A stretch of 64,000 nucleotides of DNA, taken from Streptomyces canus. GTDB lineage: Bacteria; Actinomycetota; Actinomycetes; Streptomycetales; Streptomycetaceae. A program made the translations under genes and the position numbers. Location of the stretch: assembly GCF_030816965.1 (NCBI RefSeq), contig NZ_JAUSYQ010000002.1, positions 1,054,001-1,118,000 on the forward strand, read 5' to 3'. Under the pieces are notes generated by a model that did no database searches, was not told the origin of the DNA, and worked only from the letters and a program-made list of their open reading frames with translations. Shown piece by piece: positions 1 through 64,000 of this stretch. How positions within the stretch are numbered: the first letter of the stretch is position 1; every line of letters starts with the position of its first letter.

Positions 1-1
1 G

Positions 2-580
2 TGGAAGACGGCGCAGGCCAACACCCTCGCGGATTTGCGGGGTTGGACCGCGTTCGCGGGTTCGCAGTTGCGCTACAACCTGCTGGAGCGTACTCCGGAG
101 CGTGAACTGCTCCCGCAGGCACGCGCGTTCGGCCAGGCGGTGCTGGCCTGGTCGCCGCTGGCGGGCGGGAAGCTCACCGGCAAGTACCGGCGGGGTGAGG
201 CGGGACGTCTCGACGCCTCGGGCGACAAGCCGAACCCGCAGGAGGAGGAGGTCGTCTCGGCCGTCATGGAGATCGCCGAGCAGGGCGGCTGGACTCCTGC
301 CCAGGTGGCCCTGGCCTGGCTGCTGGGCCGCCCCGGCAATGTGGTCCCCATCGTCGCGGCCACCCGGGAGAGCCAGCTCGCCGACAACCTGGGCAGCCTC
401 GACGTCCGCCTCGACGCCGACGCGGTCGCCCGTCTGGACGAGGTGAGTGCGGTGCCGCTCGGCTTTCCGCACGACTTCCTACGGGAGCCGGAGATCGTCA
501 AGAACATCTACGGCGACCGCTGGCAGGCCATCGACGACCGGCGCTCGGGATACCGGCGTACCGCGACCGACGTGCTCTAG
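2..580 (+). CDS. Aldo/keto reductase, C-terminal part (5' end outside window)
   Basis: The reading frame is open from base 2, so the gene begins upstream; about 192 residues are visible. The protein ends the (beta/alpha)8 barrel of an NAD(P)H-dependent aldo/keto reductase. Near residue 100 it has the family's TPAQVALAWLLGRP stretch, followed by VVPIVAATRESQLADNL, which resembles the cofactor phosphate-binding end of AKR barrels. The catalytic Asp/Tyr/Lys lie in the missing N-terminal half and cannot be checked. It reads toward the hydrolase gene on the other strand, with only 12 bp between the two stop codons. Family assignment is firm; the substrate is unknown. Confidence 0.9.
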   Translation, partial: WKTAQANTLADLRGWTAFAGSQLRYNLLERTPERELLPQARAFGQAVLAWSPLAGGKLTGKYRRGEAGRLDASGDKPNPQEEEVVSAVMEIAEQGGWTPAQVALAWLLGRPGNVVPIVAATRESQLADNLGSLDVRLDADAVARLDEVSAVPLGFPHDFLREPEIVKNIYGDRWQAIDDRRSGYRRTATDVL

Positions 581-592
581 AGGGGACGCACG

Positions 593-3181
593 TCAGTCTT
601 CCGTGGGGGCGAGCGGTGTCACCGTGACCTGGTCGATGACGGGGGCGTGGGCGGAGCGCTGGCCGAATGCGTTCCTGGTGTGTCCGGCGAAGTCGGGGAG
701 TTCGTCGGCGGTGAACGTGATCGTGTTGAGGCCGGGGCGCAGGGTGACGGGCACGGAGAGGTTCCAGAAGTTGTTGAAGTGGAAGGTGGTGGGGAACAGG
801 ACGCGGTGCGCGGGGGCGCCGTTGACGCGGATGTCGGCGTGGCGGCAGACCGGGTCCGGGTTGTAGTGGGTCGAGGGGGGCTGCTCGCCGTTGGAGTAGC
901 GGATGGTCAGCGCGTGGCGTCCGGGGCGGTCCGCCGTGACCGTCAGGGTGAGCGCGTTCGCGGGCCCGGCGCCGATGCCGTCAACCGCCTTGCCACCGAC
1001 GGCGTACGGGTATCCGGTCACCCTCACCGTGCCGGTCAGGACGCCTTCCTCGGCGGCGTACGCGGTGCTGGGCAGGAGGCCGCGAGAAGGGGCGATCCGC
1101 AGCCGGTCGACGATCAGCCGGTCCGAAGCCCCGGTGACCGTCACCTTGTTGACGCCCCCGGCCAGGAAGAGCGGTACGGCGCCGCGCTCGACGCGTCCGA
1201 TCTCCTCGCCGTTGACGCTCCACACGCCCTCTCCGGGCCCGAGCAGGTCGACGGTCACGGAGGCCTCGCCGTCGTCGGCCGCGTACGTCCAGAAGGTGAC
1301 GGTGCCGCCTCGCGGGAGCACGGCAACTCCTGGCCCCGAGGCGCCGCGGTGGGCGTGACTGACCCGGGCCCCGCCACCGAGGTCCGCGAACTCGGCGTCG
1401 TACAGGGAGGTTTCGTCCTCGCTCCGCAGCACGAGGTCCAGCTTGTCGACGACCGCGTCACCCTTGGTGACGCCGAGGTCGGGGTCCTGGGCGGCGAGGG
1501 TGATCCGGTGCCGGCCCGCGGTCAGCTCCACCCGGGTGTCGGTGTGCCCCCACACCGCCCACTTGTAGCCGAGCGGCAGCCGCAGTTCGCGAGGATTCTC
1601 GCCGTCGACGCGCAGGAAGACGTTGGTGGGGCCCTGCTCGCGCACCAGGTCGGCGAGATTGTGCGAGCCCGCGAACACCGCGAGGTCGTACGTCCCGTCC
1701 TGCGGCACCTCGACGTCGAAGGCGAGCACGCCGTCGGAGCCGGTGCGCAGACCGCCCACGTGGTAGCCACCGGAGGTCGCGAACCGGTCGACGGCGGACG
1801 GGGACCCCTCGGGTCCGTTCTTCGAGTAACCGTCTCCGGTGTAGGCGGCGTCCTCGGCCTCGTACGTCCGCCTCCAGCGCACCGCGGGCGGCAGTGTCGC
1901 GGCCCCGTTGCCGCCCGGCGACAGGATCAGGTGGTAGGCGGACATCGCGTCGAGGTCGGTCAGACCGAGCGTCACTTTCCCGTCCGCGACCGGCAGTTCC
2001 TCGTCCCGTAGCCGCAACGGCTGTTCTGCGGCGCCCACTTGGCCCGTCCAGGGAATCTCCACGAGCCGGGCGTGGACCACGGCACCGAACACCTCCGCGT
2101 CCACGCCCTCGAAGACGACGTCCGCCGCGCCGTCCGCTCCCCCGAACAGCGCCCGCGCCTGTCGCCTGTTCCGGTCGAGGGTGGCGACGCCCTGGAGGGT
2201 GTACTGCTCGTTGGGGTGCGGGGCGAGCACCCGGACGGTGTCACCGGTCAGCTGCCCGTAGGCGTTGTAGAGCCACCACTGGCCGTTGGCCTTGTTCGCC
2301 TCGACCGCCGAGTCGTTGAGGTTGCCGGCGATGTTCCAGTAGGCGATGTCGGCGTCGACCTTCGACTCCTCGATCGCGGCGATCCACTGGATCATCTGTC
2401 CGGGCACGGAGACGTGGTAGTTGTGTGCGTACTCGTTGATGTTGACGGGCAGCGGCCCGATGCCCAACTCCCTTTCCAGTGCGCGATACCTGGCGATGTT
2501 GGTGCGGACCTCGGCGGGCGAGGACAGCTCGTGCCAGGTGACGATGTCGGGCAGCACGTCGTGCGACTTCGCGAACTCCAGGAAGTCCCTGACCTCGGGG
2601 TACAGAACGCAGGTGTTGGGTCCGGCCACGCGCGCGTCCGGGTCGAGGTCCTTGATGAGGCGGTAGGCGGTTTCCCAGGCGGCGAAGTAGCGGTCCGGCT
2701 CGGTCCGCCAGGAGACCTGGTCGTAACTCCACTCCCCCTCACCGAACATGTTGCCCTCGGGTTCGTTGAACGGCACGTACACGACGTGGTCCTTCAACTC
2801 CCCCAGGGTCAGGACGTGTTCGACCTGACGGCGGATCACGTCCAGATGTCCGGCGAGCCGCTCCTCGCCCGTGGCGCCCGGCCACTCGTACGGAAATCCT
2901 CGGTAGAAGTCGGGCAGATAGACGTAGGCGTCCTTGCCGCCCGCCGCGACGAAGGCCGGCAGGATCTCCAGGGCGTCGCCGCCGGGATGCTGGGTGCCGT
3001 CCTGGGCCTTGGTCGTCACCGTGCGCGGGTACATGCCCTCGACCACGACACGGCTGGGCACGCCGTCGCCGTAGAGCCCGTAGAGCGTGCCGCTCGCTCC
3101 CCCGTGGAAGGGTCCGGTCTCGGTCCCGAGATCGATGGTGAGCTTCTCGGGGGCGGGGCCTTCGGCTGCCACGGCATCCAT
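593..3181 (-). CDS. Clan GH-A (GH39-like) glycoside hydrolase with C-terminal carbohydrate-binding modules
   Basis: This is an 862-residue multidomain glycosidase. The N-terminal (beta/alpha)8 domain (about 10-330) has two clan GH-A signatures: VPFNEPEG, whose Glu at about 140 is the likely acid/base, and NINEYAHN, whose Glu at about 250 is the likely nucleophile. A beta-sandwich follows, then a CBM6/CBM35-like module from about 440 (YEAEDAAYTG) and two further beta-rich modules. I chose the ATG at 3181, but the frame stays open upstream to 3262 and the ribosome site is weak, so the start is uncertain. No signal peptide is visible from either start, which is odd for such an architecture. Similar GH39 proteins in bifidobacteria act on arabinogalactan side chains, so an arabinose- or galactose-containing plant gum is a possible substrate (inference). 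It lies 125 bp downstream of the MarR gene. Confidence 0.7.
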   Translation of the reverse strand: MDAVAAEGPAPEKLTIDLGTETGPFHGGASGTLYGLYGDGVPSRVVVEGMYPRTVTTKAQDGTQHPGGDALEILPAFVAAGGKDAYVYLPDFYRGFPYEWPGATGEERLAGHLDVIRRQVEHVLTLGELKDHVVYVPFNEPEGNMFGEGEWSYDQVSWRTEPDRYFAAWETAYRLIKDLDPDARVAGPNTCVLYPEVRDFLEFAKSHDVLPDIVTWHELSSPAEVRTNIARYRALERELGIGPLPVNINEYAHNYHVSVPGQMIQWIAAIEESKVDADIAYWNIAGNLNDSAVEANKANGQWWLYNAYGQLTGDTVRVLAPHPNEQYTLQGVATLDRNRRQARALFGGADGAADVVFEGVDAEVFGAVVHARLVEIPWTGQVGAAEQPLRLRDEELPVADGKVTLGLTDLDAMSAYHLILSPGGNGAATLPPAVRWRRTYEAEDAAYTGDGYSKNGPEGSPSAVDRFATSGGYHVGGLRTGSDGVLAFDVEVPQDGTYDLAVFAGSHNLADLVREQGPTNVFLRVDGENPRELRLPLGYKWAVWGHTDTRVELTAGRHRITLAAQDPDLGVTKGDAVVDKLDLVLRSEDETSLYDAEFADLGGGARVSHAHRGASGPGVAVLPRGGTVTFWTYAADDGEASVTVDLLGPGEGVWSVNGEEIGRVERGAVPLFLAGGVNKVTVTGASDRLIVDRLRIAPSRGLLPSTAYAAEEGVLTGTVRVTGYPYAVGGKAVDGIGAGPANALTLTVTADRPGRHALTIRYSNGEQPPSTHYNPDPVCRHADIRVNGAPAHRVLFPTTFHFNNFWNLSVPVTLRPGLNTITFTADELPDFAGHTRNAFGQRSAHAPVIDQVTVTPLAPTED

Positions 3182-3306
3182 CCTTCGTTCGACATTCCGT
3201 ACGACAGTCGATGATCCGCACCGACCTGGACGAACGTAGAAAGCGCGGATGGAGCGCGTCAACAGGCAGCGGGCTTCGAAACTTCCGAAACCGCAGGTCG
3301 GAGCCG

Positions 3307-3846
3307 TCAGGCGCGCAGTACTCCCAGGCTTCCCTCCAGTCGGCCGAGCAGCTCCCCCAGTCGGCCGGCGAGTTCGTCCCGCGCCTCGGGGGTCAGGACG
3401 GACAGCACGGCCGTCTCGTACGCCAGTTGCTCGGGCAGGATCCCGTCGACCAGGTCGCGGCCGGCCTCGGTGAGCCGGACGTGGGCGACGCGGCGGTCGC
3501 GGGTGTCGCCCCGGCGCTCCACCAGGCCCCGCTCGGTCAGCTGCTTGAGCCGCTTGGTGACGGCGGCGCCGGAGGAGAAGGTCTCGCGGGCCAGGTCACC
3601 GGGGGTCAGCTCGTGGCCGGTGCGGCGCAGAGCGCCGAGCAGGTCGAACTCGGGACGGCTGAGTCCGGCCCGGCGCAGGGGGGCGTCCTCGGCCTGCTGG
3701 AGGAGGGCCGCGCAGCGGTTGACCCGGCCGATGATCTCCATGGGGCCGGTGTCGAGGCCGGGGTGGACGGTCTGCCACTGCCGGACGACGGCGGCGACGG
3801 TGTCGTGCCTCGCCGGTTGTGCCGCTCGTCCGTTCGGTGCCGTCAT
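3307..3846 (-). CDS. MarR family transcriptional regulator
   Basis: This 179-residue protein has a winged helix-turn-helix: SRPEFDLLGALRRTG leads into the recognition region LARETFSSGAAVTKRLKQL, followed by the wing ERRGDTRDRRVAHVRLTEAG. MarR proteins are dimeric repressors that usually release DNA when they bind aromatic or phenolic ligands. The ATG at 3846 was chosen over upstream in-frame starts because it overlaps the stop of the upstream membrane-protein gene by 4 bp (ATGA), a classic coupled arrangement. It therefore probably controls its own operon with the FUSC-family exporter, acting on the AT-rich dyad before the exporter. The ligand is unknown. Confidence 0.9.
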   Translation of the reverse strand: MTAPNGRAAQPARHDTVAAVVRQWQTVHPGLDTGPMEIIGRVNRCAALLQQAEDAPLRRAGLSRPEFDLLGALRRTGHELTPGDLARETFSSGAAVTKRLKQLTERGLVERRGDTRDRRVAHVRLTEAGRDLVDGILPEQLAYETAVLSVLTPEARDELAGRLGELLGRLEGSLGVLRA

Positions 3847-5465
3847 GGGCGGGCGCCCTCCGCTCTGTGGTGCCGGATCGTCGCGGCGAGCGTACGATGT
3901 CCGGCCTGTTCGGCGCGTACGACCCTCTCCTGGGGCAGGGCGCGCTGCCACCATTCGCCGGACGCGGCCTCGACGCCGGCCCGCAGGTCGACCAGGGCTG
4001 CGGCGAGGGCGCGGCGGGCGGTGTCCAGGCTGCCGGGAGCGGGGTGCGGCTCCGCGAGAAGGCGGGCGGCGCGGGCACGCGCGCGTTCCACGGTGGCCAG
4101 CGCGTGCTCGACGCGATCACCCGCGCGCCGGTTGGTGACGGCCATGGCGGCGACGATTCCGACCAGCGCCCCGACGAGGGTGTCCACGACCCGCTCGGTG
4201 ATCAGCCGGCCCGGCTCCTGGTACCCGGCGAACTCGGTGATGAGCAACGCCATCGGGGTGACACAGATGCTGCCGAGCCAGTAGTTGCGGCCGATGAGCG
4301 CCTCGGCGCCGAAGTTGAAGGCGAGGCAGCACAGGACGAGGGCGGCGGGCCCGAGGTGGGCGAGCGGGACCACGGCGGCGAACACCAGCACCCCGACGAG
4401 GTTGCCGACGACGCGCTGGACGCCCCGGCTCCAGGTGAGGGTGACGTTGGCCTGGTAGAGCGAGGCGGCGGTGACCAGCGCCCAGTAGGGGCGGCCGACG
4501 CCGAGCGCGAGGGAGGCGTAACCGGCGAGGGCGCAGCCCAGGGCGGTGCGCATCGCGATCGGGGCGAGCGGCCCGAGGGCACGCCACCACCGGCGGGCCG
4601 GGACGGCGAGTTCGGCCTCCACGCCGAGGAGTTCATCGTCGTACGCCGCCCGTGGGACCGGCCCTGTGCCGCGCAGTTCGCGGGCCCAGACGCGCAGGCG
4701 GTGCGGGTCCGCGTCGCCGGGAGAGGCGAGGGCGACCTCGGCGCGGACGACGAGGCGTTCGAGGGCGCGCCGGGTCTCGGAGCGGGCGCCGGCCGAGAGG
4801 AGGGTCTGCCAGGCGGCCTGCACGGCGGCATGGGCGGTTCCGCTTCCGTGGGGGCGCCGGTTCTCCGCGTACGCGGCAGCCGCGTTCAGCGCGTGGGCGG
4901 TGGCCCGTCGCTCCGGGCCGTGCGGCCGGAACAGACCGGGCGCCATGCCGACCAGCCAGGCCCAGGTGCCCGCCGCAAGGGCCAGGGCGAGGTGGCCGGG
5001 CACCTGGGCGAGGGTCTGCGGGGCGAACAGGGAGGCGGAGCTGATGAAGGTGAGGACCACATGGCCCGGCGGGCCGATCCGGGTCGCGTCACAGAGCGCT
5101 TTCTGTACGGCGGCCACCAGTGCGCCGACGGTGACCAGCACCACCGCGCTGCCGGTGAGCGAGGCGGCGACCAGGCCGACACCGAGGCCGGCGACCATGC
5201 CGAGCACCACCCCGGCCAGGGCGCGGCCCCGGGCGGCGTAGGGCCGGTGGTGGGCGTACAGCGCGCACAGGGACCCGGCCATGGTGTACATCGCCAGGTC
5301 GAGTCGGTCGAAGGCCAGAAGGGTCAGGTTCGGCGGGGCGACCGCGACGACCACACTCAGGGCGGGCTTGAACCAGATGTCGGAGGGCCTGCCGAGGCGC
5401 AACACCCCGGCCAGGGGGAGACGGCGGACGCGCGGGGTGCCGGCAAGAGGGGTCGCACTGCTCAT
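3843..5465 (-). CDS. FUSC/aromatic acid exporter-type membrane protein
   Basis: This 540-residue protein has two blocks of hydrophobic helices (about 30-180 and 315-440) separated by a soluble helical segment, plus a soluble C-terminal tail. This is the duplicated layout of the FUSC / aromatic acid exporter (ArAE) superfamily. The second half contains the typical WALVTAASLYQANVTLTWSRG region. The family is linked to export of hydroxylated aromatic acids or other weak acids across the cytoplasmic membrane. The gene is first in an operon with the MarR regulator (4-bp overlap). A MarR-type pairing fits inducible efflux of an aromatic compound, but the substrate cannot be read from sequence. Confidence 0.82.
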   Translation of the reverse strand: MSSATPLAGTPRVRRLPLAGVLRLGRPSDIWFKPALSVVVAVAPPNLTLLAFDRLDLAMYTMAGSLCALYAHHRPYAARGRALAGVVLGMVAGLGVGLVAASLTGSAVVLVTVGALVAAVQKALCDATRIGPPGHVVLTFISSASLFAPQTLAQVPGHLALALAAGTWAWLVGMAPGLFRPHGPERRATAHALNAAAAYAENRRPHGSGTAHAAVQAAWQTLLSAGARSETRRALERLVVRAEVALASPGDADPHRLRVWARELRGTGPVPRAAYDDELLGVEAELAVPARRWWRALGPLAPIAMRTALGCALAGYASLALGVGRPYWALVTAASLYQANVTLTWSRGVQRVVGNLVGVLVFAAVVPLAHLGPAALVLCCLAFNFGAEALIGRNYWLGSICVTPMALLITEFAGYQEPGRLITERVVDTLVGALVGIVAAMAVTNRRAGDRVEHALATVERARARAARLLAEPHPAPGSLDTARRALAAALVDLRAGVEAASGEWWQRALPQERVVRAEQAGHRTLAATIRHHRAEGARP

Positions 5466-5510
5466 GAGTCCATACCTTAACAGGTGTTTTACTCGTAAAC
5501 AATAGCCCGT
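5466..5510 (-). promoter_or_regulatory. Promoter with AT-rich dyad, likely MarR operator
   Basis: On the minus strand this region reads TTGTTT, 17 nt, TAAGGT, a reasonable vegetative-type promoter just before the exporter start. A dyad TTTAC-GA-GTAAA (5488-5499) starts inside the -35 hexamer. It is the only AT-rich patch here and is well placed for repression by the MarR protein of the same operon. Promoter and operator are inferred from sequence only. Confidence 0.5.
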
Positions 5511-5623
5511 GATCCCTCTGACCTGCTGTGCTCCGTCGCACGCTCCCCGCGTACACCCTTGCGCTCGATTGCGCGCCGCATGGCCCGGGCATCTCTTGAC
5601 CGACGTCGAGCGGGGAGGTGGGC

Positions 5624-6154
5624 GTGCACGGACCGGCTTCGCCCGGCTGGCTGCTGGTGGCGCTCTGCGCGGCGACCGGGGCGTACTGCCTGCTGCGGAT
5701 GCGCAGCAGCGTCGAGGAACAGCGCCGGGCCGCGGGCGGTGAGGCGCTGATGGGCTTCGGGATGGCCGCGATGGCCGTACCCGCCGCCGTGTTCACGCCA
5801 CCGTCATGGGCCTGGCCGCTCTACACGGCCGTGTTCGGCGGGGCCGCGCTGCGCGCTCTGTGGGCGGCACGCACGAGCACCCGTCATCTGCACCACCTCG
5901 TGGGAGCCGGGGCCATGGTCTACATGGCGGTGGTGATGGCGGCCTCCCCCGGGCACCACGGCGGCGCGGGAGTCCCCGTGGTGACAGGCATACTGCTCCT
6001 CTACTTCGCGGGTTACGTCCTGCGCTCCGGCGTCCGCCTGATACCGGTTGCCGCCGGTGGCGGAGCCGTCGGCTGGGGCGACCGCCCCGAACTCGCGCGC
6101 GCCTGTCGGCTGTCGATGGGCATCGCGATGGTGGCCATGCTGCTGACGCTCTGA
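5624..6154 (+). CDS. DUF5134-type small integral membrane protein
   Basis: This 176-residue hydrophobic protein has about five predicted membrane helices (around 8-24, 42-58, 62-80, 92-108, 115-135) and a last helix at the C terminus. The layout and the HLHHLVGAGAMVYM stretch resemble actinobacterial DUF5134 proteins, whose function is unknown. I prefer the GTG at 5624 to the GTG at 5618, because the GGGGAG motif sits about 7 bp before 5624 but abuts 5618. It is divergent from the FUSC gene across about 160 bp. His-rich positions (HLHH, GHHGG) near the membrane could bind metal, but this is only a remark. Confidence 0.72.
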   Translation: MHGPASPGWLLVALCAATGAYCLLRMRSSVEEQRRAAGGEALMGFGMAAMAVPAAVFTPPSWAWPLYTAVFGGAALRALWAARTSTRHLHHLVGAGAMVYMAVVMAASPGHHGGAGVPVVTGILLLYFAGYVLRSGVRLIPVAAGGGAVGWGDRPELARACRLSMGIAMVAMLLTL

Positions 6155-6380
6155 GGCGGCCTGGCGGGACGAGGGGGCGGCACACAACCGCCGCGAACTC
6201 GACGAGAACCGGGGCGTGTCGGCCTGCGCCCCACCTCTCAGGCCATGTCCCACAGCGGGTGCATCACTTGGACCGGGACAGCGACGGCCGCAGGTGCCCG
6301 TCGCCCCCGCGCAACGGCCCGTCAGGCCCGCCCCGCCCCGGAATTGGCCTCAAGCCGCACCGGTCGGCGAGGATCGCAGT

Positions 6381-7052
6381 ATGCACACGCCGTCCGTCGA
6401 CTCCCCGCCCCGCATCCCGGAGCACCGGACCGCCGCCCGCGCGACCGGTGTCCTCGCCCTGTGCTCGGTGCTGCTGCTCGTCCTGGTCGCGGTCAAGTGG
6501 CATCCGTTGCTCACCGTGGACGGCGACATCGCCGACACCACCCACCGCTGGGCGGTCGACGAGCCGGGTGTCACCCACGCCTTCCGCATCCTCACGGACT
6601 GGGTCTGGGACCCCTGGACGATGCGCATCCTGGCTGCGATCGCGGTGATGTGGCTGGTGTGGCGGCGCAACGCGCGGTGGACCGCCGTCTGGCTGGCGGC
6701 CACCTGCGCGCTGGGCACACTGCTCCAGCAGATCCTGAAGGCCGCGGTCGGCCGCCCACGCCCCGTCTGGCCCGACCCCGTCGACACCGCGCACTTCGCG
6801 GCCTACCCGTCGGGGCACGCCCTGACGGCCACGGTCGTCTGCGGCCTCCTCCTGTGGCTCCTCCACCACTACGGCGCCGGCCGCGCCCTGTGGTTCACCG
6901 CCCTGGCCCTCGCCGCGATCTCCGTCGTCGGTGTCGGCCTGACCCGCATCTGGCTCGGCGTCCACTGGCCCTCCGACGTGCTCGGGGGCTGGCTCCTGGG
7001 CGGGATGCTGGTGACACTGGCGGTGATGGTCCACCAGCGGTACCGGCCGTGA
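6381..7052 (+). CDS. PAP2 superfamily membrane phosphatase
   Basis: This 223-residue protein carries the three phosphatase motifs of the PAP2 / lipid phosphate phosphatase family: KAAVGRPRP (motif 1), YPSGHAL (motif 2) and TRIWLGVHWPSD (motif 3). There are about five or six membrane helices. Such enzymes hydrolyse lipid phosphates (phosphatidic acid, undecaprenyl or decaprenyl pyrophosphate) at the outer face of the membrane. The ATG at 6381 has a GAGGA ribosome site about 8 bp upstream; earlier in-frame codons would add a low-complexity Pro/Arg tail without a ribosome site. It overlaps the next gene by 4 bp. Confidence 0.88.
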   Translation: MHTPSVDSPPRIPEHRTAARATGVLALCSVLLLVLVAVKWHPLLTVDGDIADTTHRWAVDEPGVTHAFRILTDWVWDPWTMRILAAIAVMWLVWRRNARWTAVWLAATCALGTLLQQILKAAVGRPRPVWPDPVDTAHFAAYPSGHALTATVVCGLLLWLLHHYGAGRALWFTALALAAISVVGVGLTRIWLGVHWPSDVLGGWLLGGMLVTLAVMVHQRYRP

Positions 7053-7564
7053 ACGACCGCGCGAGACGGGTCTACGGCTATGTGGGCCCGCCCGAGCTGC
7101 GCTCGACGGTACGGCCGGACAGCGAGGGCCGGATCATCCGTTCCACCGCCGACCTCGACGCCTGGCTGTCCGGGCGCGGGACCGAGACGTCGGAGCCCTT
7201 CACCTTCGTCGTCGCCCTCGACGGCCTGCTGCGGCTCGCGCCCCGCAGGAGTGAACACGTGGCCTGCGCGGGCGGCGCGGATGTGGCGGCCGCCGGCGAG
7301 ATGGGATTCGCCCGGGCCGCCGGCCGCTGGGCGGTTCACGAGGTCACCAACCACTCCACGGGCTACTGCCCGGACCTCGATGCGTGGCAGGCGGTCGGGC
7401 GCGCGCTCGACCGGGCCGGCGTCGAGCACCCGGGCCGGTTCACGCACGAGGTGGTGTTCCGGCGCTGCGAGGGGTGCGGAGAGCGGTCGATCGTGCGTGA
7501 GGCGGATTTCGTCTGCGTGTTCTGCGGGGGCGAGCTCCCCGTCGAGTGGAATGCAGGCCCGTAA
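7049..7564 (+). CDS. Conserved hypothetical protein with C-terminal zinc ribbon
   Basis: The GTG start overlaps the PAP2 stop (GTGA), giving 171 residues and likely translational coupling. The N-terminal two thirds have no family I can name. They contain the stretch FTFVVALDGLLRLAPRRSEH and a His-Glu-Val-Thr-Asn segment. The C terminus has two CxxC pairs (CEGC and CVFC, 20 residues apart), a zinc-ribbon-like knuckle. There is no signal peptide or membrane segment, so it is probably cytoplasmic. The HAD-family gene starts 9 bp after its stop. Its link to the phosphatase is positional only. Confidence 0.75.
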   Translation: MNDRARRVYGYVGPPELRSTVRPDSEGRIIRSTADLDAWLSGRGTETSEPFTFVVALDGLLRLAPRRSEHVACAGGADVAAAGEMGFARAAGRWAVHEVTNHSTGYCPDLDAWQAVGRALDRAGVEHPGRFTHEVVFRRCEGCGERSIVREADFVCVFCGGELPVEWNAGP

Positions 7565-7573
7565 GATCATCGT

Positions 7574-8266
7574 ATGACTGCCGTCTTGTTCGACTTCTCG
7601 GGGACCCTCTTCCGGATCGAGTCCACCGAGTCCTGGCTGAGGGCCGCTCTCGACGAGGCGGGACTTGCCCTGGCCGAGGCCGAGTTGACGCGGGCCGCGC
7701 TGGAGCTGGAGACGGTGGGGGCGTTGCCCGGCGGGACGGCGCCCCGGGCGCCGATGCCGGACCAGGTCGCCGCCGTGTGGGGGATTCGGGACGAGAGTGC
7801 CGAGCTGCACCGGGCCGCGTACACCGGGCTCTCGCGACTGGTCCCGCTGCCGGATCCCGCCCTGCACGACGCGTTGTACGACCGGCACATGTCCCCCGCC
7901 GCCTGGCAGCCGTACCCCGACGCCGCCGAGGTCCTGAGTGCGCTGCGGGAGCGCGGGATCGGAGTGGGTGTGGTCAGCAACATCGGCTGGGACCTGCGCC
8001 CCGTCTTCCGCGCGCACGGGCTCGACCCGTACGTCGACGTGTATGTCCTGTCGTACGAACACGGCGTCCAGAAGCCGGACCCCCGGCTGTTCGAGACCGC
8101 CTGCACGGCGCTCGGTGTCGAGCCCCGGGACGTCCTGATGGTCGGCGACGACCGGCGGGCGGACGGCGGTGCGGCGGCCCTGGGCTGCGGGGTGCACTTC
8201 GTGGATCACCTGCCGGCGGCGCAGCGGCCCGACGGGCTGCGGCCGGTCCTCGACCTGGTGGGTTGA
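7574..8266 (+). CDS. HAD-superfamily hydrolase
   Basis: This 230-residue protein carries the HAD core motifs: motif I LFDFSGTL, motif II VVSNIG, motif III lysine in QKPDP, and motif IV MVGDDRRADGG. In motif I the second position after the nucleophilic Asp is Ser-Gly rather than the usual Asp-Gly (DFSGT instead of DxDGT), so the acid/base Asp is absent at its normal place. This occurs in some HAD subfamilies and may alter the reaction. A helical cap lies between about residues 20 and 110. It probably acts as a small-molecule phosphatase or dehalogenase-like enzyme in the cytoplasm; the substrate is unknown. Confidence 0.88.
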   Translation: MTAVLFDFSGTLFRIESTESWLRAALDEAGLALAEAELTRAALELETVGALPGGTAPRAPMPDQVAAVWGIRDESAELHRAAYTGLSRLVPLPDPALHDALYDRHMSPAAWQPYPDAAEVLSALRERGIGVGVVSNIGWDLRPVFRAHGLDPYVDVYVLSYEHGVQKPDPRLFETACTALGVEPRDVLMVGDDRRADGGAAALGCGVHFVDHLPAAQRPDGLRPVLDLVG

Positions 8267-8465
8267 GACCCGGATCGGCACGCGGGCCGACACCCGGAAC
8301 CGGCTCCAGAAAGGTGTCCGAAAACCGGGTGGTCGCCCCGCCGAGGTGGTCGCCTGAGGACACCATTGGGTCGTATACCCGCCCACCCTGGACGATCCCC
8401 CGCGTCGCCCAGAGCAGGCGGCAGCCCCGACCAGGCCTTTCGCGGGCCGGTCCGGACGCATTTGA

Positions 8466-8498
8466 GTATAGTTGGCTGAGAGCCAGTCAACGCAGGAG
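8466..8498 (+). promoter_or_regulatory. Putative TetR operator and ribosome site
   Basis: Just before the TetR start is an imperfect dyad running from 8471 to 8491 (GTTGGCT, GAG, AGCCAGTCAAC) with GTTG/CAAC ends, followed by an AGGAG ribosome site. A dyad in the leader of a TetR gene usually means autorepression. The two halves are not perfectly matched, so this is tentative. Confidence 0.4.
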
Positions 8499-8505
8499 TT
8501 ACAGC

Positions 8506-9180
8506 ATGTCCCCGCGCAGCGCCTCGGTCAATGAAGAGCTGCGCCGTCGTTCCCGGGAGCGGCTCCTACAGGCGGCACTCGAACTGGTCTCCGAGCGCGG
8601 TTACGAGGCCACGACCCTCGGCGACATCGCGGACCGTGCCGGCTCGGCGCGCGGTCTGGTGTCGTACTACTTCCCCGGCAAGCGCCAGCTCGTGCAGTCC
8701 GCTGTGCACCGGCTCATGCACCGCACGCTGGAGGAGGCGCTGGAGCGCGAGCCGCGCACCGAGGACGGCCGGGAGCGGATGGCCCGGGCCATCGACGCGG
8801 TCCTGGGCCTGGCCCGGGACCGGACCGTGCTGATGCGCCAGCACATGGCGGGCCTGCTGGACACCGAGGGCTTCGTGCAGTGCCCGGAGCAGCAGCGCCT
8901 CGCCGAACTGCTGCGGGACACGATGGAACGGCACGGTTCGCAGACGGTCGAGACCGACTACCCGATGCTGCGCTCGCAACTCATGGGCGCGGTCTACGCG
9001 ATGGTCCTGCCGAACGTCCCGATGTCGATGGCGACGCTGCGCGCCGAGCTGTTCACGCGCTACCGGCTCGACTGGGAGCAGGGCGTCCCGCCGGGCACCG
9101 AGGCGCCCGACGGGACGTACGACACGGATCTGTCGCGTTTCTTCGAGACGGGCCGGGAGGCCGGGGATCAGTCGAAGTAG
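8506..9180 (+). CDS. TetR/AcrR family transcriptional regulator
   Basis: This 224-residue protein has a canonical N-terminal TetR helix-turn-helix (about 10-60): RERLLQAALELVSERGYEA, then TLGDIADRAGSARGLVSYYF, then PGKRQLVQSAV. The remainder is an all-helical ligand and dimerisation domain. The ATG at 8506 has AGGAG 7 bp upstream. No obvious target gene is divergent from it; the upstream neighbour is the HAD gene 239 bp away on the same strand. Its 3' end overlaps the 3' end of the LVIVD gene by 13 bp on the opposite strand. The ligand is unknown. Confidence 0.9.
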   Translation: MSPRSASVNEELRRRSRERLLQAALELVSERGYEATTLGDIADRAGSARGLVSYYFPGKRQLVQSAVHRLMHRTLEEALEREPRTEDGRERMARAIDAVLGLARDRTVLMRQHMAGLLDTEGFVQCPEQQRLAELLRDTMERHGSQTVETDYPMLRSQLMGAVYAMVLPNVPMSMATLRAELFTRYRLDWEQGVPPGTEAPDGTYDTDLSRFFETGREAGDQSK

Positions 9181-10670
9181 TCCGGCTGCGTCTGGACGTT
9201 GAGCTCGCCGAGCCGCACCTTCTTCGCGGGATCCGTACGCCGGTCGCTGAGCTTCAGGACGTCGAAGCCCTTGGCGATGTCGTTCGAGTAGATGTAGCCG
9301 TTGTAGTAGTACGCCGACCAGGAGCCGGCGGTCGTCAGCCGCTCGGTGGTCACCGGGCCGCGCTCGAAGTAGCCGATCTCCTTCGGGTTCGAGGAGTTCG
9401 TGAAGTCCCAGACGGAGACACCGCCCTGGTACCAGGCCTGGACCATGATGTCCTTGCCCTTGACCGGGATGAGCGAGCCGTTGTGGGCCACGCACACCTC
9501 GACGTCCGCCTGGTGGCGGGGGATCTTGAAGTAGCTGCGGAAGACGAGCTTGCGCTTGTCACCCTTGCCAACGATGTCGTAGATGCCGTCGGCACCGCGG
9601 TTCGGACCGATCTCCGCGTTGCAGGTGGCCGCACCGCCGCCGCCCAGCTCGTCGGTGAAGACGACCTTGTTCGCCTTCTGGTTGAAGGTGGCCGAATGCC
9701 AGAACGCGAAGTTCACGTTGTCCTGCACCCGGTCGATGACCTTCGGGTTCTCCGGGTCCTTGATGGAGAACAGGATGCCGTCACCCATGCAGGCGCCCGC
9801 CGCCAGGTCCTTGTCCGGGAGCACCGTGATGTCGTGGCAGCCGGTGGTCTTGGAGACACCCGGGTTGGTGGGCGCGCCCGGGTTGCCGCCGCCGTCGGGA
9901 CCCTCGCCGGGGAAGAGCACCGGGAAGTCCACGACCGCCGCCTTCTCGGGGGCGTTGCGCGGCACCTTGATGACGGAGATGCCGTCGTGCGGCGGCTGGC
10001 AGTCGGGGTAGGTCGCACTCGGCGAGTACGAGGAGACGTAGAGGTAGACGTTCCTGCGCTCGGGCACCAGCGTGTGGGTGTGCGAGCCGCAGGCGGTCTC
10101 CACGGCGGCGACGTACTTCGGGTTCGTCTTGTCGCTGATGTCGAAGACCTTCATGCCCTCCCACGACGACTTCTCGGTCGCGGGCTGGGTGGTGCTGCTG
10201 CAACTGCTGTCGCTGCGCGAGGAGTCCGTGGACAGGAACAGCAGGTTCCCGGAGACGGAGATGTCGTTCTGCGAGCCGGGGCACAGCACCTGGGCGACGG
10301 TCCTGGGCGCCTTCGGGTTGCTGATGTCGAAGATGCGGAAGCCGTCGTAGTTGCCGGAGAAGGCGTACCTGCCCTGGAAGGCCAGGTCCGAATTGGTGCC
10401 GGGCAGTGCGTCCTTGGGGATGTTGACGAGGTGTTCGATGTTGTCGGAGTGGACGATCTCGTCCTGGCCCGGTATCTCGCCGTCCGCGATCGCCGCCTTC
10501 ACCTCGGCCTCGGTGCTCTTGGACACGCCTTTGCCCGCGACCGGACCGTCCCCGGGGTCGGGGGTCGCGACGGCCGGTCCTGCGGTCAGCAGCGCGGCCA
10601 GGAGACCCGCGGCGGCCGCGGCGACTCCCAGGCGTCTGCGCCGGGTTCGGGACTCTTTCAACAGGATCAC
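9168..10670 (-). CDS. Secreted LVIVD-repeat beta-propeller protein
   Basis: This 500-residue exported protein starts at a GTG (10670) with a GGGAGG ribosome site 6 bp upstream. An Arg-rich n-region (SRTRRRRLG), a hydrophobic stretch and a VATPDP junction make a signal peptide. The body has propeller repeats typical of LVIVD proteins: GFRIFDISNPKAPRTVA, MKVFDISDKTNPKYVA, GILFSIKDPENPKVIDRV, VSVWDFTNSSNPKEIGYF. Cysteines are paired (LCPGS..CSSTT, ETACGSHTHT, TGCHD), suggesting disulphides outside the cell. Repeats of this type are found in surface choice-of-anchor and adhesion-like proteins; no enzyme activity is assigned. It is divergent from the DUF305 lipoprotein across 97 bp, and I recall the two gene types as neighbours in other streptomycetes. 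Confidence 0.85.
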   Translation of the reverse strand: MILLKESRTRRRRLGVAAAAAGLLAALLTAGPAVATPDPGDGPVAGKGVSKSTEAEVKAAIADGEIPGQDEIVHSDNIEHLVNIPKDALPGTNSDLAFQGRYAFSGNYDGFRIFDISNPKAPRTVAQVLCPGSQNDISVSGNLLFLSTDSSRSDSSCSSTTQPATEKSSWEGMKVFDISDKTNPKYVAAVETACGSHTHTLVPERRNVYLYVSSYSPSATYPDCQPPHDGISVIKVPRNAPEKAAVVDFPVLFPGEGPDGGGNPGAPTNPGVSKTTGCHDITVLPDKDLAAGACMGDGILFSIKDPENPKVIDRVQDNVNFAFWHSATFNQKANKVVFTDELGGGGAATCNAEIGPNRGADGIYDIVGKGDKRKLVFRSYFKIPRHQADVEVCVAHNGSLIPVKGKDIMVQAWYQGGVSVWDFTNSSNPKEIGYFERGPVTTERLTTAGSWSAYYYNGYIYSNDIAKGFDVLKLSDRRTDPAKKVRLGELNVQTQPDYFD

Positions 10671-10767
10671 TGTTTTCCTCCCTGTGCCGTTCATGTGGAA
10701 CGGTTCACGCGTCACCGCAGTATCGTCTGCACCATGCACAGATCAACAGAGGGCAACGAACCTGTAA

Positions 10768-11435
10768 TGAAGGGACCATGGGCGGCCGCTGTGCTTTTCC
10801 GCCGTGCGCCCGTGCTGACGGCGACCTTGGCCGCCGTGGCAGCTCTGGCCCTCGGGGGTTGCGACTCCGACGCGGATCCCAAGTCGGCGTCGGGGACCGG
10901 GCCTTCGGTGCTCGCGCCGGGCAAGCCGGGCGAGGCGAACCGCACGCTGTCCGCCCAGGACGCGGAGGAGCAGCGGGCCGACGACGACACTCCCAACTCG
11001 GCGGACGTCTCGTACGCGCGGATGATGATCGAGCATCACACCCAGGCGCTGGAACTGACCGAACTGGCCCCCGGCCGCGCCGAGTCGGCGAGACTCAAGG
11101 CGCTCGCCGAGCGGATCTCGGCCGCCCAGGGGCCGGAGATCGCCGCGATGAGGGCCTGGCTGAAGGACTACGACCAGCCCGAGAAGAGCGACGACCACAC
11201 GCACGCCACGATGCCCGGCATGGCGACCGAGGCCCAGCTGAAGAAGCTGCGCGCCGCGAAGGGGAAGGCGTTCGACGAGCTCTTCCTCACGCTGATGATC
11301 ACTCACCACGAGGGTGCGATCACCATGGCGACGGACGTGAAGGGGCAGGGCAACAACATCCGGATCGAGGAGATGGCCGACGACGTGGTCGCCCAGCAGA
11401 CGAGCGAGATCAACCGGATGCGGGACATGCTCTGA
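10768..11435 (+). CDS. DUF305 lipoprotein
   Basis: This 222-residue precursor has a lipobox LALGGC near residue 30, so it should be lipidated and anchored on the outer face of the membrane. The mature part is a ferritin-like DUF305 helical domain with two His-rich helices, MMIEHHTQALELT and MITHHEGAITMA, characteristic of the family and likely metal-binding (copper handling has been suggested for some members). A short His-rich linker (DDHTHATMPGM) adds more potential metal ligands. I placed the start at the ATG at 10768 because it gives a normal lipoprotein signal; an ATG at 10735 is also in frame. It shares an upstream region with the divergent LVIVD gene. Confidence 0.88.
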
Positions 11436-11469
11436 ACGGGGCGAGGGGCGCTTCGGCGAAATCGCGCGT

Positions 11470-11979
11470 TCAGCGCCTTGCGTGACGTGGCGTCAGGAAG
11501 CCCGCGTCGCGCGCCTGGGAGATGAGCCGGAGCGACGTGCGGCGGCTGTGCCCGGTCGCGCACATCACCGCGAGAACCGGGTCGACCCCGTCCTCCTGGG
11601 CGGCTCGGTACTCCTGGGCGATCAACCAACACCCTTCCATGCCGCGCGGCCAGGCGGGGCGGGCACGGCTGCCCATCTGCTCCGCGGTACCGGAAGGCGT
11701 CACTCCACAGGCCTCGAAGAGCGGGCCCTCGATCCAGTCGGCGAGGGCGCCCAGGTCCTCGAGCGACAGCGCCGGCTGCGCCCGTACGTCCTCCAGGGGC
11801 ACGCCGCCTTCGGCCACCACCGCGAGCGTGTCCACCCGGGCACCGTCGGCGAAGGCCAGCCGGACGTGGAACCACGCCATCACGCCCCCGTCCTCCCGCA
11901 CTTCCCACGCGGGCCACACGGACACGCTGCCGTCCGCCGGACGACGATCAGAAAGATGAAGAAAGGATGCTTCCAGCAC
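11470..11979 (-). CDS. Uncharacterised streptomycete protein (DUF6214-like)
   Basis: This is a 169-residue soluble protein. The central stretch WFHVRLAFADGARVDTLAVV and the later EYRAAQEDGVDPVLAVMCATG resemble a Streptomyces-restricted family that I recall as DUF6214. The C-terminal SRRTSLRLISQARDAGFL looks like a helix-turn-helix recognition helix, so a DNA-binding role is possible but unproven. The GTG at 11979 has no clear ribosome site; an internal ATG (MAWFHVRL) also exists. It is divergent from the ferredoxin reductase gene, 105 bp away. Confidence 0.65.
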   Translation of the reverse strand: MLEASFLHLSDRRPADGSVSVWPAWEVREDGGVMAWFHVRLAFADGARVDTLAVVAEGGVPLEDVRAQPALSLEDLGALADWIEGPLFEACGVTPSGTAEQMGSRARPAWPRGMEGCWLIAQEYRAAQEDGVDPVLAVMCATGHSRRTSLRLISQARDAGFLTPRHARR

Positions 11980-12084
11980 GCACGCAACGTAACCGCATGA
12001 TCACATTCCATACGAACGGACACGCGCACCCGTGCGACGCGCGGCACCCTGTCAGCGGAGCGGTGGTGGTGCGATCCTGGAAGC

Positions 12085-13425
12085 ATGCGTGTCGCCGTCG
12101 TCGGCTCCGGGCCCAGCGGGTGCTACACCGCCCAGAGCCTCGTCCAGCAGGATCCCGACGTGCTCGTCGACGTCCTGGACCGGCTGCCGTGCCCGTACGG
12201 CCTGGTGCGCTACGGCGTGGCACCGGACCACGAGAAGATCAAATCGCTCCAGAACAACCTGCGGACGGTCCTGGAGCACGAGCGCGTGCGGTTTCTCGGT
12301 GGCATCGAGATCGGCCCGGGCGGGGTGCCGGCCGCGCGGCTGCGCGAGCTGTACCACGCCGTCGTGTACTGCGTGGGCGCCGCGACCGACCGGCATCTGG
12401 GGATCCCGGGCGAGGATCTGCCGGGCAGCTGGTCGGCGACGGAGTTCGTGTCCTGGTACAGCGCGCATCCGGACTCCACGGCCGACGGTTTCGTGGTCGG
12501 CGCCCGGTCGGCGGTGGTCATCGGTGTGGGGAACGTCGCGGTCGACGTGACGCGGATGCTGGCCCGCGGGGTGACGGAGCTCAGCCCGACCGACATGCCG
12601 CATCCGGCGCTCACCGCGCTGGCCGCCAGCCGCGTCACGGACGTCCACATGGTGGGTCGGCGGGGCCCCTCCCAGGCCCGCTTCACCACCAAGGAGCTGC
12701 GCGAGCTGGGTTCACTGCCGGACACCCACGTGGCGGCAAGTGCCGCGGAGTTGGCGCTGGATCCGGCATACCTGGACCCCTCTGCCCTGCCGGCGCCGCA
12801 ACGCCGGAACGTGGAGGTGCTGCGAGGCTGGGCGGCCGCGGAGTCACGACCGACCTCCCGCAGGATCTCGTTGCGCTTCTTCCTGCGTCCCGTCGAAGTC
12901 CTCGCCGACGGCGGCCGCGTGGGCGCGGTCCGCTTCGAGAGGACGGTGCCGGACGGGCGCGGCGGCGTGCGCGGCACCGGTGAATTCGAGGAGATCGAGG
13001 CCCAGTTGGTGCTGCGCTCGGTGGGCTACCGGGGCATTCCGGTGGAGGGACTGCCGTTCGACGCGGAGAGCGGCACGGTACCCAACGTCGACGGACGTGT
13101 CGTGCACGGCTGTTCCGCCGTCCCGAGAGAGTACGTGGCCGGCTGGATCAAGCGCGGCCCGACCGGCGTGATCGGCACCAACCGCCCGGACGCCAAGGAG
13201 ACGGTGACCTCGCTGCTCGAGGACGCCCCTACGCTCGTACACAAAGAGCTGCGCGAGGACCCACTTGACGCACTGCGGGCAGAGGGCGCCGAACCGGTGG
13301 AGTGGGCGGGCTGGTGCGCGATCGAGCGGGCGGAGGCGGAGCTCGGTGCGTCCCTGGGCCGGGGCGTGGTGAAGCTCCCGGACTGGCAGTCCCTGATGAA
13401 CGCGGTGCACGGCAATGTCCCTTAG
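12085..13425 (+). CDS. Ferredoxin/adrenodoxin-type NADP reductase (FprA-like)
   Basis: This 446-residue flavoprotein begins with the FAD-binding Rossmann motif VGSGPSGCYTAQ, followed by CPYGLVRYGVAPDH, diagnostic of the adrenodoxin-reductase / FprA family. A second dinucleotide site, VIGVGNVAVDVTRML (about 150-165), binds NADP(H), and GWIKRGPTGVIGTNR lies near the C terminus in the FAD/NADP interface. It would pass electrons from NADPH to a ferredoxin feeding cytochromes P450 or other oxygenases. No ferredoxin or P450 gene is adjacent, so its partner is encoded elsewhere. The length matches the family. Confidence 0.93.
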   Translation: MRVAVVGSGPSGCYTAQSLVQQDPDVLVDVLDRLPCPYGLVRYGVAPDHEKIKSLQNNLRTVLEHERVRFLGGIEIGPGGVPAARLRELYHAVVYCVGAATDRHLGIPGEDLPGSWSATEFVSWYSAHPDSTADGFVVGARSAVVIGVGNVAVDVTRMLARGVTELSPTDMPHPALTALAASRVTDVHMVGRRGPSQARFTTKELRELGSLPDTHVAASAAELALDPAYLDPSALPAPQRRNVEVLRGWAAAESRPTSRRISLRFFLRPVEVLADGGRVGAVRFERTVPDGRGGVRGTGEFEEIEAQLVLRSVGYRGIPVEGLPFDAESGTVPNVDGRVVHGCSAVPREYVAGWIKRGPTGVIGTNRPDAKETVTSLLEDAPTLVHKELREDPLDALRAEGAEPVEWAGWCAIERAEAELGASLGRGVVKLPDWQSLMNAVHGNVP

Positions 13426-13515
13426 CGGCGCGAGTACCCCGGGGCCCGCACCGGGCAACGAACCGGCAACACCCACGAAATCAACAAACTGTTCAACACG
13501 CTTACGGTCTCGGAC

Positions 13516-14904
13516 ATGGCTCAAACCACCCCTGTGCATCCCGTAGACGAAGTACCCCCGGTACGGCAGCTCGCCGCCTTCGGCCTCCAGCACGTCCTCG
13601 CGATGTACGCGGGCGCCGTGGCCGTCCCCCTGATCGTCGGCGGCGCGATGAAGCTGTCGCCCGCGGATCTGGCGTATCTGATCACCGCGGACCTCCTGGT
13701 GTGCGGTATCGCCACGCTCATCCAGTGCATCGGCTTCTGGCGTTTCGGCGTACGGCTCCCGATCATGCAGGGCTGCACGTTCGCGGCCGTGTCACCGATG
13801 GTCCTGATCGGCACGACGGGCGGCGGGCTCCCGGCGATCTACGGCTCGGTGATCGTCGCGGGCCTCGCGATCATGCTGCTCGCACCCGTCTTCGGCTCGT
13901 TGCTCCGCTTCTTCCCGCCGCTGGTCACAGGCACGGTGATCCTGATCATCGGCATCTCGCTGCTGCCGGTCGCCGGCAACTGGGTCGCGGGTGGCGCCGG
14001 ATCGGCCGACTTCGGCGCCCCGAAGAACATCGCGCTCGCCGGGTTCGTCCTGGTGGTGGTGCTGGGTGTGCAGCGGTTCGCGCCGGCGTTCCTGAGCCGG
14101 ATCGCGGTGCTGATCGGCATCGGGGTCGGCCTGGCAGTGGCCGTCCCCTTCGGGTTCACGGACTTCGACGGGGTCGCCGACGCGGACTGGGTCGGGATCA
14201 GCACGCCGTTCCACTTCGGGGCGCCGACCTTCGAGTTCTCGGCGATCGTGTCGATGCTGGTCGTGGCACTGGTGACGATGACCGAGACGACCGGTGACCT
14301 GATCGCGGTGGGCGAGATGACGGACCGCAGGATCGAGCCGCGCTCCCTGTCGGACGGCCTGCGCGCCGACGGCCTGTCGACCGTGCTCGGCGGTGTCTTC
14401 AACACCTTCCCGTACACGGCGTACGCCCAGAACGTCGGTCTCGTCGGCATGACCGGGGTGCGCAGCCGCTGGGTCGTCGCCACGGCCGGCGGCGTCCTGG
14501 TCCTGCTGGGCCTGCTGCCCAAGCTGGGCGCTGTGGTCGCGGCCGTACCGGCTCCGGTGCTGGGCGGAGCGGGCCTGGTGATGTTCGGGACGGTCGCGGC
14601 GAGCGGCCTGCGAACTCTCACCCAGGTGGACTTCAAGGGCAACAACAACCTGACCGTGGTGGCCGTCTCGGTGGCCATGGGCGTGCTGCCGGTCGGCGTT
14701 CCGACGATCTACGAGAAGTTCCCCGACTGGTTCCAGACGGTGATGAACAGCGGCATCAGCGCGGGCTGTCTGACGGCGATCGTGCTGAACCTGCTCTTCA
14801 ACCACCTGCCCGGGAAGGCCGGTTCAGCCGCTCCCGAGCCGGACGGCCTGGCGGGCGGCGGCGCCGAGGAGGGCGTCGAGAAGTCCCGGGAAGAGGTCGT
14901 CTAG
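13516..14904 (+). CDS. NCS2 family nucleobase:cation symporter (uric acid/xanthine permease type)
   Basis: This 462-residue protein has about 12-14 membrane helices. NCS2/NAT features are the N-terminal LAAFGLQHVLAMYAGAVAVP, the TMTETTGDLIAVGE segment (helix 8 region, substrate binding), and QNVGLVGMTGVRSR (the NAT signature region), followed by the FGTVAASGLRTL helix. It should import uric acid or xanthine with a cation. Asn rather than Glu in the QN of the signature matches the uric acid/xanthine branch. The last 27 codons, a hydrophilic tail rich in Gly, Ala and Glu, overlap the 3' end of the convergent ArsR gene by 81 bp. No purine catabolic genes are nearby. Confidence 0.92.
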   Translation: MAQTTPVHPVDEVPPVRQLAAFGLQHVLAMYAGAVAVPLIVGGAMKLSPADLAYLITADLLVCGIATLIQCIGFWRFGVRLPIMQGCTFAAVSPMVLIGTTGGGLPAIYGSVIVAGLAIMLLAPVFGSLLRFFPPLVTGTVILIIGISLLPVAGNWVAGGAGSADFGAPKNIALAGFVLVVVLGVQRFAPAFLSRIAVLIGIGVGLAVAVPFGFTDFDGVADADWVGISTPFHFGAPTFEFSAIVSMLVVALVTMTETTGDLIAVGEMTDRRIEPRSLSDGLRADGLSTVLGGVFNTFPYTAYAQNVGLVGMTGVRSRWVVATAGGVLVLLGLLPKLGAVVAAVPAPVLGGAGLVMFGTVAASGLRTLTQVDFKGNNNLTVVAVSVAMGVLPVGVPTIYEKFPDWFQTVMNSGISAGCLTAIVLNLLFNHLPGKAGSAAPEPDGLAGGGAEEGVEKSREEVV

Positions 14905-15246
14905 GTCGTCCCGGCGCAGGCCGTTCATCTTGGCCGTGCCACGGTAGATCTGCCGGATCACTCCGCTCTCGCGCAGGACCCGGAAGTGGTGGGTGGTCGT
15001 CGACTTGGTGACGGGCAGATCGAAGTGCGAACAGGAGAGCTCGTCGCTGACCGCGGCGAGCTCTCGCACGATCTGCAGACGCATCGGATCGGAGAGGGCG
15101 TGCAGAACGCCCTCCAGCCGGATCTCGCCGCGCTCGGGGTGCGGGAGGGCACGACTGCTGACGGCGGGGGAGGTCACGGCGGCTCCACTTCTCCAGGTTT
15201 CCCGGGGGCTCTGCGGACTCGGGGTCCGGTCCTCGGGAATCCCCAT
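14824..15246 (-). CDS. ArsR family winged-helix regulator
   Basis: This 140-residue protein has a winged helix from about 35 to 105: LEGVLHALSDPMRLQIVREL, then CSHFDLPVTKSTTTHHFRVLRESGVIRQ, then a short wing containing YRGTAKMNGLR. No metal-binding ELCVCDL motif is present (it has DELSCSHFDL), so it probably senses something other than arsenic or zinc, as do many ArsR proteins paired with oxidoreductases. The ATG at 15246 was chosen for the AAAGG site about 9 bp upstream; an ATG at 15273 is in frame but lacks one. It is divergent from the old yellow enzyme gene, which it probably represses. It overlaps the permease 3' end by 81 bp. Confidence 0.88.
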   Translation of the reverse strand: MGIPEDRTPSPQSPRETWRSGAAVTSPAVSSRALPHPERGEIRLEGVLHALSDPMRLQIVRELAAVSDELSCSHFDLPVTKSTTTHHFRVLRESGVIRQIYRGTAKMNGLRRDDLDDLFPGLLDALLGAAARQAVRLGSG

Positions 15247-15301
15247 TGTACGAGACCTTTCGTAGTTTGACATTCGACGTACTACGATGCCTATCGTACG
15301 A
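15247..15301. promoter_or_regulatory. Operator cluster between ArsR and OYE genes
   Basis: The 91-bp divergent spacer contains a 7-bp inverted repeat TCGTAGT (15260-15266) and ACTACGA (15281-15287), a perfect palindrome TCGTACGA (15294-15301), and a related TGTACGA at 15247-15253. All share a CGTA core. The repetition and symmetry between divergent promoters strongly suggest regulator binding sites, most simply for the adjacent ArsR protein, controlling both genes at once. Confidence 0.6.
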
Positions 15302-15337
15302 GTCGACCACCACCGGTCTTGATGAATGGAGCCCGCC

Positions 15338-16417
15338 GTGAGCGCACTCTTCGAGCCCTGCACCCTCCGCGACGTGACGATCCCGAACCGGGTGTGGATG
15401 CCGCCGATGTGCCAGTACTCGGCCGCTCCTGATGGTCCCGAGACCGGCGCCCCGAACGACTGGCACTTCGCTCACTACGCGGCGCGCGCGGCCGGCGGCA
15501 CGGGCCTGATCATCGTCGAGGCCACCGGTGTCAGTCCCGAGGGGCGCATCTCCCCCTACGACCTCGGCATCTGGAACGACACCCAGGTCGAGGCGTTCCG
15601 CCGCATCACCCGATTCCTGCTCTCCCAGGGCACGGTCCCGGGAATCCAGCTCGCACATGCGGGACGCAAGGCCTCCACCGACCAGCCGTGGAAGGGCGGC
15701 GCGCCGCTCGGCCCGGACGCGCGGGGATGGCAGCCGCTGGGCCCCAGCGCGCTGGCGTTCGACACGAAGCACCCGGTGCCGACAGAGCTGACGGCTGATC
15801 ACATCGCCGAGGTGGTGAGCCAGTTCGCGGACGCGGCCCGTCGCGCTCTGGCCGCCGGTTTCGAAGTCGCCGAGATCCACGGCGCCCACGGCTACCTGAT
15901 CGGCAACTTCCTCTCCCCGCACAGCAATCACCGCACCGACGAGTACGGCGGCTCCTACGAGAACCGCACCCGCTTCGCGCTGGAGGTCGTCGACGCGGTG
16001 CGCGCGGTCTGGCCCGACGACAAGCCCCTCTTCTTCCGCATCTCGGCGACCGACTGGCTGGAGGAGGGTGGCTGGACCCCGGACGACACCGTCCGCTTCG
16101 CCCACGACCTCCAGGCGCACGGCATCGACCTCCTGGACGTCTCCACCGGCGGCAACGCGTCGGGCGTCCGCATCCCGGTCAGCCCCGGCTACCAGGTCCC
16201 CTTCGCCGCCCGCGTCAAGGCGGAGACCACCCTCCCGGTCGCCGCGGTCGGCCTCATCACGGAGACCGGACAGGCCGAGAAGATCCTCTCCAACGGCGAG
16301 GCGGACGCGGTGCTGCTGGGCCGCGAACTGCTGCGCAACCCGTCCTGGGCGCGGCACGCCGCGCGGGAGCTGGGCGGAGAGGTGCATGTTCCGGAGCAGT
16401 ACCACCGGTCGGTCTGA
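15338..16417 (+). CDS. Old yellow enzyme family NADH:flavin oxidoreductase (YqjM-like)
   Basis: This 359-residue FMN-dependent ene-reductase barrel shows the YqjM-class signatures: RVWMPPMCQYSA (the Cys tunes the flavin potential), QLAHAGRKAS, the HGAHGYL pair of His residues that bind the substrate carbonyl, SPHSNHRTDEYGGS, and AVGLITETGQAEKIL followed by LGRELLRNP near the phosphate site. It would reduce activated C=C bonds of enals, enones, maleimides or nitro compounds with NAD(P)H. The GTG at 15338 is preferred to the ATG at 15326 because of the GGAG 6 bp upstream. Divergence from an ArsR gene fits induction by an electrophile. Confidence 0.93.
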   Translation: MSALFEPCTLRDVTIPNRVWMPPMCQYSAAPDGPETGAPNDWHFAHYAARAAGGTGLIIVEATGVSPEGRISPYDLGIWNDTQVEAFRRITRFLLSQGTVPGIQLAHAGRKASTDQPWKGGAPLGPDARGWQPLGPSALAFDTKHPVPTELTADHIAEVVSQFADAARRALAAGFEVAEIHGAHGYLIGNFLSPHSNHRTDEYGGSYENRTRFALEVVDAVRAVWPDDKPLFFRISATDWLEEGGWTPDDTVRFAHDLQAHGIDLLDVSTGGNASGVRIPVSPGYQVPFAARVKAETTLPVAAVGLITETGQAEKILSNGEADAVLLGRELLRNPSWARHAARELGGEVHVPEQYHRSV

Positions 16418-16438
16418 CGAGCGGGGTCTGCGGCGCTC

Positions 16439-16478
16439 CCGGCACACCGACCGGCGGGACGCCCGCACAGTGTGCCGG
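16439..16478. terminator. Hairpin between convergent OYE and esterase genes
   Basis: Nine-base arms CCGGCACAC (16439-16447) and GTGTGCCGG (16470-16478) flank a smaller GC-rich internal stem. Its position between two convergent genes fits a bidirectional terminator of the T-poor type common in streptomycetes. Confidence 0.6.
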
Positions 16479-16517
16479 AACGCCCCACCAGAGGACCGCG
16501 TTGGCGAGTGAGGGAGC

Positions 16518-17810
16518 TCAACCCGCCGTACAGGCCGTCCCGTTGAGTGTGAACGCACCCGGCGCCGCACTGTTCCCGCCGTGATTCGCCTGGTACCCGA
16601 TGCTGACGCTCGCGTTGGGCGCGATCGTGCCGTTGTACGTCGCGTTCGCCGCCGTCACCGTGCCGGAGGACGGGGTGTACGTGGCGCCCCAGCCGTTGGT
16701 GATGGTCTGGCCGGTGGGGAGGGTGAAGGCCAGCTGCCAGCTGTTGATCGTAGTGGTGCCGGTGTTGGTGATCGTCACGGACGCCGTCAGGCCCGTGTTC
16801 CAGGCGTTCGTCGTGGCCGTCACCTTGCAGGCGCCCGGCTGGGGTTGGGGTGCCGGGCCCGAGCTGTCGAGGCCGAAGAAGGTGAGGGCGCGGGCGGCCA
16901 TGCCGGTGGTGTAGAGGTTGTGGCCGACGCCCTGGAGGCTGATCGCCTCGACGGGGGCCCGGTCACCGGTGGCGCCGTAGCGGGTGCGGGTCCAGCCGGA
17001 GACCGGCGAGTCGGTGGCGGCAGGCGTCTGGCTGACGCCGAGGACGTTCGTCCACTGCTTGATCTCCTCCCCGAAGTTGGGGTACCGCAGCACGTCGTCC
17101 TCGGTGCCGTGCCACACCTGCATGCGCGGCCGGGTGCCGGTGTAGCCGGGGTAGGCGGCGCGGACCAGGTCGCCCCACTCCTGCGGGGTGTGGGTGATCG
17201 TGCCGCCGGAGCAGGCGCTGTTCCACTCCGAGCCGTCGGTCGTCGCGAAGCAGCCGAAGGGGACGCCGGAGAAGGCCGCGCCCGCCGCGAACACGTCCGG
17301 GTAGTCGCCGAGCAGGACGTTCGTCATCATCGCGCCGGAGGAGATGCCGGTGGCGTAGATCCTGCTGGTGTCGGCGGAGTAGGTGCGCACCGTCCAGTCG
17401 ATCATCGACTTGATCCCGACGGGGTCGCTGCCGCCGCCCCGTTTCAGTGCCTGCGGCGAGGAGACGTCGAAGCACTTGCTGGACCGGGTGACCGAGGGGT
17501 AGATCACCACGAAGCCGTAGGTGTTGGCCAGTTGGGCCCACTCGGTGCCGTTGTACATGGCCGGTCCGGATCCGGTGCAGTAGTGCACGGCCACGACGAC
17601 CGCCGGGTGCGCGGTGACGTTGTCCGGCACGTACAGGTACATCTGGAGATTGCTGGGATTCGTACCGAAGTCGGTGATCTCGGCGAGGGTGGCCGTGGGG
17701 GCGGCCTCCGTGCGGGCCGATGCGGTGGGAGCGGCGAAGAGCACCGCCGCGAGTAACGACAGCAGGGCCGGCAGCACCGACCTCAGCGGTCTCCTGGGGG
17801 TGATGGACAC
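16518..17810 (-). CDS. Secreted CE1/PHB-depolymerase-type esterase with CBM2
   Basis: This 430-residue exported enzyme starts at the GTG at 17810, with AAGG/AAGGGG sites just upstream, followed by a signal peptide ending near TASARTEA. The alpha/beta-hydrolase domain (about 40-310) has the nucleophile motif ATGISSGAMMT, an Asp in WHGTEDD and a His in LQGVGHNLY, plus CxG in VHYCTGSG. This matches the short-chain PHB depolymerase / CE1 acetylxylan-feruloyl esterase group. A Pro-rich linker leads to a C-terminal CBM2 (about 335-430) with the usual Cys at each end (GACKVTA and GTACTAG) and conserved Trp residues. The cellulose/xylan-binding CBM and the GH62 partner make plant hemicellulose deacetylation or deferuloylation more likely than PHB degradation. 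It lies 35 bp downstream of GH62 in the same operon. Confidence 0.87.
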   Translation of the reverse strand: MSITPRRPLRSVLPALLSLLAAVLFAAPTASARTEAAPTATLAEITDFGTNPSNLQMYLYVPDNVTAHPAVVVAVHYCTGSGPAMYNGTEWAQLANTYGFVVIYPSVTRSSKCFDVSSPQALKRGGGSDPVGIKSMIDWTVRTYSADTSRIYATGISSGAMMTNVLLGDYPDVFAAGAAFSGVPFGCFATTDGSEWNSACSGGTITHTPQEWGDLVRAAYPGYTGTRPRMQVWHGTEDDVLRYPNFGEEIKQWTNVLGVSQTPAATDSPVSGWTRTRYGATGDRAPVEAISLQGVGHNLYTTGMAARALTFFGLDSSGPAPQPQPGACKVTATTNAWNTGLTASVTITNTGTTTINSWQLAFTLPTGQTITNGWGATYTPSSGTVTAANATYNGTIAPNASVSIGYQANHGGNSAAPGAFTLNGTACTAG

Positions 17811-17845
17811 GTCCTTGCCCCTTTCGGTCAGCGGTATCAGAACGA

Positions 17846-18862
17846 TCAGCAGGAGGAGTTCGTCTGGGTCAACAGGGCCAGCCGCCATGGCAGTTGGGAG
17901 TGGCTCCGGTCCACTCCCGCACGGATCGCCTCACCGTGGCTGAAGTCCTTGGTCCGGGCGGACCGGCCGTCCTGGAAGGTCACGTCGTTCGAGCGGATGA
18001 GCGCGTTCGCCTCGGTGTCGGCCGGCGGCTTCCACGTGCCGCCCGGACTGTCGGCGGTCCAGGCATGGAAGCAGCGGCGCCAGTCGGAGCCGGTGGCCAG
18101 GGCTCCCACGAGCATCAGGTACGTGCCGCTGTGGCCGAGGCGGTGGACGTTGCTCGCCTCGAACAGGTCGAAGCAGTTGGGCTCGACGATCACGATCTCG
18201 GTGTCGCGGAAGCCGTTCGGGAACTCGGCGAGGGTGGTCCGGGAGCGGTACTGATGGCCGTTGTCGTCGGAGAAGAGGTAGCCGTCGCTCCGGTCGCAGA
18301 TCGTCCAGAAGTCCAGCCAGCAACCCGAGCCCTGGCTCTCCGTGAGGACCGGGGTCTCGCTGTCGAAGAAGGAGCGCGGCGCGCTCCACCTGCCCGGACC
18401 GGCCGGGTCCTTGGTCGTGGAGTACGCCGGCGGACCGGTCTGGTGGACCGTGTACGAGAGCTTCTGCGGCGCGAAGTGGAAGCCCTGGGGTACGGCCGCG
18501 TGCCGGTTGCCGATGTTCGGGTCGGCGTCCCGGAAGGCCAGGGGCGCGTCGGCCGCCCGCGACCAGTCGGCGGAGCTCGTGCGGGCGAGGCTCCACGCAC
18601 CGGCGCCGTCCGCGGTCGTCATGTAGGGGTGCCGGCGGTTCTTGGACCGGAAGACCGTCGGGTCCTTCATGGAGACGACCGGGTGGCCGGCGTCCGGCTT
18701 GGGGCCGATCAGCGGGCCGGTGGAGGACCAGCCGAAGGAGTCCGGCAGCGGGCCGGTCCGGTGGCCCGCTGCCGCCGGTCCGGGGGCGAGGGTTGTGAGT
18801 CCCAGGGCGAACAGGGTGAGCACCCTGCCGCTGATGAACGTACGCATAGGTGGAGTCGCCAC
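17846..18862 (-). CDS. GH62 alpha-L-arabinofuranosidase (single domain, shortened loop)
   Basis: This 338-residue secreted protein starts at the GTG at 18862 (GAGAGGGG ribosome site); ATG 18847 is an alternative. The signal peptide ends near PAAAGHR. The five-bladed propeller shows GH62 signatures: FGWSSTGPLIGPK, MKDPTVF (catalytic base Asp), FAPQKLSYTVHQ, DNGHQYRS, CFDLFEASNV (catalytic acid Glu), SHGEAIRAG, and LPWRLALLTQTNSSC at the end. GH62 enzymes release arabinose from arabinoxylan. Between SHGEAIRAGVD and SQLPWRLALL the family normally has about 20-25 more residues; here the link is very short, so an in-frame deletion or a shortened loop is likely. It is first in the operon with the CE1 esterase, which has the CBM that this protein lacks. 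Confidence 0.88.
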   Translation of the reverse strand: MATPPMRTFISGRVLTLFALGLTTLAPGPAAAGHRTGPLPDSFGWSSTGPLIGPKPDAGHPVVSMKDPTVFRSKNRRHPYMTTADGAGAWSLARTSSADWSRAADAPLAFRDADPNIGNRHAAVPQGFHFAPQKLSYTVHQTGPPAYSTTKDPAGPGRWSAPRSFFDSETPVLTESQGSGCWLDFWTICDRSDGYLFSDDNGHQYRSRTTLAEFPNGFRDTEIVIVEPNCFDLFEASNVHRLGHSGTYLMLVGALATGSDWRRCFHAWTADSPGGTWKPPADTEANALIRSNDVTFQDGRSARTKDFSHGEAIRAGVDRSHSQLPWRLALLTQTNSSC

Positions 18863-18944
18863 CGACTCGCCCCTCTCGGAAGCTCTCGGAAATCTCACGG
18901 AAGGGAAGCGTCCGGCGAGCATCGTGGCATGCACATGGCCGCCA

Positions 18945-18958
18945 TGGAAGCGCTCCCA
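18945..18958. promoter_or_regulatory. CebR-like operator
   Basis: TGGAAGCGCTCCCA differs at one position from the CebR consensus TGGGAGCGCTCCCA. CebR is the LacI-type cellobiose repressor of streptomycetes. The box lies 83 bp upstream of the GH62 start, in the 340-bp divergent spacer (18863-19202). It should couple the arabinofuranosidase/esterase operon to cello-oligosaccharide availability. Apart from this box and the pectate lyase promoter and leader, I see nothing else in the spacer. Confidence 0.6.
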
Positions 18959-19032
18959 CACATCGAAAGAATTCGCTCGTCTCCGTCGACCCTCCCCCGC
19001 CCTGGACGGCCGAATGTCTTCTGCGCAAAGCG

Positions 19033-19061
19033 TTGACCAGAAAGCGCTTACCCTCTACGTT
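19033..19061 (+). promoter_or_regulatory. Pectate lyase promoter with LacI-type operator in the spacer
   Basis: TTGACC (19033-19038) and TACGTT (19056-19061) are separated by 17 bp, a good vegetative-type promoter. The spacer contains GAAAGCGCTTAC (19040-19051), one base from the symmetrical GAAAGCGCTTTC of LacI-family sites. A repressor bound there would block polymerase directly. The site differs from the CebR box 80 bp away, so the two divergent operons probably answer to different sugars. Confidence 0.55.
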
Positions 19062-19202
19062 CCGTTCAGCGATGTGACCGGCCCGTACCGCCAGGCCAGA
19101 CATGACCGCTCTGCACTGCGCACGTCGTTCAGCATGGCGAACATTTTTCACGTACATGTCCAACCAAGCACCATGCAGGCACCACGGAAGGGACGCACCC
19201 GC

Positions 19203-20180
19203 ATGCGTACTCGCCCCCCACGTACACACGCGCAAAGATCCGCTCTGGCCGCCGGTGCGGCCGCGCTCGCGACGGCGGCCGCGCTGGCCGTCCCGCAGCC
19301 GGCCGGGGCTGCCGAGACCTCCCCCATCGGTTTCGGCGCCGGAACGACCGGCGGCGGCAGCGCCTCCGCGGTCACCGTCTCCACGCTGAGCGCCTTCAAG
19401 ACGGCCGTCACCGGCAGCACGGCGAAGGTCGTCAAGGTCAACGGCCTGATCTCGCTGAGCGGTACGGTCGACGTCGGCTCCAACACCACGGTGCTGGGCG
19501 TCGGCTCGTCCTCCGGGTTCACCGGCGGCGGGCTGCGGCTGAAGAAGGTCACGAACGTGGTCGTCCGCAACCTGAACATCAGCAAGCCCCTCGCGCCCGC
19601 CGACGGCATCGAGGTGCAGGCCTCGACGAAGGTGTGGATCGACCACAACTCCTTCTCGGCCGACCGCAACCACGACAAGGACTACTACGACGGCCTGCTG
19701 GACATCAACCACGGCTCCGACAGCGTCACGGTGTCCTGGAACACCTTCAAGGACCACTTCAAGGGCTCGCTCGTCGGCCACAGCGACAACAACGCGAGCG
19801 AGGACACCGGCCACCTGAAGGTGACGTACCACCACAACTGGTTCAACAACGTCAACTCGCGGATCCCCAGTCTGCGCTTCGGCACCGGGCACTTCTACGA
19901 CAACTACGTCGTCGGCGCCGAGACCGCGGTCCACTCGCGCATGGGCGCCCAGATGCTCGTGGAGAACAACGTCTTCCGGAGCACCGGAGTCGCTGTCACC
20001 ACGAACCGGAGCAGTGACGTGGACGGTTACGCCAACCTGCGCGGCAACGACCTCGGTGGAGCCGCCACCGAGGTCTCCCAGGTCGGCACCTTCACCACCG
20101 CTCCGTACAGCTACACCGCCGAGCCCGCCTCCTCCGTCGTCGCCTCGGTGACCGGCGGCGCGGGCGCCGGAAAGATCTGA
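19203..20180 (+). CDS. Secreted pectate lyase, family PL1
   Basis: This 325-residue precursor has a signal peptide ending near AGAAETS. The mature protein is a parallel beta-helix with PL1 motifs: VWIDHNSFS, DGLLDINHGSDSVTVSWN, HLKVTYHHNWFNN and NSRIPSLRFG, whose first Arg is the expected catalytic base, with Asp residues around DYYDGLLD for Ca2+. It cleaves polygalacturonate by beta-elimination outside the cell. The ATG at 19203 follows GGAAGGGA by about 10 bp; an ATG at 19173 is in frame but has no ribosome site. A second lyase of another family follows 49 bp later, and the promoter carries a LacI-type operator. Confidence 0.92.
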   Translation: MRTRPPRTHAQRSALAAGAAALATAAALAVPQPAGAAETSPIGFGAGTTGGGSASAVTVSTLSAFKTAVTGSTAKVVKVNGLISLSGTVDVGSNTTVLGVGSSSGFTGGGLRLKKVTNVVVRNLNISKPLAPADGIEVQASTKVWIDHNSFSADRNHDKDYYDGLLDINHGSDSVTVSWNTFKDHFKGSLVGHSDNNASEDTGHLKVTYHHNWFNNVNSRIPSLRFGTGHFYDNYVVGAETAVHSRMGAQMLVENNVFRSTGVAVTTNRSSDVDGYANLRGNDLGGAATEVSQVGTFTTAPYSYTAEPASSVVASVTGGAGAGKI

Positions 20181-20229
20181 CCACCCCCCCAACCCGTCCA
20201 CCCCCCGACATGGAAGAAGGAATCGGGAC

Positions 20230-21033
20230 ATGACTTCTTCGGCACGTCCACGCGCGCGTAGGCGCGCGCTGACCGGAGCCATGGCCGCACTTGGCCTCTC
20301 GGTTGGCATGATCATGACACTCAACGCGCCGACGGCCAGCGCCGCCACCTGGCCGACCGCGAACGGCAGCCAGGCGGTCTCCTCGACCATCCAGCTGTCC
20401 GGCACCAAGGACTACGGGATGAAGCGCCTGTACGGCACGGGCGACCTGGGCAGCGGCAGCCAGGACGAGGACCAGGGGCCGATCCTGAACCTGGCCGCCG
20501 GCACCGTCCTGAAGAACGTCATCATCGGGGCTCCCGCCGCCGACGGCATCCACTGCGCGGGCAGCTGCACGCTGCAGAACGTGTGGTGGGAGGACGTCGG
20601 CGAGGACGCGGCGACCTTCCGCGGCTCCTCGTCGTCGAACGTGTACACCGTCTCCGGCGGTGGCGCGCGGTCGGCCAGCGACAAGGTGTTCCAGTTCAAC
20701 GGCGCCGGGACGCTCAACGTCTCCAACTTCGCGGTGCAGAACTTCGGCACTTTCGTGCGGTCCTGCGGCAACTGCTCGACGCAGTACAAGCGGACGATCA
20801 ACCTCAACACCATCGAGGCGACCTATTCGGGCAACAAGCTCGTCGGCATCAACACCAACTACGGCGACAGTGCGACCCTGAAGAAGATCACGATCGTCGG
20901 CGACTCCAGCAAGAAGATCGTCCCGTGCCAGAAGTACATCGGGAACAACACGGGCAAGGAGCCGACCACGAACGGCTCCGGACCGGACAGTACTTACTGC
21001 AAGTACGCGACGTCCGACATCACCTACAAGTAG
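20230..21033 (+). CDS. Secreted pectate lyase, family PL3
   Basis: This 267-residue protein has a signal peptide (Arg-rich start, cleavage near ASAATWP). The rest is a PL3 pectate lyase: GPILNLAAGTVLKNVIIG, AADGIHCAGSCTLQNVWWEDVGEDAATF, KVFQFNGAG, and paired cysteines at CAGSC, CGNC, PCQK and YCKYA. PL3 enzymes are small Ca2+-dependent beta-helix lyases active on low-methyl pectin. Ribosome site GGAAGAAGGA is upstream of the ATG. It follows the PL1 gene in one transcription unit, giving two unrelated lyases for the same polymer. Confidence 0.93.
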   Translation: MTSSARPRARRRALTGAMAALGLSVGMIMTLNAPTASAATWPTANGSQAVSSTIQLSGTKDYGMKRLYGTGDLGSGSQDEDQGPILNLAAGTVLKNVIIGAPAADGIHCAGSCTLQNVWWEDVGEDAATFRGSSSSNVYTVSGGGARSASDKVFQFNGAGTLNVSNFAVQNFGTFVRSCGNCSTQYKRTINLNTIEATYSGNKLVGINTNYGDSATLKKITIVGDSSKKIVPCQKYIGNNTGKEPTTNGSGPDSTYCKYATSDITYK

Positions 21034-21049
21034 CCGCGCGGTAGGTGAA

Positions 21050-21095
21050 GGCGGCCGTACGAAGCGTCCCCGCACGGCGCTTCGCACGGCCGCCG
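21050..21095. terminator. Strong hairpin after pectate lyase genes
   Basis: GGCGGCCGTACGAAGCG pairs with CGCTTCGCACGGCCGCC over about 17 bp with one mismatch and a short loop. It sits between the convergent pectate lyase and PaaX genes, so it probably terminates both. Confidence 0.75.
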
Positions 21096-21097
21096 TG

Positions 21098-21862
21098 TCA
21101 TGTGCGGAGCTGGTTCTGGGGCACGGTGTCCGCCAGCTCTCCTTGATAGGCCGCGTATGCGGAGCGCAGTTCCGCGCCCGGCCAGTCGGGCGGCAGGAGC
21201 TCGGGCGGCAGCACCGGGTCGGTCAGCAGATGCCGTACGACGGCCGCGAAGCCGGTGAGCCGGTCCGCGGGCCGGTCCGCGTGTGCGACATGGGTGAGCA
21301 GCGCCCGGGATCGGGCCGCCCACCCGCCGAGGGACCACAGCTCGGCGGCCAGCTCCGGCCCTGGGCGACCGGGGCGGGCCGTGTAGCGTTGGGCGACCGT
21401 GTCGAGGTCGTCCGGAAGCACTCGGAGCAGGTTGGCGGGGCGCAGCCAGACGCCCTCACGGAGTTCGGCGAGCCGGAGGGCGGTCAGCCGCGCGCGCAGC
21501 TCGGCGCGTTCGGCCGGTCCACGGCCCGTCGCCGTGATCACGACCATCTCCCAGTCGCCGCTCCACGCGCGCGTGCGAGGGTGCACGGAGTCGTCCTGAC
21601 GGCGCTGACGAGCGAGCAGCCGGTCACTGAGGCCGTACACGGTGTCGGCGCGTCGCAGGTCACCGGCGCTCACCATCCGGCTGAGGGCGGCACGCAGCGT
21701 GGAGCCGCCGACCTCGAACGGCTCCACCGCGCGGAGCAGGTCCTTCACGGGCATCTCCGGCGGATGCGCGCCCAGCAGCAGGCTCAGGACGACCGACCGC
21801 GCGGACAACGGCCGCAGGTCGACCTCGTCAGGCTGCTCCGACACGTTCCTCCGCATGGTCAC
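21098..21862 (-). CDS. PaaX family transcriptional repressor
   Basis: This 254-residue protein has the PaaX layout: N-terminal winged helix (SARSVVLSLLLGAHPPEMPVKDLLRAVEPFEV then STLRAALSRMVSAGDLRR), a central PaaX domain with WSGDWEMVVITATGR and LRLAELREGVWLRPAN, and a C-terminal domain around LPPELLPPDWPG. PaaX repressors typically release DNA on binding phenylacetyl-CoA or related thioesters. It is divergent from an AidB-like acyl-CoA dehydrogenase gene whose leader contains an 8-bp inverted repeat, so that gene is the likely target. The start is placed at the GTG at 21862; an ATG two codons later is equally possible. Confidence 0.88.
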   Translation of the reverse strand: MTMRRNVSEQPDEVDLRPLSARSVVLSLLLGAHPPEMPVKDLLRAVEPFEVGGSTLRAALSRMVSAGDLRRADTVYGLSDRLLARQRRQDDSVHPRTRAWSGDWEMVVITATGRGPAERAELRARLTALRLAELREGVWLRPANLLRVLPDDLDTVAQRYTARPGRPGPELAAELWSLGGWAARSRALLTHVAHADRPADRLTGFAAVVRHLLTDPVLPPELLPPDWPGAELRSAYAAYQGELADTVPQNQLRT

Positions 21863-21883
21863 GTACTGTACGACTCCCTCATT

Positions 21884-21919
21884 GTTGCACTATTGCTACG
21901 ATCGAAGCAGGAGTGCAAC
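21884..21919. promoter_or_regulatory. Inverted repeat spanning acyl-CoA dehydrogenase leader (likely PaaX operator)
   Basis: GTTGCACT (21884-21891) and AGTGCAAC (21912-21919) are perfect 8-bp arms separated by 20 bp. The right arm overlaps the AGGAG ribosome site and abuts the ATG at 21920. A second small palindrome, CGTAC-T-GTACG (21862-21872), overlaps the paaX start. Either could bind PaaX. As RNA, the 8-bp stem could also hide the ribosome site. Confidence 0.55.
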
Positions 21920-23584
21920 ATGGGTGCCATGGTCTCCGTACCCGCGCCCGAACAGGCCGCCACCCACACCGTCACCAACCAGCCCCCTCCGCTGACTCCG
22001 TACGACGCCTCCGACGATCCCGTCCTGCTGGAAGGGCTGCGCCGCGAGGGCGCCGGCTGGGCCGAGGAGGACATCCGGCGGCTCGGTCTGCGGGCCGGGA
22101 GCGCCGAGGCCCAGGAGTGGGCGGATCAGGCCAACCGGCACGAGCCGGTACTGCGCACGCACGACCGGTACGGCAACCGCGTCGACGAGGTCGACTTCCA
22201 CCCGAGCTGGCACCACCTGATGAGGACCGCGGTCGCCGAGGGGCTGGCCGGAACCCCCTGGTCCGAAGACCGGCCCGGCGCCCATGTCGCGCGTACGGCG
22301 GGCGGGTTGGTGTGGGGGCACACGGACGCGGGCCACGGCTGCCCCACGTCGATGACGTACGCGGCGATCCCGGCGCTGCGCAAGGAGCCGGAGCTGGCGA
22401 AGGTCTACGAGCCACTGCTGACCGGCCGCGAGTACGAGCCGGAGCTCAGGGTGCCGGCCGAGAAGCGCGGTCTGCTCGCCGGCATGGGGATGACCGAGAA
22501 GCAGGGCGGCTCCGACGTCCGTACGAACACCACGACGGCGACGCCCACCGCGGAGTCGGGCGTGTACACGCTGCGCGGGCACAAGTGGTTCACGTCGGCG
22601 CCGATGTGCGACGTGTTCCTGGTGCTGGCGCAGGCGCCCGGCGGACTGTCGTGCTTCCTCGTCCCGCGCGTCCTGCCGGACGGCAGCCGCAACACCTTCC
22701 GCATCCAGCGCCTCAAGGACAAGCTCGGCAACCGGTCGAACGCCTCCTCCGAGCCGGAGTTCGACGGGACGGTCGCCTGGCTGGTCGGTCCCGAGGGACA
22801 GGGCGTCAAGACGATCATCGAGATGGTCAACTGCACGCGGCTGGACTGCGTGATGATGTCGGCGACCCTGATGCGCAGGACGCTCGTCGAGGCGGGACAC
22901 CATGCCCGGCATCGCAGCGCGTTCGGCGCCCGGCTGGTGGACCAGCCGCTGATGCGCAATGTCCTGGCCGATCTGGCGCTGGAGTCCGAGGCCGCCACCG
23001 CCCTCACGCTACGGCTCGCGGGCGCCGCCGACCGGGCGGTGCGCGGGGACACCGGCGAGCAGGCGTTCCGCCGTGTCGCCACCGCCGTCGGCAAGTACTG
23101 GGTCACCAAGCGGGGCCCGGCCTTCACCGCGGAGGCCCTGGAATGCCTCGGTGGCAACGGCTACGTGGAGGACTCGGGCATGCCCCGGCACTACCGGGAG
23201 GCACCCCTGCTGTCGATCTGGGAGGGGTCCGGGAACGTCAACGCCCTCGACGTCCTGCGGGCGTTGCGCCGTGCGCCGGACACCGCTCAGGCGCTGTTCG
23301 GAGAACTCGCCCTGGCCCAGGGGGCGGACGCCCGCCTGGACGCGGCCGTCGCCCGGCTCAAGGACCTGTTGGCCACGACGTCCGAGGCCGGCGCCCGCCG
23401 GCTCGTGGAGCACATGGCCCTCACCCTCCAGGCCTCCCTCCTCGTCCGGCACGCCCCGTCCGCGGTCGCCGACGCCTTCTGCGCGACACGACTCGGTGGC
23501 GACTGGGGGCACGCCTTCGGCACCCTGCCCGACGCGGCGGACGTGGACGCGGTCCTCGACCGAGCACTGCCTGGCCGGAACTGA
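21920..23584 (+). CDS. AidB-like acyl-CoA dehydrogenase family protein
   Basis: This 554-residue flavoprotein is longer than ordinary acyl-CoA dehydrogenases (about 380) and matches the AidB branch: an extra N-terminal segment, GMGMTEKQGGSDVRTNTT (flavin region), HKWFTSAPMCDVFLVLAQ, RLKDKLGNRSNASSE, ALECLGGNGYVEDSGMPRHYREAPL, and SIWEGSGNVNALDVLRA. AidB of E. coli is induced by alkylating agents and binds DNA; streptomycete relatives are largely unstudied. Here the gene is divergent from PaaX and not from an Ada-type regulator, so control by an acyl-CoA thioester is more likely than control by DNA damage. It stands alone, followed 107 bp later by a HEAT-repeat gene. Confidence 0.87.
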   Translation: MGAMVSVPAPEQAATHTVTNQPPPLTPYDASDDPVLLEGLRREGAGWAEEDIRRLGLRAGSAEAQEWADQANRHEPVLRTHDRYGNRVDEVDFHPSWHHLMRTAVAEGLAGTPWSEDRPGAHVARTAGGLVWGHTDAGHGCPTSMTYAAIPALRKEPELAKVYEPLLTGREYEPELRVPAEKRGLLAGMGMTEKQGGSDVRTNTTTATPTAESGVYTLRGHKWFTSAPMCDVFLVLAQAPGGLSCFLVPRVLPDGSRNTFRIQRLKDKLGNRSNASSEPEFDGTVAWLVGPEGQGVKTIIEMVNCTRLDCVMMSATLMRRTLVEAGHHARHRSAFGARLVDQPLMRNVLADLALESEAATALTLRLAGAADRAVRGDTGEQAFRRVATAVGKYWVTKRGPAFTAEALECLGGNGYVEDSGMPRHYREAPLLSIWEGSGNVNALDVLRALRRAPDTAQALFGELALAQGADARLDAAVARLKDLLATTSEAGARRLVEHMALTLQASLLVRHAPSAVADAFCATRLGGDWGHAFGTLPDAADVDAVLDRALPGRN

Positions 23585-23691
23585 TCCCTCCCCCGCTGTC
23601 CGGATCGCTCACAGTCACCCGTCGATTCCGCTTGGTTGTCAGTCCCGTGGTGCAGACTCCGATCAGTTGGTACTTCGCCTGGGAGGACAAC

Positions 23692-25713
23692 GTGTTCACG
23701 GGGATCGACGAGGTCGACTGGGCCTCGCTGCGGCATGCGTACGGCAGTGCGGAGGACGTGCCCGGACTGCTGCGGGGGCTCGCCTCCGCGGACCCGGCCG
23801 AGCGGGAGACGGCTCTCGACGGGATGTACGGCGCCTTGCACCACCAGGGAGACGTGTACGACTCGACACTGGCCTGCGTTCCGTTTCTGCTCGCGCTCGC
23901 GGCGAGCGGGGAGATCGCGGACCGGGCCGGCCTCGTCGAACTGCTCGTCAGCATCGGGGCGGAGGACACGGGACGGGAGGACGGCGTCGAGAGCGGGCTC
24001 GGCGCGCGGGCCCGGGTCGGCGTGCGCGCCGGAGCCGAGGTGTTCGTCCGGCTGATGGGGGACGCCGACCCCTCCGTCCGCCGGACCGCCCCGGAGGCCG
24101 TCGTGCGGTTTCTGGACGAACCGGCGCGCGTGCTGGGCCTGTTGCGCGAGCGCTGCGTTCTGGAGCGGGACGACCGGGTTCTGCACGCCCTCACCGGCAG
24201 CCTGGGCCTCTTCGCGCGACGGCACCCAGGGCACGCTGCCGGGGCGCTGGAGTTGCTGACGGCACAGAGCGCAGCGCCGCACGACCCCGGGCTGCGGCTC
24301 GCCGCCCTCGGCCAACTCGCCGGCTGCGCTCCGGACCGGCTCCCGCCCGACCTGGTGGCGGTCGCCGTCGGGCTGCTCAGGGAGCGATCCGCGCGGCGGG
24401 CCGGCAGACGGAACGGCGTCGACTGCCTCCACTCCGGCACCCTCGTGACTCGGCTGCGGCGGCTGCGGCCCTCGGACGAGCAGGGCTCACAGCTGCTGCG
24501 GACCCTGCACCGCGGACTCGGTGACCGGCTCGACGAGCGGACCGCCCTCCTCAAGGGGCAGTTGAGCAGTCCCGAGGCCGTCGACCGCTGCAACGCCGTG
24601 TGGATGTCGGTGGGGTTGTTCCGCGAGTGGCGTGCCGACTGGGCCGAGCCGGTCGCTCTGGTCGGTGCTCAACTGGGCGCCGAGGAGGACAGGTTGCGCG
24701 ATGCCGCGGTGTCCGTCCTGGAGGACCTCTTCGGTCTGGCCGCACCCGCCGCCGACGACCTGGCCGCCCTGGTGGCCTCCCGGCCCGACCTGTGGGTACG
24801 GCGCCGGGAGCGCGGGGCGCCGACACTGGGCGGTCCGCTCAAGGCCCTTGCCAGGAGCGGGGATTGCCGGGCGACGCCGGTGCTGGCGGAGGTGCTGGCC
24901 GCTCCGGTCGTACCGGACGATCTGGGCCATGTGATCGGACACCTGGGCCCGGGGGCCGCCCCGCTCGCGCCCGCACTGCGTCGTCGGCTCAGCGAGGTGG
25001 CGCCGGACTCCCCCGGGACGTTCGACCGGGCCGTACCGCTGTTGTCGGCGCTCACCGCGCTGGGCGACTCGGAGGCCGTACCGGAGGTGCTGCGGCTGGT
25101 GCGGGAGCTGCCCATGGGACTGCGATCGCGGGACGCCGTGGTGGAGTCTGCCGTTCGTGCTCTCGGTACGTTCGGGGACGCGGCGGCCTCCGAGGTCGTA
25201 CCGGTGCTGCGTGAGCTGCTGGGGACGGAACACGCGGCGGTCGCGGCGGAGGCGCTGTGGTCCGTCGCGGGCGACGCGTCGGCCGTACTGCCCGTGTTGA
25301 TCGACGAGTTGACGGACGGGAGGCCACGACGACGGGCGGCCGCGGGGACGTTGGCGCGCCTCGGGCCGGAGGCCGGTCCGGCGCTGCCGGGGTTGCGGGG
25401 GCTGGTTCGGTCGGAGGATCTGTGGGAGCGGGTGTCCGCCGCGTGTGCGGTCTGGAGGATCTCCGGGGAAGAGGGGATCGCCGCGCCGGTCCTGCGGGCG
25501 GCCTGGACGGAGAATCCGTCCACGCGCCGGACCATCACCGCCTGCCTGGCCGCCCTGGGCCCTGCCGGAGCCCCCCTCCACGATCTCCTTCATACGGAAC
25601 TGGCGGCCCGGCGGCGGCATCTTGCATCAGCGTCCGGTAGGTACGGCAGCCATGACGTGCTGGACGACGAGCGGTTGGTGCGGGCTTGCGGGGAGGTTCT
25701 GAGGGGCGGGTAG
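23692..25713 (+). CDS. HEAT-repeat protein
   Basis: This 673-residue soluble protein is made of repeated helical pairs with HEAT/PBS-lyase-like spacing, for example EVFVRLMGDADPSVRRTAPEAV, AAASEVVPVLRELLGTEHAAV and GRPRRRAAAGTLARLGPEAG. The N terminus (DEVDWASLRHAYG) resembles other streptomycete HEAT proteins. No catalytic motif or membrane segment is visible, so a scaffold or binding role is likely. The GTG at 23692 is chosen for GGGAGGA about 5 bp upstream; the frame is open further upstream without a good start. Confidence 0.82.
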   Translation: MFTGIDEVDWASLRHAYGSAEDVPGLLRGLASADPAERETALDGMYGALHHQGDVYDSTLACVPFLLALAASGEIADRAGLVELLVSIGAEDTGREDGVESGLGARARVGVRAGAEVFVRLMGDADPSVRRTAPEAVVRFLDEPARVLGLLRERCVLERDDRVLHALTGSLGLFARRHPGHAAGALELLTAQSAAPHDPGLRLAALGQLAGCAPDRLPPDLVAVAVGLLRERSARRAGRRNGVDCLHSGTLVTRLRRLRPSDEQGSQLLRTLHRGLGDRLDERTALLKGQLSSPEAVDRCNAVWMSVGLFREWRADWAEPVALVGAQLGAEEDRLRDAAVSVLEDLFGLAAPAADDLAALVASRPDLWVRRRERGAPTLGGPLKALARSGDCRATPVLAEVLAAPVVPDDLGHVIGHLGPGAAPLAPALRRRLSEVAPDSPGTFDRAVPLLSALTALGDSEAVPEVLRLVRELPMGLRSRDAVVESAVRALGTFGDAAASEVVPVLRELLGTEHAAVAAEALWSVAGDASAVLPVLIDELTDGRPRRRAAAGTLARLGPEAGPALPGLRGLVRSEDLWERVSAACAVWRISGEEGIAAPVLRAAWTENPSTRRTITACLAALGPAGAPLHDLLHTELAARRRHLASASGRYGSHDVLDDERLVRACGEVLRGG

Positions 25714-25855
25714 GCGTCCGCCCCACCGGCGGGGTGCGAAGAGGGATGCCGCAGACCAGGGCCGCAAGCTCGGCTTCGGGCAGGGTGCGGTCCGCGAGGT
25801 GTCACGCGTGGCCCGCACCCCGGACAGCCCTGCCTCGCCACGCGCCCCGCCGGTT

Positions 25856-26443
25856 CTACCTCCCGTCGGCCCGTCTCCCGCCCCACAACGGTCCGAAGTG
25901 CGCCCAGTCCGTGTCCCACTGGTCGAGGCGGCGGCGCTCCATACGGCCGCGGAGGACCCGACCGCCCACGAAGGGGACGGCCGCGGTGCTGACGCCGACC
26001 AGGATGCCGATCATCGCGGCGCGGATCTGTGCCTGGCCCTCGGTGGCGGGCTGGGTCATCAGACGGCCCCGGGCATCGGTCCAGACGGTGACCGGGGTGC
26101 CCTGGGTGCTGCCGGGATCGACGCGGACCTGGCCCTCGTGGGCCGAGCCGTCGGTCCCGGTCCAGGCCACCTTGCCCCATACCCGTTCACCGCTCGACGT
26201 GCCGGGGTCGGCCGTGCCGGGCGCCTGGTCGACGAGACGGGCCACGACGGGCCGCCACTCGACGCGCTCCAGCGCCAGCTGGTGCTCGACGGACCGGCTC
26301 GCCCCCAGACCGGCGAGCACCCCCGCCAGTACGGTGAGCAGCCAGGCACCGAGTACGACCCACGCCTCGACGGTGTCGGCACGGCGTCTGAGCGGATTGC
26401 GCCGCCAGCGCCACAGCCAGACCTTGGGACCACGGAACGCCAT
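25856..26443 (-). CDS. Rv1733c-like two-helix membrane protein
   Basis: This 195-residue protein has a short basic N terminus (WLWRWRRNPLRRRADTVEAW), one membrane helix (about 28-48), a soluble extracytoplasmic domain of about 100 residues with a VWGKVAWTGTDGSAHEG strand pattern and VDPGSTQGTPVTVW, and a second helix (about 145-165). This is the layout of the Rv1733c family of actinobacteria; the M. tuberculosis member is in the dormancy regulon. Its molecular function is unknown. The ATG at 26443 has GGAGGA 8 bp upstream. The 286-bp upstream gap (26444-26729) shows no gene. Confidence 0.78.
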   Translation of the reverse strand: MAFRGPKVWLWRWRRNPLRRRADTVEAWVVLGAWLLTVLAGVLAGLGASRSVEHQLALERVEWRPVVARLVDQAPGTADPGTSSGERVWGKVAWTGTDGSAHEGQVRVDPGSTQGTPVTVWTDARGRLMTQPATEGQAQIRAAMIGILVGVSTAAVPFVGGRVLRGRMERRRLDQWDTDWAHFGPLWGGRRADGR

Positions 26444-26729
26444 CGAAGGCATCCTCCTCATGAGCGACGGGCGCACGAACATGCCGGACCGACCTCCCAT
26501 ACGGGGGAGCCGTCCTCGATGCTCACGGCTCACGGCGAGTTCTCCGTCACGACGCTCCCACCGTGCCGACCGCCGCTGCGGGCATCTTGCCGAAAGCCGC
26601 CCGTCAATCGCCGCAGCCGGTTACCATCCCCGCCCTGACCTGCGATGAAGGCCTTTCCAGAGGTGACTGTCAGTGGCGGGGTGCAGACTGGCCGGTGTCT
26701 GGGACAAAGACGTCACGGAGGTGATCGGT

Positions 26730-27815
26730 ATGACTGAGAAGCTGCTTGCCGTGGGGACGCGCAAAGGTCTGTTCATCGGGCGTGGGCGCGGCGGCATCTG
26801 GGAGTTCGACGAGAGCCCGTATTTCAACGCGCAGGCCGTGTACTCGGTCGCCATCGACACCCGGGGCGAGCGTCCGCGGCTGCTGGCCGGCGGTGACAGC
26901 GCGCACTGGGGCCCCTCCGTGTTCCACTCCGACGACCTGGGCCGCACCTGGACGGAGCCGGCCCAGCCCGCGGTGAAGTTCCCGAAGGACACCGAGGCCT
27001 CCCTGGAGCGGGTCTGGCAGCTGCATCCGGCGGCCGCCGAGCCGGACGTGGTGTACGCGGGCACGGAACCGGCCGCGCTGTACCGCTCCGAGGACCGCGG
27101 GGAGAGTTTCGAGCTCGTCCGTCCGCTGTGGGAGCATCCGACCCGTTCGAAGTGGGTGCCGGGCGGTGGCGGTGAGGGCCTGCACACCGTGCTGACCGAC
27201 AAGCGGGATCCGCGCGCGGTGACGGTGGCCGTCTCGACCGCCGGGGTGTTCCGCACCAAGGACGGCGGCGCGAGCTGGGAGCCGTCCAACTCCGGTGTCT
27301 CCGCGGTGTTCCTGCCCGACCCGAACCCGGAGTTCGGCCAGTGCGTGCACAAGGTGGCCCGGGACGCGGCCGATCCGGACCGGCTGTACCTCCAGAACCA
27401 CTGGGGCGTGTACAGAAGCGACGACGCGGGGGCGCACTGGACGGACATCGGCGAGGGGCTGCCGTCCACCTTCGGCTTCGCGGTGGCCGCCCATCCCCAC
27501 CGCGGTGAGACGGCGTACGTCTTCCCGATCAACGCCGACGCGGACCGCGTTCCGGCCGGTCACCGATGCCGGGTCTTCCGCACGGCGGACGCGGGCAAGA
27601 GCTGGGAGCCGCTCACGACGGGGCTGCCGCAGGAGGACCACTACGGCACGGTGCTGCGGGACGCGATGTGCACGGACGACGCGGACCCGGCCGGCGTCTA
27701 CTTCGGCAACCGCAACGGCGAGGTGTACGCCTCGGCCGACGACGGCGACAATTGGCGGCAGTTGGCCTCGCATCTGCCGGACGTGCTGTGTGTGCGGGCG
27801 GCGGTGGTCGCGTGA
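26730..27815 (+). CDS. BNR/Asp-box beta-propeller protein (sialidase-like fold)
   Basis: This 361-residue protein carries repeated Asp-box motifs (S-x-D-x-G-x-x-W/F): HSDDLGRTWTEP, RSEDRGESFELV, TKDGGASWEPS, RSDDAGAHWTD, RTADAGKSWEPL, ASADDGDNWRQL. They form a six- or seven-bladed propeller like sialidases and Vps10-type proteins, but the catalytic Arg triad and Tyr/Glu of sialidases are not recognisable, so an enzyme role is not supported. No signal peptide is seen. The ribosome site GGAGG precedes the ATG at 26730 by 8 bp. The stop overlaps the start of a uracil-DNA glycosylase fragment (GTGA). The nearby glycan genes do not appear to belong with it. Confidence 0.82.
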   Translation: MTEKLLAVGTRKGLFIGRGRGGIWEFDESPYFNAQAVYSVAIDTRGERPRLLAGGDSAHWGPSVFHSDDLGRTWTEPAQPAVKFPKDTEASLERVWQLHPAAAEPDVVYAGTEPAALYRSEDRGESFELVRPLWEHPTRSKWVPGGGGEGLHTVLTDKRDPRAVTVAVSTAGVFRTKDGGASWEPSNSGVSAVFLPDPNPEFGQCVHKVARDAADPDRLYLQNHWGVYRSDDAGAHWTDIGEGLPSTFGFAVAAHPHRGETAYVFPINADADRVPAGHRCRVFRTADAGKSWEPLTTGLPQEDHYGTVLRDAMCTDDADPAGVYFGNRNGEVYASADDGDNWRQLASHLPDVLCVRAAVVA

Positions 27816-27931
27816 TCCATCCCTTCGGCGAGGTGCGGGTGCTGATCGTCGGTCAGGGCCCGTATCCGACACCGGGGCATGCGGGAATCGGATGTCGGAC
27901 ACGGGTCACGGGCCTGCGCCGGCTCGCCTGA
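27812..27931 (+). pseudogene. Fragment of a second uracil-DNA glycosylase gene
   Basis: A 39-codon frame starting at a GTG inside the stop of the propeller gene encodes [20 protein letters not shown]. It closely matches residues [19 protein letters not shown] of the intact glycosylase at 55060-55737. The catalytic Asp of the GQDPYP water-activating loop is Gly here, and homology stops about eight residues later. It is too short to fold as an enzyme and is best read as the remnant of a duplicated ung gene or of a gene lost by deletion. Whether it is still translated is unknown. Confidence 0.75.
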
Positions 27932-27944
27932 ACGTTGGGAACTC

Positions 27945-28832
27945 TCAACTCCGACGATCGTCTCGCGCCCCGACACCGGAACCCGTCCCCTGCTCACCGT
28001 CCGACAGGGTCTGCAGCGCCGAGGTCACGGCATCGGCCATCGCCCGGCGTGCCGCGGTGAGGGCGGGGCGGGGGTCGACGGCCGCGGGCGTCGCGGCGAG
28101 TGTGTCGCGGACCGCGCCGGTGAAGGCGGCATTCAGTGCCGTGCCGATGTTGACCTTGACCATGCCGGCCGCCACCGCCTGCCGGAGCTCCTCGTCGGGC
28201 ACGCCCGTCGAGCCGTGCAGTACCAGTGGCACGGGGACCGCCTTGGCGAGGCGGGCGATGAGACCGTGGTCCAGCCGGGCGGTGCGCGTGGTCATCGCGT
28301 GGGAGCTGCCGACCGCGACGGCCAGTGCGTCCACCCCGGTGGCGGACACGAAGTCGCGCGCCTGGTCGGGGTCCGTACGTGCCGAGGGTGCGTGCACTCC
28401 GTCCTTGCCGCCGATCTCGCCGAGTTCCGCCTCCAGCCACAGACCCTGTGCGTGTGCCCACTGTGCCGCCGCGCGCGTGGCGGCGACGTTCTGGGCGTGC
28501 GGCAGCGCGGACGCGTCGAACATGACGGATCCGAAGCCGCAGTCCGCGGCGCGGCGCAGCAGCGCTTCGTCGGTGACGTGGTCGAGGTGCAGGGCCACGG
28601 GGACGGCGGCCGTCTCGGCGAGCGCCGCGGTGGCGCGGGCTATCGGGGCGAGCCGGCCGCCGTGGAATCGCACGGCGTTCTCGCTGATCTGGCAGATGAC
28701 CGGGCGTCCTGCGGCTTCTGCCCCGGTGACCACGGCTTCGGCGTGCTCCAGGGTGATCACGTTGAACGCGCCGACGGCCCGCCCGTCGCGGTACGCGGAG
28801 CTCACCACGTCGGCGGTGGGAGTCAGCGGCAC
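27945..28832 (-). CDS. Class II tagatose/fructose-bisphosphate aldolase (AgaY/GatY type)
   Basis: This 295-residue zinc-dependent aldolase has class II motifs: GAFNVITLEHAEAVV at the start, PVALHLDHVTD (Zn-binding His and nearby Asp), GFGSVMFDAS, WLEAELGEIGGKDG, LVLHGSTGVPDEEL (Zn His, Gly loop) and GMVKVNIGTALN (phosphate site). The GTG at 28832 has AGGAGG 6 bp upstream, the best start. It would split tagatose-1,6- or fructose-1,6-bisphosphate into dihydroxyacetone phosphate and glyceraldehyde-3-phosphate. Association with a DeoR regulator, an AgaS-like SIS protein and a sugar ABC transporter favours the tagatose branch of galactosamine/N-acetylgalactosamine catabolism (inference). It is divergent from the DeoR gene. 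Confidence 0.85.
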   Translation of the reverse strand: MPLTPTADVVSSAYRDGRAVGAFNVITLEHAEAVVTGAEAAGRPVICQISENAVRFHGGRLAPIARATAALAETAAVPVALHLDHVTDEALLRRAADCGFGSVMFDASALPHAQNVAATRAAAQWAHAQGLWLEAELGEIGGKDGVHAPSARTDPDQARDFVSATGVDALAVAVGSSHAMTTRTARLDHGLIARLAKAVPVPLVLHGSTGVPDEELRQAVAAGMVKVNIGTALNAAFTGAVRDTLAATPAAVDPRPALTAARRAMADAVTSALQTLSDGEQGTGSGVGARDDRRS

Positions 28833-28935
28833 GGACGGCCTCCTGCCGCGGCGTGCGAGGGCAGGGGCAGGGATGTGCGGGAAGTGCAGGCTTTTGCTCG
28901 TTTGACGTCCATAAAGCACCCAATCATGCGCTGTG

Positions 28936-28945
28936 GTTTCATTGA
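28936..28945. promoter_or_regulatory. Shared motif GTTTCATTGA, putative DeoR operator (site 1)
   Basis: In the 158-bp aldolase/DeoR divergent spacer, GTTTCATTGA occurs once. The exact reverse complement recurs at 33074-33083 before the SIS gene. Both are AT-rich islands followed or preceded by GCGCAC. CAATCAT also occurs near both (28921 and 33052). A motif shared by the two divergent spacers that flank the cluster is what a local regulator site should look like. Confidence 0.5.
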
Positions 28946-28990
28946 GGTGCGCACTTGGTGGCGCACACCACCTACAGAGAGTTGTGAGAC

Positions 28991-29779
28991 ATGGCGGCAC
29001 CGCAGGCCCGGTGGAGCGCGCTGCTGGAGATGCTGACGCGCGACGGGCGGATCGAAGTCGAGTCGGCTGCCGAGGAGTTGCGCGTCTCCGCCGCGACCAT
29101 CAGGCGCGACCTCGACGAGCTGGCCCGCCAGCAGATGGTCACCCGCACGCACGGCGGAGCCGTGATCAACGCCATCGCCTATGACCTGCCACTGCGCTAC
29201 AAGGCCGCACGCAAGGCTCCGGAAAAGGAGCGGATCGCGGACGCGGCCGCCGGGCTGGTGAAGGCCGGCGCCGTGGTGGGGCTGAACGGCGGCACCACGA
29301 CCACCGAGGTGGCGCGAGCTCTGGCCACCCGCGCCGACCTGAGTTCCGGCGGCGCGGAGACGGCGGTCACCGTGGTGACCAACGCCCTGAACATCGCCAA
29401 CGAGCTGGTCGTACGGCGTCACGTCAAGCTCGTGGTGACCGGTGGGGTGGCCCGGCCGGCGTCGTACGAGCTGATCGGTCCGCTGGCCACCGAACTGCTC
29501 GCGGAGATCGCACTGGACCAGGTCTTCATCGGAGTGGACGCCATCGACGTGGCCCACGGGGCGACCGCCCACCACGAGGGCGAGGCCAGCATCAACCGGG
29601 CGCTGGCCCGCCGGGCGCAGCAGGTTGTCGCGGTCGCCGACTCCTCCAAGCTGGACCGGCGGGCTTTCGCCCGAATCTGCCCGGTGGCGGACATCGACGT
29701 CCTGGTGACCGACAAGGCCGCCTCGGACGAACTGACCGAGTCGTTCGAGGCGGCCGGTGTGGAGGTCATCCGCGCCTGA
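28991..29779 (+). CDS. DeoR family sugar-phosphate-responsive regulator (AgaR-like)
   Basis: This 262-residue protein has an N-terminal DeoR helix-turn-helix (GRIEVESAAEELRVSAATIRR is split by the turn, then DLDELARQQMVTRTHGGAV) and a C-terminal DeoR sensor domain of the isomerase-like fold: GLNGGTTTTEVARAL, VTNALNIANEL, TGGVARPASYELIGPL and FIGVDAID, ending with VVAVADSSKLDRRAF and DIDVLVTDKAA. DeoR sensors bind a phosphorylated sugar made by the pathway they control. With the aldolase on one side and the transporter and SIS genes on the other, it is the obvious local repressor. Confidence 0.9.
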   Translation: MAAPQARWSALLEMLTRDGRIEVESAAEELRVSAATIRRDLDELARQQMVTRTHGGAVINAIAYDLPLRYKAARKAPEKERIADAAAGLVKAGAVVGLNGGTTTTEVARALATRADLSSGGAETAVTVVTNALNIANELVVRRHVKLVVTGGVARPASYELIGPLATELLAEIALDQVFIGVDAIDVAHGATAHHEGEASINRALARRAQQVVAVADSSKLDRRAFARICPVADIDVLVTDKAASDELTESFEAAGVEVIRA

Positions 29780-29841
29780 CACCGCGCGTCGCTCCGGTAT
29801 CGGCCCCCGCGGCTGCCCGGGGTGCGATGCGGATCCCGGTG

Positions 29842-30729
29842 TCATCCGCGCACGCCGCCCGCGGTCAGGCCGGCGACGAGGTAGCGCTCCACGAAGACGA
29901 ACAGCACCACCACGGGCACGATCGCGACGATCGAGGTGGCGAACAGGTACTGCCACTGCTCGTGGTACGAGGTGACGAAGCCGGGGATCGCCCTGGTCAG
30001 TGTCATTCGGTTGCCGGACGAGGTGATCGTGAGCGCCACCACGTACTCGTTCCACGCGCCGATGAAGGTGTAGACGAGCGCGGTCACCACACCGGGCATC
30101 GCGAGCGGCAGGATGACACGGGTGAGGGCGCCGAACCGTCCGGTGCCGTCGAGCCAGGCCGCCTCCTCCAGTTCCTTGGGGATGCTCGCGAAATACGCGT
30201 TGAGGATCCACACGCAGAACGGCAGGTTGAACGCGGCGTTCACCAGGATGAGGCCCTCGGCGGTGTCGGTCAGGTCGAAGCTGACCATCTCCCGGTAGAT
30301 GCCGACCAGGAGGGCGGTCGGCGCGAACATCTGGGTGACGAGCACGAGGATCAGGAAGGCGCCGCGCCCGCGGAACCGGTGCCGTGCGGTGTAGTACGCG
30401 GCGGGCAGCCCGACGGCCAGGGCCAGCAGCGTCGACGCCCCGGCGACGTACAGCGAGAACAGCAGCGCGTCCCCGACGCGCGGGTCGGTGAGCGACCAGA
30501 TCTGCGTGAAGTTCGACCACTGCCAGTGGGAGGGCAGATAGGACGGCGGGGACTCCATCAGTTCGGGCGTCGGTTTGAGCGCCGTCAGGAGCATTTCCGC
30601 GTAGGGCGCGAGAAACGCGAGTGCCACCAGCCAGCCGGCCGCGGTGAGCAGGACGGTGCGCAGTTTCATCGGTCGTGGCCGCCTCCTGCGCGGCGCGGAG
30701 GTACGGGGACTGACGGCGGTTCTGCTCAC
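29842..30729 (-). CDS. Sugar ABC transporter permease (MalG type)
   Basis: This 295-residue protein has six predicted membrane helices and the permease EAA loop (ELEEAAWLDGTGRFGALTRVILP) that contacts the ATPase. The GTG at 30729 overlaps the stop of the upstream permease by 4 bp. It belongs to the CUT1 family that imports oligosaccharides. The order SBP-MalF-MalG is conserved. No ATP-binding subunit is encoded in the cluster; streptomycetes commonly share a single ATPase (MsiK) between CUT1 systems, and that is the likely energy source. Confidence 0.9.
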   Translation of the reverse strand: MSRTAVSPRTSAPRRRRPRPMKLRTVLLTAAGWLVALAFLAPYAEMLLTALKPTPELMESPPSYLPSHWQWSNFTQIWSLTDPRVGDALLFSLYVAGASTLLALAVGLPAAYYTARHRFRGRGAFLILVLVTQMFAPTALLVGIYREMVSFDLTDTAEGLILVNAAFNLPFCVWILNAYFASIPKELEEAAWLDGTGRFGALTRVILPLAMPGVVTALVYTFIGAWNEYVVALTITSSGNRMTLTRAIPGFVTSYHEQWQYLFATSIVAIVPVVVLFVFVERYLVAGLTAGGVRG

Positions 30730-31691
30730 GCGGTGTCCTCCTGTCGGCGGACGACGCGCAGATAGACCAGCACCACGGCGAGGACCAGCCCGAAGTTGAC
30801 GACGGCCATGGCGGCCGACTCCCCCACCGACTGGTTGTCGAAGGCGAGTTTGTACAGATAGGTGGTGGTCGTGTCGGTGCTGAAGCCGGGGCCGCCACGC
30901 GTCATGGCCCAGATGATGGGGAACGAGTTGAACACGTTGATGACGTTGATGATCGCGGCGACCACCAGCGAGGGCCGCAGCAGCGGCAGGGTGATGCTCA
31001 GGTAGGCGCGGACCGGGCCCGCGCCGTCCACCCGCGCCGCCTCGTACACCTCGCCGGGGATGCTCTGCACACCGGCCAGCAGGACGAACGAGGTGAACGG
31101 CAGCGAGACGAACACCGCCACGCCCATCATCGCCGCCAGGGCCTGCCCCGGATGGGCGAGCCAGTTGACGGGGGCGTCGAGCACCCCGATGTCCATGAGC
31201 AGCCGGTTGACCACGCCGTAGAAGTTGTTGAGCATCCAGCGCCAGATGAGCGCCGTCATCAGCACGGACGAGGCCCAGGGCACGATCATCGCCCACCGCA
31301 CCAGCCGGCGCCCCGGGAAGCTCGCGTTCAGCAGTTGGGACAAGCCCAGGGAGACCAGGATCGTGACGGTGACGACGCCGATGACCCACACGACGGTGCG
31401 CAGCAGCACTCCGGGCAGGTCGCCCTCGGCGAACAGATCGGTGTAGTTGCGCAGGCCGGCGAATCCCTCGGACAGTCCGGTGGAGCTCACCTTCGTCAGG
31501 GACGTACGGATCATCTCGATGATCGGCCAGACGACCATGGTCAGGATGAGGAGGGTCGCGGGCCCGAGCCACAACAGGGGCTCGAGCGTGCGCCATGTCC
31601 TGCGACGGCGGCGCGGCGGATGCAGCGCCGGCGCCACCGGGGCCGGGTGTTCGGCCCCGGTGGCGCTTGCGGTGACATCGTGTACGGCCAC
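30726..31691 (-). CDS. Sugar ABC transporter permease (MalF type)
   Basis: This 321-residue protein has a cytoplasmic, proline/arginine-rich N terminus, six membrane helices and an EAA loop (EVYEAARVDGAGPVRAYLSITLP). The GTG at 31691 lies 5 bp after the solute-binding protein stop. It pairs with the MalG-type permease downstream to form the channel of a CUT1 importer for a sugar or short oligosaccharide. Confidence 0.9.
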   Translation of the reverse strand: MAVHDVTASATGAEHPAPVAPALHPPRRRRRTWRTLEPLLWLGPATLLILTMVVWPIIEMIRTSLTKVSSTGLSEGFAGLRNYTDLFAEGDLPGVLLRTVVWVIGVVTVTILVSLGLSQLLNASFPGRRLVRWAMIVPWASSVLMTALIWRWMLNNFYGVVNRLLMDIGVLDAPVNWLAHPGQALAAMMGVAVFVSLPFTSFVLLAGVQSIPGEVYEAARVDGAGPVRAYLSITLPLLRPSLVVAAIINVINVFNSFPIIWAMTRGGPGFSTDTTTTYLYKLAFDNQSVGESAAMAVVNFGLVLAVVLVYLRVVRRQEDTA

Positions 31692-31696
31692 CGAAG

Positions 31697-32956
31697 TCAG
31701 TCGCCCTTCTGTGCGGTCTTCTGGATCTCGCCCAGGACCTTCGCCGGGTCGCCGCCCGCCACCCCGGTGCCGATGCGCTGTTTCACCGCACCGTCGACCG
31801 CGGCCCATGCCGGGTCGTCGGCGGGGGCGAACTCGGCGCTGGAGAGGGCGTCGACGAACGGCTTGTAGTAGGCGGCGTTCTGGCTGTCGGAACTGAGCAC
31901 CTGACCGGCCGACTCGGTGACCGACAGGAACCCCTCGGTGGAGACGAACCTGGCGGCGTTCTCCTTCTGGTAGAAGAAGTCGAGGAACTTCTTCACCGCC
32001 GCCTTGTTCGACCCGTCGCTCTTCTTGAACGCGACGAGGTAGTCCTGCACGCCGAGCGTCTTGTGGGTGCTGCCGTCCTTGCTGGGCAGGGCCGCGACGC
32101 CGTAGTTCAGGTCGGCGTCGACCGGGTCGATGAAGCCCTTCCGCATGAAGACCGCCCCGTTGAGCATGCCGATCTTGCCCTGGGCGAACTGGTTGAAGAC
32201 GTCCTTGCGGTTGGTGGCCTCCGGGTTGGGCTGGGTGACCTTTTCCTTCGTCAGTTTCCGCAGATAGCTGAGCGTGTCGACGTTGGCCTGCTGGTCGATC
32301 GCCCACTTGCCCGAGGCGTCGGTCCAGCCACCGCCGTTGTTCATCGCCCAGATCTGGAACTCGGCCTGCGCCTCCTCGGGGCCCAGGGGCAGCCCGAGGC
32401 CGATGTAACCGGCCTGCTTGATCTTCTTGGCGTCGGCCTCGACCTCGGCCCAGGTGGACGGCGGCCGGGCTATGCCCGCCTTGGCGAAGATGTCCTTGTT
32501 GTAGAAGAACAGGCGCGCGCTGGAGATGAAGGGCAGGCCGTACTGGGCCCCCTTGTACTGCGCCTTCTGCCGGAACAGCGGGAGGAAGTCGGCCAGCACC
32601 TTGGGAGAGACGACGTCCTGCGCCTTGTACACCAGGCCGTCCCGGGCGAAGTCGGAGAACTTGTTGTAGTTGAGGATGTCCGGTTCCTGCTTGGTCTGGA
32701 CGTACGTCTTGACCTTGGAGTCCATCTGCTCCCAGTCGACGACTTCGAGGTTGACCCGGTAGCCGGGGTTCACCTTTTCGAAGTCCTTGATCAGCGCGGT
32801 CCAGTAGGCCTGGGTGTCGTCGTCGTACTTCGCCGCGACGAACCTGATCGTCTTGCCGTCGGATCCGCCGCTGTCCGAGGAGCTGCCCTTGCCGCAGCCG
32901 GTGAGGGCCAGTGCCAGGGCCGTACCCCCGGCGAGGCCCGCGAGGTGCCGTTTCAC
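31697..32956 (-). CDS. Sugar ABC transporter solute-binding lipoprotein
   Basis: This 419-residue protein starts at the GTG at 32956 with GAGAGG 6 bp upstream. Its signal peptide ends with the lipobox LALTGC, so it is anchored to the membrane. The mature protein is a class I extracellular sugar-binding protein (family 1): FVAAKYDDDTQAYWTALIKDFEKVNPG, DILNYNKFSDFARDGLVY, YGLPFISSARLFFYNKDIF, and GGGWTDASGKWAID. It is the first gene of the transporter operon and divergent from the SIS-domain gene. The ligand cannot be read directly; context suggests a galactosamine- or hexosamine-containing glycan fragment. Confidence 0.9.
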   Translation of the reverse strand: MKRHLAGLAGGTALALALTGCGKGSSSDSGGSDGKTIRFVAAKYDDDTQAYWTALIKDFEKVNPGYRVNLEVVDWEQMDSKVKTYVQTKQEPDILNYNKFSDFARDGLVYKAQDVVSPKVLADFLPLFRQKAQYKGAQYGLPFISSARLFFYNKDIFAKAGIARPPSTWAEVEADAKKIKQAGYIGLGLPLGPEEAQAEFQIWAMNNGGGWTDASGKWAIDQQANVDTLSYLRKLTKEKVTQPNPEATNRKDVFNQFAQGKIGMLNGAVFMRKGFIDPVDADLNYGVAALPSKDGSTHKTLGVQDYLVAFKKSDGSNKAAVKKFLDFFYQKENAARFVSTEGFLSVTESAGQVLSSDSQNAAYYKPFVDALSSAEFAPADDPAWAAVDGAVKQRIGTGVAGGDPAKVLGEIQKTAQKGD

Positions 32957-33073
32957 GGAGTACCTCTCCGCACGCATGGCGTGCTTGGTCAAGCGCGTGC
33001 TCGCCTGATTGCGCGCTCGCTTGCTTGTTTATGCTCGATTGCTGGTGCTATCAATCATCGAACGACATGATGC

Positions 33074-33083
33074 TCAATGAAAC
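33074..33083. promoter_or_regulatory. Shared motif TCAATGAAAC, putative DeoR operator (site 2)
   Basis: This is the exact reverse complement of the motif at 28936-28945 and lies in the divergent spacer (32957-33150) between the solute-binding protein and the SIS gene. The same spacer has AT-rich tracts (TTTATGCTCGATTGC, CAATCATCG) uncommon in this genome. It is well placed to control both divergent units. Confidence 0.5.
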
Positions 33084-33150
33084 GCGCACAGTGTCAAGGG
33101 CCGTCGCATCACGTATCGGTCACGCCGTGCGCCCGAGAGGGGAGTCCCCG

Positions 33151-34050
33151 ATGAGTCAGACCGACATCGAGATCGCCACCCAGCCCGACTGCTGGCGGCA
33201 GGCCGTGACACTGGCCCGGAGGCCCGACGGTCCCGCCTCCGCCTCGCTGCCCGGGCCCGGCGAGCGGGTGGCCGTCGTCGGTTGCGGGACGTCCTGGTTC
33301 ATCGCCCAGGCGTACGCGGCACTGCGGGAGTCGGGCGGTCACGGCGAGACCGATGCCTTCCCCGCCTCTGAGATGCCGAGCGGGCGGGCCTACGACCGGG
33401 TGGTCGCGCTGACCCGGTCCGGCACCACGACCGAAGTACTGGAGCTGCTCGGCCGGCTGCGCGGGCACACCCCCACGACCGCGGTGACCGCGGTGGCGCA
33501 GTCGCCGGTGACGGGGCCGGCGGACGCCGTCGTCGTGCTCGACTTCGCCGACGAGACCTCGGTCGTCCAGACCCGGTTCGCCAGCACGGAACTGGTGCTC
33601 CTACGGGCCCACTTGGGCGAGGACCTGGAACATCTGCCGCAGCAGGGGCACTCGGCGCTGGACGAACCGCTGCCGGCCGGGGTGCTGGAGGCCGAGCAGT
33701 TCACCTTCCTGGGACAGGGCTGGGCCTACGGGATCGCCCAGGAGGCGGCGTTGAAGATGCGCGAGGCGGCGGGAGCCTGGACCGAGGCCTACCCGGTGAT
33801 GGAGTACCGGCACGGCCCGATCAGCGTCACCGCGCCCGGCCGCGTGGCGTGGTGGTTCGGAGACCCGGCGGCCCTGCCTTCCGGTCTCGCCGACGAGATC
33901 GCGGACACCGGCGGGCAGTTGGTGGCGCTCGGCCGGGACCCGCTGGCAGATCTCGTCGTGGTGCACCGGCTGGCCTCCGCCCTCGCCTCGGCGCGCGGGC
34001 TGGACCCGGACAATCCGCGCCATCTGAGCCGTTCCGTGATCCTGGCCTGA
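33151..34050 (+). CDS. SIS-domain sugar-phosphate isomerase/deaminase (AgaS-like)
   Basis: This 299-residue cytoplasmic protein has two SIS domains. The first has VAVVGCGTSWFIAQAYAALRES and ALTRSGTTTEVLELL (phosphosugar-binding Ser/Thr loop). The second has FLGQGWAYGIAQEAALKMREAAGAWTEAY split over two helices, then EYRHGP. The arrangement is that of AgaS and of the isomerase half of GlmS. AgaS-type enzymes convert galactosamine-6-phosphate to tagatose-6-phosphate with release of ammonia. The ATG at 33151 has GAGAGGGGA upstream. Together with the aldolase and DeoR genes it outlines an Aga-type pathway. Confidence 0.8.
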   Translation: MSQTDIEIATQPDCWRQAVTLARRPDGPASASLPGPGERVAVVGCGTSWFIAQAYAALRESGGHGETDAFPASEMPSGRAYDRVVALTRSGTTTEVLELLGRLRGHTPTTAVTAVAQSPVTGPADAVVVLDFADETSVVQTRFASTELVLLRAHLGEDLEHLPQQGHSALDEPLPAGVLEAEQFTFLGQGWAYGIAQEAALKMREAAGAWTEAYPVMEYRHGPISVTAPGRVAWWFGDPAALPSGLADEIADTGGQLVALGRDPLADLVVVHRLASALASARGLDPDNPRHLSRSVILA

Positions 34051-34406
34051 CCGGGCGTTCCCCCGGAAGGATCTCGGGGGCCGCAGAATTTACGCGTCCG
34101 TTACGAAAGGTTTCCGGGCCCGCCGAGGCCGGTCGGCGGGCCCCAGGACCGACCGCCACCAGGGACAACAGCCGCTCCACGACAGCCCTCGGGGCACTCG
34201 GGACGCCGCGTGCCCCGCATGTTGACAGGTGGCGGTTCCCGCAAGAGCATGTGCGAAATCGCTTCGAATCTTGCATCCGTACGCAGAATCAAGCAGACCG
34301 CAGCTCTGGCGGGCACCGCGCTTCTTCGTGACCGTGCGCTCCGCACGCCACCGGCACCACGCACCGCCGCTCCTGAGCCACCGTCCTGTCCGACAGGAGG
34401 ACACGA
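34051..34406 (+). other. Intergenic region upstream of the glycan-degradation operon
   Basis: This 356-bp stretch holds no gene I can support. It contains a terminator for the SIS gene (34116-34143), then TTGACA at 34222-34227 as a possible -35 element with only a poor -10 match (GAGCAT). A CGAA-N5-TTCG dyad lies around 34253-34267. The GH31 ribosome site ACAGGAGG lies at its end. Confidence 0.4.
34116..34143 (+). terminator. Hairpin terminator after AgaS-like gene
   Basis: GGGCCCGCCG and CGGCGGGCCC form a perfect 10-bp stem with an 8-nt loop, 66 bp after the SIS gene stop. It separates the catabolic genes from the extracellular enzyme operon. Confidence 0.75.
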
Positions 34407-37400
34407 GTGCACGCCCGATTGAGCAGTCCCGGCGGCCTGTTGCTCGCTGCCGCACTGACCGCCGCCATGCTGATGGCGCCCCTCACCGGCTCCACGGCCG
34501 CAGCCACGGCAGCCGCCCGCCCCACCACCTCCGCCACCGACGGGCCGAAGGTGGCCCGCACCGCGAACGCCGTCACGGTCTCCGTGCCGGCCTCCGCCAA
34601 CACCCCCGGCTACACCCTCGACGTGGCCACCGACAAACTCGCCCTGACTACGCGCCGCGCCGGGAAGACCGTGCTCGCCACCACATCCGGCGACACCGGT
34701 GCCCTGCGCTTCACCACGGCCGACGGCACCTGGCAGCACGCGACCGGCGCCACCGACTGGACATGGAAGAACGGCGTCCTGACCGTCACCGCCGACAGCA
34801 CGCTCGACGGCGCGACGGTGGAGGCCCGGATCACTCCCGGCGCCGACCGCTACCAGCTCGACTGGGACGTCCGAGGCGGCGCACCGAAGCAACTGGGCCT
34901 CACCTATGACCTGTCGTCGGCCGGCCACTGGTACGGCCACGGCGAGGCGGAGACCCCGCAGGGCGGTCCCGGCACCAACCAGCCCTGGCCGCTGGACGCC
35001 GGCGAGGTCGACCACCCGACCTTCGGCCCGGCGTCGTACCACATGATCGACCCGTTCTGGTACACGTCCAAGTCGACCGGTCTGCGCGTCGACACCGGGA
35101 ACGTCATGGACGTGTCGCTCAACAAGGGCAAGGACGGTCTCGGCAGCTTCGTCGTCGAGTCGCCCGACACCTACAAGGCCACCGTGTTCGTCGAGTCGAC
35201 CCCGCTGGAGGTCTACCGCGACTACATCGGCATCGTCGGCAAGCCCACCAAGTCCGACGCCCCGTACGAGCAGTACGCCAAGCCGCTGTGGAATTCCTGG
35301 GCGCAGTTCTACACCAAGGTCGACCAGGAGAAACTGCTCGACTACGCCACCGATCTCCACGACAACGGGCTGGACGGGCACACCATCCAGCTCGACGACA
35401 AGTGGGAGTCGAACTACGGCAATCTGACCTGGGATCCCAAGACCTTCCCCGATCCCAAGGGCCTCTCCAAGAAGATCCACGACATGGGGTTCGACTTCGG
35501 CGTCTGGGTCACCCTGTGGATCAACCTGGACTCCGCCAACTACCAGTACGCGGTCGACCACGGCTATCTGCTCATGGACGCCAAGGACAAGACCAAGCCG
35601 TGTGACGTGACCTGGTGGAACGGCGAGGCGGGGATCATCGACCTGGCCAACCCCGAGGCCAAGGCCTGGTACGAGGGCAACCTCAAGTCCCTCATGGACA
35701 CGTACGACATCGACGGCCTGAAGTTCGACACCCGCTTCTTCGACGAGAGGTGCGCGCCGCGCGAGGGGTCCGAGGTCACGGACTACCAGAAGCTCGGCAC
35801 GCAGCTCGCCGACGCGTTCGACCTCCAGGGCGCCGGTATCCGCGTGCACTGGAACAAGACGGCCCACGAGGCCGGCTTCGTCACCCGTCAGGTCGACAAG
35901 GGCACCGGCTGGGACTCTCTTCGCGCCTCCGCCTCCCAGAACCTGGCGATTTCCACCATCGGCTACCCGTTCGTCGAGTCCGACATGATCGGCGGTTCCG
36001 GCGGCCAGCCCGCACCGACGAAGGACGTACTGGTGCGGTGGGCGCAATCCGCCTCACTGATGCCGCTGATGTACGCCTCGACCTCCCCGGTGGACACCAA
36101 CGACACCACTACCGGGCAGAAGGTGGACTACGACCAGGAGACGGTCGACCTGTACCGGCAGGCGATCAAGACGCACGAGAAGCTCGCCCCCTACATCTGG
36201 GACCAGGTGCAGAGCACCCTGAAGACCGGCGATCCGATCATGCGGCCGTTGTTCTTCGACTTCCCGAAGGACGAGGCGAGTTACACGGTCGCCGACGAGT
36301 GGATGCTCGGTCCGGCCGTACTGGCCGCGCCGAAGCTGAGCACCGGTGCCACCCGCTCCGTCCATCTGCCGCCGGGCACCTGGTACGACGTGAACCAGGG
36401 CACGGTGATCCGCGGACCCAAGACCCTGAAGGGCTACGCGGCGCCGCTCGGCGTGACCCCGGCCTTCGTCAACCTCAAGGCCAAGGGCGCGGACAAAGCC
36501 ATCAAGGCGCTCAAGCGCGACGACGCGCCTGCCGCCTCCGTCCTGATCACCCCGGACGCCCCGGCCACCGACGCGGGCAAGCCGTTCGAGGTGACCACCG
36601 ACGTGACCAACTGGAGCACCGGAACCGTCAAGAGCGTCAAGGCGGCCCTGGACCTGCCCGACGGCTGGAACGCCGAGCCGGCCGGTCCGACCACCGCGAG
36701 CTCCCTCAAGAACGGCGCCACACTCACCACCACCTGGACGGTGACCCCGGCCGAGGACGCCCGCTGGGGCAGCCATGACCTCACCGGCACCGCCACCTAC
36801 ACCGGATCCAAGGGCTCGACGAAGATGTCCGACACCGTGCAGGCGCAGGTGAAGGCCGCCCCGGGCAGCGTGCAGGAGCCCTACCTGACGACCGACACCA
36901 CCTCCGACGACCCGCAATACGCCCAGGCAGGCGACCAGTTCGCCATCTGGGCGGGCGGCCAGGACCTGTCCGGCTGGAAGGACGAGAAGGGCGTCATCTA
37001 CCGCGACGACGTGGCAGGCGAGAAGTCCACCGTGCAGGCCCAGTTGGTCTCCCAGAACAGCGCCTCGCCGGTCGGGAAGGCGGGCGTCGCCCTCGCCAAC
37101 GACCTGACCGCACCCGAGAAGGGCGGTTACGCGGTGCTGGTCATGACCCAGAGTTACGGACTGGAGTTCATGACCGACAGCAACGGCGACGGGAAGCTCG
37201 ACACCTGGGCGGGCGGCAACGCCACCTACCACCCGGCGTACCTCAAGCTCACCCGGGACGGCACCACCTACACCGCGTACGCCAGCAAGGACGGCCAGAC
37301 CTGGTCGCAGGTCGGCACCGCCGAAGTGCCGTCGGCCGCAGGCACCGAGGACGCCGGGATGGTCGCCAGCGCGGCCAACGTCAACTACCCCGGCGAGGAC

Positions 37401-37439
37401 ATCGAAGCCGTCTTCAGCGGTTTCACCGTCACCTCCTGA
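34407..37439 (+). CDS. Secreted GH31 glycosidase with NEW3 and C-terminal beta-sandwich module (galacto-type candidate)
   Basis: This 1010-residue exported enzyme has a signal peptide (to about 35), an N-terminal beta domain, a GH31 barrel with PLWNSWAQF, IQLDDKWESNYG, VTWWNGEAGIIDLANPEA and LKFDTRFFDERC (Asp441 the likely nucleophile), then IGYPFVESDMIGG, and a proximal beta domain to about 700. NEW3 follows at about 708-806 and a beta-sandwich module at 822-1010 with a DSNGDGKLD calcium-type loop. The WWNG and KFDT signatures resemble the MYORG/PsGal31A branch, whose characterised members are alpha-galactosidases. Other GH31 members cleave alpha-GalNAc. A galacto-configured alpha-linked substrate is therefore likely. 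A near-identical DNA block is shared with the second GH31 gene at 43114-45132. Confidence 0.85.
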   Translation: MHARLSSPGGLLLAAALTAAMLMAPLTGSTAAATAAARPTTSATDGPKVARTANAVTVSVPASANTPGYTLDVATDKLALTTRRAGKTVLATTSGDTGALRFTTADGTWQHATGATDWTWKNGVLTVTADSTLDGATVEARITPGADRYQLDWDVRGGAPKQLGLTYDLSSAGHWYGHGEAETPQGGPGTNQPWPLDAGEVDHPTFGPASYHMIDPFWYTSKSTGLRVDTGNVMDVSLNKGKDGLGSFVVESPDTYKATVFVESTPLEVYRDYIGIVGKPTKSDAPYEQYAKPLWNSWAQFYTKVDQEKLLDYATDLHDNGLDGHTIQLDDKWESNYGNLTWDPKTFPDPKGLSKKIHDMGFDFGVWVTLWINLDSANYQYAVDHGYLLMDAKDKTKPCDVTWWNGEAGIIDLANPEAKAWYEGNLKSLMDTYDIDGLKFDTRFFDERCAPREGSEVTDYQKLGTQLADAFDLQGAGIRVHWNKTAHEAGFVTRQVDKGTGWDSLRASASQNLAISTIGYPFVESDMIGGSGGQPAPTKDVLVRWAQSASLMPLMYASTSPVDTNDTTTGQKVDYDQETVDLYRQAIKTHEKLAPYIWDQVQSTLKTGDPIMRPLFFDFPKDEASYTVADEWMLGPAVLAAPKLSTGATRSVHLPPGTWYDVNQGTVIRGPKTLKGYAAPLGVTPAFVNLKAKGADKAIKALKRDDAPAASVLITPDAPATDAGKPFEVTTDVTNWSTGTVKSVKAALDLPDGWNAEPAGPTTASSLKNGATLTTTWTVTPAEDARWGSHDLTGTATYTGSKGSTKMSDTVQAQVKAAPGSVQEPYLTTDTTSDDPQYAQAGDQFAIWAGGQDLSGWKDEKGVIYRDDVAGEKSTVQAQLVSQNSASPVGKAGVALANDLTAPEKGGYAVLVMTQSYGLEFMTDSNGDGKLDTWAGGNATYHPAYLKLTRDGTTYTAYASKDGQTWSQVGTAEVPSAAGTEDAGMVASAANVNYPGEDIEAVFSGFTVTS
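36154..36337 (+). repeat. DNA block shared with second GH31 gene (copy 1)
   Basis: This block matches 44738-44921 at about 94% by eye (roughly 10 differences in 176 bp), encoding KTHEKLAPYIWDQVQSTL and the following residues. The surrounding regions of the two genes are much less similar, which points to recent gene conversion or strong local constraint. Confidence 0.75.
36930..36990 (+). repeat. DNA block shared with SGNH2 module (copy 1)
   Basis: These 61 bp differ from 48011-48071 at a single base. They encode GDQFAIWAGGQDLSGWKDEK in the C-terminal module. The two genes are otherwise unrelated in their catalytic domains. Confidence 0.8.
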
Positions 37440-37465
37440 CACACCGCTTTCACCCTCCCGGTTGC

Positions 37466-37500
37466 CCGGCAGGCCCCTCCTCCCCCTGAGGGCCTGCCGG
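37466..37500 (+). terminator. Hairpin between first GH31 gene and GH123
   Basis: CCGGCAGGCCC (37466-37476) pairs perfectly with GGGCCTGCCGG (37490-37500) around a 13-nt loop. It lies 26 bp after the GH31 stop, within the 153-bp gap. It could end a short GH31 transcript, or act as a partial terminator or 3' stabiliser that lowers expression of the following nine genes. Confidence 0.65.
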
Positions 37501-37592
37501 GGGCCATCCCCGCCTCCCGGCAGTCCTCCCGCCCCCCCAGGACCCGCCGGGGACAACTCCCTGCACCTCCGTGAGAGAGGGACCCCAGCCCC

Positions 37593-39461
37593 ATGGCACG
37601 TACGTCCTCACTCGTCGCCGGCTTCGTCGCCGGTGTCGTCGTGGCCGCGAGTACCACCGCGATCGCCGTCACCGGTACGGCGACCACCAGCACCGACCTC
37701 AATTCCAAGGCCACCACCACCTGGCTGACCGTCAAGGTCGCCGACGCCATGGGCACCAGGGACACCATCACCTGGGTCCCCACCGGCTCCTTCGCCGGCT
37801 CCGCGGAAGAACGGGTCCCGCGGTATCCGATGACCCCCATCCAGGGCAAGGACACCAAGGAGCTCAAGCTCTCCGCCGTGCGCAACGAACAGGTCTCGGC
37901 GCAGCTGGCAATCGCCTCCGGCCAGAACCTCGACGACGTCAAGGCCGTGGTCGGCGACCTGACCGGGCCCGGCGGGACGAAGCTGTCCGGTGCCGACACC
38001 CAGGTCCGGTTCGTCAAGTACGTGCCCGTGCAGCGCTCCAAGAGCGAGGTCGACTGGTCGGCCACCATCGACCAGGTCAGCTCCGGCAAAGAGGTGTCCG
38101 GCGACCGCAACCCCGACGTGGTCGGCGACCCGCTGGAGGAGCGGGACTCGGTCGACGTGCCCGCGTACGCGGCCCAGCCGCTGTGGTTCACCTTCCGCAT
38201 CCCCAAGACGGCCAAGCCCGGCGCCTACACCGGCACGGTCAAGGTCAACGCCGACGGCCGTACCCAGAGCACGTACCCGCTGACCATCGAGGTCGCGGAC
38301 GCGAGCGTGCCCGACCCTAAGGACTACAACTTCTTCCTCGACGTGTGGGCGCAGCCGGAGACGATCGCCAAGAACCACGGCGTCAGGCTCTGGTCCGACG
38401 AGCACTGGAAGCTGATCGACAAGTACAACCGTGACCTGGCCTCACGTGGCCAGAAGGTCATCAACACCACCATCGTCGACAACCCGTGGCACCACCAGTG
38501 GTCGCTCGGCACGCGGGCGTCGCAGACCGCCACGCCGTACACCAGCATGGTGGGCTGGGCCTGGAACGGAAAGACGTTCTCCTTCGACTTCAGCCGCTGG
38601 GACAAGTACGTCGAGACCGCCAGACGTGCCGGTCTCGGGCCCGACATCGGTGCCTTCTCGATGCTCGCGTTCCAGGACCAGGAGCACCTGACCTACACGG
38701 ACACCGGCACCGGCAAGACCGTCTACGAGAACGTCGATCTGGGCGGCGACCGCTGGCGTCAGGCGTGGGGAACGTTCCTGCCGGCCTTCGAGAAGCACGT
38801 GAAGGCGAAGGGCTGGCTGGACCACACCTGGCTGTCCTTCGACGAGCGGCCCATCGACACCATGACGGTCGTCAGGAACTTCGTCCACGAGGTCGCGCCG
38901 GCCTTCGACGACCGCATCTCCGTGGCCGGTTCGATCAACACCGAAGGCGTCGCGTCCAACCTGTCCGTCGACTGGGGCGGCATCGACGCGATGACGAAGG
39001 AGAAGGTGGCGGAACGGCGCAAGGCCGGCAAGATCACGACCTTCTACGTGTACGGCTCGCCGGCCCACCCCAACACGCTGTCCTACTCGCCCGCCGTCGA
39101 GTCGCGGATGCTGCCCTGGATCTCCGCCCAGCGGGATCTGGACGGTTTCCTGCGCTGGTCGTACAACAGCTGGACCAGTGATCCCTTCAAGCTGCCGGTG
39201 CACATCTTCACGCAGGGCGACGAGTACCTGGTCTACCCGGGCAAGGACGGCCCGATGTCCAGCATCCGCTGGGAGCAGCTGAAGGAGGGCATCGAGGACT
39301 ACGAACTCATCGCCGAGCTGCGGAAGAAGGACGGCGGCACGGACAGCGACGCGCTGACCGAGGCCCTCACCACCGCGACGCGGAACCTCGACGGCCGGAC
39401 GAAGGACGTGGGCGACATCGAGACCGCGCGGGCGGCCGTCGTGAAGGGGCTGACGTCATGA
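37593..39461 (+). CDS. GH123-like (DUF4091) beta-N-acetylgalactosaminidase candidate
   Basis: This 622-residue protein has an N-terminal signal/anchor segment (about 7-27), a beta-sandwich with YPMTPIQGKDTKELKLSAVRNE and TFRIPKTAKPGAYTGTV, and a C-terminal barrel. The barrel contains HTWLSFDERPID (Asp417-Glu418) and DGFLRWSYNSW, followed by DEYLVYPGKDG and IRWEQLKEGIEDYELI. The last two are hallmarks of DUF4091 / GH123. Characterised GH123 enzymes are beta-N-acetylgalactosaminidases that use a consecutive Asp-Glu pair in a substrate-assisted mechanism; that pair is present. It starts the main operon block and its stop overlaps the GH35 start (ATGA). Specificity for beta-GalNAc is inferred from family and from the neighbouring Aga-type genes. 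Confidence 0.78.
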   Translation: MARTSSLVAGFVAGVVVAASTTAIAVTGTATTSTDLNSKATTTWLTVKVADAMGTRDTITWVPTGSFAGSAEERVPRYPMTPIQGKDTKELKLSAVRNEQVSAQLAIASGQNLDDVKAVVGDLTGPGGTKLSGADTQVRFVKYVPVQRSKSEVDWSATIDQVSSGKEVSGDRNPDVVGDPLEERDSVDVPAYAAQPLWFTFRIPKTAKPGAYTGTVKVNADGRTQSTYPLTIEVADASVPDPKDYNFFLDVWAQPETIAKNHGVRLWSDEHWKLIDKYNRDLASRGQKVINTTIVDNPWHHQWSLGTRASQTATPYTSMVGWAWNGKTFSFDFSRWDKYVETARRAGLGPDIGAFSMLAFQDQEHLTYTDTGTGKTVYENVDLGGDRWRQAWGTFLPAFEKHVKAKGWLDHTWLSFDERPIDTMTVVRNFVHEVAPAFDDRISVAGSINTEGVASNLSVDWGGIDAMTKEKVAERRKAGKITTFYVYGSPAHPNTLSYSPAVESRMLPWISAQRDLDGFLRWSYNSWTSDPFKLPVHIFTQGDEYLVYPGKDGPMSSIRWEQLKEGIEDYELIAELRKKDGGTDSDALTEALTTATRNLDGRTKDVGDIETARAAVVKGLTS

Positions 39462-42400
39462 GGGTGAAGTGGAAGTCCCTGCTGCTCGCCGCGGCGCTGA
39501 CTGTCATGCCCCTGACCAGCACAGCCGTCGTCGCGGCACCTGCCCAGGCCGACCCGCAGGCCCAGGCCCCGCACACCGTCACCTACGACCAGTACTCCGT
39601 ACGGGTCGACGGAAAACCCCTGTACATATGGGGCGCCGAGTTCCACTACTTCCGGCTGCCCAGCCCCGACGCGTGGCGCGACGTCCTGCAGAAGATCAAG
39701 GCGGGCGGATTCAACGCGGTCTCGCTCTACTTCGACTGGGGTTACCACTCCTCCAAGCCGGGCTCGTACGACTTCACCGGCACCCGTGACGTGGAGCGGC
39801 TGCTCGACGAGGCCGAGCGCGCGGGCCTGTACGTGATCGCCCGACCGGGCCCGTACATCAACGCGGAGGTCTCCGGCGGCGGCATGCCCGCCTGGCGCTC
39901 GACACAGGCCGGCGTGAACCGTACCTCCGAGCCGGAGTACCTGAAGGCGGCCCGGGAGTGGATGAGCCGGATCAACCCGATCATCGCGCGCCACCAACTC
40001 ACCCGTGGCACCGGGTCGGTGATCCTCTACCAGGTCGAGAACGAGTACCAGGGCGGCCGGCACGACGCCGACTACATGCAGACCCTCATCGACTGGGCGA
40101 AGGAGGACGGCATCGATGTGCCCACCTTCGTCAACGACGGCGGCGCCAACCAGAACTGGGTCAGCGGCAAGGGCGCCCCGGACATCTACGGCTTCGACGC
40201 CTACCCGCAGGGCTTCGACTGCAAGGACCCCGATACCTGGAAGAACCTGCCCGACTATTCGTACGTCAATGACTGGAAGCCCGAGTCCCCGCTGATCATC
40301 CCGGAGGCCCAGGGCGGCGCCTTCGACCCCTGGGGCGGCACCGGATACCAGGACTGCGCGAAGCTCACCGGCACCGACTTCACCCGGGTGTTCAGCAAGA
40401 TGAACATCGCCGCCGGGGTGAGCGGCCAGTCCTTCTACATGACGTACGGCGGCACCAACTGGGGCTGGCTCGCCGACCCCAACGCGGTCTACACGTCGTA
40501 CGACTACGGGGCCCCGATCAACGAGTCCCGCCAACTGACGGACAAGTACCAGGAGTTCAAGCGCCTCGGCTACATGGTCAACTCCGTCACCTCGCTGGCG
40601 CGCACCGACAAGGCCGAGGCCCGCACTCCTTCCGACGACGCCCTGCGCATCGACCGGCGCGTCAACCCCGACGACGGCACCCAGTTCTTCACCGTGCGCC
40701 ACGCCGACACCCGCGTGAAGGACAAGGACGAGACCACCCTGTCCCTCTCGGGCAAGGACGGCGACTACCCGCGCGTCCCGCAGCAGGGCGAGATCACCAT
40801 CAACGGCCGGGACGCCAAACTCCTCGTAGCGGGTTACGACTTGGGCGAGAACCAGCGGCTCGTCTACTCCACCTCGGAGATCATGACGCACGCCAAGATC
40901 GGCGACCGGGAGGTGGCGCTGCTGTACGGGCGTGCGGGCGAAACCGGCGAGACCGTGCTGCGGTACGCCGAGCGGCCCAAGGTGACCGTCCTCGACGGAG
41001 ATGTCACCACCACCTGGGACGCCGCACGCGGTGACCTGCGCCTGAACTACACCCACAAGGGCCTGGCCCGCGTGCTGGTCAACGGCATGGAACTGCTGAT
41101 CGCCGACACCGCGGAGACCGCCCGCTGGTGGCGGCAGGACACAGCCTCGGGACCGGTTCTGGTACGCGGCCCGTCCCTCGTCCGTACGGCCGAACAGGCG
41201 GGCGGCACGCTGAAACTGACCGGCGACTCGACCAAGGCCACGAAGGTCGAGGTCATCGCGGACGCCACGAAGGTGACCTGGAACGGCAGCGAGACCGCCG
41301 TCACCAAGGCGCCGCTCCCGGTCCAGTTGCCCGCGCTGACGACCTGGAAGTACAAGGAGGAGGCGCCCGAATCCGCTTCCGGCTTCGACGACTCCACCTG
41401 GACCACCGCCGACCACCTCACCGCCAACAACGCGGCACTGGCCGGGTCGCTGCCGGTCCTCGCGATGGACGAGTACGGCTTCCACCACGGCAACGTCTGG
41501 TACCGCGGCCGGTTCAGGACCACCGGTGCCGCGACCGCGCTCGCACTCGACGCCAAGACCGGCAACACCGGCCAGTACGCGGCCTGGCTCAACGGCCGCT
41601 ACCTCGGCAGCTCCGGCGACGGCGCGCACACCTTCGACATCCCGGCGGGCACGCTGAAGGCCGGTGGAGACAGCGCGGACAACGTCCTGTCCGTCCTCGT
41701 GGAGAACGCGGGCCACAACGAGGAATGGGGCCACGACTACTCCAAGGAGCCGCGCGGTCTGCTCAGTGCCGAGGTGATCGGCGGGGCCTCCACCCTCACC
41801 TGGAAGATCCAGGGCAACCGGGGCGGCGAGGACCCGGTGGACACCGCACGCGGCCCGTACAACAACGGCGGGCTGCACGGAGAGCGGGCCGGCTGGTCGC
41901 TGCCGGGCTTCCCCGACGGCAGCTGGAAGAGCACGACTCTCTCCGAGCAGAGCGGCAAGACCGAGCCCGGCGTGCGCTGGTACCGCACCTCCGCCCGGCT
42001 CGACCTGCCGCAGGGCCAGGACAACGCGCTCGCGCTGGATCTGGCTGAACCCGCAGGCGGCAGCACCGGCTATCGCGCCGAGATCTTCGTCAACGGCTGG
42101 CTGATCGGCCGCTACCTGCCGGACACCGGACCGCAGACACGGTTCGTCATCCCCAAGGGCCTCCTGCGCGAGCAGGGCAGCAACAGCATCGCCCTGGCCG
42201 TGTGGTCCACCGAGGCCGGCGCGGGCCCGGGTGCGGCGAGGCTCGTCGACCTCGGCGCCTCGGCGGGCGGGATCAAGGTCGGTACGGTGGCGGCCCCCTC
42301 GTACGACGCCAAGACCTACGCCCTGCCGGCCCCGGGCGCACAGGTCACCGTCGACGCCGAGCCGTTCCTGGCCACCGGCACCGCCGCCAAGGTTCCCGTC

Positions 42401-43114
42401 ACCCTCAGCGTGCCGAAGGACGCGCCGGCCGCCTGGAACGCCCAACTGGCGCTGAAGGTCCCGGACGGCTGGACCGCGACCACCGACGACACCACCCGCT
42501 TCGACCGGGTCCGGCCCGGCGCCACCGTGACCGCCGACTACACCGTCACCCCGCCGGGTGACCCAGTCCTCTACGCCGTCCTGTCCGCGACCGCCAAGCT
42601 CACTCAGCCCGGCCGTCCGGGAACCGTCACGGGCGTACGCGCCGTACAGGTGCCACCGCCCGCGCTGTCCGCCGACGCCTATGTGAGCGACCTGACCCTG
42701 GTCAAGGCGGTGAACGGCTGGGGGCCGGTGGAGAAGGACTCCTCCAACGGGGAGGACGCGGCGGGTGACGGTCGCCCCCTGAGCATCGGCGGCACCACGT
42801 ACACCAAGGGCCTCGGCGTGCACGCCAACAGCCAGGTCCGGGTCTATCTCGGCGGCGGCTGCACCCGTTTCACCGCCACCGCCGGGGTGGACGACGAGGT
42901 CGGCGACGGCGGCAGCGTCTCCTTCCAGGTGACCGCCGACGGCCGCTCGCTCACCACGACCCCGGTGGTGCGCGGCTCCGACGGCGGCACCGAGGTCGAC
43001 GTGGAGGTGACCGGTGCCCGCTGGCTGGATCTGCTGGTCGACGGGGACGGCGATGTCTCCTCGGACCATGCCGACTGGGCCGACGCCAAGCTGACGTGCG
43101 GCGGTGGTGCCTGA
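39458..43114 (+). CDS. Secreted GH35 beta-galactosidase with C-terminal NPCBM-like module
   Basis: This 1218-residue exported enzyme has a signal peptide (cleavage near AQADPQ) and a GH35 barrel: YIWGAEFHYFRLP, GGFNAVSLYFDWGYHSS, YVIARPGPYINAE, ILYQVENEYQGG (acid/base Glu196) and IIPEAQGGAFD (nucleophile Glu283), then SFYMTYGGTNWGWL. Jelly-roll domains typical of large GH35 enzymes follow (WYRGRF, NGRYLG). A NEW3-like domain lies near 960-1045 and a C-terminal NPCBM-type module (about 1065-1218) has GLGVHANSQVRVYL and ATAGVDDEVGDGGSVSFQV. It would remove terminal beta-galactose from extracellular glycans. Overlaps on both sides (4 bp with GH123, 1 bp with GH31) indicate tight coupling. Confidence 0.93.
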   Translation: MRVKWKSLLLAAALTVMPLTSTAVVAAPAQADPQAQAPHTVTYDQYSVRVDGKPLYIWGAEFHYFRLPSPDAWRDVLQKIKAGGFNAVSLYFDWGYHSSKPGSYDFTGTRDVERLLDEAERAGLYVIARPGPYINAEVSGGGMPAWRSTQAGVNRTSEPEYLKAAREWMSRINPIIARHQLTRGTGSVILYQVENEYQGGRHDADYMQTLIDWAKEDGIDVPTFVNDGGANQNWVSGKGAPDIYGFDAYPQGFDCKDPDTWKNLPDYSYVNDWKPESPLIIPEAQGGAFDPWGGTGYQDCAKLTGTDFTRVFSKMNIAAGVSGQSFYMTYGGTNWGWLADPNAVYTSYDYGAPINESRQLTDKYQEFKRLGYMVNSVTSLARTDKAEARTPSDDALRIDRRVNPDDGTQFFTVRHADTRVKDKDETTLSLSGKDGDYPRVPQQGEITINGRDAKLLVAGYDLGENQRLVYSTSEIMTHAKIGDREVALLYGRAGETGETVLRYAERPKVTVLDGDVTTTWDAARGDLRLNYTHKGLARVLVNGMELLIADTAETARWWRQDTASGPVLVRGPSLVRTAEQAGGTLKLTGDSTKATKVEVIADATKVTWNGSETAVTKAPLPVQLPALTTWKYKEEAPESASGFDDSTWTTADHLTANNAALAGSLPVLAMDEYGFHHGNVWYRGRFRTTGAATALALDAKTGNTGQYAAWLNGRYLGSSGDGAHTFDIPAGTLKAGGDSADNVLSVLVENAGHNEEWGHDYSKEPRGLLSAEVIGGASTLTWKIQGNRGGEDPVDTARGPYNNGGLHGERAGWSLPGFPDGSWKSTTLSEQSGKTEPGVRWYRTSARLDLPQGQDNALALDLAEPAGGSTGYRAEIFVNGWLIGRYLPDTGPQTRFVIPKGLLREQGSNSIALAVWSTEAGAGPGAARLVDLGASAGGIKVGTVAAPSYDAKTYALPAPGAQVTVDAEPFLATGTAAKVPVTLSVPKDAPAAWNAQLALKVPDGWTATTDDTTRFDRVRPGATVTADYTVTPPGDPVLYAVLSATAKLTQPGRPGTVTGVRAVQVPPPALSADAYVSDLTLVKAVNGWGPVEKDSSNGEDAAGDGRPLSIGGTTYTKGLGVHANSQVRVYLGGGCTRFTATAGVDDEVGDGGSVSFQVTADGRSLTTTPVVRGSDGGTEVDVEVTGARWLDLLVDGDGDVSSDHADWADAKLTCGGGA

Positions 43115-45132
43115 TGCCCCCCACGGCGAGACGAACCGTACGCTGCGGCGCGGCGGCACTGACCCTGGCCGCCCCGCTGCTCGGCGCGGCGCCGGCGGCC
43201 GCCGACTCCGGGCCGGTCACCTTCTCGACACCCGGCTACGAACTGCGTGTCGCCACCGACCGGTTGACCGTCACCACCGTGCGGGCGGGCCGGACCGTCC
43301 TGGCCACCGCGCCCGCGGCGTTCCGGTTCCGGATCGGCGCCGACTGGCACATCGTCCGCGAGGTCACCGACAGCACCCGTGACGGCGACACCCTGCGCCT
43401 CACCGCCGCCACCGACCTGCCGGACGTCACCGTCGATCTGCGGATCACCCTGCGCTCCGACCGGTACGACATGAACTGGTCCCTGTCGGGCGCACAGGCC
43501 GACGCGCTCAGCACGGCGTACGACCTGAGCAGCGCCGGGCACTGGTACGGGCACGGCGAGAACAGCGACCAGACGGTTCAGCCGTGGCCGCTGGACTCCG
43601 GGCAGGTGGTGGACACCGGGTTCAGTCCGGCGTCCTACCAGGTGGTCTCCCCCTTCTGGTACACCTCCAGCGCCACCGGACTGTGGGCGGACACGAACGA
43701 CCCGATGGACGTGCGGATCAACTCCGGCGGCAACGGGCTCGGCGAGTTCACCGTCACCGGCCAACGGCCCTCCGCCTCCACGGTGTTCGTCGAGGAGACC
43801 CCGGCCGAGGTGTACCGCGACCACATCGCGCTGGTCGGCAAGCCAGAACGCTCCGACACTCCCTACGAGCAGTACGCCACCCCGCTCTGGAACTCCTGGG
43901 CCCAGCTCTACGGCGAGCAGACCCAGCAGAACGTCCTCGCCTGGGCCCGCGCGCTGGCCGGCGCCGGGCTGGGCGGGCACGCGGTGCAGATCGAGGAGAG
44001 CGTGATCGCCGCCGACTTCGCCGAACGCTTCCCCGATGTGCCGGCCCTCTCCAGGCAACTCGACCGTCTCGGCTTCGACCTCGGCATGTGGACGGGCCTG
44101 TACATGCCCGAGACCGCCGCCACCTTCTCCGAAGCCGTCGACAACGGCTATCTGCTGAAGGAGCCGTCCGACCCGTCCAAGCCGTGCCTCTTCACCTGGT
44201 GGAACGGCCGCCAGACCGGGCTGATCGACCTGGCGAACCCGGCCGCGCGGCAGTGGTACACCGACGATCTGAAGGCGCAGACAACGCAGTTGGGCGTCGC
44301 CGGGTTCAAGTTCGACACCGCCTTCTTCGACGACCGCTGTGCCCCCTACCCGGGGGCCACCCGCGCCGACTACATCAAGTACGGCACCGAGCTGGCCGAC
44401 GAGTTCGACCAGCAGGGAGCCGGGCTACGGGTCGCCTGGAACGCCGCGCAGGCCAAGGGCTTCGCCACCCGCACGGCCGACAAGCCGACGACCTTCGCGG
44501 GGCTGCGCGCCGCGGTCTCGGCCAACCTGGCGGTCTCGACGATCGGTTACCCGTTCGTCGAGACCGACATGATCGGCGGCTCGCTCAGCTACCCGCCGCC
44601 CACCAAACAGGTCCTTGCCCGCTGGGCACAGGCGGCCTCCCTGATGCCGCTGATGTACGCCTCCACCTCACCCACCGGTGTACGGGACGCGACGACCGGC
44701 GAATGGGTCGGTTACGACCGCGAAACGGTCGCCCTCTACCGGCAGGCGATCAAGACGCACGAGAAGCTCGCTCCCTACATCTGGGACCAGGTGCAGAGCA
44801 CCCTGAAGACCGGTGATCCGATCATGCGGCCGCTGTTCTTCGACTCCCCGAAAGACGAGGCGAGTTACACCGTCTCCGACGAGTGGATGCTCGGCCCGGC
44901 CGTGCTCGCCGCGCCGAAGCTCGACGAAGGCACCACCCGGGACATCTTCCTGCCGACCGGAACGTGGCGTGACGTCACCACCGGCAAGGTCGTCCACGGC
45001 CCCGTGACGCTCAAGGGGTACGCGGCGCCACTCGGCGTGACCCCGGCATTCGTGAACCTCAAGGCCAAGGGCGCCACCAAGGCGTACCAGGCGCTCGCGC
45101 GCACCGGCGCGGAACAGCAAGCGGAACAGTAA
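43114..45132 (+). CDS. Secreted GH31 glycosidase, second copy
   Basis: This 672-residue exported paralogue of the first GH31 enzyme starts at the ATG within TGATG at the GH35 stop. A signal peptide ends near PAAADSG. The barrel has PLWNSWAQL, FTWWNGRQTGLIDLANPAA, FKFDTAFFDDRC (Asp401 the likely nucleophile) and IGYPFVETDMIGG. It ends after the proximal beta domain, so it has no NEW3 or beta-sandwich module. The substrate-side loop differs: IEESVIAADF replaces LDDKWESNYG, so specificity is probably different. It shares a 94% identical DNA block with the first copy. Confidence 0.85.
   Translation: MPPTARRTVRCGAAALTLAAPLLGAAPAAADSGPVTFSTPGYELRVATDRLTVTTVRAGRTVLATAPAAFRFRIGADWHIVREVTDSTRDGDTLRLTAATDLPDVTVDLRITLRSDRYDMNWSLSGAQADALSTAYDLSSAGHWYGHGENSDQTVQPWPLDSGQVVDTGFSPASYQVVSPFWYTSSATGLWADTNDPMDVRINSGGNGLGEFTVTGQRPSASTVFVEETPAEVYRDHIALVGKPERSDTPYEQYATPLWNSWAQLYGEQTQQNVLAWARALAGAGLGGHAVQIEESVIAADFAERFPDVPALSRQLDRLGFDLGMWTGLYMPETAATFSEAVDNGYLLKEPSDPSKPCLFTWWNGRQTGLIDLANPAARQWYTDDLKAQTTQLGVAGFKFDTAFFDDRCAPYPGATRADYIKYGTELADEFDQQGAGLRVAWNAAQAKGFATRTADKPTTFAGLRAAVSANLAVSTIGYPFVETDMIGGSLSYPPPTKQVLARWAQAASLMPLMYASTSPTGVRDATTGEWVGYDRETVALYRQAIKTHEKLAPYIWDQVQSTLKTGDPIMRPLFFDSPKDEASYTVSDEWMLGPAVLAAPKLDEGTTRDIFLPTGTWRDVTTGKVVHGPVTLKGYAAPLGVTPAFVNLKAKGATKAYQALARTGAEQQAEQ
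44738..44921 (+). repeat. DNA block shared with first GH31 gene (copy 2)
   Basis: Counterpart of 36154-36337; see there for the comparison. Confidence 0.75.
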
Positions 45133-45142
45133 GGGGCGTCGG

Positions 45143-46363
45143 ATGCATGGGATACGCGGCAGGCTCGCGGCTTTGCTCCTGGCGGTCTCGGCGGTCGTGG
45201 CCGGGACGGTGGCGCACGCCGAGGCCGGTCAGCAAGACGATCGGCGCGGCTGGACAGGTACCTGGGCGACGTCGGCCAGTGAGCACTACGAGGTCTCGGG
45301 GATGTCCGAGGTGACGGTACGGATGCCGGTGCACACCAGCGTCGGCGGCTCATCCGTACGCATCCGGCTGACCAACGCCTACGCCACCGACCCGGTGACG
45401 ATCGGGCACGCGACCGTGGGCCTGCGCGACGGCGGTTCCGCCGTGGAGCGCCCGTACGACCTGCGGTTCGGCGGGAAGCGGGCGGTCACGATCCCGGCGG
45501 GTGGCCAGGCTGTGAGCGATCCGGTCGGACTCGCCGTGCCGGCCCTGACCGACCTGGTGGTCAGTCTCCATCTGCCGGGTCAGGTCACGCACATCACCGA
45601 TCACTGGTGGGCGCAGCAGACGGTGTACTGGACGGACTACGGGGCGGGCGACCACGCCGCCGACACCTCGGGCGACGCCTACACCTGGACCACCACGAGC
45701 TGGCCGTTCCTCAGCGGCGTCGACGTGACCGCGCCGAGGACCGGATCGGTGGTGGCGCTCGGCGACTCGATCACCGACGGGTCCTTCTCGACGGCCGACA
45801 CCAACCGGCGCTGGCCCGACCTGCTCTCCGCCCGCCTCAACACCTGTCTGCCCGGCGCCGGGGTCCTCAACGCGGGCATCACCAGCAACCGGATCACCGC
45901 CGGGACCGCGACCAACCCCTCGGCGCTCGACCGGCTCGAACGGGATGTGCTCTCCCAGCCGGGCGCCAGGACCCTGATCCTCTTCGAGGGGATCAACGAT
46001 CTCGGCGGGGCGAGTGCCGAGCAGATCATCGCCGGGATGACGGAGATCGCCGCCCGGGCCCACCAGCGCGGGATGCGGGTCGTCGGCGCCACGATCACCC
46101 CGTACAAGGACTTCACCTGGGGTGGCTGGACCGAGGACACGGAGGCGCGGCGACAGCAGGTCAACGCGTTCGTCCGGGACTCCGGCGGGATCTTCGACGA
46201 CTACGCCGACTTCGACCGGGCGGTCCGGGATTCGGCGGATCCGCGGCGGCTGGGCGCGGCGTACGACTCCGGAGACCATCTGCACCCCAATGACGCCGGC
46301 ATGAAGGCATTCGCCGACTCCATCGACCTGACGTCGCTCGGCCTCGGCCGCGGCTGTTCCTGA
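45143..46363 (+). CDS. Secreted SGNH/GDSL esterase, first of a tandem pair
   Basis: This 406-residue exported protein has a signal peptide ending near AHAEAGQ and an N-terminal beta domain of about 150 residues beginning WTGTWATSA, with SEVTVRMPVHTSVGGSSVRI. The SGNH hydrolase domain has the nucleophile block VVALGDSITDGS, the oxyanion Asn in FEGINDLGG, and the catalytic His in SGDHLHPND. SGNH enzymes with such an N-terminal domain are typically sugar or acyl esterases; in this operon removal of O-acetyl groups from glycans is a reasonable guess. It is 10 bp after GH31, with AAGGGG as ribosome site. Confidence 0.88.
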   Translation: MHGIRGRLAALLLAVSAVVAGTVAHAEAGQQDDRRGWTGTWATSASEHYEVSGMSEVTVRMPVHTSVGGSSVRIRLTNAYATDPVTIGHATVGLRDGGSAVERPYDLRFGGKRAVTIPAGGQAVSDPVGLAVPALTDLVVSLHLPGQVTHITDHWWAQQTVYWTDYGAGDHAADTSGDAYTWTTTSWPFLSGVDVTAPRTGSVVALGDSITDGSFSTADTNRRWPDLLSARLNTCLPGAGVLNAGITSNRITAGTATNPSALDRLERDVLSQPGARTLILFEGINDLGGASAEQIIAGMTEIAARAHQRGMRVVGATITPYKDFTWGGWTEDTEARRQQVNAFVRDSGGIFDDYADFDRAVRDSADPRRLGAAYDSGDHLHPNDAGMKAFADSIDLTSLGLGRGCS

Positions 46364-46372
46364 GGAGGAACC

Positions 46373-48520
46373 GTGTCCAGACGGCTTGAACACCTGCGGG
46401 GGCACGGAAGATTCGCGCTCCTGGCCACAGCGTTGGCGGCCACCGTGGCAGCCCTGCTTCCGGTGGCGCCGGCCGCGGCCGAGACCGCACCTCAGGGGTG
46501 GACGGGGACGTGGGCGACCGCCCAGCACGCCGCGTACGACCCCGGCACCTCGGAGGTGACGGTTCGGATACCGGTGCGGGTGAGCGCCGGCGGGTCGAGC
46601 GTACGCATCCGCCTGACCAACGACTTCACCACCGAGCCGGTGACCATCGGACACGCGACCGTCGGACTTCGGGATGGCGGTTCCGCCGTCACGAAGCCGC
46701 AGAAGCTGCGGTTCGGCGGGAAGAGCAAGGTGACGATCCCCGCCGGCGGGCAGGCGGCCAGCGATCAGGTCCGGCTCACCGTGCCCGCCCGCAGCGACTT
46801 GGTCGTCAGCCTGTACTTCCCGGGCCGGCTCACCCACATCAGCCAGCACTGGATGGGCCTGCAGACCGTCTACTGGACGCCCGACGGCGGCGGCGACCAC
46901 GCCTCGGACGCCGACGGGGACGCCTTCACCAGGACCGATTCCACCTTCCCGTTCCTGACCGGTGTCGACGTACAGGGCGGCAACGCGGCGGGCGCCGTGG
47001 TGGCGCTCGGCGACTCCATCACCGACGGCGCGGCCTCCACCTCGAACGCCAACCGGCGCTGGCCCGACTACCTGGCGGGGCGGCTGTCGGCCTGCTCGAC
47101 CACCGCCGGGGTGCTGAACGAGGGCATCAGCGGCAACCGGATCACCGCCGGCGTGGACGGCAACCCGTCGGCGCCGGCCCGGCTGGAGCGCGATGTGCTG
47201 TCGCAGCCGGGCGCCACGACAGTGGTCCTCTTCGAGGGCGTCAACGACCTCAGCTGGGGCGGCGCCACCGGCGATCAGGTGATCGACGGCATGAAGGAGA
47301 TCGTGCGCCGCGCCCACGAACGCGGGCTGCGCGTGATCGGCGCGACGGTCGTGCCGTATCGCGGCTGGGGCGACTGGTGGACCGAGGCCAAGGAGGCCGA
47401 CCGGCAGAAGGTCAACACGTTCGTCCGCGACGGCGGCGTCTTCGACGGCTACGCCGACTTCGACAAGGCCGTACGGGACCCGGACGACCCCACCCGCTAC
47501 GCCGCCGCGTTCGACTCCGGTGACCATCTGCACCCCAACGACGTCGGGATGAAGGCCTTCGCCGACGCGGTCGACCTCGCCGGCCTGCGGGTGGCCCGCG
47601 ACTGCCCCTCGGCCCGCGTCCGGCTCACCCCGTACCGGCCGACCCTGCAAGCCGGAGGCGACGGCACACAGATCACGTCGACCGTCACCAATAGCGGAAC
47701 CAAAGCGGTCACCGAGGTCAGTACTCGCCTCGATCTCCCCGACGGCTGGTCCGCCGAACCGTCCGGTAGCGCGCGGGTGCGCTCCCTCGCCCCCGGCGGC
47801 AGCGCCAAGGTCACCTGGACGGTGACCCCGGCGGCCGACGCGGCCTGGGGCACCCACCAGATCGGCGTACGCACCTCCTTCCTCCAGGACGGCCGGACAC
47901 GCCGCGACTTCGACAGCGTGGACGCCACGGTGACTCCCGCTCCGTCCGAGGTGCGGGCGCCGTATCTGACGACCGCCACCACCACCGAGAAGGCCCAATA
48001 CGCGCAGAACGGCGACCAGTTCGCCATCTGGGCGGGCGGTCAGGACCTGTCCGGCTGGAAGGACGAGAAGGCGGCGGTCTACCTCGCCGACGTGGCGCCG
48101 CCGTCCGGCACCGTGACCGCCCGGGTCGTCGGTCAGACCGGCAGCGGCCCGTCCGCCAAGGCGGGGATCGCCGTCGCCAACGACCTCACCTCGCCCGAGG
48201 CGGGCGGCTACGCGGTGCTCACCATGTCCGCGCAGTACGGCCTGGAGTTCCTCACCGACACCGACGGCGACGGGAAGCTCGATACCTGGGCGGGCGGCGG
48301 CAGTTCGTACCACCCCGCCTGGCTGAAGCTCGTCCGCGACGGCACCGCCTACACCGCGTACGCCAGTTCCGACGGCACCGCCTGGCAGCAGGTGGCCACC
48401 GCCACCGTGCCGTCCGCGAGCGGTACCGGCGACGCCGGAATGGTCGCGAGCGCCGTCAACCTCAACTACCCCGACCAGATCACGACAGCACTCTTCGACT
48501 CCTTCTCCACGCACGCCTGA
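46373..48520 (+). CDS. Secreted SGNH/GDSL esterase with NEW3 and C-terminal beta-sandwich module
   Basis: This 715-residue protein starts at a GTG with GAGGAGG upstream, 9 bp after the first esterase. A signal peptide ends near PAAAETA. The first 400 residues are a clear paralogue of the preceding protein (WTGTWATAQ, VVALGDSITDG, FEGVNDLSWGG, SGDHLHPND). A NEW3 domain follows (about 412-510), then the beta-sandwich module (about 526-715) with GDQFAIWAGGQDLSGW and the calcium-type loop DTDGDGKLD. The module is nearly identical to that of the first GH31 enzyme. The two esterases probably act on different parts of one glycan, with this one targeted by its extra modules. Confidence 0.88.
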   Translation: MSRRLEHLRGHGRFALLATALAATVAALLPVAPAAAETAPQGWTGTWATAQHAAYDPGTSEVTVRIPVRVSAGGSSVRIRLTNDFTTEPVTIGHATVGLRDGGSAVTKPQKLRFGGKSKVTIPAGGQAASDQVRLTVPARSDLVVSLYFPGRLTHISQHWMGLQTVYWTPDGGGDHASDADGDAFTRTDSTFPFLTGVDVQGGNAAGAVVALGDSITDGAASTSNANRRWPDYLAGRLSACSTTAGVLNEGISGNRITAGVDGNPSAPARLERDVLSQPGATTVVLFEGVNDLSWGGATGDQVIDGMKEIVRRAHERGLRVIGATVVPYRGWGDWWTEAKEADRQKVNTFVRDGGVFDGYADFDKAVRDPDDPTRYAAAFDSGDHLHPNDVGMKAFADAVDLAGLRVARDCPSARVRLTPYRPTLQAGGDGTQITSTVTNSGTKAVTEVSTRLDLPDGWSAEPSGSARVRSLAPGGSAKVTWTVTPAADAAWGTHQIGVRTSFLQDGRTRRDFDSVDATVTPAPSEVRAPYLTTATTTEKAQYAQNGDQFAIWAGGQDLSGWKDEKAAVYLADVAPPSGTVTARVVGQTGSGPSAKAGIAVANDLTSPEAGGYAVLTMSAQYGLEFLTDTDGDGKLDTWAGGGSSYHPAWLKLVRDGTAYTAYASSDGTAWQQVATATVPSASGTGDAGMVASAVNLNYPDQITTALFDSFSTHA
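48011..48071 (+). repeat. DNA block shared with first GH31 module (copy 2)
   Basis: Counterpart of 36930-36990, differing by one base. Confidence 0.8.
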
Positions 48521-48546
48521 TCGACGTACCAGTGAGAGGCACGTAT

Positions 48547-49995
48547 ATGGCAGTCAACCGCAGACACTTCATGACCACCGCGGCCGCCCTCGGCGGCGCG
48601 GTGCTGCTGGCCCCGCCCGGCACCGCCCAGGCCCTCACCCAAGGTGCGTCGCCCGTCGCCTCGAGCCTCCCCGACTACCAGCCCACCAAGGCGTCCCTCG
48701 ACACCCATCCCGTGCCGCGCTGGTACAAGGACGCCAAGTTCGGCATCTTCGTCCACTGGGGCATCTACTCGGTGATCGGCGGCGCGACACCGAGAAGCGC
48801 CTCCGAGTGGTACCTGTGGTACCAGAGCACCAAGGACACCGCCGAGTGGAAGTACCACCGCGACACCTACGGCGAGAACGTCACCTACGACGACCTCATC
48901 CCCCAGTTCAAGGCCGAGAAGTACGACCCCGACTCCTGGGTGCGGCTGTTCGAGCAGGCGGGCGCCGAGTACTTCGCACTGACCAGCAAGCACCACGACG
49001 GATTCGCCCTCTACCCGAGCCAGGTGACGGACCGTCACTCCGTGGCGTACGGCCCGAAGCGTGACCTCGTCGGTGAGCTGATGAGCGCGGCCCGCAGGCG
49101 CGGCACCGTGCGGCCGGGCCTGTACTACTCGCTCGGGGAGTTCTTCAACCCGGCGATCGGCCGACCGATGCGCAACTTCTACACCGGCCAGGAGATCCCG
49201 ATGACCGGCTACAAGCCGGTCCAGGACTACGTCGGCGACTACGAGCTCAAGCAGCTGTACGAGATCATCGACCGCTACGACCCGGAGCTGCTCTGGGCCG
49301 ACGGGCAGTGGTTCCGGCCCACCGGCAACCCGCCGTGGCGCAGCGAAGAACCCATGGCCCACTACTACAACCAGGCCAAGAACCGTACGCGCCCCAAGGG
49401 CGTCGTGATCAACGACCGGTTCGACACCCACTTCGACTTCGCGACGTACGAGCAGCGCACCAACCCCACGATGGACCCCCAGAAGTGGGAGTGCTGCATG
49501 ACCATCGGCTACTCCTGGGGCTACAACAAGCACGAGCCGGACGAGGACTACAAGACCTCCGAGTTCCTGATCCAGCTGCTCGCCGACGTGGTCAGCAAGA
49601 ACGGCAACCTGTTGCTCAACATCGGCCCCAAACCGGACGGCACGATCCCCGACATCATGCAGGAGCGGCTGCGGGACATCGGCGCCTGGCTGAAGGTCAA
49701 CGGCCCCGCGATCTACGGGTCGACGCCCGGGGTGCGGGCGGAGGAGGAGGGCGGCCCGCTCGGCATCCGCTACACCGTCTCCCCGGGCAAGTTCAACATC
49801 ATCGTGCTGGGCGCGCCCAGCGGCACCCTCTCGGTGCCCGGCGACATCCCCATCAGCGCCACGTCCCGGGTCCGGCTGCTCGGCACGAGCGGCAGTCTGC
49901 GGTGGACCCGCCGTGACGGAAAGATCAACATCACCGTCCCGTCCTCCCTGCCCAGCGACATCGCCAACGTCTTCACCGTCGACTGGGCCCGGTGA
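48547..49995 (+). CDS. Tat-exported GH29 alpha-L-fucosidase
   Basis: This 482-residue protein starts at the ATG at 48547 with GAGAGG 7 bp upstream. The N terminus NRRHFMTTAAALGGAVLL is a twin-arginine signal, cleaved near AQALTQ. The GH29 barrel shows WYKDAKFGIFVHWGIYSV, YFALTSKHHDGFALY, LLWADGQWF (nucleophile Asp252), NGNLLLNIGPKPDGTI and RLRDIGAWLKVNG. It removes alpha-linked L-fucose. Beyond about 400 there is only the usual beta-sandwich. Its stop overlaps the next start by 4 bp (GTGA), and the next two proteins lack signal peptides, unlike everything else in the operon. Confidence 0.94.
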   Translation: MAVNRRHFMTTAAALGGAVLLAPPGTAQALTQGASPVASSLPDYQPTKASLDTHPVPRWYKDAKFGIFVHWGIYSVIGGATPRSASEWYLWYQSTKDTAEWKYHRDTYGENVTYDDLIPQFKAEKYDPDSWVRLFEQAGAEYFALTSKHHDGFALYPSQVTDRHSVAYGPKRDLVGELMSAARRRGTVRPGLYYSLGEFFNPAIGRPMRNFYTGQEIPMTGYKPVQDYVGDYELKQLYEIIDRYDPELLWADGQWFRPTGNPPWRSEEPMAHYYNQAKNRTRPKGVVINDRFDTHFDFATYEQRTNPTMDPQKWECCMTIGYSWGYNKHEPDEDYKTSEFLIQLLADVVSKNGNLLLNIGPKPDGTIPDIMQERLRDIGAWLKVNGPAIYGSTPGVRAEEEGGPLGIRYTVSPGKFNIIVLGAPSGTLSVPGDIPISATSRVRLLGTSGSLRWTRRDGKINITVPSSLPSDIANVFTVDWAR

Positions 49996-50945
49996 ACGGC
50001 ATGGGAATCAGTAACGGCACCCAGTTCGACGCCCTGGGACCCACCCTCTCCGTCACCACGCAGCCGGCCGAGCCGGCCGGCGGTGACACGGTCACCGCCA
50101 CCGCGGTCCTCACCAACGACTGTCCCTTCCCACTCCTCAACGCCGTGCTCCATCTGATCAATCCCCGAGCCACCACGGCGGCGAAGACCATCCCGCTCGG
50201 CGACCTGCGGCCCGGCACGAAGACAACCCGGCGCTGGCAGACGGCGATCCCGGCCGACATGGCCGGGAACGTGTCGTTCACCGCACACCTGGTCTTCGAC
50301 GTCGACGAGCACAGCAGCGACTGCGCGCGGACCGCGAAGACGTTCACGGTGCCCTACGAGCCCAACGAGGTGCGGGACCCGTACCGGACGTTCGCCACCA
50401 CCGACGACGCCAAGTTCGGCCAGTACGGCGGCCAGTTGGTGATCTGGGCGGGCGGCCGCGACTTCTCCGGCGGCACCGACGAGAAGGGGGGCATCCTCCT
50501 TCCCGGCTCCGCCGCCGAGTCGAGCGTGGTGCAGGTCGAGACGGTCAGCCTCACCGGCAGCGACAACCCCACCGCCAAGTACGGCATCGCCGTCGCCAAC
50601 GACCTGACCGCGCCGGAGAAGGGCGGCTACGCCGTCCTCACCATGTCGAAGTCGTACGGCGTGGAGTTCATGACCGACAGCGACGGCAACGGACACCTCG
50701 ACACCTGGGCCGGCGGCGGCGTTTCCGCCCACCCCGCCTTGCTGCGCCTGGTCCGCTCCGGCACCACCTACACCGCTTACACCAGTACCAACAACGGCCT
50801 CTCCTGGAACGAGATCGCGAGCGTGACCGTGCCCTCCGCGAGCGGGGCCCTGGACGCGGGCGTGGTGGCGAGCGCCGTGAACCTCAACTACCCCGGCACG
50901 ACGGTCCAGGCCGTGTTCGACCACTTCACCGTGGAGGAGTCGTGA
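49992..50945 (+). CDS. Module-only protein: NEW3-like domain plus beta-sandwich module, no signal peptide
   Basis: This 317-residue protein starts at the GTG in the GH29 stop overlap. No signal peptide or membrane helix is seen. Residues about 12-118 form a NEW3-like beta domain with FTAHLVFDVDEHSSDCAR. Residues about 125-317 are the shared beta-sandwich module (QLVIWAGGRDFSGG, the calcium-type loop DSDGNGHLD, ASGALDAGVVASAVNLNYPG). It has no catalytic domain. In the GH31 and esterase proteins this domain pair is the C-terminal tail of one polypeptide. Here it is a separate, translationally coupled gene. It may be exported with the Tat-dependent fucosidase, or be a former GH29 tail split off by frameshift. 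Confidence 0.8.
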   Translation: MNGMGISNGTQFDALGPTLSVTTQPAEPAGGDTVTATAVLTNDCPFPLLNAVLHLINPRATTAAKTIPLGDLRPGTKTTRRWQTAIPADMAGNVSFTAHLVFDVDEHSSDCARTAKTFTVPYEPNEVRDPYRTFATTDDAKFGQYGGQLVIWAGGRDFSGGTDEKGGILLPGSAAESSVVQVETVSLTGSDNPTAKYGIAVANDLTAPEKGGYAVLTMSKSYGVEFMTDSDGNGHLDTWAGGGVSAHPALLRLVRSGTTYTAYTSTNNGLSWNEIASVTVPSASGALDAGVVASAVNLNYPGTTVQAVFDHFTVEES

Positions 50946-51847
50946 CCGCCTACCGTCCCGAGGAGGACTTCCTCTCGCCGCCCGTCTCGCTCACCGTCAC
51001 CCCCTCGGCGCCCGAGGCCGGCAAGGCCGTGACCCTGACGGCCACCCTCACCAACACCGCCCCCATCGCGCTGCGCGGCACCGTGCTCTATCTCGCCGTG
51101 GACGACTCCGCCGCAGAGGACGGCCTGGGCGACCTCGCGCCCGGACGGTCGGTGACCCGCACCTGGCGGACCCAGCTGGCCGACGACGCCGAGGGCCGGA
51201 TCGTGTTCACCGCGCACGCCCTCTTCGACGTGCACCGCCACGGCTCCGACTGCACCCGCGCCACCACTCCCGTCCTGCTGCCGTACCGCTCGTTGCCCAA
51301 GGCGTTCGACAACGCGGGGATCTCCACCGAGGAGGCCCCCACCGCCGCGAACATCGACGGCTCGAACTCCAGCCTGTCCGCCGAGGCGCTGGCGTCGGTG
51401 GGGCTGACCCCGGGCGCCACGGTCGCCTACGAAGGGGTGCCCTTCACCTGGCCGGACACCCGGCCCGGGAGCCAGGACAACGTCATCTCCTCCGGTCAGG
51501 CCGTGCTGCTGTCAGGATCCGGTTCCCGGTTGTCCTTCCTCGGCACCAGCACCTGGGGCGAGGGCAAGGGCGACGGCAAGGTCGTCTACGCCGACGGCAC
51601 CGAGCAGGCGTTCTCGGTCGCCGTCCCCGACTGGTACGGCGCGAACTCCTCCGCCGCGGTGGTGCTGCCCTACCGGCACATCAGCACCGGCCGGGACGAC
51701 AGCCCCGTCAGCCTGTTCACCTTCGGCGTCGATCTGACAGCCGGGAAGGAACTGCGTTCCGTGGTCCTGCCCAAGGTCAGCGACGGCATCCAGGCGGGTG
51801 CCGCCGCCCTGCACATCTTCGCCATGACGATCACGACGATCAACTGA
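50942..51847 (+). CDS. Module-only protein: NEW3-like domain plus actinobacterial GH-associated C-terminal domain, no signal peptide
   Basis: This 301-residue protein begins at a GTG overlapping the previous stop by 4 bp (GTGA). It has no signal peptide. Residues about 14-115 are a NEW3-like domain paralogous to the previous protein (FTAHALFDVHRHGSDC against FTAHLVFDVDEHSSDC). Residues about 118-301 are a different domain: ISTEEAPTAANIDGSNSSLS, GVPFTWPDTRPGSQDNVI, PDWYGANSSA and LHIFAMTI. I recall this type at the C termini of many secreted actinobacterial glycosidases such as GH92 enzymes. It has no catalytic domain. It is the third member of a GH29/module/module coupled set. Confidence 0.78.
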   Translation: MTAYRPEEDFLSPPVSLTVTPSAPEAGKAVTLTATLTNTAPIALRGTVLYLAVDDSAAEDGLGDLAPGRSVTRTWRTQLADDAEGRIVFTAHALFDVHRHGSDCTRATTPVLLPYRSLPKAFDNAGISTEEAPTAANIDGSNSSLSAEALASVGLTPGATVAYEGVPFTWPDTRPGSQDNVISSGQAVLLSGSGSRLSFLGTSTWGEGKGDGKVVYADGTEQAFSVAVPDWYGANSSAAVVLPYRHISTGRDDSPVSLFTFGVDLTAGKELRSVVLPKVSDGIQAGAAALHIFAMTITTIN

Positions 51848-51867
51848 GCTCTGCCGGAAGGACGTTC

Positions 51868-54800
51868 ATGCACGACAACCGAGGCGACCTCGCCCTCCCA
51901 GGCGTCACGCGCAGACGGATCCTCACGGGCGCGGTCGCGCTGGGCGGCGCCGCGCTGCTGGCCCGCCCGCAAGGCGCGTACGCGGCCGACGGAGCCCTCT
52001 TCGACACCGCGCCCGCCGCGGCAGCGCTGAAGCGGCTGCTTCCCGACCACTACCGGCAGTTCACTCTGCGGGCCGTCGCCGACGTCGCCGACCGCTTCCG
52101 GGTCACCGGCCGGGCCGGGCAGATCACGGTGGAGGGCACGAGCCCCGCCGTGCTGCTGACAGGCCTCCACACCTACCTGCGGCGGACCGCGCACGCCTCC
52201 GTCTCCTGGACCGGCGAGCAGCTGGACCTGCCACGCATCCTCCCCGCGCCCGCCGCGGAGATCACCGGAACGGCCAACGTGCCGCACCGCTTCGCCTTCA
52301 ACGACACGAACGAGGGTTACACCGGCGCCTACCGTGGCTGGGACGCCTGGCAGTACGAGTTGGACGTGCTGGCCGTGCACGGAGTCAACCGGGTCCTCGT
52401 CTACATCGGCGGCGACGCCGTCTATTACGACACGTTCCGTCAGTTCGGCTACACCGACGCCGAGATGCGCGCCTGGATCCCGGCCCCCGCCCGTCAGCCC
52501 TGGTGGCTGCTGCAGAACATGTCGGGCTTCGGCGGGCCCGTCTCCCGGCAGCTCATCGAGAAGCGTGCCGCGCTCGCCGAGAAGATCATCGACCGGGTAC
52601 GTGACCTGGGCATGACGCCGGTGCTGCCGGGCTACTACGGCAGCGTCCCGGACGACTTCCCCGCCAAGCACGGCGGGGACGCGACCGTGGTGGCGCAGGG
52701 CACCTGGGGCGCCTTCAAACGCCCCGACTGGCTCGACCCGCGCACCACGGCCTTCGACGACGTGGCCGCCACTTTCTACCGTGCCCAGAAGGAGCGGTTC
52801 GGTGAGAGCACGATGTACAAGATGGACCTGCTGCACGAGGGCGGCAACGCCGGTGACGTGCCGGTGGGCGAGGCCGCGGGGGCCGTCGAGGCGGCGCTGC
52901 AGAAGGCCCACCCGGGGGCCGTCTGGGCGATCCTCGGCTGGCAGAACAACCCGGCCAAGGAGCTGCTCGACGGCGTCGACAAGAGCCGGATGCTGATCGT
53001 GGACGGCCTGTCGGACCGCTACACCACCGTCACGGACCGGGAGAGCGACTGGGGCGGCACCCCGTACGCCTTCGGCAGCATCTGGAACTTCGGCGGCCAC
53101 ACCCCGATCGGCGCCAACGCCCCGGACTGGGTGGAGCAGTACCCCAAGTGGCGTGACAAGGAAGGCAGTGCGCTCGCCGGTATCGCCGCGATGCCCGAGG
53201 GGGCGGACAACAACGCGCCCGCACTGGCCCTCCTCACCGACCTGGCCTGGACGCCCGGCTCCGTGGACCTGGACGACTGGTTCGCCGCGTACGCCCTCTC
53301 CCGCTACGGCGGCCCCGACCGGCATGCGGCGGCGGCCTGGCAGACGATCCGCGACACCGCGTACAACATGTCCCGCGCGGACTCCTGGAGCGAGGCGCCC
53401 GACGGCCTGTTCGGCGCCCGTCCGAGCCTGACGGCGAACAAGGCCGCCGCCTGGGGGCCGGAGAAGGACCGCTACGACACCACGGCCTTCGACGCCGCAC
53501 TCACCGAACTGCTCGCGGTACGAGCGGAGTTGAGGGGCAGCTCGGCCTACCGGTACGACGTCGTCGACGTGGCACGGCAGGTCCTGTCCAACCGCAGCCG
53601 GGTCCTGCTGCCGCAGATCAAGGCCGCGCACGACGCCGGGGACAAGGCATTGTTCGGCAGGCTGACCAAGACCTGGCTGGGCTGGATGGACCTCCTCGAC
53701 GACCTGCTGGCCACCTCCGGCCCGCATCTACTGGGGCGGTGGCTCAGCGACGCGCGCTCCTGGGGCGCCGACCGGCCCGAGAAGGACCGCCTCGAATACG
53801 ACGTCCGCTCCCTCATCACCACCTGGGGCGGACGCCAGAGCAGCGAGGAGGGCCTGCACGACTACGCGAACCGGGAGTGGTCCGGACTGGTCGGCGGCCT
53901 GTACCGCACCCGCTGGCAGACGTACTTCGACACGCTCGCCACGGGGAAGGACCCGGCGACGATCGACTGGTTCGCCCTGGAGGACCGCTGGGCGCACGCT
54001 CACGAGACGCACTCGACCGATCCCCACGGCTCCCCGTACGCCCTGGCCCGCAGCGTGCGCGACCTGCTCGCCACCACTCCCTACCAGGCGGCCCTCACGG
54101 CGGGGGCCGACCGGGGAGCGGTGGCCGAGGGCACGCCCGCGACGGTGACGGTCACCTTCACCAACAGGAACGGGTTCACGGCGGCACGCGGTGTGACCCT
54201 TTCCGTCACCGCTCCCAAGGGCATGGCAGTGAAGGCGCTCGATCCGGTGAGCAAGGCGTCGGTGGCGTCCGGCGAGACGTTCGCCGCTCACTTCGAGGTC
54301 TCGCTGGCGGGTGCGCTTACGGAACTGGTCGGCCAGGTCGTCGCCACGGCGTCGTACGCAGGGGGTGGGAAGGCGGTGGCGCCGGTACGGCTGATGGCCG
54401 CGGCCGGGGTCGGCGACCCGTACCGCACCGCCTCCTACAACGACGCGGTGTTCGGCCAGACCGGCGACGAGATCGCCATCGAGGGCGCGGGGGCCGACCT
54501 GTGGGGCGGCACCAACGAGTTCGGGGCGGTGTACCGGGCGGGCGGGTACAAGGACGGAACGGTGGCCCAGGTCACGGTCACGTCCCAGGACGCGTCCGGA
54601 GGCTGGGCACGGGCGGGCCTCATCGTCCGCAACGACCTGGGTACGCAGGGAGGCGCCGGTTACGTGAATCTGGCGATCACCCCGTCCAACGGCTGTGCGC
54701 TGAGCTGGGACGCGGACGGTGACGGCCGTTTCGACTCGATCGAACTGGCGGGCTCCTTCACCGCGCCGGTGCGGCTGCGGCTGACCCGGTCCGGCGCCTC

Positions 54801-54966
54801 GTACACCGGTGAGGCGAGCACGGACGGCGTCACCTGGACGACGGTGGGCACGGCCACGCCGTCAGGCGCGGCCGCCGCACAGGACGTCGGGGTCTTCATG
54901 ACCGCGGCCAACGGCTGGACCGACGGACGGGGCATCGCCACGTTCGACGGATTCACGGTGACCTGA
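51868..54966 (+). CDS. Tat-exported GH89 alpha-N-acetylglucosaminidase with C-terminal beta-sandwich module
   Basis: This 1032-residue protein has a twin-arginine signal (TRRRILTGAVALGGAALL, cleavage near AYAADG). A NAGLU-type N-terminal domain precedes the GH89 barrel: RFAFNDTNEGYTGAYRGW, DAWQYELDVLAVHGVNRVL, YKMDLLHEGGNAGDV (Glu324) and AAMPEGADNNAPAL (Glu444), which match the positions of the two catalytic glutamates of human NAGLU. A helical domain follows to about 740, then a NEW3-like domain (about 750-840) and a diverged beta-sandwich module (847-1032) with the calcium-type loop DADGDGRFD. It releases terminal alpha-GlcNAc, a cap found on gastric mucin and heparan-type glycans. It is the last gene of the operon. 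Confidence 0.92.
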   Translation: MHDNRGDLALPGVTRRRILTGAVALGGAALLARPQGAYAADGALFDTAPAAAALKRLLPDHYRQFTLRAVADVADRFRVTGRAGQITVEGTSPAVLLTGLHTYLRRTAHASVSWTGEQLDLPRILPAPAAEITGTANVPHRFAFNDTNEGYTGAYRGWDAWQYELDVLAVHGVNRVLVYIGGDAVYYDTFRQFGYTDAEMRAWIPAPARQPWWLLQNMSGFGGPVSRQLIEKRAALAEKIIDRVRDLGMTPVLPGYYGSVPDDFPAKHGGDATVVAQGTWGAFKRPDWLDPRTTAFDDVAATFYRAQKERFGESTMYKMDLLHEGGNAGDVPVGEAAGAVEAALQKAHPGAVWAILGWQNNPAKELLDGVDKSRMLIVDGLSDRYTTVTDRESDWGGTPYAFGSIWNFGGHTPIGANAPDWVEQYPKWRDKEGSALAGIAAMPEGADNNAPALALLTDLAWTPGSVDLDDWFAAYALSRYGGPDRHAAAAWQTIRDTAYNMSRADSWSEAPDGLFGARPSLTANKAAAWGPEKDRYDTTAFDAALTELLAVRAELRGSSAYRYDVVDVARQVLSNRSRVLLPQIKAAHDAGDKALFGRLTKTWLGWMDLLDDLLATSGPHLLGRWLSDARSWGADRPEKDRLEYDVRSLITTWGGRQSSEEGLHDYANREWSGLVGGLYRTRWQTYFDTLATGKDPATIDWFALEDRWAHAHETHSTDPHGSPYALARSVRDLLATTPYQAALTAGADRGAVAEGTPATVTVTFTNRNGFTAARGVTLSVTAPKGMAVKALDPVSKASVASGETFAAHFEVSLAGALTELVGQVVATASYAGGGKAVAPVRLMAAAGVGDPYRTASYNDAVFGQTGDEIAIEGAGADLWGGTNEFGAVYRAGGYKDGTVAQVTVTSQDASGGWARAGLIVRNDLGTQGGAGYVNLAITPSNGCALSWDADGDGRFDSIELAGSFTAPVRLRLTRSGASYTGEASTDGVTWTTVGTATPSGAAAAQDVGVFMTAANGWTDGRGIATFDGFTVT

Positions 54967-55030
54967 TCGCGGTGACCGCGACGCCCGCGGTCAGCGTGCC
55001 CGGGCGGACGCGGTCACGAGACAGCGGCCC

Positions 55031-55060
55031 GGCCCCCTCCACCGCACGGTGGAGGGGGCC
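55031..55060. terminator. Perfect hairpin ending the glycan operon and ung
   Basis: GGCCCCCTCCACC (55031-55043) and GGTGGAGGGGGCC (55048-55060) form a perfect 13-bp stem with a 4-nt loop, between convergent GH89 and uracil-DNA glycosylase genes. It ends at the ung stop codon. Confidence 0.85.
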
Positions 55061-55737
55061 TACGGCAGTCGCCAGTCCACCGGCTGGGCACCCTGCCGCA
55101 GCAGCAGGTCGTTGGCCCGGCTGAACGGACGCGAGCCGAAGAATCCGCGGTCCGCCGACATCGGCGAGGGATGAGCGGACTCAATCGCCGGAAGATCCCC
55201 CAGGAGCGGCCGCAGATTGCGCGCGTCACGCCCCCACAGGACCGAGACCAGCGGCTTCCCCCGAGCGGCAAGCGCCCGGATCGCCTGCTCGGTGACCTCC
55301 TCCCAGCCCTGACCGCGGTGCGCGCCCGGCTTGCGCGGGGCCGTCGTCAACGCCCTGTTGAGCAACAGCACACCCTGCTCGGCCCACGGCGTCAGATCCC
55401 CGTTCGACGGCCGGGGCAGCCCCAGGTCGGAGTGCATCTCCCGGAAGATGTTCTCCAGGCTGCCCGGCAGGGAACGCACCTCGGGCGAGACCGCGAAGCT
55501 CAACCCGATCGCCATCCCCGGCGTCGGGTAGGGGTCCTGACCGACGATCAGAACGCGCACGTCGTCGAAGGGCTGCTGGAAGGCCCGCAGGACGTTCGCC
55601 CCGGCCGGCAGATAGGTCCTGCCCGCCGCTATCTCGGCCCGGAGGAAGTCCCCCATCGCGGCGATGCGTTCGGCCGCGGGCTCGAGAGCCTTCGCCCAGC
55701 CCGCTTCAACAAGTTCGTGCAAGGGTCGTGGTGCCAC
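55060..55737 (-). CDS. ung: Uracil-DNA glycosylase, family 1
   Basis: This 225-residue DNA repair enzyme removes uracil from DNA in base-excision repair. Family 1 motifs are complete: [12 protein letters not shown] (water-activating Asp), [19 protein letters not shown], and [19 protein letters not shown] (catalytic His and minor-groove intercalation loop). The length is normal. It is the intact relative of the fragment at 27812-27931. It reads toward the glycan operon and is not part of it. Confidence 0.96.
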
Positions 55738-55888
55738 GGCGTGTCACTCTACTGGCAGGCGCCGGGGCACAGCACCCACGCAGAAGCCCTCGCCCACGGA
55801 CGCCGCTCCCGGCGCTACTCTTCCTCCTCGTCGAGATCTTGGAGCCGGCCAAGCAGACCACGCATCGGTCACCGGGGAGGCGAGGAGC

Positions 55889-56881
55889 TTGTCACTTCAC
55901 GGGACCAGTACGGGGGAAGGGTTTCTCGCCGTCGACTCCGGCGGCTCCGGCCTGCGGGTCGTCGTCGGCACCCCCGGCCGGGGGAACACGGCCCCGCGGG
56001 AGTCCCGGGTACCCGTGCGGACGGGTGCGCGCGGGATCGACCCGGGGCACCTGATGGAGCAACTGACGCCCATGGTCCGGGCGTTGCTGCCCGAGGCGGG
56101 GGTGACCGGACTGGACACCGCCGTCGTCGGGGCGGCCGGCCTCGCGACCCTGGGCGATGCGCTGCGGGCCGAGCTTCCCACCGCGTTGGTAAGGGAGTTC
56201 GGGGTCCGCACCGTCGCGCTCGTCGCGGACGCGGTGACGGCCTACACCGGCGCTCTCGGTCCGCGCCCGGGTGCGGTCGTCGCGGCCGGTACCGGTCTCA
56301 TCGCGATCGGCACCGACCTCGAGAGCTGGCGCCGGGCGGACGGCTGGGGCCATCTGCTGGGCGACTGCGGGGGCGGGGCGTGGATCGGGCGGGCCGGGCT
56401 GGAGGCCGCCCTGCGTGCCCACGACAGGCGGTCCGGGGGCTCGGCGGCGCTGCTGGCCCGGGCCGAGGAGTCGTTCGGACCGGTGCGGGAGCTGCCCGGC
56501 AGGCTGTACCCGCGTACGGACCGGCCCGCCGTCCTCGCCTCCTTCGCGCCCCAGGTGGCGGCCTGCGCCGGGAGCGACCCGGTCGCCGGGAGGATCCTGC
56601 GCGAGGCGGCCCGGCACATGGCGGACTCGGCGGCCGCGGTCTGTCCGGCGGAGGGCGAGGCGCATGTCAGCCTCACCGGTGGCCTGTTCAGGATGGGTGC
56701 CGCCCTCGTCGTACCGCTGGAGGAGGAGTTGAGGCGGCGACTGCCGCACGCCCGGCGGGTCACGGCGGCGGGCGGGCCGTTGGAGGGATCCGTACAGATC
56801 GCCACAGAACTGGCGCGTGGCTCGCTCACTCTTCCGAGCGACGAGTCGATGTTGTATGTCGTGACCCCAAAGAGGGGCTGA
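55889..56881 (+). CDS. BadF/BadG-type ATPase, likely N-acetylhexosamine kinase
   Basis: This 330-residue protein has the acetate/sugar-kinase actin-like fold: FLAVDSGGSGLRVVVG (phosphate-1), VALVADAVTAYTGAL, VVAAGTGLIAIGTD (phosphate-2), WGHLLGDCGGGAWIGRAGLEAAL (a block typical of GlcNAc kinases) and VSLTGGLFRMGAAL (adenosine). BadF-family members in streptomycetes are usually annotated as N-acetylglucosamine kinases. No ATG or GTG fits; the TTG at 55889 has GGGGAGG 8 bp upstream and is my best start. The neighbouring locus lacks a kinase for imported amino sugars, so this gene could supply it, but it lies beyond ung and has its own promoter region. Confidence 0.8.
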   Translation: MSLHGTSTGEGFLAVDSGGSGLRVVVGTPGRGNTAPRESRVPVRTGARGIDPGHLMEQLTPMVRALLPEAGVTGLDTAVVGAAGLATLGDALRAELPTALVREFGVRTVALVADAVTAYTGALGPRPGAVVAAGTGLIAIGTDLESWRRADGWGHLLGDCGGGAWIGRAGLEAALRAHDRRSGGSAALLARAEESFGPVRELPGRLYPRTDRPAVLASFAPQVAACAGSDPVAGRILREAARHMADSAAAVCPAEGEAHVSLTGGLFRMGAALVVPLEEELRRRLPHARRVTAAGGPLEGSVQIATELARGSLTLPSDESMLYVVTPKRG

Positions 56882-56976
56882 AGCGGACGTAACTCATCAG
56901 ACAAAACCGGACGGATACCGCTCACCTGCACCCTCCCCGAACAGGGGAGCCCCGGAAGCCAGTAACATGCGTCGCC

Positions 56977-57900
56977 ATGAGCTCCCCCACTGGGCCCGCG
57001 TCCGGCCTGCCAGTACGAATGCCGCGACCTCGCCAGCCCGGGCGGCACCGCCGACCCGAGCCCTTGGCGGCTCCCGAGGGCGCGCCCGCGCTCGTCCTCG
57101 CGGTTCCGGGCACGCCCGCGGCCGCCACGCGCAGCCTCGCCGAGGAGGTCGTGAGCATCGCCCGCTCCGAGCTCCCCGGCCTCGACGCGCGGATCGGGTA
57201 CCTCGACGGGGACGACTCGGAGTTCCCCACGCTTCAGGCCGTCCTGACCCATGCCGCCCAGGAGCGCACCGCCCGTTACGAGCAGGCCAAGGCCGCCGGG
57301 CTGGACGTCAAGGAGCCCGACGGCCCCGTCGCCGTCGTGGTGCCACTGCTCGCCGGTCCGGACAGCGCGCTGCTGCGCCGGATCCGCCAGGCGGTGATGG
57401 ACAGCCGGATCGCGGCCGACCTCACCGATGTGCTGGGCCCGCACCCGCTGCTCGCCGAGGCGCTGCACGTACGTCTGTCGGAGGCCGGGCTGGCCCGCGC
57501 CGACCGCGCTCGCCTGTTCGCCGTGACGACCGCCGCGGACGGCATCATCCTGGGCGCGGTGGGCGGCGAGGAGGCCGTGCAGGCGGCCGGGATCACCGGC
57601 ATGCTGCTCGCCGCGCGTCTCGCCGTGCCGGTGATGGCGGCGGCGCTCGACCAGGACGGCTCGATCGCGTCCATCGCCGATCAGCTGCGGTCCTCCGGTT
57701 CGCAGCAGCTGGCGCTCGCGCCGTATCTGATAGGGCCGGAGATCGACCCCGCCGTGATCGAGGAGGCGGCCAAGGAGGCGGGCTGCTCCGCCGCCGAGCC
57801 GCTCGGCCCCTACCCGGCGATCGGCAAGCTCGTCCTCGCCAAGTACACGACCGCGCTGGGCATCGCCCCGCAGCAGGCGCAGGGCGCACCGGTGCGCTGA
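56977..57900 (+). CDS. CbiX/sirohydrochlorin chelatase-like protein
   Basis: This 307-residue protein has an Arg/Pro-rich N-terminal extension of about 35 residues, then two CbiX-like half domains. PALVLAVPGTPAAAT and VAVVVPLLAGPDSAL correspond to the chelatase core; the second half has QLALAPYLIGPEIDP and the final KYTTAL. The metal-ligating His pair of true sirohydrochlorin ferrochelatase/cobaltochelatase is not evident: the usual AHGS is VPGTP here. Chelatase activity is therefore doubtful, and it may be a degenerate or differently specialised member. It ends at a strong bidirectional terminator. Confidence 0.75.
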   Translation: MSSPTGPASGLPVRMPRPRQPGRHRRPEPLAAPEGAPALVLAVPGTPAAATRSLAEEVVSIARSELPGLDARIGYLDGDDSEFPTLQAVLTHAAQERTARYEQAKAAGLDVKEPDGPVAVVVPLLAGPDSALLRRIRQAVMDSRIAADLTDVLGPHPLLAEALHVRLSEAGLARADRARLFAVTTAADGIILGAVGGEEAVQAAGITGMLLAARLAVPVMAAALDQDGSIASIADQLRSSGSQQLALAPYLIGPEIDPAVIEEAAKEAGCSAAEPLGPYPAIGKLVLAKYTTALGIAPQQAQGAPVR

Positions 57901-57921
57901 GCGTGCCTCCTGCGACCGCGT

Positions 57922-57965
57922 CACCGAAAGGGCCCGCTCCATCCATCGGAGCGGGCCCTTCGGTG
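57922..57965. terminator. Bidirectional terminator hairpin
   Basis: ACCGAAAGGGCCCGCTCC pairs with GGAGCGGGCCCTTCGGTG over about 17 bp with one bulged A and a short loop. It lies between the convergent CbiX-like and lactonase genes. Confidence 0.88.
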
Positions 57966-57979
57966 TGCAAGGCGGCGGA

Positions 57980-59011
57980 TCAGTCGAAGACCACGCAGGA
58001 CGCGGCCGGGACCTCGATCGAGCCCTCGTACCTGGGCAGGCCGGTGGCCGGGTCCACGGCGAACCAGGTCACGTCGCCGGAGCGCTCGTTGGCCACGTAC
58101 AGGAATCCGCCGGACTCCGCGAGGGCCCGGGGCCAGCGGCCGCCGCAGATGACCGTGCCGACCAGCCGCAGGTCGTCGCCCTCGACGGCGAACGTGGACA
58201 GGACGTCCTCGCCCCGGGTGGCGGTCCACACGAAACGGCCGTCGGGGGACGTGACGACGCCCGACGGGTAGGCGTCGCCCTCCGGGGCGCCCGCCAGCAC
58301 CGGGATCTCGCTCAGGGGCTTCAGGGAGCCCTCCTCGGCGTCCCAGCGGCAGCTGATGAGGGTCGGGGTGAGCTCGTTGAGGACGTAGGCACGGGTCCCG
58401 TCGGGATGGAAGGCCAGGTGACGCGGGCCCGAGCCGGGACGCAGGGCGACCTCGCGGTGCACGTCGAGCGCGCCGTCCGTCAGGGTGCACAGCCGCACCG
58501 AGTCCGTGCCGAGATCGACGCTGACGATCCACCGCCCGCTCGGGTCGGGCTGCACCTGGTGGGCGTGCGGGCCGTGCTGGCGGGGTGTGTGCGGGCCCGA
58601 GCCGGTGTGGCGCAGCACGCCGGAGGGGACACCCGCGAGGGAGCCGTCGGCGCGCAGGGGCACGGTGGTGACGCTGCCGGAGCCGTAGTTGGCGGTCAGG
58701 ACGTGTCCGGCGTGCACGGCGAGGTGCGTGGGCCCGTTCCCGTCGACCGGCACCGGCGGGCCGGCCGGCTCGGGCCGGTCGCCGCTCACCCGGTACGCGG
58801 CCACCGCGCCCTCGGCCGTCTCGCTGACCGTGTACAGCACGTCCCCGCGGGCCGACAGGGCCAGATACGACGGATCGGGTACGCCGTTCAGGGCGCTCAG
58901 CACCTTCAACGCACCCGTGTCCGGGGCCACCGTCGCCGTCACGATGCCGGGGCCTCCCGCCGCCGTGAACGACCCGATGTAGGCCCGTCCGCCCCTGCCG
59001 CCGTCTGCCAC
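57980..59011 (-). CDS. Lactonase-family seven-bladed propeller protein (6-phosphogluconolactonase type)
   Basis: This 343-residue protein matches the Pgl/YbhE lactonase family: AYIGSFTAAGGPGIVTAT, DPSYLALSARGDVLYTVSE, NGPTHLAVHAGHVLTANYGSGSVTT (split by strand turns), PHAHQVQPDPSGRWIVSVDLGTD and YPSGVVTSPDGRFVWTATRGED. Family members hydrolyse sugar lactones such as 6-phosphogluconolactone, though many are untested. There is no signal peptide. The GTG at 59011 has GAGGGGAC upstream. A DasR-type box lies 54 bp upstream of the start, suggesting control by amino-sugar status. Confidence 0.86.
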   Translation of the reverse strand: MADGGRGGRAYIGSFTAAGGPGIVTATVAPDTGALKVLSALNGVPDPSYLALSARGDVLYTVSETAEGAVAAYRVSGDRPEPAGPPVPVDGNGPTHLAVHAGHVLTANYGSGSVTTVPLRADGSLAGVPSGVLRHTGSGPHTPRQHGPHAHQVQPDPSGRWIVSVDLGTDSVRLCTLTDGALDVHREVALRPGSGPRHLAFHPDGTRAYVLNELTPTLISCRWDAEEGSLKPLSEIPVLAGAPEGDAYPSGVVTSPDGRFVWTATRGEDVLSTFAVEGDDLRLVGTVICGGRWPRALAESGGFLYVANERSGDVTWFAVDPATGLPRYEGSIEVPAASCVVFD

Positions 59012-59064
59012 AGTCGTCCCCTCTCGGTCTGTGCCGTTCGGGGCGACGGTAGCAGTCGATCAGC

Positions 59065-59080
59065 ACCGGTCTAGACCAAC
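59065..59080. promoter_or_regulatory. DasR-responsive element (dre)-like palindrome
   Basis: The sequence contains GGTCTAGACC (59068-59077), a perfect 10-bp palindrome, extended to CGGTCTAGACCA. The streptomycete DasR consensus is ACTGGTCTAGACCACT; the core differs at one base. DasR is the GntR-type repressor relieved by glucosamine-6-phosphate and GlcNAc-6-phosphate. It lies 54-69 bp upstream of the lactonase start codon. No other match to this core was noticed in the window. Confidence 0.65.
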
Positions 59081-59123
59081 CCCGTCACCTTCACGAGGCC
59101 GCCACGGACCTGGCGGCGTGGGT

Positions 59124-59501
59124 TCAGGCTCCCACCAGCGGCGAGCCGCTCGGCGTGCGCAAGGGCGCGGCCAGCTCCGCGAGCGCCCTTTCCAGTCCGT
59201 GCAGATGGGCCAGTGCGGGTTCCTCGGCGAGGGGGCGGTCCGCCACCGGGAGGTCCGTGCCGCCCGTGAGGGCCTCCACAGCGGCCTCCACCCGTCGGCA
59301 CACGGCGGTCAGGCGGGCGTCGTGCGAGGCCTCGGGGTCGGCCGCGACGGTGACCAGGCCCCGGATCTCCCGGGCGCAGTCGTCGAGGAGGGCGAGGACG
59401 CGGCGGGCGCGGCGCTTGCGGGCCGGCATGGGGTTGAGGGGATGGACGAGCGGGGCCACCGAGAGGCGGACCCTGCCGAGCAGTTGCTCCAGTTCGGTCA
59501 C
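59124..59501 (-). CDS. Small helical protein coupled to FUSC gene
   Basis: This 125-residue protein starts at a GTG overlapping the FUSC stop by 4 bp (GTGA). It is predicted mostly helical: LEQLLGRVRLSVAPLVHPL, RARRVLALLDDCAREIRGL, AVCRRVEAAVEALTGG. It has no recognised domain, signal peptide or membrane helix. It looks like the soluble helical domain that often follows the membrane part within FUSC proteins, here encoded separately. It probably works with the upstream membrane protein. Confidence 0.72.
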   Translation of the reverse strand: MTELEQLLGRVRLSVAPLVHPLNPMPARKRRARRVLALLDDCAREIRGLVTVAADPEASHDARLTAVCRRVEAAVEALTGGTDLPVADRPLAEEPALAHLHGLERALAELAAPLRTPSGSPLVGA

Positions 59502-60613
59502 ACACGGACGGCCGGGTCGGCCCCCGGCACTCCCGCGAGGCGGGCCGCGGCCTCGGCGGTGCAGGCGTGGACGCAGCGCAGGGCGCGCTGGATCCAGGCG
59601 TCGGTGACGGCGTGGGTGGTGATCGGCAGGACGAACAGCACCGCGAGGACGGCCCCGACCGCGCCCACGCCGGTCTCCGCGAACCGCAGGACCAGCAGAC
59701 CGGGGTTCAGGACGCCGAGAAGGCCGTAGAGGAGCTCGGCCAGCAGCGTGACCCAGAGCATCATCCATGTGTACGAGACGGCGGCCGTGTAGAAGATGCC
59801 GAAGACGCAGACGGCGAGCAGGACGGCCGTGGGCGCGGGCGCCCCGTGCAGCGGTACGGCGACGAGCAGGCCTAGACCGATGCCCATCACCGTGCCGAGG
59901 ACCCGGCGGAAGCCGCGCACCAGGGTCTCGCCGCGCGAGGTGGTGTTCACGAAGATCCACCAGGTGGCGCCGACGGCCCAGTACCAGCGCTGGCCGGAGA
60001 TCAGCTGGCCGACGACGAGGGCGAAACCCGCGCCGGCCATGGCCTGGACCGCCTGGCGGGTGGTCGCTCGGGCGAGGCCGGTCCCGGCGGGCGGGGCGGG
60101 CGCGGGTGCCGGGGGGAGCCGGCGCTCGTAGCACCACAGGCCGAAGCGGACCGCGGCGGCGGTGAGCAGGGACAGCAGGACGGCGGCGTAGAGCTCGGGC
60201 AGTTGGTCGGTGGTCGCGTGCAGGAACTGCGCCACGAAGAAGTTCATGAACGCGAAGACACCGAGGCTGTGCCCGCGTGGGCCCCAGCGCCGGGCGTACA
60301 CGCCCGCGCCGACCACGGCGAGGAGGAGGAGGTCGCGGGCGACGGGGTGGTCGTGGAGCCCGGCCGCGGCGGCGAGGACGGGCAGGCCGACGGCGGGCAG
60401 CAGGGCGGTGGTGAGCGCCTGCCCTCGGACGGTGGCGTCCGTGACGGTGAACAGGGCGAGCAGCGCGGCGAGGCCGCCGGTGACGGCACCGGCGAGCGAG
60501 TGTCCCGCGAGGCCGCACACCAGGACCGCGAGGCCGATGCCGAGCACCGCCCGCGCGGCGAAGCGCAACCGGGCCCGGCCCGGGTCCGCCGCCATGAACA
60601 CCCTCTTCAGCAC
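59498..60613 (-). CDS. FUSC family membrane protein
   Basis: This 371-residue protein has two sets of membrane helices (about 15-150 and 195-345) and the FUSC motif region FALVVGQLISGQRWYWAVGATWWIFVNTTSRGETL (split here by the helix break). It is related to, but smaller than, the FUSC protein at 3843-5465 and lacks a soluble C-terminal tail; the next gene may supply that part. The GTG at 60613 has AGGGGG 6 bp upstream; the ATG at 60595 also has a ribosome site. It may export small organic acids, with the substrate unknown. Confidence 0.82.
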   Translation of the reverse strand: MLKRVFMAADPGRARLRFAARAVLGIGLAVLVCGLAGHSLAGAVTGGLAALLALFTVTDATVRGQALTTALLPAVGLPVLAAAAGLHDHPVARDLLLLAVVGAGVYARRWGPRGHSLGVFAFMNFFVAQFLHATTDQLPELYAAVLLSLLTAAAVRFGLWCYERRLPPAPAPAPPAGTGLARATTRQAVQAMAGAGFALVVGQLISGQRWYWAVGATWWIFVNTTSRGETLVRGFRRVLGTVMGIGLGLLVAVPLHGAPAPTAVLLAVCVFGIFYTAAVSYTWMMLWVTLLAELLYGLLGVLNPGLLVLRFAETGVGAVGAVLAVLFVLPITTHAVTDAWIQRALRCVHACTAEAAARLAGVPGADPAVRV

Positions 60614-60812
60614 GTACCGCCCCCTGAAACCCTTGGACACCGGCATGGAAAAGGCGCCGCGGAGTCCGCAGCGCCATCGACGGGCTCATTGCAGCATCCT
60701 CACCGCTGTCGGCTCAAGTGAGGTCGAATATGCTGGGCCATCGGCACAGTGAAAGCGGTCCTGGAGCGTCCACCGGCGGGCCAACGGACCAAGGACGAGG
60801 AGGCCGTACGCC

Positions 60813-61289
60813 ATGGCCGTGGACGAACTCGACACCCGCATCCTGCGGCTGCTGCTGGAGCGGCCGCGGACGAGCGTGCGGGAGTACGCGCGGATTCTCG
60901 GGGTCGCGCGGGGCACCTTGCAGGCGCGGCTCGACCGGCTCGAGCGGGACGGCGTGATCACCGGTACGGGGCCCTCGCTGTCGCCCGGCGCGCTCGGTCA
61001 TCCGGTGCTGGCGTTCGTGCACATCGAGGTGACCCAGGGGCGGCTCGACGACGTGGGGGACGCGCTGGCCGCCGTGCCGGAGATCGTCGAGGCGTTCTCG
61101 ATCGCGGGCGGCGGGGATCTGCTCACGCGGGTCGTGGCGCGGGACAACGCGCATCTGGAGGACGTGATCCAGAAGGTGATCAGCCTGCCGGGAGTGGTGC
61201 GGACCCGCACCGAGGTGGCGCTGCGGGAGCGGGTCGCGTACCGGCTGCTGCCGCTGGTGGAGTCGGTCGGGCGCGCTGCCCGGAGTTGA
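60813..61289 (+). CDS. Lrp/AsnC family regulator
   Basis: This 158-residue protein has an N-terminal AsnC helix-turn-helix (LDTRILRLLLERPRTSVRE then YARILGVARGTLQARLDRLERDGVI) and a RAM ligand/oligomerisation domain with LAFVHIEVTQG, EIVEAFSIAGGGDLLTRVVARD and LPGVVRTRTEVAL. The family responds to amino acids or their derivatives. It is followed 20 bp later by a HAD phosphatase gene and is divergent from the FUSC gene (199 bp). Control of either is possible. Confidence 0.9.
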   Translation: MAVDELDTRILRLLLERPRTSVREYARILGVARGTLQARLDRLERDGVITGTGPSLSPGALGHPVLAFVHIEVTQGRLDDVGDALAAVPEIVEAFSIAGGGDLLTRVVARDNAHLEDVIQKVISLPGVVRTRTEVALRERVAYRLLPLVESVGRAARS

Positions 61290-61309
61290 TCTTTGACATC
61301 CTGGGAGCC

Positions 61310-61999
61310 ATGAGCAGGCTCAGCGATATATCGGTCATCTTCGATCTCGACGGTACGCTCGTGGACAGCGAGCCGAACTACTACGAAGCGGGTCGGCAGA
61401 CCCTCGCCGCGCACGGCGTCCCGGACTTCACCTGGACCGACCACGAGCGGTACGTCGGGATCAGCACGCGGGAGACGGTCACGCGGTGGAAGTCGCTGTA
61501 CGGGCTGCGGGCGTCCGTGCCGGAACTCCTCGCGGACAAGAACCGGCGCTATCTGGAGCTGTCCCGCACCTCCACGCGCGTGTACCCGGAGATGCGCGAG
61601 TTCGTGAAGCTGCTCGCCGATGAGGCCGTACCGATGGCCGTGGCCTCGGGGTCCTCTCCGGAAGCCATCGACACGATCCTGGCCGGGACGGGCCTCGACG
61701 CGTATCTCCGTACGACCGTCTCGGCCGACGAGGTCGCCCACGGCAAGCCCGCGCCGGACGTCTTCCTGGAGGCCGCCCGCCGACTGGGTGCCGACCCGGC
61801 CCACTGTGTGGTCCTGGAGGACGCCGCCCCGGGCGCCGCCGCCGCGCACGCCGCCGGGATGCGCTGCATCGCGATCCCGTACGTGGCGGCGCAGGCCGAC
61901 GCCCCTGAGTTCGCCCGCGCCGCTCTGCTCCTGCGGGGAGGCCAGGAGGAGTTCACGGCACGGGCGGCTCATGACTGGCTGGTGCGGAACCGGGGCTGA
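61310..61999 (+). CDS. HAD-superfamily phosphatase (beta-phosphoglucomutase/PGP-like)
   Basis: This 229-residue protein has complete HAD motifs: VIFDLDGTLVDSEPNYYEAG (motif I and cap start), VASGSSPEA (motif II), a Lys in AHGKPAPDVFLEAA (motif III) and VVLEDAAPGAAAAHAAGM (motif IV). The DSEP plus cap layout is that of beta-phosphoglucomutase-like phosphatases and of sugar-phosphate phosphatases. The ATG at 61310 has GGGAG upstream. It lies 20 bp downstream of the Lrp gene and is likely cotranscribed. The substrate is unknown. Confidence 0.9.
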   Translation: MSRLSDISVIFDLDGTLVDSEPNYYEAGRQTLAAHGVPDFTWTDHERYVGISTRETVTRWKSLYGLRASVPELLADKNRRYLELSRTSTRVYPEMREFVKLLADEAVPMAVASGSSPEAIDTILAGTGLDAYLRTTVSADEVAHGKPAPDVFLEAARRLGADPAHCVVLEDAAPGAAAAHAAGMRCIAIPYVAAQADAPEFARAALLLRGGQEEFTARAAHDWLVRNRG

Positions 62000-62039
62000 C
62001 GGCACAGCGCCCGTCCCCGGCTCCGCCGAGCGAGCCGTC

Positions 62040-63455
62040 CTACGGCCGCGCCCCGTGCGAGGGCTTCGGTGCCGGCTGGATGTTCTGGTTCAGGCGGAAC
62101 ACGTTGTCCGGGTCCCGGTCGGCCTTGATGCGGGCCAGGCGGTCGTAGTTGCCGCGGTAGCTGGCGCGGACGCGTTCCTGGCCCTCGTCCATCATCATGT
62201 TGACGTAGGCGCCGCCCGCCGAGTGCGGGTGCAGGGCGTCGAAGTAGTCGACGGTCCACCGCTTGACCAGCTCGGCGTTGGCCGGATCGGGGTCGACTCC
62301 GGCGTAGACGGAGGCCCAGTTGGCGTGGCGGTAGGCCCAGGGGGTCTCGTCCTGGCCCACGTCGTGGGCGGCGCCGTCGATCGGGTAGAGGTGCATGGTC
62401 GACTGGACGGTCGGCACCTCGGCGCCGAACTTGGCGTGCAGCCGGACCGCCTCGTCCGGGATGGTCTCGACGAAGTCGGCCCGCCAGTACCACTGGTGGC
62501 CGGGCGGGTAGAGCCCGTCGAACATGGCCTGCAGGTCGGGGTGCTGCATGACCATGGGGGCGTGCAGCAGCGGCGCGGGCAGGGCGTCGAGCAGCGGGGC
62601 CATCTCGCGTGCCGCGGCCTCGGTGTCGTCGCCGGTGTAGCACCAGACCACGCCGGCCGTCTTGCGGAGCTGGATCTCCTCGGGGAACGGCGGGGCGGGC
62701 GGGACGGTGCCGTGCAGGAAGAACCCGCCCAGCTCGCGGGGCGCGTTCAGGATGAACTCCCGGTAGGCGGAGAGGACTTCGGCACTGTCCTCGACGGCCC
62801 AGAAGGTCGGCCCGGCGATCACCGTACTGATCTCGTGCAGCCGGAAGACGAACGAGGTGACGACGCCGAAGTTGCCGCCGCCGCCCCTGATCGCCCAGAA
62901 CAGGTCGCTGTTCTCGTCGGCGCTCGCCCGTACCCGGCGGCCGTCGGCGAGGATGACGTCGGCCTCCAGCAGGTTGTCGATGGTCAGCCCGCAGCTGCGG
63001 GTGAGGTGACCGAGCCCGCCGCCGGTGGCGAGGCCGCCGACACCGGTCGTGGAGACGATGCCGCTGGGTGTGGCCAGGCCGTGCGCGTTGGTGGCGCGGT
63101 CCACCTCGCCCCAGACACAGCCGCCGCCGACCCGCACGGTGCGCGCTTCGGGGTCGACCCGGATGTCCTTCATGGGTGACAGGTCCGCGACCACTCCCCC
63201 GTCGACGGTGCCGAGTCCGGCGCCGTGGTGCCCGCCGCCCCGCACGGCGAGGGGAAGGCCGTGGGCACGGGCGAAGCCGATCGTGCGGGACACCGCGTCG
63301 CCGTCGGCACAGCGGGCGACGAGGGCGGGGCGCTTGTCGATCATCGCGTTGTAGACGGTACGGGCCTCCTGGTAGCCGGCGTCCTCGGGGCCGATGAGCT
63401 CCCCGGTGAATCCGGTCAGCTCACGACGTGCGGCCTGGGCGGGCGTGCTGGACAT
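62040..63455 (-). CDS. FAD-linked oxidoreductase, berberine bridge enzyme (BBE) type
   Basis: This 471-residue flavoenzyme has the PCMH/VAO FAD-binding domain: LPLAVRGGGHHGAG (the His of GGGHH is the usual covalent FAD attachment), TVRVGGGCVWGEVD, GGLATGGGLGHLTRSCGLTIDNLLEADVIL (split here) and IRGGGGNFGVVTSF. The C-terminal BBE motif DNVFRLNQNI is present. Such enzymes oxidise sugars, alkaloids or polyketides with oxygen as acceptor. No signal peptide is present, so it is probably cytoplasmic and may belong to secondary metabolism. The ATG at 63455 has GGGGGA about 5 bp upstream. A LuxR-type regulator lies 100 bp upstream on the same strand. Confidence 0.93.
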   Translation of the reverse strand: MSSTPAQAARRELTGFTGELIGPEDAGYQEARTVYNAMIDKRPALVARCADGDAVSRTIGFARAHGLPLAVRGGGHHGAGLGTVDGGVVADLSPMKDIRVDPEARTVRVGGGCVWGEVDRATNAHGLATPSGIVSTTGVGGLATGGGLGHLTRSCGLTIDNLLEADVILADGRRVRASADENSDLFWAIRGGGGNFGVVTSFVFRLHEISTVIAGPTFWAVEDSAEVLSAYREFILNAPRELGGFFLHGTVPPAPPFPEEIQLRKTAGVVWCYTGDDTEAAAREMAPLLDALPAPLLHAPMVMQHPDLQAMFDGLYPPGHQWYWRADFVETIPDEAVRLHAKFGAEVPTVQSTMHLYPIDGAAHDVGQDETPWAYRHANWASVYAGVDPDPANAELVKRWTVDYFDALHPHSAGGAYVNMMMDEGQERVRASYRGNYDRLARIKADRDPDNVFRLNQNIQPAPKPSHGARP

Positions 63456-63555
63456 GAAGTCCCCCGTTTCCGAATCGGGTAGATTCGTCCGTTCTACTCG
63501 CGTCACACCGCAGTGGGTATCCGTGACCGTCACCCAGGTCGGCACTCCGGGGTAC

Positions 63556-64000
63556 CTAGCTCGGGGAGCCGCCGGGCAGCAATCCGAGTTCCGCCGCGCG
63601 CACGGCGGCCTGGCGGCGGCCCGGCGCGTCGAGTTTGTCGAGCACCGCGCGCACATGGTTGTCGATCGTGCGGACCGACACGACGAGCCGGGCGGCGATC
63701 TCCGCGTTGGTGAGCCCTTCGGCGAGCAGCCGTATGACCTGGAGCTGGCGGTCGGTGAGGCCCGCGGGGTTGTCGCGGGTGGCGGCGAGGGGGCCGCGCG
63801 GGACGTGGCGTACGCCGAGCTCTCGTAGCTCGACGCGCAGCAGGTGGGCCGCCGGTTCGGCGCCCAGTGCGTCGAAGGCGGCCAGGGCCTCGAGCTTGAC
63901 GGCGGCGTCCGGGCTCTCGGCGAGCGCGGCGGCATGTTCGTAGGGACAGCCCGCGGCCTGCCAGAGCGCGGCGGCCCGACGCCATTGCCCGCGCGCCTGA
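63556..64000 (-). CDS. LuxR-type transcriptional regulator, C-terminal part
   Basis: The frame is open to the window edge and 148 residues are visible. The end has a LuxR/GerE helix-turn-helix: LTDRQLQVIRLLAEGLTNA followed by EIAARLVVSVRTIDNHVRAV and LDKLDAPGRRQAAVRAAELG. The part before it is alpha-helical and repeat-like (AAALWQAAGCPYEHAAALAE), as in the C-terminal region of large ATPase-containing LuxR regulators (LAL family). The size and any ATPase domain lie outside the window. It precedes the BBE oxidoreductase gene on the same strand and could regulate it. Confidence 0.88.
   Translation of the reverse strand, partial: QARGQWRRAAALWQAAGCPYEHAAALAESPDAAVKLEALAAFDALGAEPAAHLLRVELRELGVRHVPRGPLAATRDNPAGLTDRQLQVIRLLAEGLTNAEIAARLVVSVRTIDNHVRAVLDKLDAPGRRQAAVRAAELGLLPGGSPS

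Follow-up and report, generated by a model that had tools for sequence, protein, structure and literature searches.

The closest known counterparts of the GH31, GH123 and GH89 enzymes described here are MYORG (7qqf) and the bacterial GH31 alpha-galactosidases 8j50-8j53, the GH123 beta-N-acetylgalactosaminidases 5l7r and 5fqe, and the GH89 alpha-N-acetylglucosaminidases 2vc9 and 7mfk, which we take to be of Clostridium perfringens origin. With respect to export, the Streptomyces tyrosinase MelC1/MelC2 is an example of a Tat hitchhiker, a layout in which a leaderless partner is encoded together with one bearing a twin-arginine leader. The cargo named for such complexes in passages of PMC10924467 comprises redox enzymes (hydrogenases and formate dehydrogenases). 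The locus described here lies in a 64,000-nucleotide stretch of Streptomyces canus DNA (the window) and joins a sugar-degrading part, which is an ordinary kind of system, to two leaderless proteins, CBMx1 and CBMx2, that may be exported as passengers of neighbouring enzymes. Its features are as follows.

27945..29000, minus strand: class II (ketose-bisphosphate) aldolase (PF01116, 284 bits)
28991..29779, plus strand: DeoR-family regulator, nearest NCBIfam model AgaR (under cut-off)
29842..30750, minus strand: CUT1 permease, start approximate (PF00528)
30726..31630, minus strand: CUT1 permease, start approximate (PF00528)
31697..32992, minus strand: CUT1 solute-binding protein (PF01547, 130 bits)
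33151..34050, plus strand: SIS-domain sugar-phosphate enzyme, GlmD/GlmS-like, start inferred
34222..34277, plus strand: conserved promoter-like block, TTGACAG ... ATCTTGC, in the operon upstream region (alignment of 15 loci)
34407..37439, plus strand: GH31a, predicted exported alpha-galactosidase with NEW3 and X1 tail (Pfam GH31)
37593..39461, plus strand: GH123, predicted exported beta-N-acetylgalactosaminidase (Pfam, 301.5 bits)
39458..43114, plus strand: GH35, predicted beta-galactosidase with NEW3 and NPCBM (Pfam, 302 bits)
43096..45132, plus strand: GH31b, divergent GH31, accessory (Pfam GH31)
45143..46363, plus strand: SGNH1, predicted exported SGNH esterase (PF13472)
46373..48520, plus strand: SGNH2, predicted exported SGNH esterase with NEW3 and X1 tail (Pfam SGNH)
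48532..49995, plus strand: GH29, predicted alpha-L-fucosidase, bare catalytic domain with twin-arginine leader (Pfam, 364 bits)
49992..50945, plus strand: CBMx1, leaderless, N-terminal Ig-like domain and X1 module
50942..51847, plus strand: CBMx2, leaderless, N-terminal Ig-like domain and X2 module
51868..54966, plus strand: GH89, predicted alpha-N-acetylglucosaminidase with twin-arginine leader and X1-type tail (barrel, 334 bits)

An earlier note on this DNA had placed ten co-directional genes at 34407-54966, eight of them for exported enzymes (two GH31, GH123, GH35, two SGNH, GH29 and GH89), beside an aldolase, a DeoR regulator, a CUT1 transporter and an AgaS-like SIS enzyme. The gene run and its neighbours are present, and by hydropathy eight of the ten products have an export-type N-terminus and the other two have none, but the SIS protein does not belong to the AgaS family (see below). 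The transporter and aldolase genes run in the opposite direction, leaving ten co-directional genes with the SIS gene upstream, the start of which, judged from its reading frame, is nearer 33151 than 32911. Degradative CAZymes, a sugar transporter and a regulator are adjacent, as in a CAZyme gene cluster or Gram-positive polysaccharide utilisation locus. In aligned upstream DNA the TTGACAG of the promoter-like block is kept in 14/15 loci. The ten-gene run very probably represents an accessory operon, whose genes would be transcribed together and whose exported exo-glycosidases and O-acyl esterases, assigned from the families observed, would trim complex glycans ending in alpha-Gal, beta-GalNAc, beta-Gal, alpha-L-Fuc and alpha-GlcNAc.

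Of 392 Streptomyces genomes searched, 15 carry an orthologue of the GH123 gene; four of 42 named loci belong to species named after potato scab. The check on co-conservation that the earlier note had asked for came out in its favour as far as the enzymes are concerned. The order of the genes present is unchanged in 14/14 related loci; since this order is retained, the arrangement is not due to chance. GH31b is found in 4/14 relatives at at least 85%. The regulator is at the locus in 13/14 relatives, the solute-binding protein in 9/14, the SIS gene in 7/14 and the aldolase in 6/14, and co-conservation of the uptake and catabolic genes with the enzyme block is not strict.

Both GH31 proteins have MYORG and 8j50-8j53 as their closest solved relatives. 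GH31a, which differs from these in its additional NEW3 and X1 tail, retains the galactose-specific residues of MYORG together with the GalNAc-excluding arginines, displays the full MYORG-type set (W, DD, WW, K, R, R and two catalytic Asp), and is thus predicted to be an alpha-galactosidase rather than an alpha-GalNAcase. The six motif sets W, DD, WW, K-x-D, R and R-x-x-D are present in 15/15 orthologues. When GH31a and GH31b were aligned to MYORG, both retained the arginine positions that give way to an N-acetyl pocket in GH31_18 alpha-GalNAcases. In GH31b, unlike MYORG and 8j50-8j53, Glu-Glu replaces the Asp-Asp pair (5/5 genes), and its residues thus do not match the MYORG alpha-galactosidase type. 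The placement of the GH31 enzymes goes partly against the earlier reading.

The GH123 protein (nearest solved relatives 5l7v/5l7r, E 1e-70) matches the catalytic profile at 301.5 bits and has the Asp-Glu pair, with FDER in 15/15 genes. It shares its catalytic part with 5l7r and 5fqe over ~500 aligned residues, FDER corresponding to their MDER, and differs from them in the linkage of the actinobacterial gene to GH89 and GH31a. In some marine flavobacteria several GH123 genes stand side by side. GH89 aligns with 2vc9 and 7mfk over ~650 residues (E 2.5e-111) and has the NAGLU domains and two catalytic Glu of the family; in contrast to these two proteins it bears a Tat-type leader and an X1-type tail. 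The window gene contains HEGGN and PE motifs, these exact strings both being found in four of the 15 genes, one in three and neither in eight. SGNH1 has the motifs GDSI and DHLHP.

Profile searches do not bear out the complete GalNAc salvage that had been proposed. The SIS protein scored 28 bits with agaS_fam (cut-off 529.2), a model that found no match in the whole genome, and 86.4 bits with GlmD (cut-off 580). The aldolase passes the general ketose-bisphosphate aldolase model TIGR00167 (228 bits, cut-off 215.6) and scores under the cut-offs of tagatose-specific models, while AgaR, the best model for the regulator, gave 206.5 bits against a cut-off of 260. In a search of the genome, neither nagA nor a 1-phosphofructokinase-type kinase exceeded its cut-off inside the window; one nagA (265 bits) adjoins a PfkB-type kinase (314.6 bits) ~3.5 Mb away, and a second PfkB-type kinase is located at 4310498.

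These data bear on the view that the locus degrades mucin-type glycans and salvages GalNAc by means of a GH31 alpha-GalNAcase, AgaS and a tagatose aldolase. The sub-threshold AgaR match and the distant nagA-kinase pair are consistent with that view, as are the family activities of GH123, GH89, GH29 and GH35, which fit mucin sugars. However, we consider it improbable: AgaS has no family member in the genome, GH31a has alpha-galactosidase residues, a Pfam scan of the ten block genes revealed no sialidase, sulfatase, GH101, GH109 or GH129, relatives often lack the uptake genes, and nothing specific to mucin was seen, with potato-scab-named species among the carriers. What survives of the earlier claim is extracellular trimming, as exo-enzyme families for beta-GalNAc, alpha-GlcNAc, alpha-Gal, beta-Gal and alpha-Fuc do lie near the CUT1 and DeoR genes. 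The substrate could instead come from microbes, for instance an exopolysaccharide or a glycopolymer of the cell wall that contains galactose and N-acetylhexosamine and may carry O-acyl groups such as acetyl. Such a substrate is a real possibility, if not a probable one, and would be compatible with the explanation of the whole locus given below. In its favour, the operon has two SGNH esterases, its carriers include soil Streptomyces and four potato-scab-named species, and GH123 genes are clustered in some marine flavobacteria. Against it are the names of the PDB relatives, beta-N-acetylgalactosaminidase and alpha-N-acetylglucosaminidase, and the release of GlcNAc from gastric mucin by a mucin degrader's GH89 (PMC13096917).

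No Pfam family scored above its cut-off for CBMx1 or CBMx2. The 12-residue N-terminal hydropathy maximum is 0.9 for both and 1.8-2.9 for the eight enzymes. Values over 1.6 occur in 4/63 CBMx1 homologues (omitting P0065 and the last 16 matches, which are partial or fused) and 0/114 CBMx2 homologues (omitting the last six listed), and in P0032, the CBMx1 homologue with the highest value, the alignment places the hydrophobic run within the Ig-like domain. The upstream frame of CBMx1 in the window offers just 25 more codons, rich in arginine, and relatives down to 61-65% identity likewise start with a short N-terminus. The median dN/dS (0.35 for CBMx1, 0.46 for CBMx2) exceeds that of every enzyme (0.21-0.33), at values that indicate purifying selection on both proteins. 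The Ig-like domains N1 of CBMx1 and N2 of CBMx2 are 43-45% identical (HHalign probability 99.7), and all 30 strong matches to this domain in the 392 genomes lie within CBMx1 or CBMx2. The X1 modules of CBMx1, GH31a and SGNH2 group together in a single clade (support 100/99), separate from 26 outside X1 modules, and an X1-type module is also found in the GH89 tail. Among the 16 next-closest GH29 paralogues examined, 13 have X2 as a fused module, and 12 of these show an RR leader when inspected by eye. The X2 fold is present also in AziU2 of Streptomyces sahachiroi (7wuw; 8gs1, where the molecule is named Azi28), a protein of antibiotic biosynthesis, for which we know of no link to sugar binding and which, unlike CBMx2, is by entry titles a member of an AziU2-U3 complex.

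The CBMx genes sit between GH29 and GH89, both with twin-arginine leaders, which by motif and hydropathy is the Tat hitchhiker layout. By motif, Tat-type leaders occur in 14/14 GH29 and 15/15 GH89 orthologues, and the motif was found in none of the GH31a (0/15), GH123 (0/15), GH35 (0/14), GH31b (0/5) or SGNH1 (0/9) proteins. A loose RR pattern in 10/14 SGNH2 proteins, and an RR pair outside the pattern used in the leader of the window GH31b, indicate that Tat export may extend beyond GH29 and GH89. A Tat-like leader is present on GH89 in 4/5 core loci that lack the CBMx genes; Tat export of GH89 thus predates the CBMx proteins and did not arise through them. GH29 (at least 79%) and CBMx1 (at least 77%) were found in the same 14 of 392 genomes; in G322 the block is present, both are absent and CBMx2 is retained. 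CBMx2 is missing from G375 and frameshifted in G291.

Alternatively, CBMx1 and CBMx2 may be cytoplasmic proteins, with roles such as sensing sugars, assisting assembly or binding imported oligosaccharides, consistent with the lack of a visible export signal in either and with AziU2, which shows that the X2 fold also exists outside secreted glycosidases. We regard this as rather unlikely, as X2 is otherwise seen in RR-leader GH29s, three enzymes of the operon itself (GH31a, SGNH2 and GH89) carry X1, the GH31a and SGNH2 modules being closest to that of CBMx1, and neither a DNA-binding nor an enzymatic domain was found in the two proteins. It is far less probable still that GH29, CBMx1 and CBMx2 make up a single protein through programmed -1 frameshifting at each of the two stops, or are one gene broken by mutation. 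The GH29/CBMx1 and CBMx1/CBMx2 junctions do consist of overlapping stop-start codons, a -1 step, in 12/14 and 12/13 cases. However, GH29 and CBMx1 are separate in 14/14 genomes, the CBMx1 relatives at 61-65% identity have the short N-terminus, the bases ahead of the first stop vary with no slippery heptamer by eye, and the junction gap differs in G068 and G261.

We tentatively favour, as the best explanation of the whole, a trimming operon in which CBMx1 and CBMx2 are Tat-exported binding-module passengers. The GH29 fucosidase, a bare catalytic domain, would receive its binding modules in trans, as separate proteins that combine the shared Ig-like domain with modules of a type covalently attached in other enzymes. 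Once folded in the cytoplasm, both would use the Ig-like domain to dock onto a twin-arginine enzyme (most likely GH29 for CBMx1; GH29 or GH89 for CBMx2) and exit the cell as Tat passengers, generating a non-covalent enzyme with glycan-binding arms. The proposal draws on sequence features: the missing leaders, shared domain, module homology, conservation, co-occurrence and the Tat-type leaders of the flanking enzymes. Several observations count against it. The co-occurrence of GH29 and CBMx1 is partly expected from linkage within one operon, CBMx2 persists in G322, where the block has no GH29, and is lost in G375 and disrupted in G291, and in L142 a GH29 that has an RR leader and likewise consists of the catalytic domain alone has no CBMx-type neighbour within ~1.4 kb of downstream DNA. 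Four-base overlaps, which also occur at GH123/GH35 (12/14), are not special to the CBMx genes. The Tat-like leader of GH89 in loci lacking the CBMx genes, the RR patterns in SGNH2 and GH31b and the comparatively high dN/dS of the CBMx pair weigh on the same side.

The passenger idea, if true, would be new. It would provide a route by which secreted enzymes are equipped with binding modules, and would explain both a group of 'hypothetical' proteins in many Streptomyces (CBMx1 relatives) and Streptomyces proteins named 'beta-glucosidase' and listed without a catalytic Pfam domain (CBMx2 relatives). A Tat passenger system beyond redox enzymes would be useful for secretion, and the well-conserved GH31, GH123 and GH89 may be of use in stripping glycans of alpha-Gal, beta-GalNAc and alpha-GlcNAc. 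As in Tat hitchhiker pairs, the CBMx proteins lack a leader and their genes adjoin those of enzymes that have a Tat leader; unlike the redox cargo named in passages of PMC10924467, the putative pair consists of a binding-module protein and a glycosidase. Were the Ig-like region a dedicated docking domain, which is conceivable though doubtful, Streptomyces would make multi-module glycosidases for Tat export by assembling a bare catalytic subunit and leaderless binding subunits, each from its own gene, in the cytoplasm. This would parallel a cellulosome-like complex, with modules swapped by gene exchange and not by fusion.

Pfam searches upheld the families that the earlier note had assigned in the 34407-54966 block and to the neighbouring genes; the genome that contains the window comprises 2 contigs (10.66 Mb). 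Within the block CBMx1 (49992-50945) and CBMx2 (50942-51847), the two leaderless proteins with a shared N-terminal Ig-like domain, matched no Pfam family above cut-off. The neighbouring genes are as follows.

About 29842-32992, minus strand, CUT1 transporter (profile match)
Minus strand, class II aldolase
Plus strand, DeoR regulator
Plus strand, SIS-domain protein

Upstream of the aldolase lies a gene for a BNR/Asp-box repeat protein (26673-27815), present in 2 of the 14 relatives compared, which partially matched the F510_1955 glycosylhydrolase family (66 bits against a cut-off of 175). As sialidases also carry BNR repeats, this protein may have a part in the locus, as a candidate only. At 16518-21033 the window contains a run of plant-cell-wall enzymes of lower G+C (68%), in which the gene for an esterase with a CBM2 overlaps a GH62 gene, accompanied by two pectate lyases.

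The closest PDB relatives of the two GH31 enzymes are MYORG and GH31 alpha-galactosidases. According to the MYORG report, the relevant residues are W321, D353, D354, W426, K461, D463, R504, R517 and D520, and its arginines (in one place R504 and R507) occupy the space needed for an N-acetyl group (PMC9491548). All nine residues, counted by hand on alignments with a chain numbering offset of 78, are kept in GH31a, and the motif sets occur in 15/15 orthologues. The proposal that GH31 provided an alpha-GalNAcase was, judged by these residues, not borne out for GH31a. In GH31b the D353-D354 pair is replaced by Glu-Glu (5/5 sequences). The catalytic parts of GH123 and GH89 align with solved enzymes of those names. 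A motif scan of orthologues did not find the GH35 motif in genome G252. From family knowledge, GH123, GH31a and GH35 would fit the GalNAc-beta, Gal-alpha-1,4 and Gal-beta series of globo-type glycans; the enzymes 8j50-8j53 are specific for alpha-1,4-galactobiose.

With respect to catabolism, the identification of the SIS protein as AgaS did not survive family-model searches: the protein fell under the cut-off of the AgaS model and a search of the whole genome gave no match. Elsewhere in the genome one nagA, at 4592429-4593511, precedes a gene of 1-phosphofructokinase type at 4593623-4594528; this pair is a candidate that could supply the catabolic steps. A regulator site common to three promoters was searched for, and the repeats found were not compelling; the comparison across loci covered the promoter-like block before GH31a.

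GH123 matches at E 0.001 were found in 20 of 392 Streptomyces genomes, 15 of them, including that of the window, at 79% identity or more (the best 3 candidates were scored per genome, and weaker copies may be missed). Gene-by-gene comparison of the other 14 over 28.7-35 kb surrounding GH123 revealed GH31a and GH89 in all. GH35, GH29, CBMx1, CBMx2 and DeoR are each present in 13/14, and one of the CBMx2 copies is frameshifted. The solute-binding protein (9/14), SIS (7/14), aldolase (6/14) and GH31b (4/14) were less frequent, with partial pieces left out of the counts; in G376 a contig end truncates the locus on its upstream side, and the absence of upstream genes there is therefore uncertain. 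The block's neighbours in the window were found next to it in 2 of the 14 relatives (G291 and G140), which suggests that the block occupies differing genomic places. Five relatives (G252, G176, G068, G369 and G261, within loci L026-L053) carry behind the first GH35 a second, a paralogue of ~1230-1270 residues that is not in the window and was assigned by its resemblance to the window GH35 (48-50% in the named loci). On contig C1 of G253 there are two GH123 copies, at 549226 and 10989736, ~549 kb from either chromosome end, and CBMx1 and GH29 are likewise present in two copies of equal score; such equal-scoring copies near both ends suggest very long terminal inverted repeats. Between GH123 and GH35 of G376 (contig C431) is a 402-residue minus-strand frame that, by eye, looks like a TnpB/IS605-type transposase gene.

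The 42 named loci, which overlap the 14 relative genomes in at least seven cases, include four species named for potato scab, Nonomuraea, two Wenjunlia and Rhodococcus rhodnii. Wenjunlia and Nonomuraea have a shortened GH31a-GH123-GH89 form, accompanied in one locus by DeoR and SIS. Loci from Bacillota and Bacteroidota have GH123 in common but not the rest of the block, bar distant GH29, GH31 or permease matches. Two loci from marine flavobacteria (L085 and L087) each contain four GH123-like genes in close proximity, and that of R. rhodnii, a kissing-bug symbiont, has a GH123-GH89 pair (65% and 40% identity).

In 12/14 genomes CBMx1 and the GH29 stop share 4 bases; an overlap of the same size joins CBMx2 to CBMx1 in 12/13. 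No signal peptide was seen in CBMx1 or CBMx2, in the window copies or the orthologues examined; hydropathy, twin-arginine motifs and Nei-Gojobori dN/dS against the window gene were scored with our own scripts. For the window CBMx1, an earlier start that adds a signal peptide was rejected, as the upstream open frame gives just 25 arginine-rich codons; so was a programmed frameshift joining the GH29 and CBMx genes, no slippery heptamer being seen by eye. That these leaderless proteins have a cytoplasmic role is possible, but somewhat less likely than the passenger model given below. Both enzymes that flank the CBMx pair display a twin-arginine motif in every genome (GH29, 14/14; GH89, 15/15); SGNH2 matched a loose form of the pattern in 10/14, and GH31b of the window has an arginine pair outside the pattern used.

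Among the 392 Streptomyces genomes, full-length CBMx1 and GH29 orthologues occupy an identical set of 14. At E 0.001 some CBMx1 match is found in 170 genomes and some GH29 match in 219, those outside the 14 being much weaker (5, 4 and 12 best candidates were scored per genome for CBMx1, GH29 and the Ig-like domain, and weaker copies may be missed). Protein searches scored 8000 candidates each for CBMx1 and CBMx2, where weaker copies may again be missed. In the search that matched X2 to AziU2, most rows span just the Ig-like domain. The 80 matches of one protein search contained one named full-length CBMx1 relative beyond Streptomyces, from Actinoallomurus. Across 137 genera of the class (394 genomes; E 1e-20 or better), the matches listed outside Streptomyces lie in open frames of at least 880 residues, and no stand-alone CBMx1 is among them. 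A region search from one protein match, P0066, for wider use of the Ig-like domain returned 24 proteins, all of CBMx1 or CBMx2 type. Many CBMx2 homologues are labelled beta-glucosidase in public records, although they have no listed catalytic Pfam domain.

The best reading, if somewhat short of an even chance, is that CBMx1 and CBMx2 are binding subunits in trans of the Tat-type GH29: they would supply binding modules to the enzyme and would be carried out of the cell along with it. This passenger model is favoured by the fusion evidence, the exact co-occurrence and the shared private domain, and is limited by the older Tat leader of GH89, a bare GH29 at locus L142 and genomes with one CBMx only; among the GH29 paralogue loci, the start choice of L147 is doubtful. 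As GH89 Tat export is the older, its origin together with the CBMx proteins was rejected. Titles and abstract starts, with subscription journals mostly outside coverage, yielded no report of such a Streptomyces locus or of a Tat-carried carbohydrate-binding module. The degradative operon itself is a further example of an already known sort of system.
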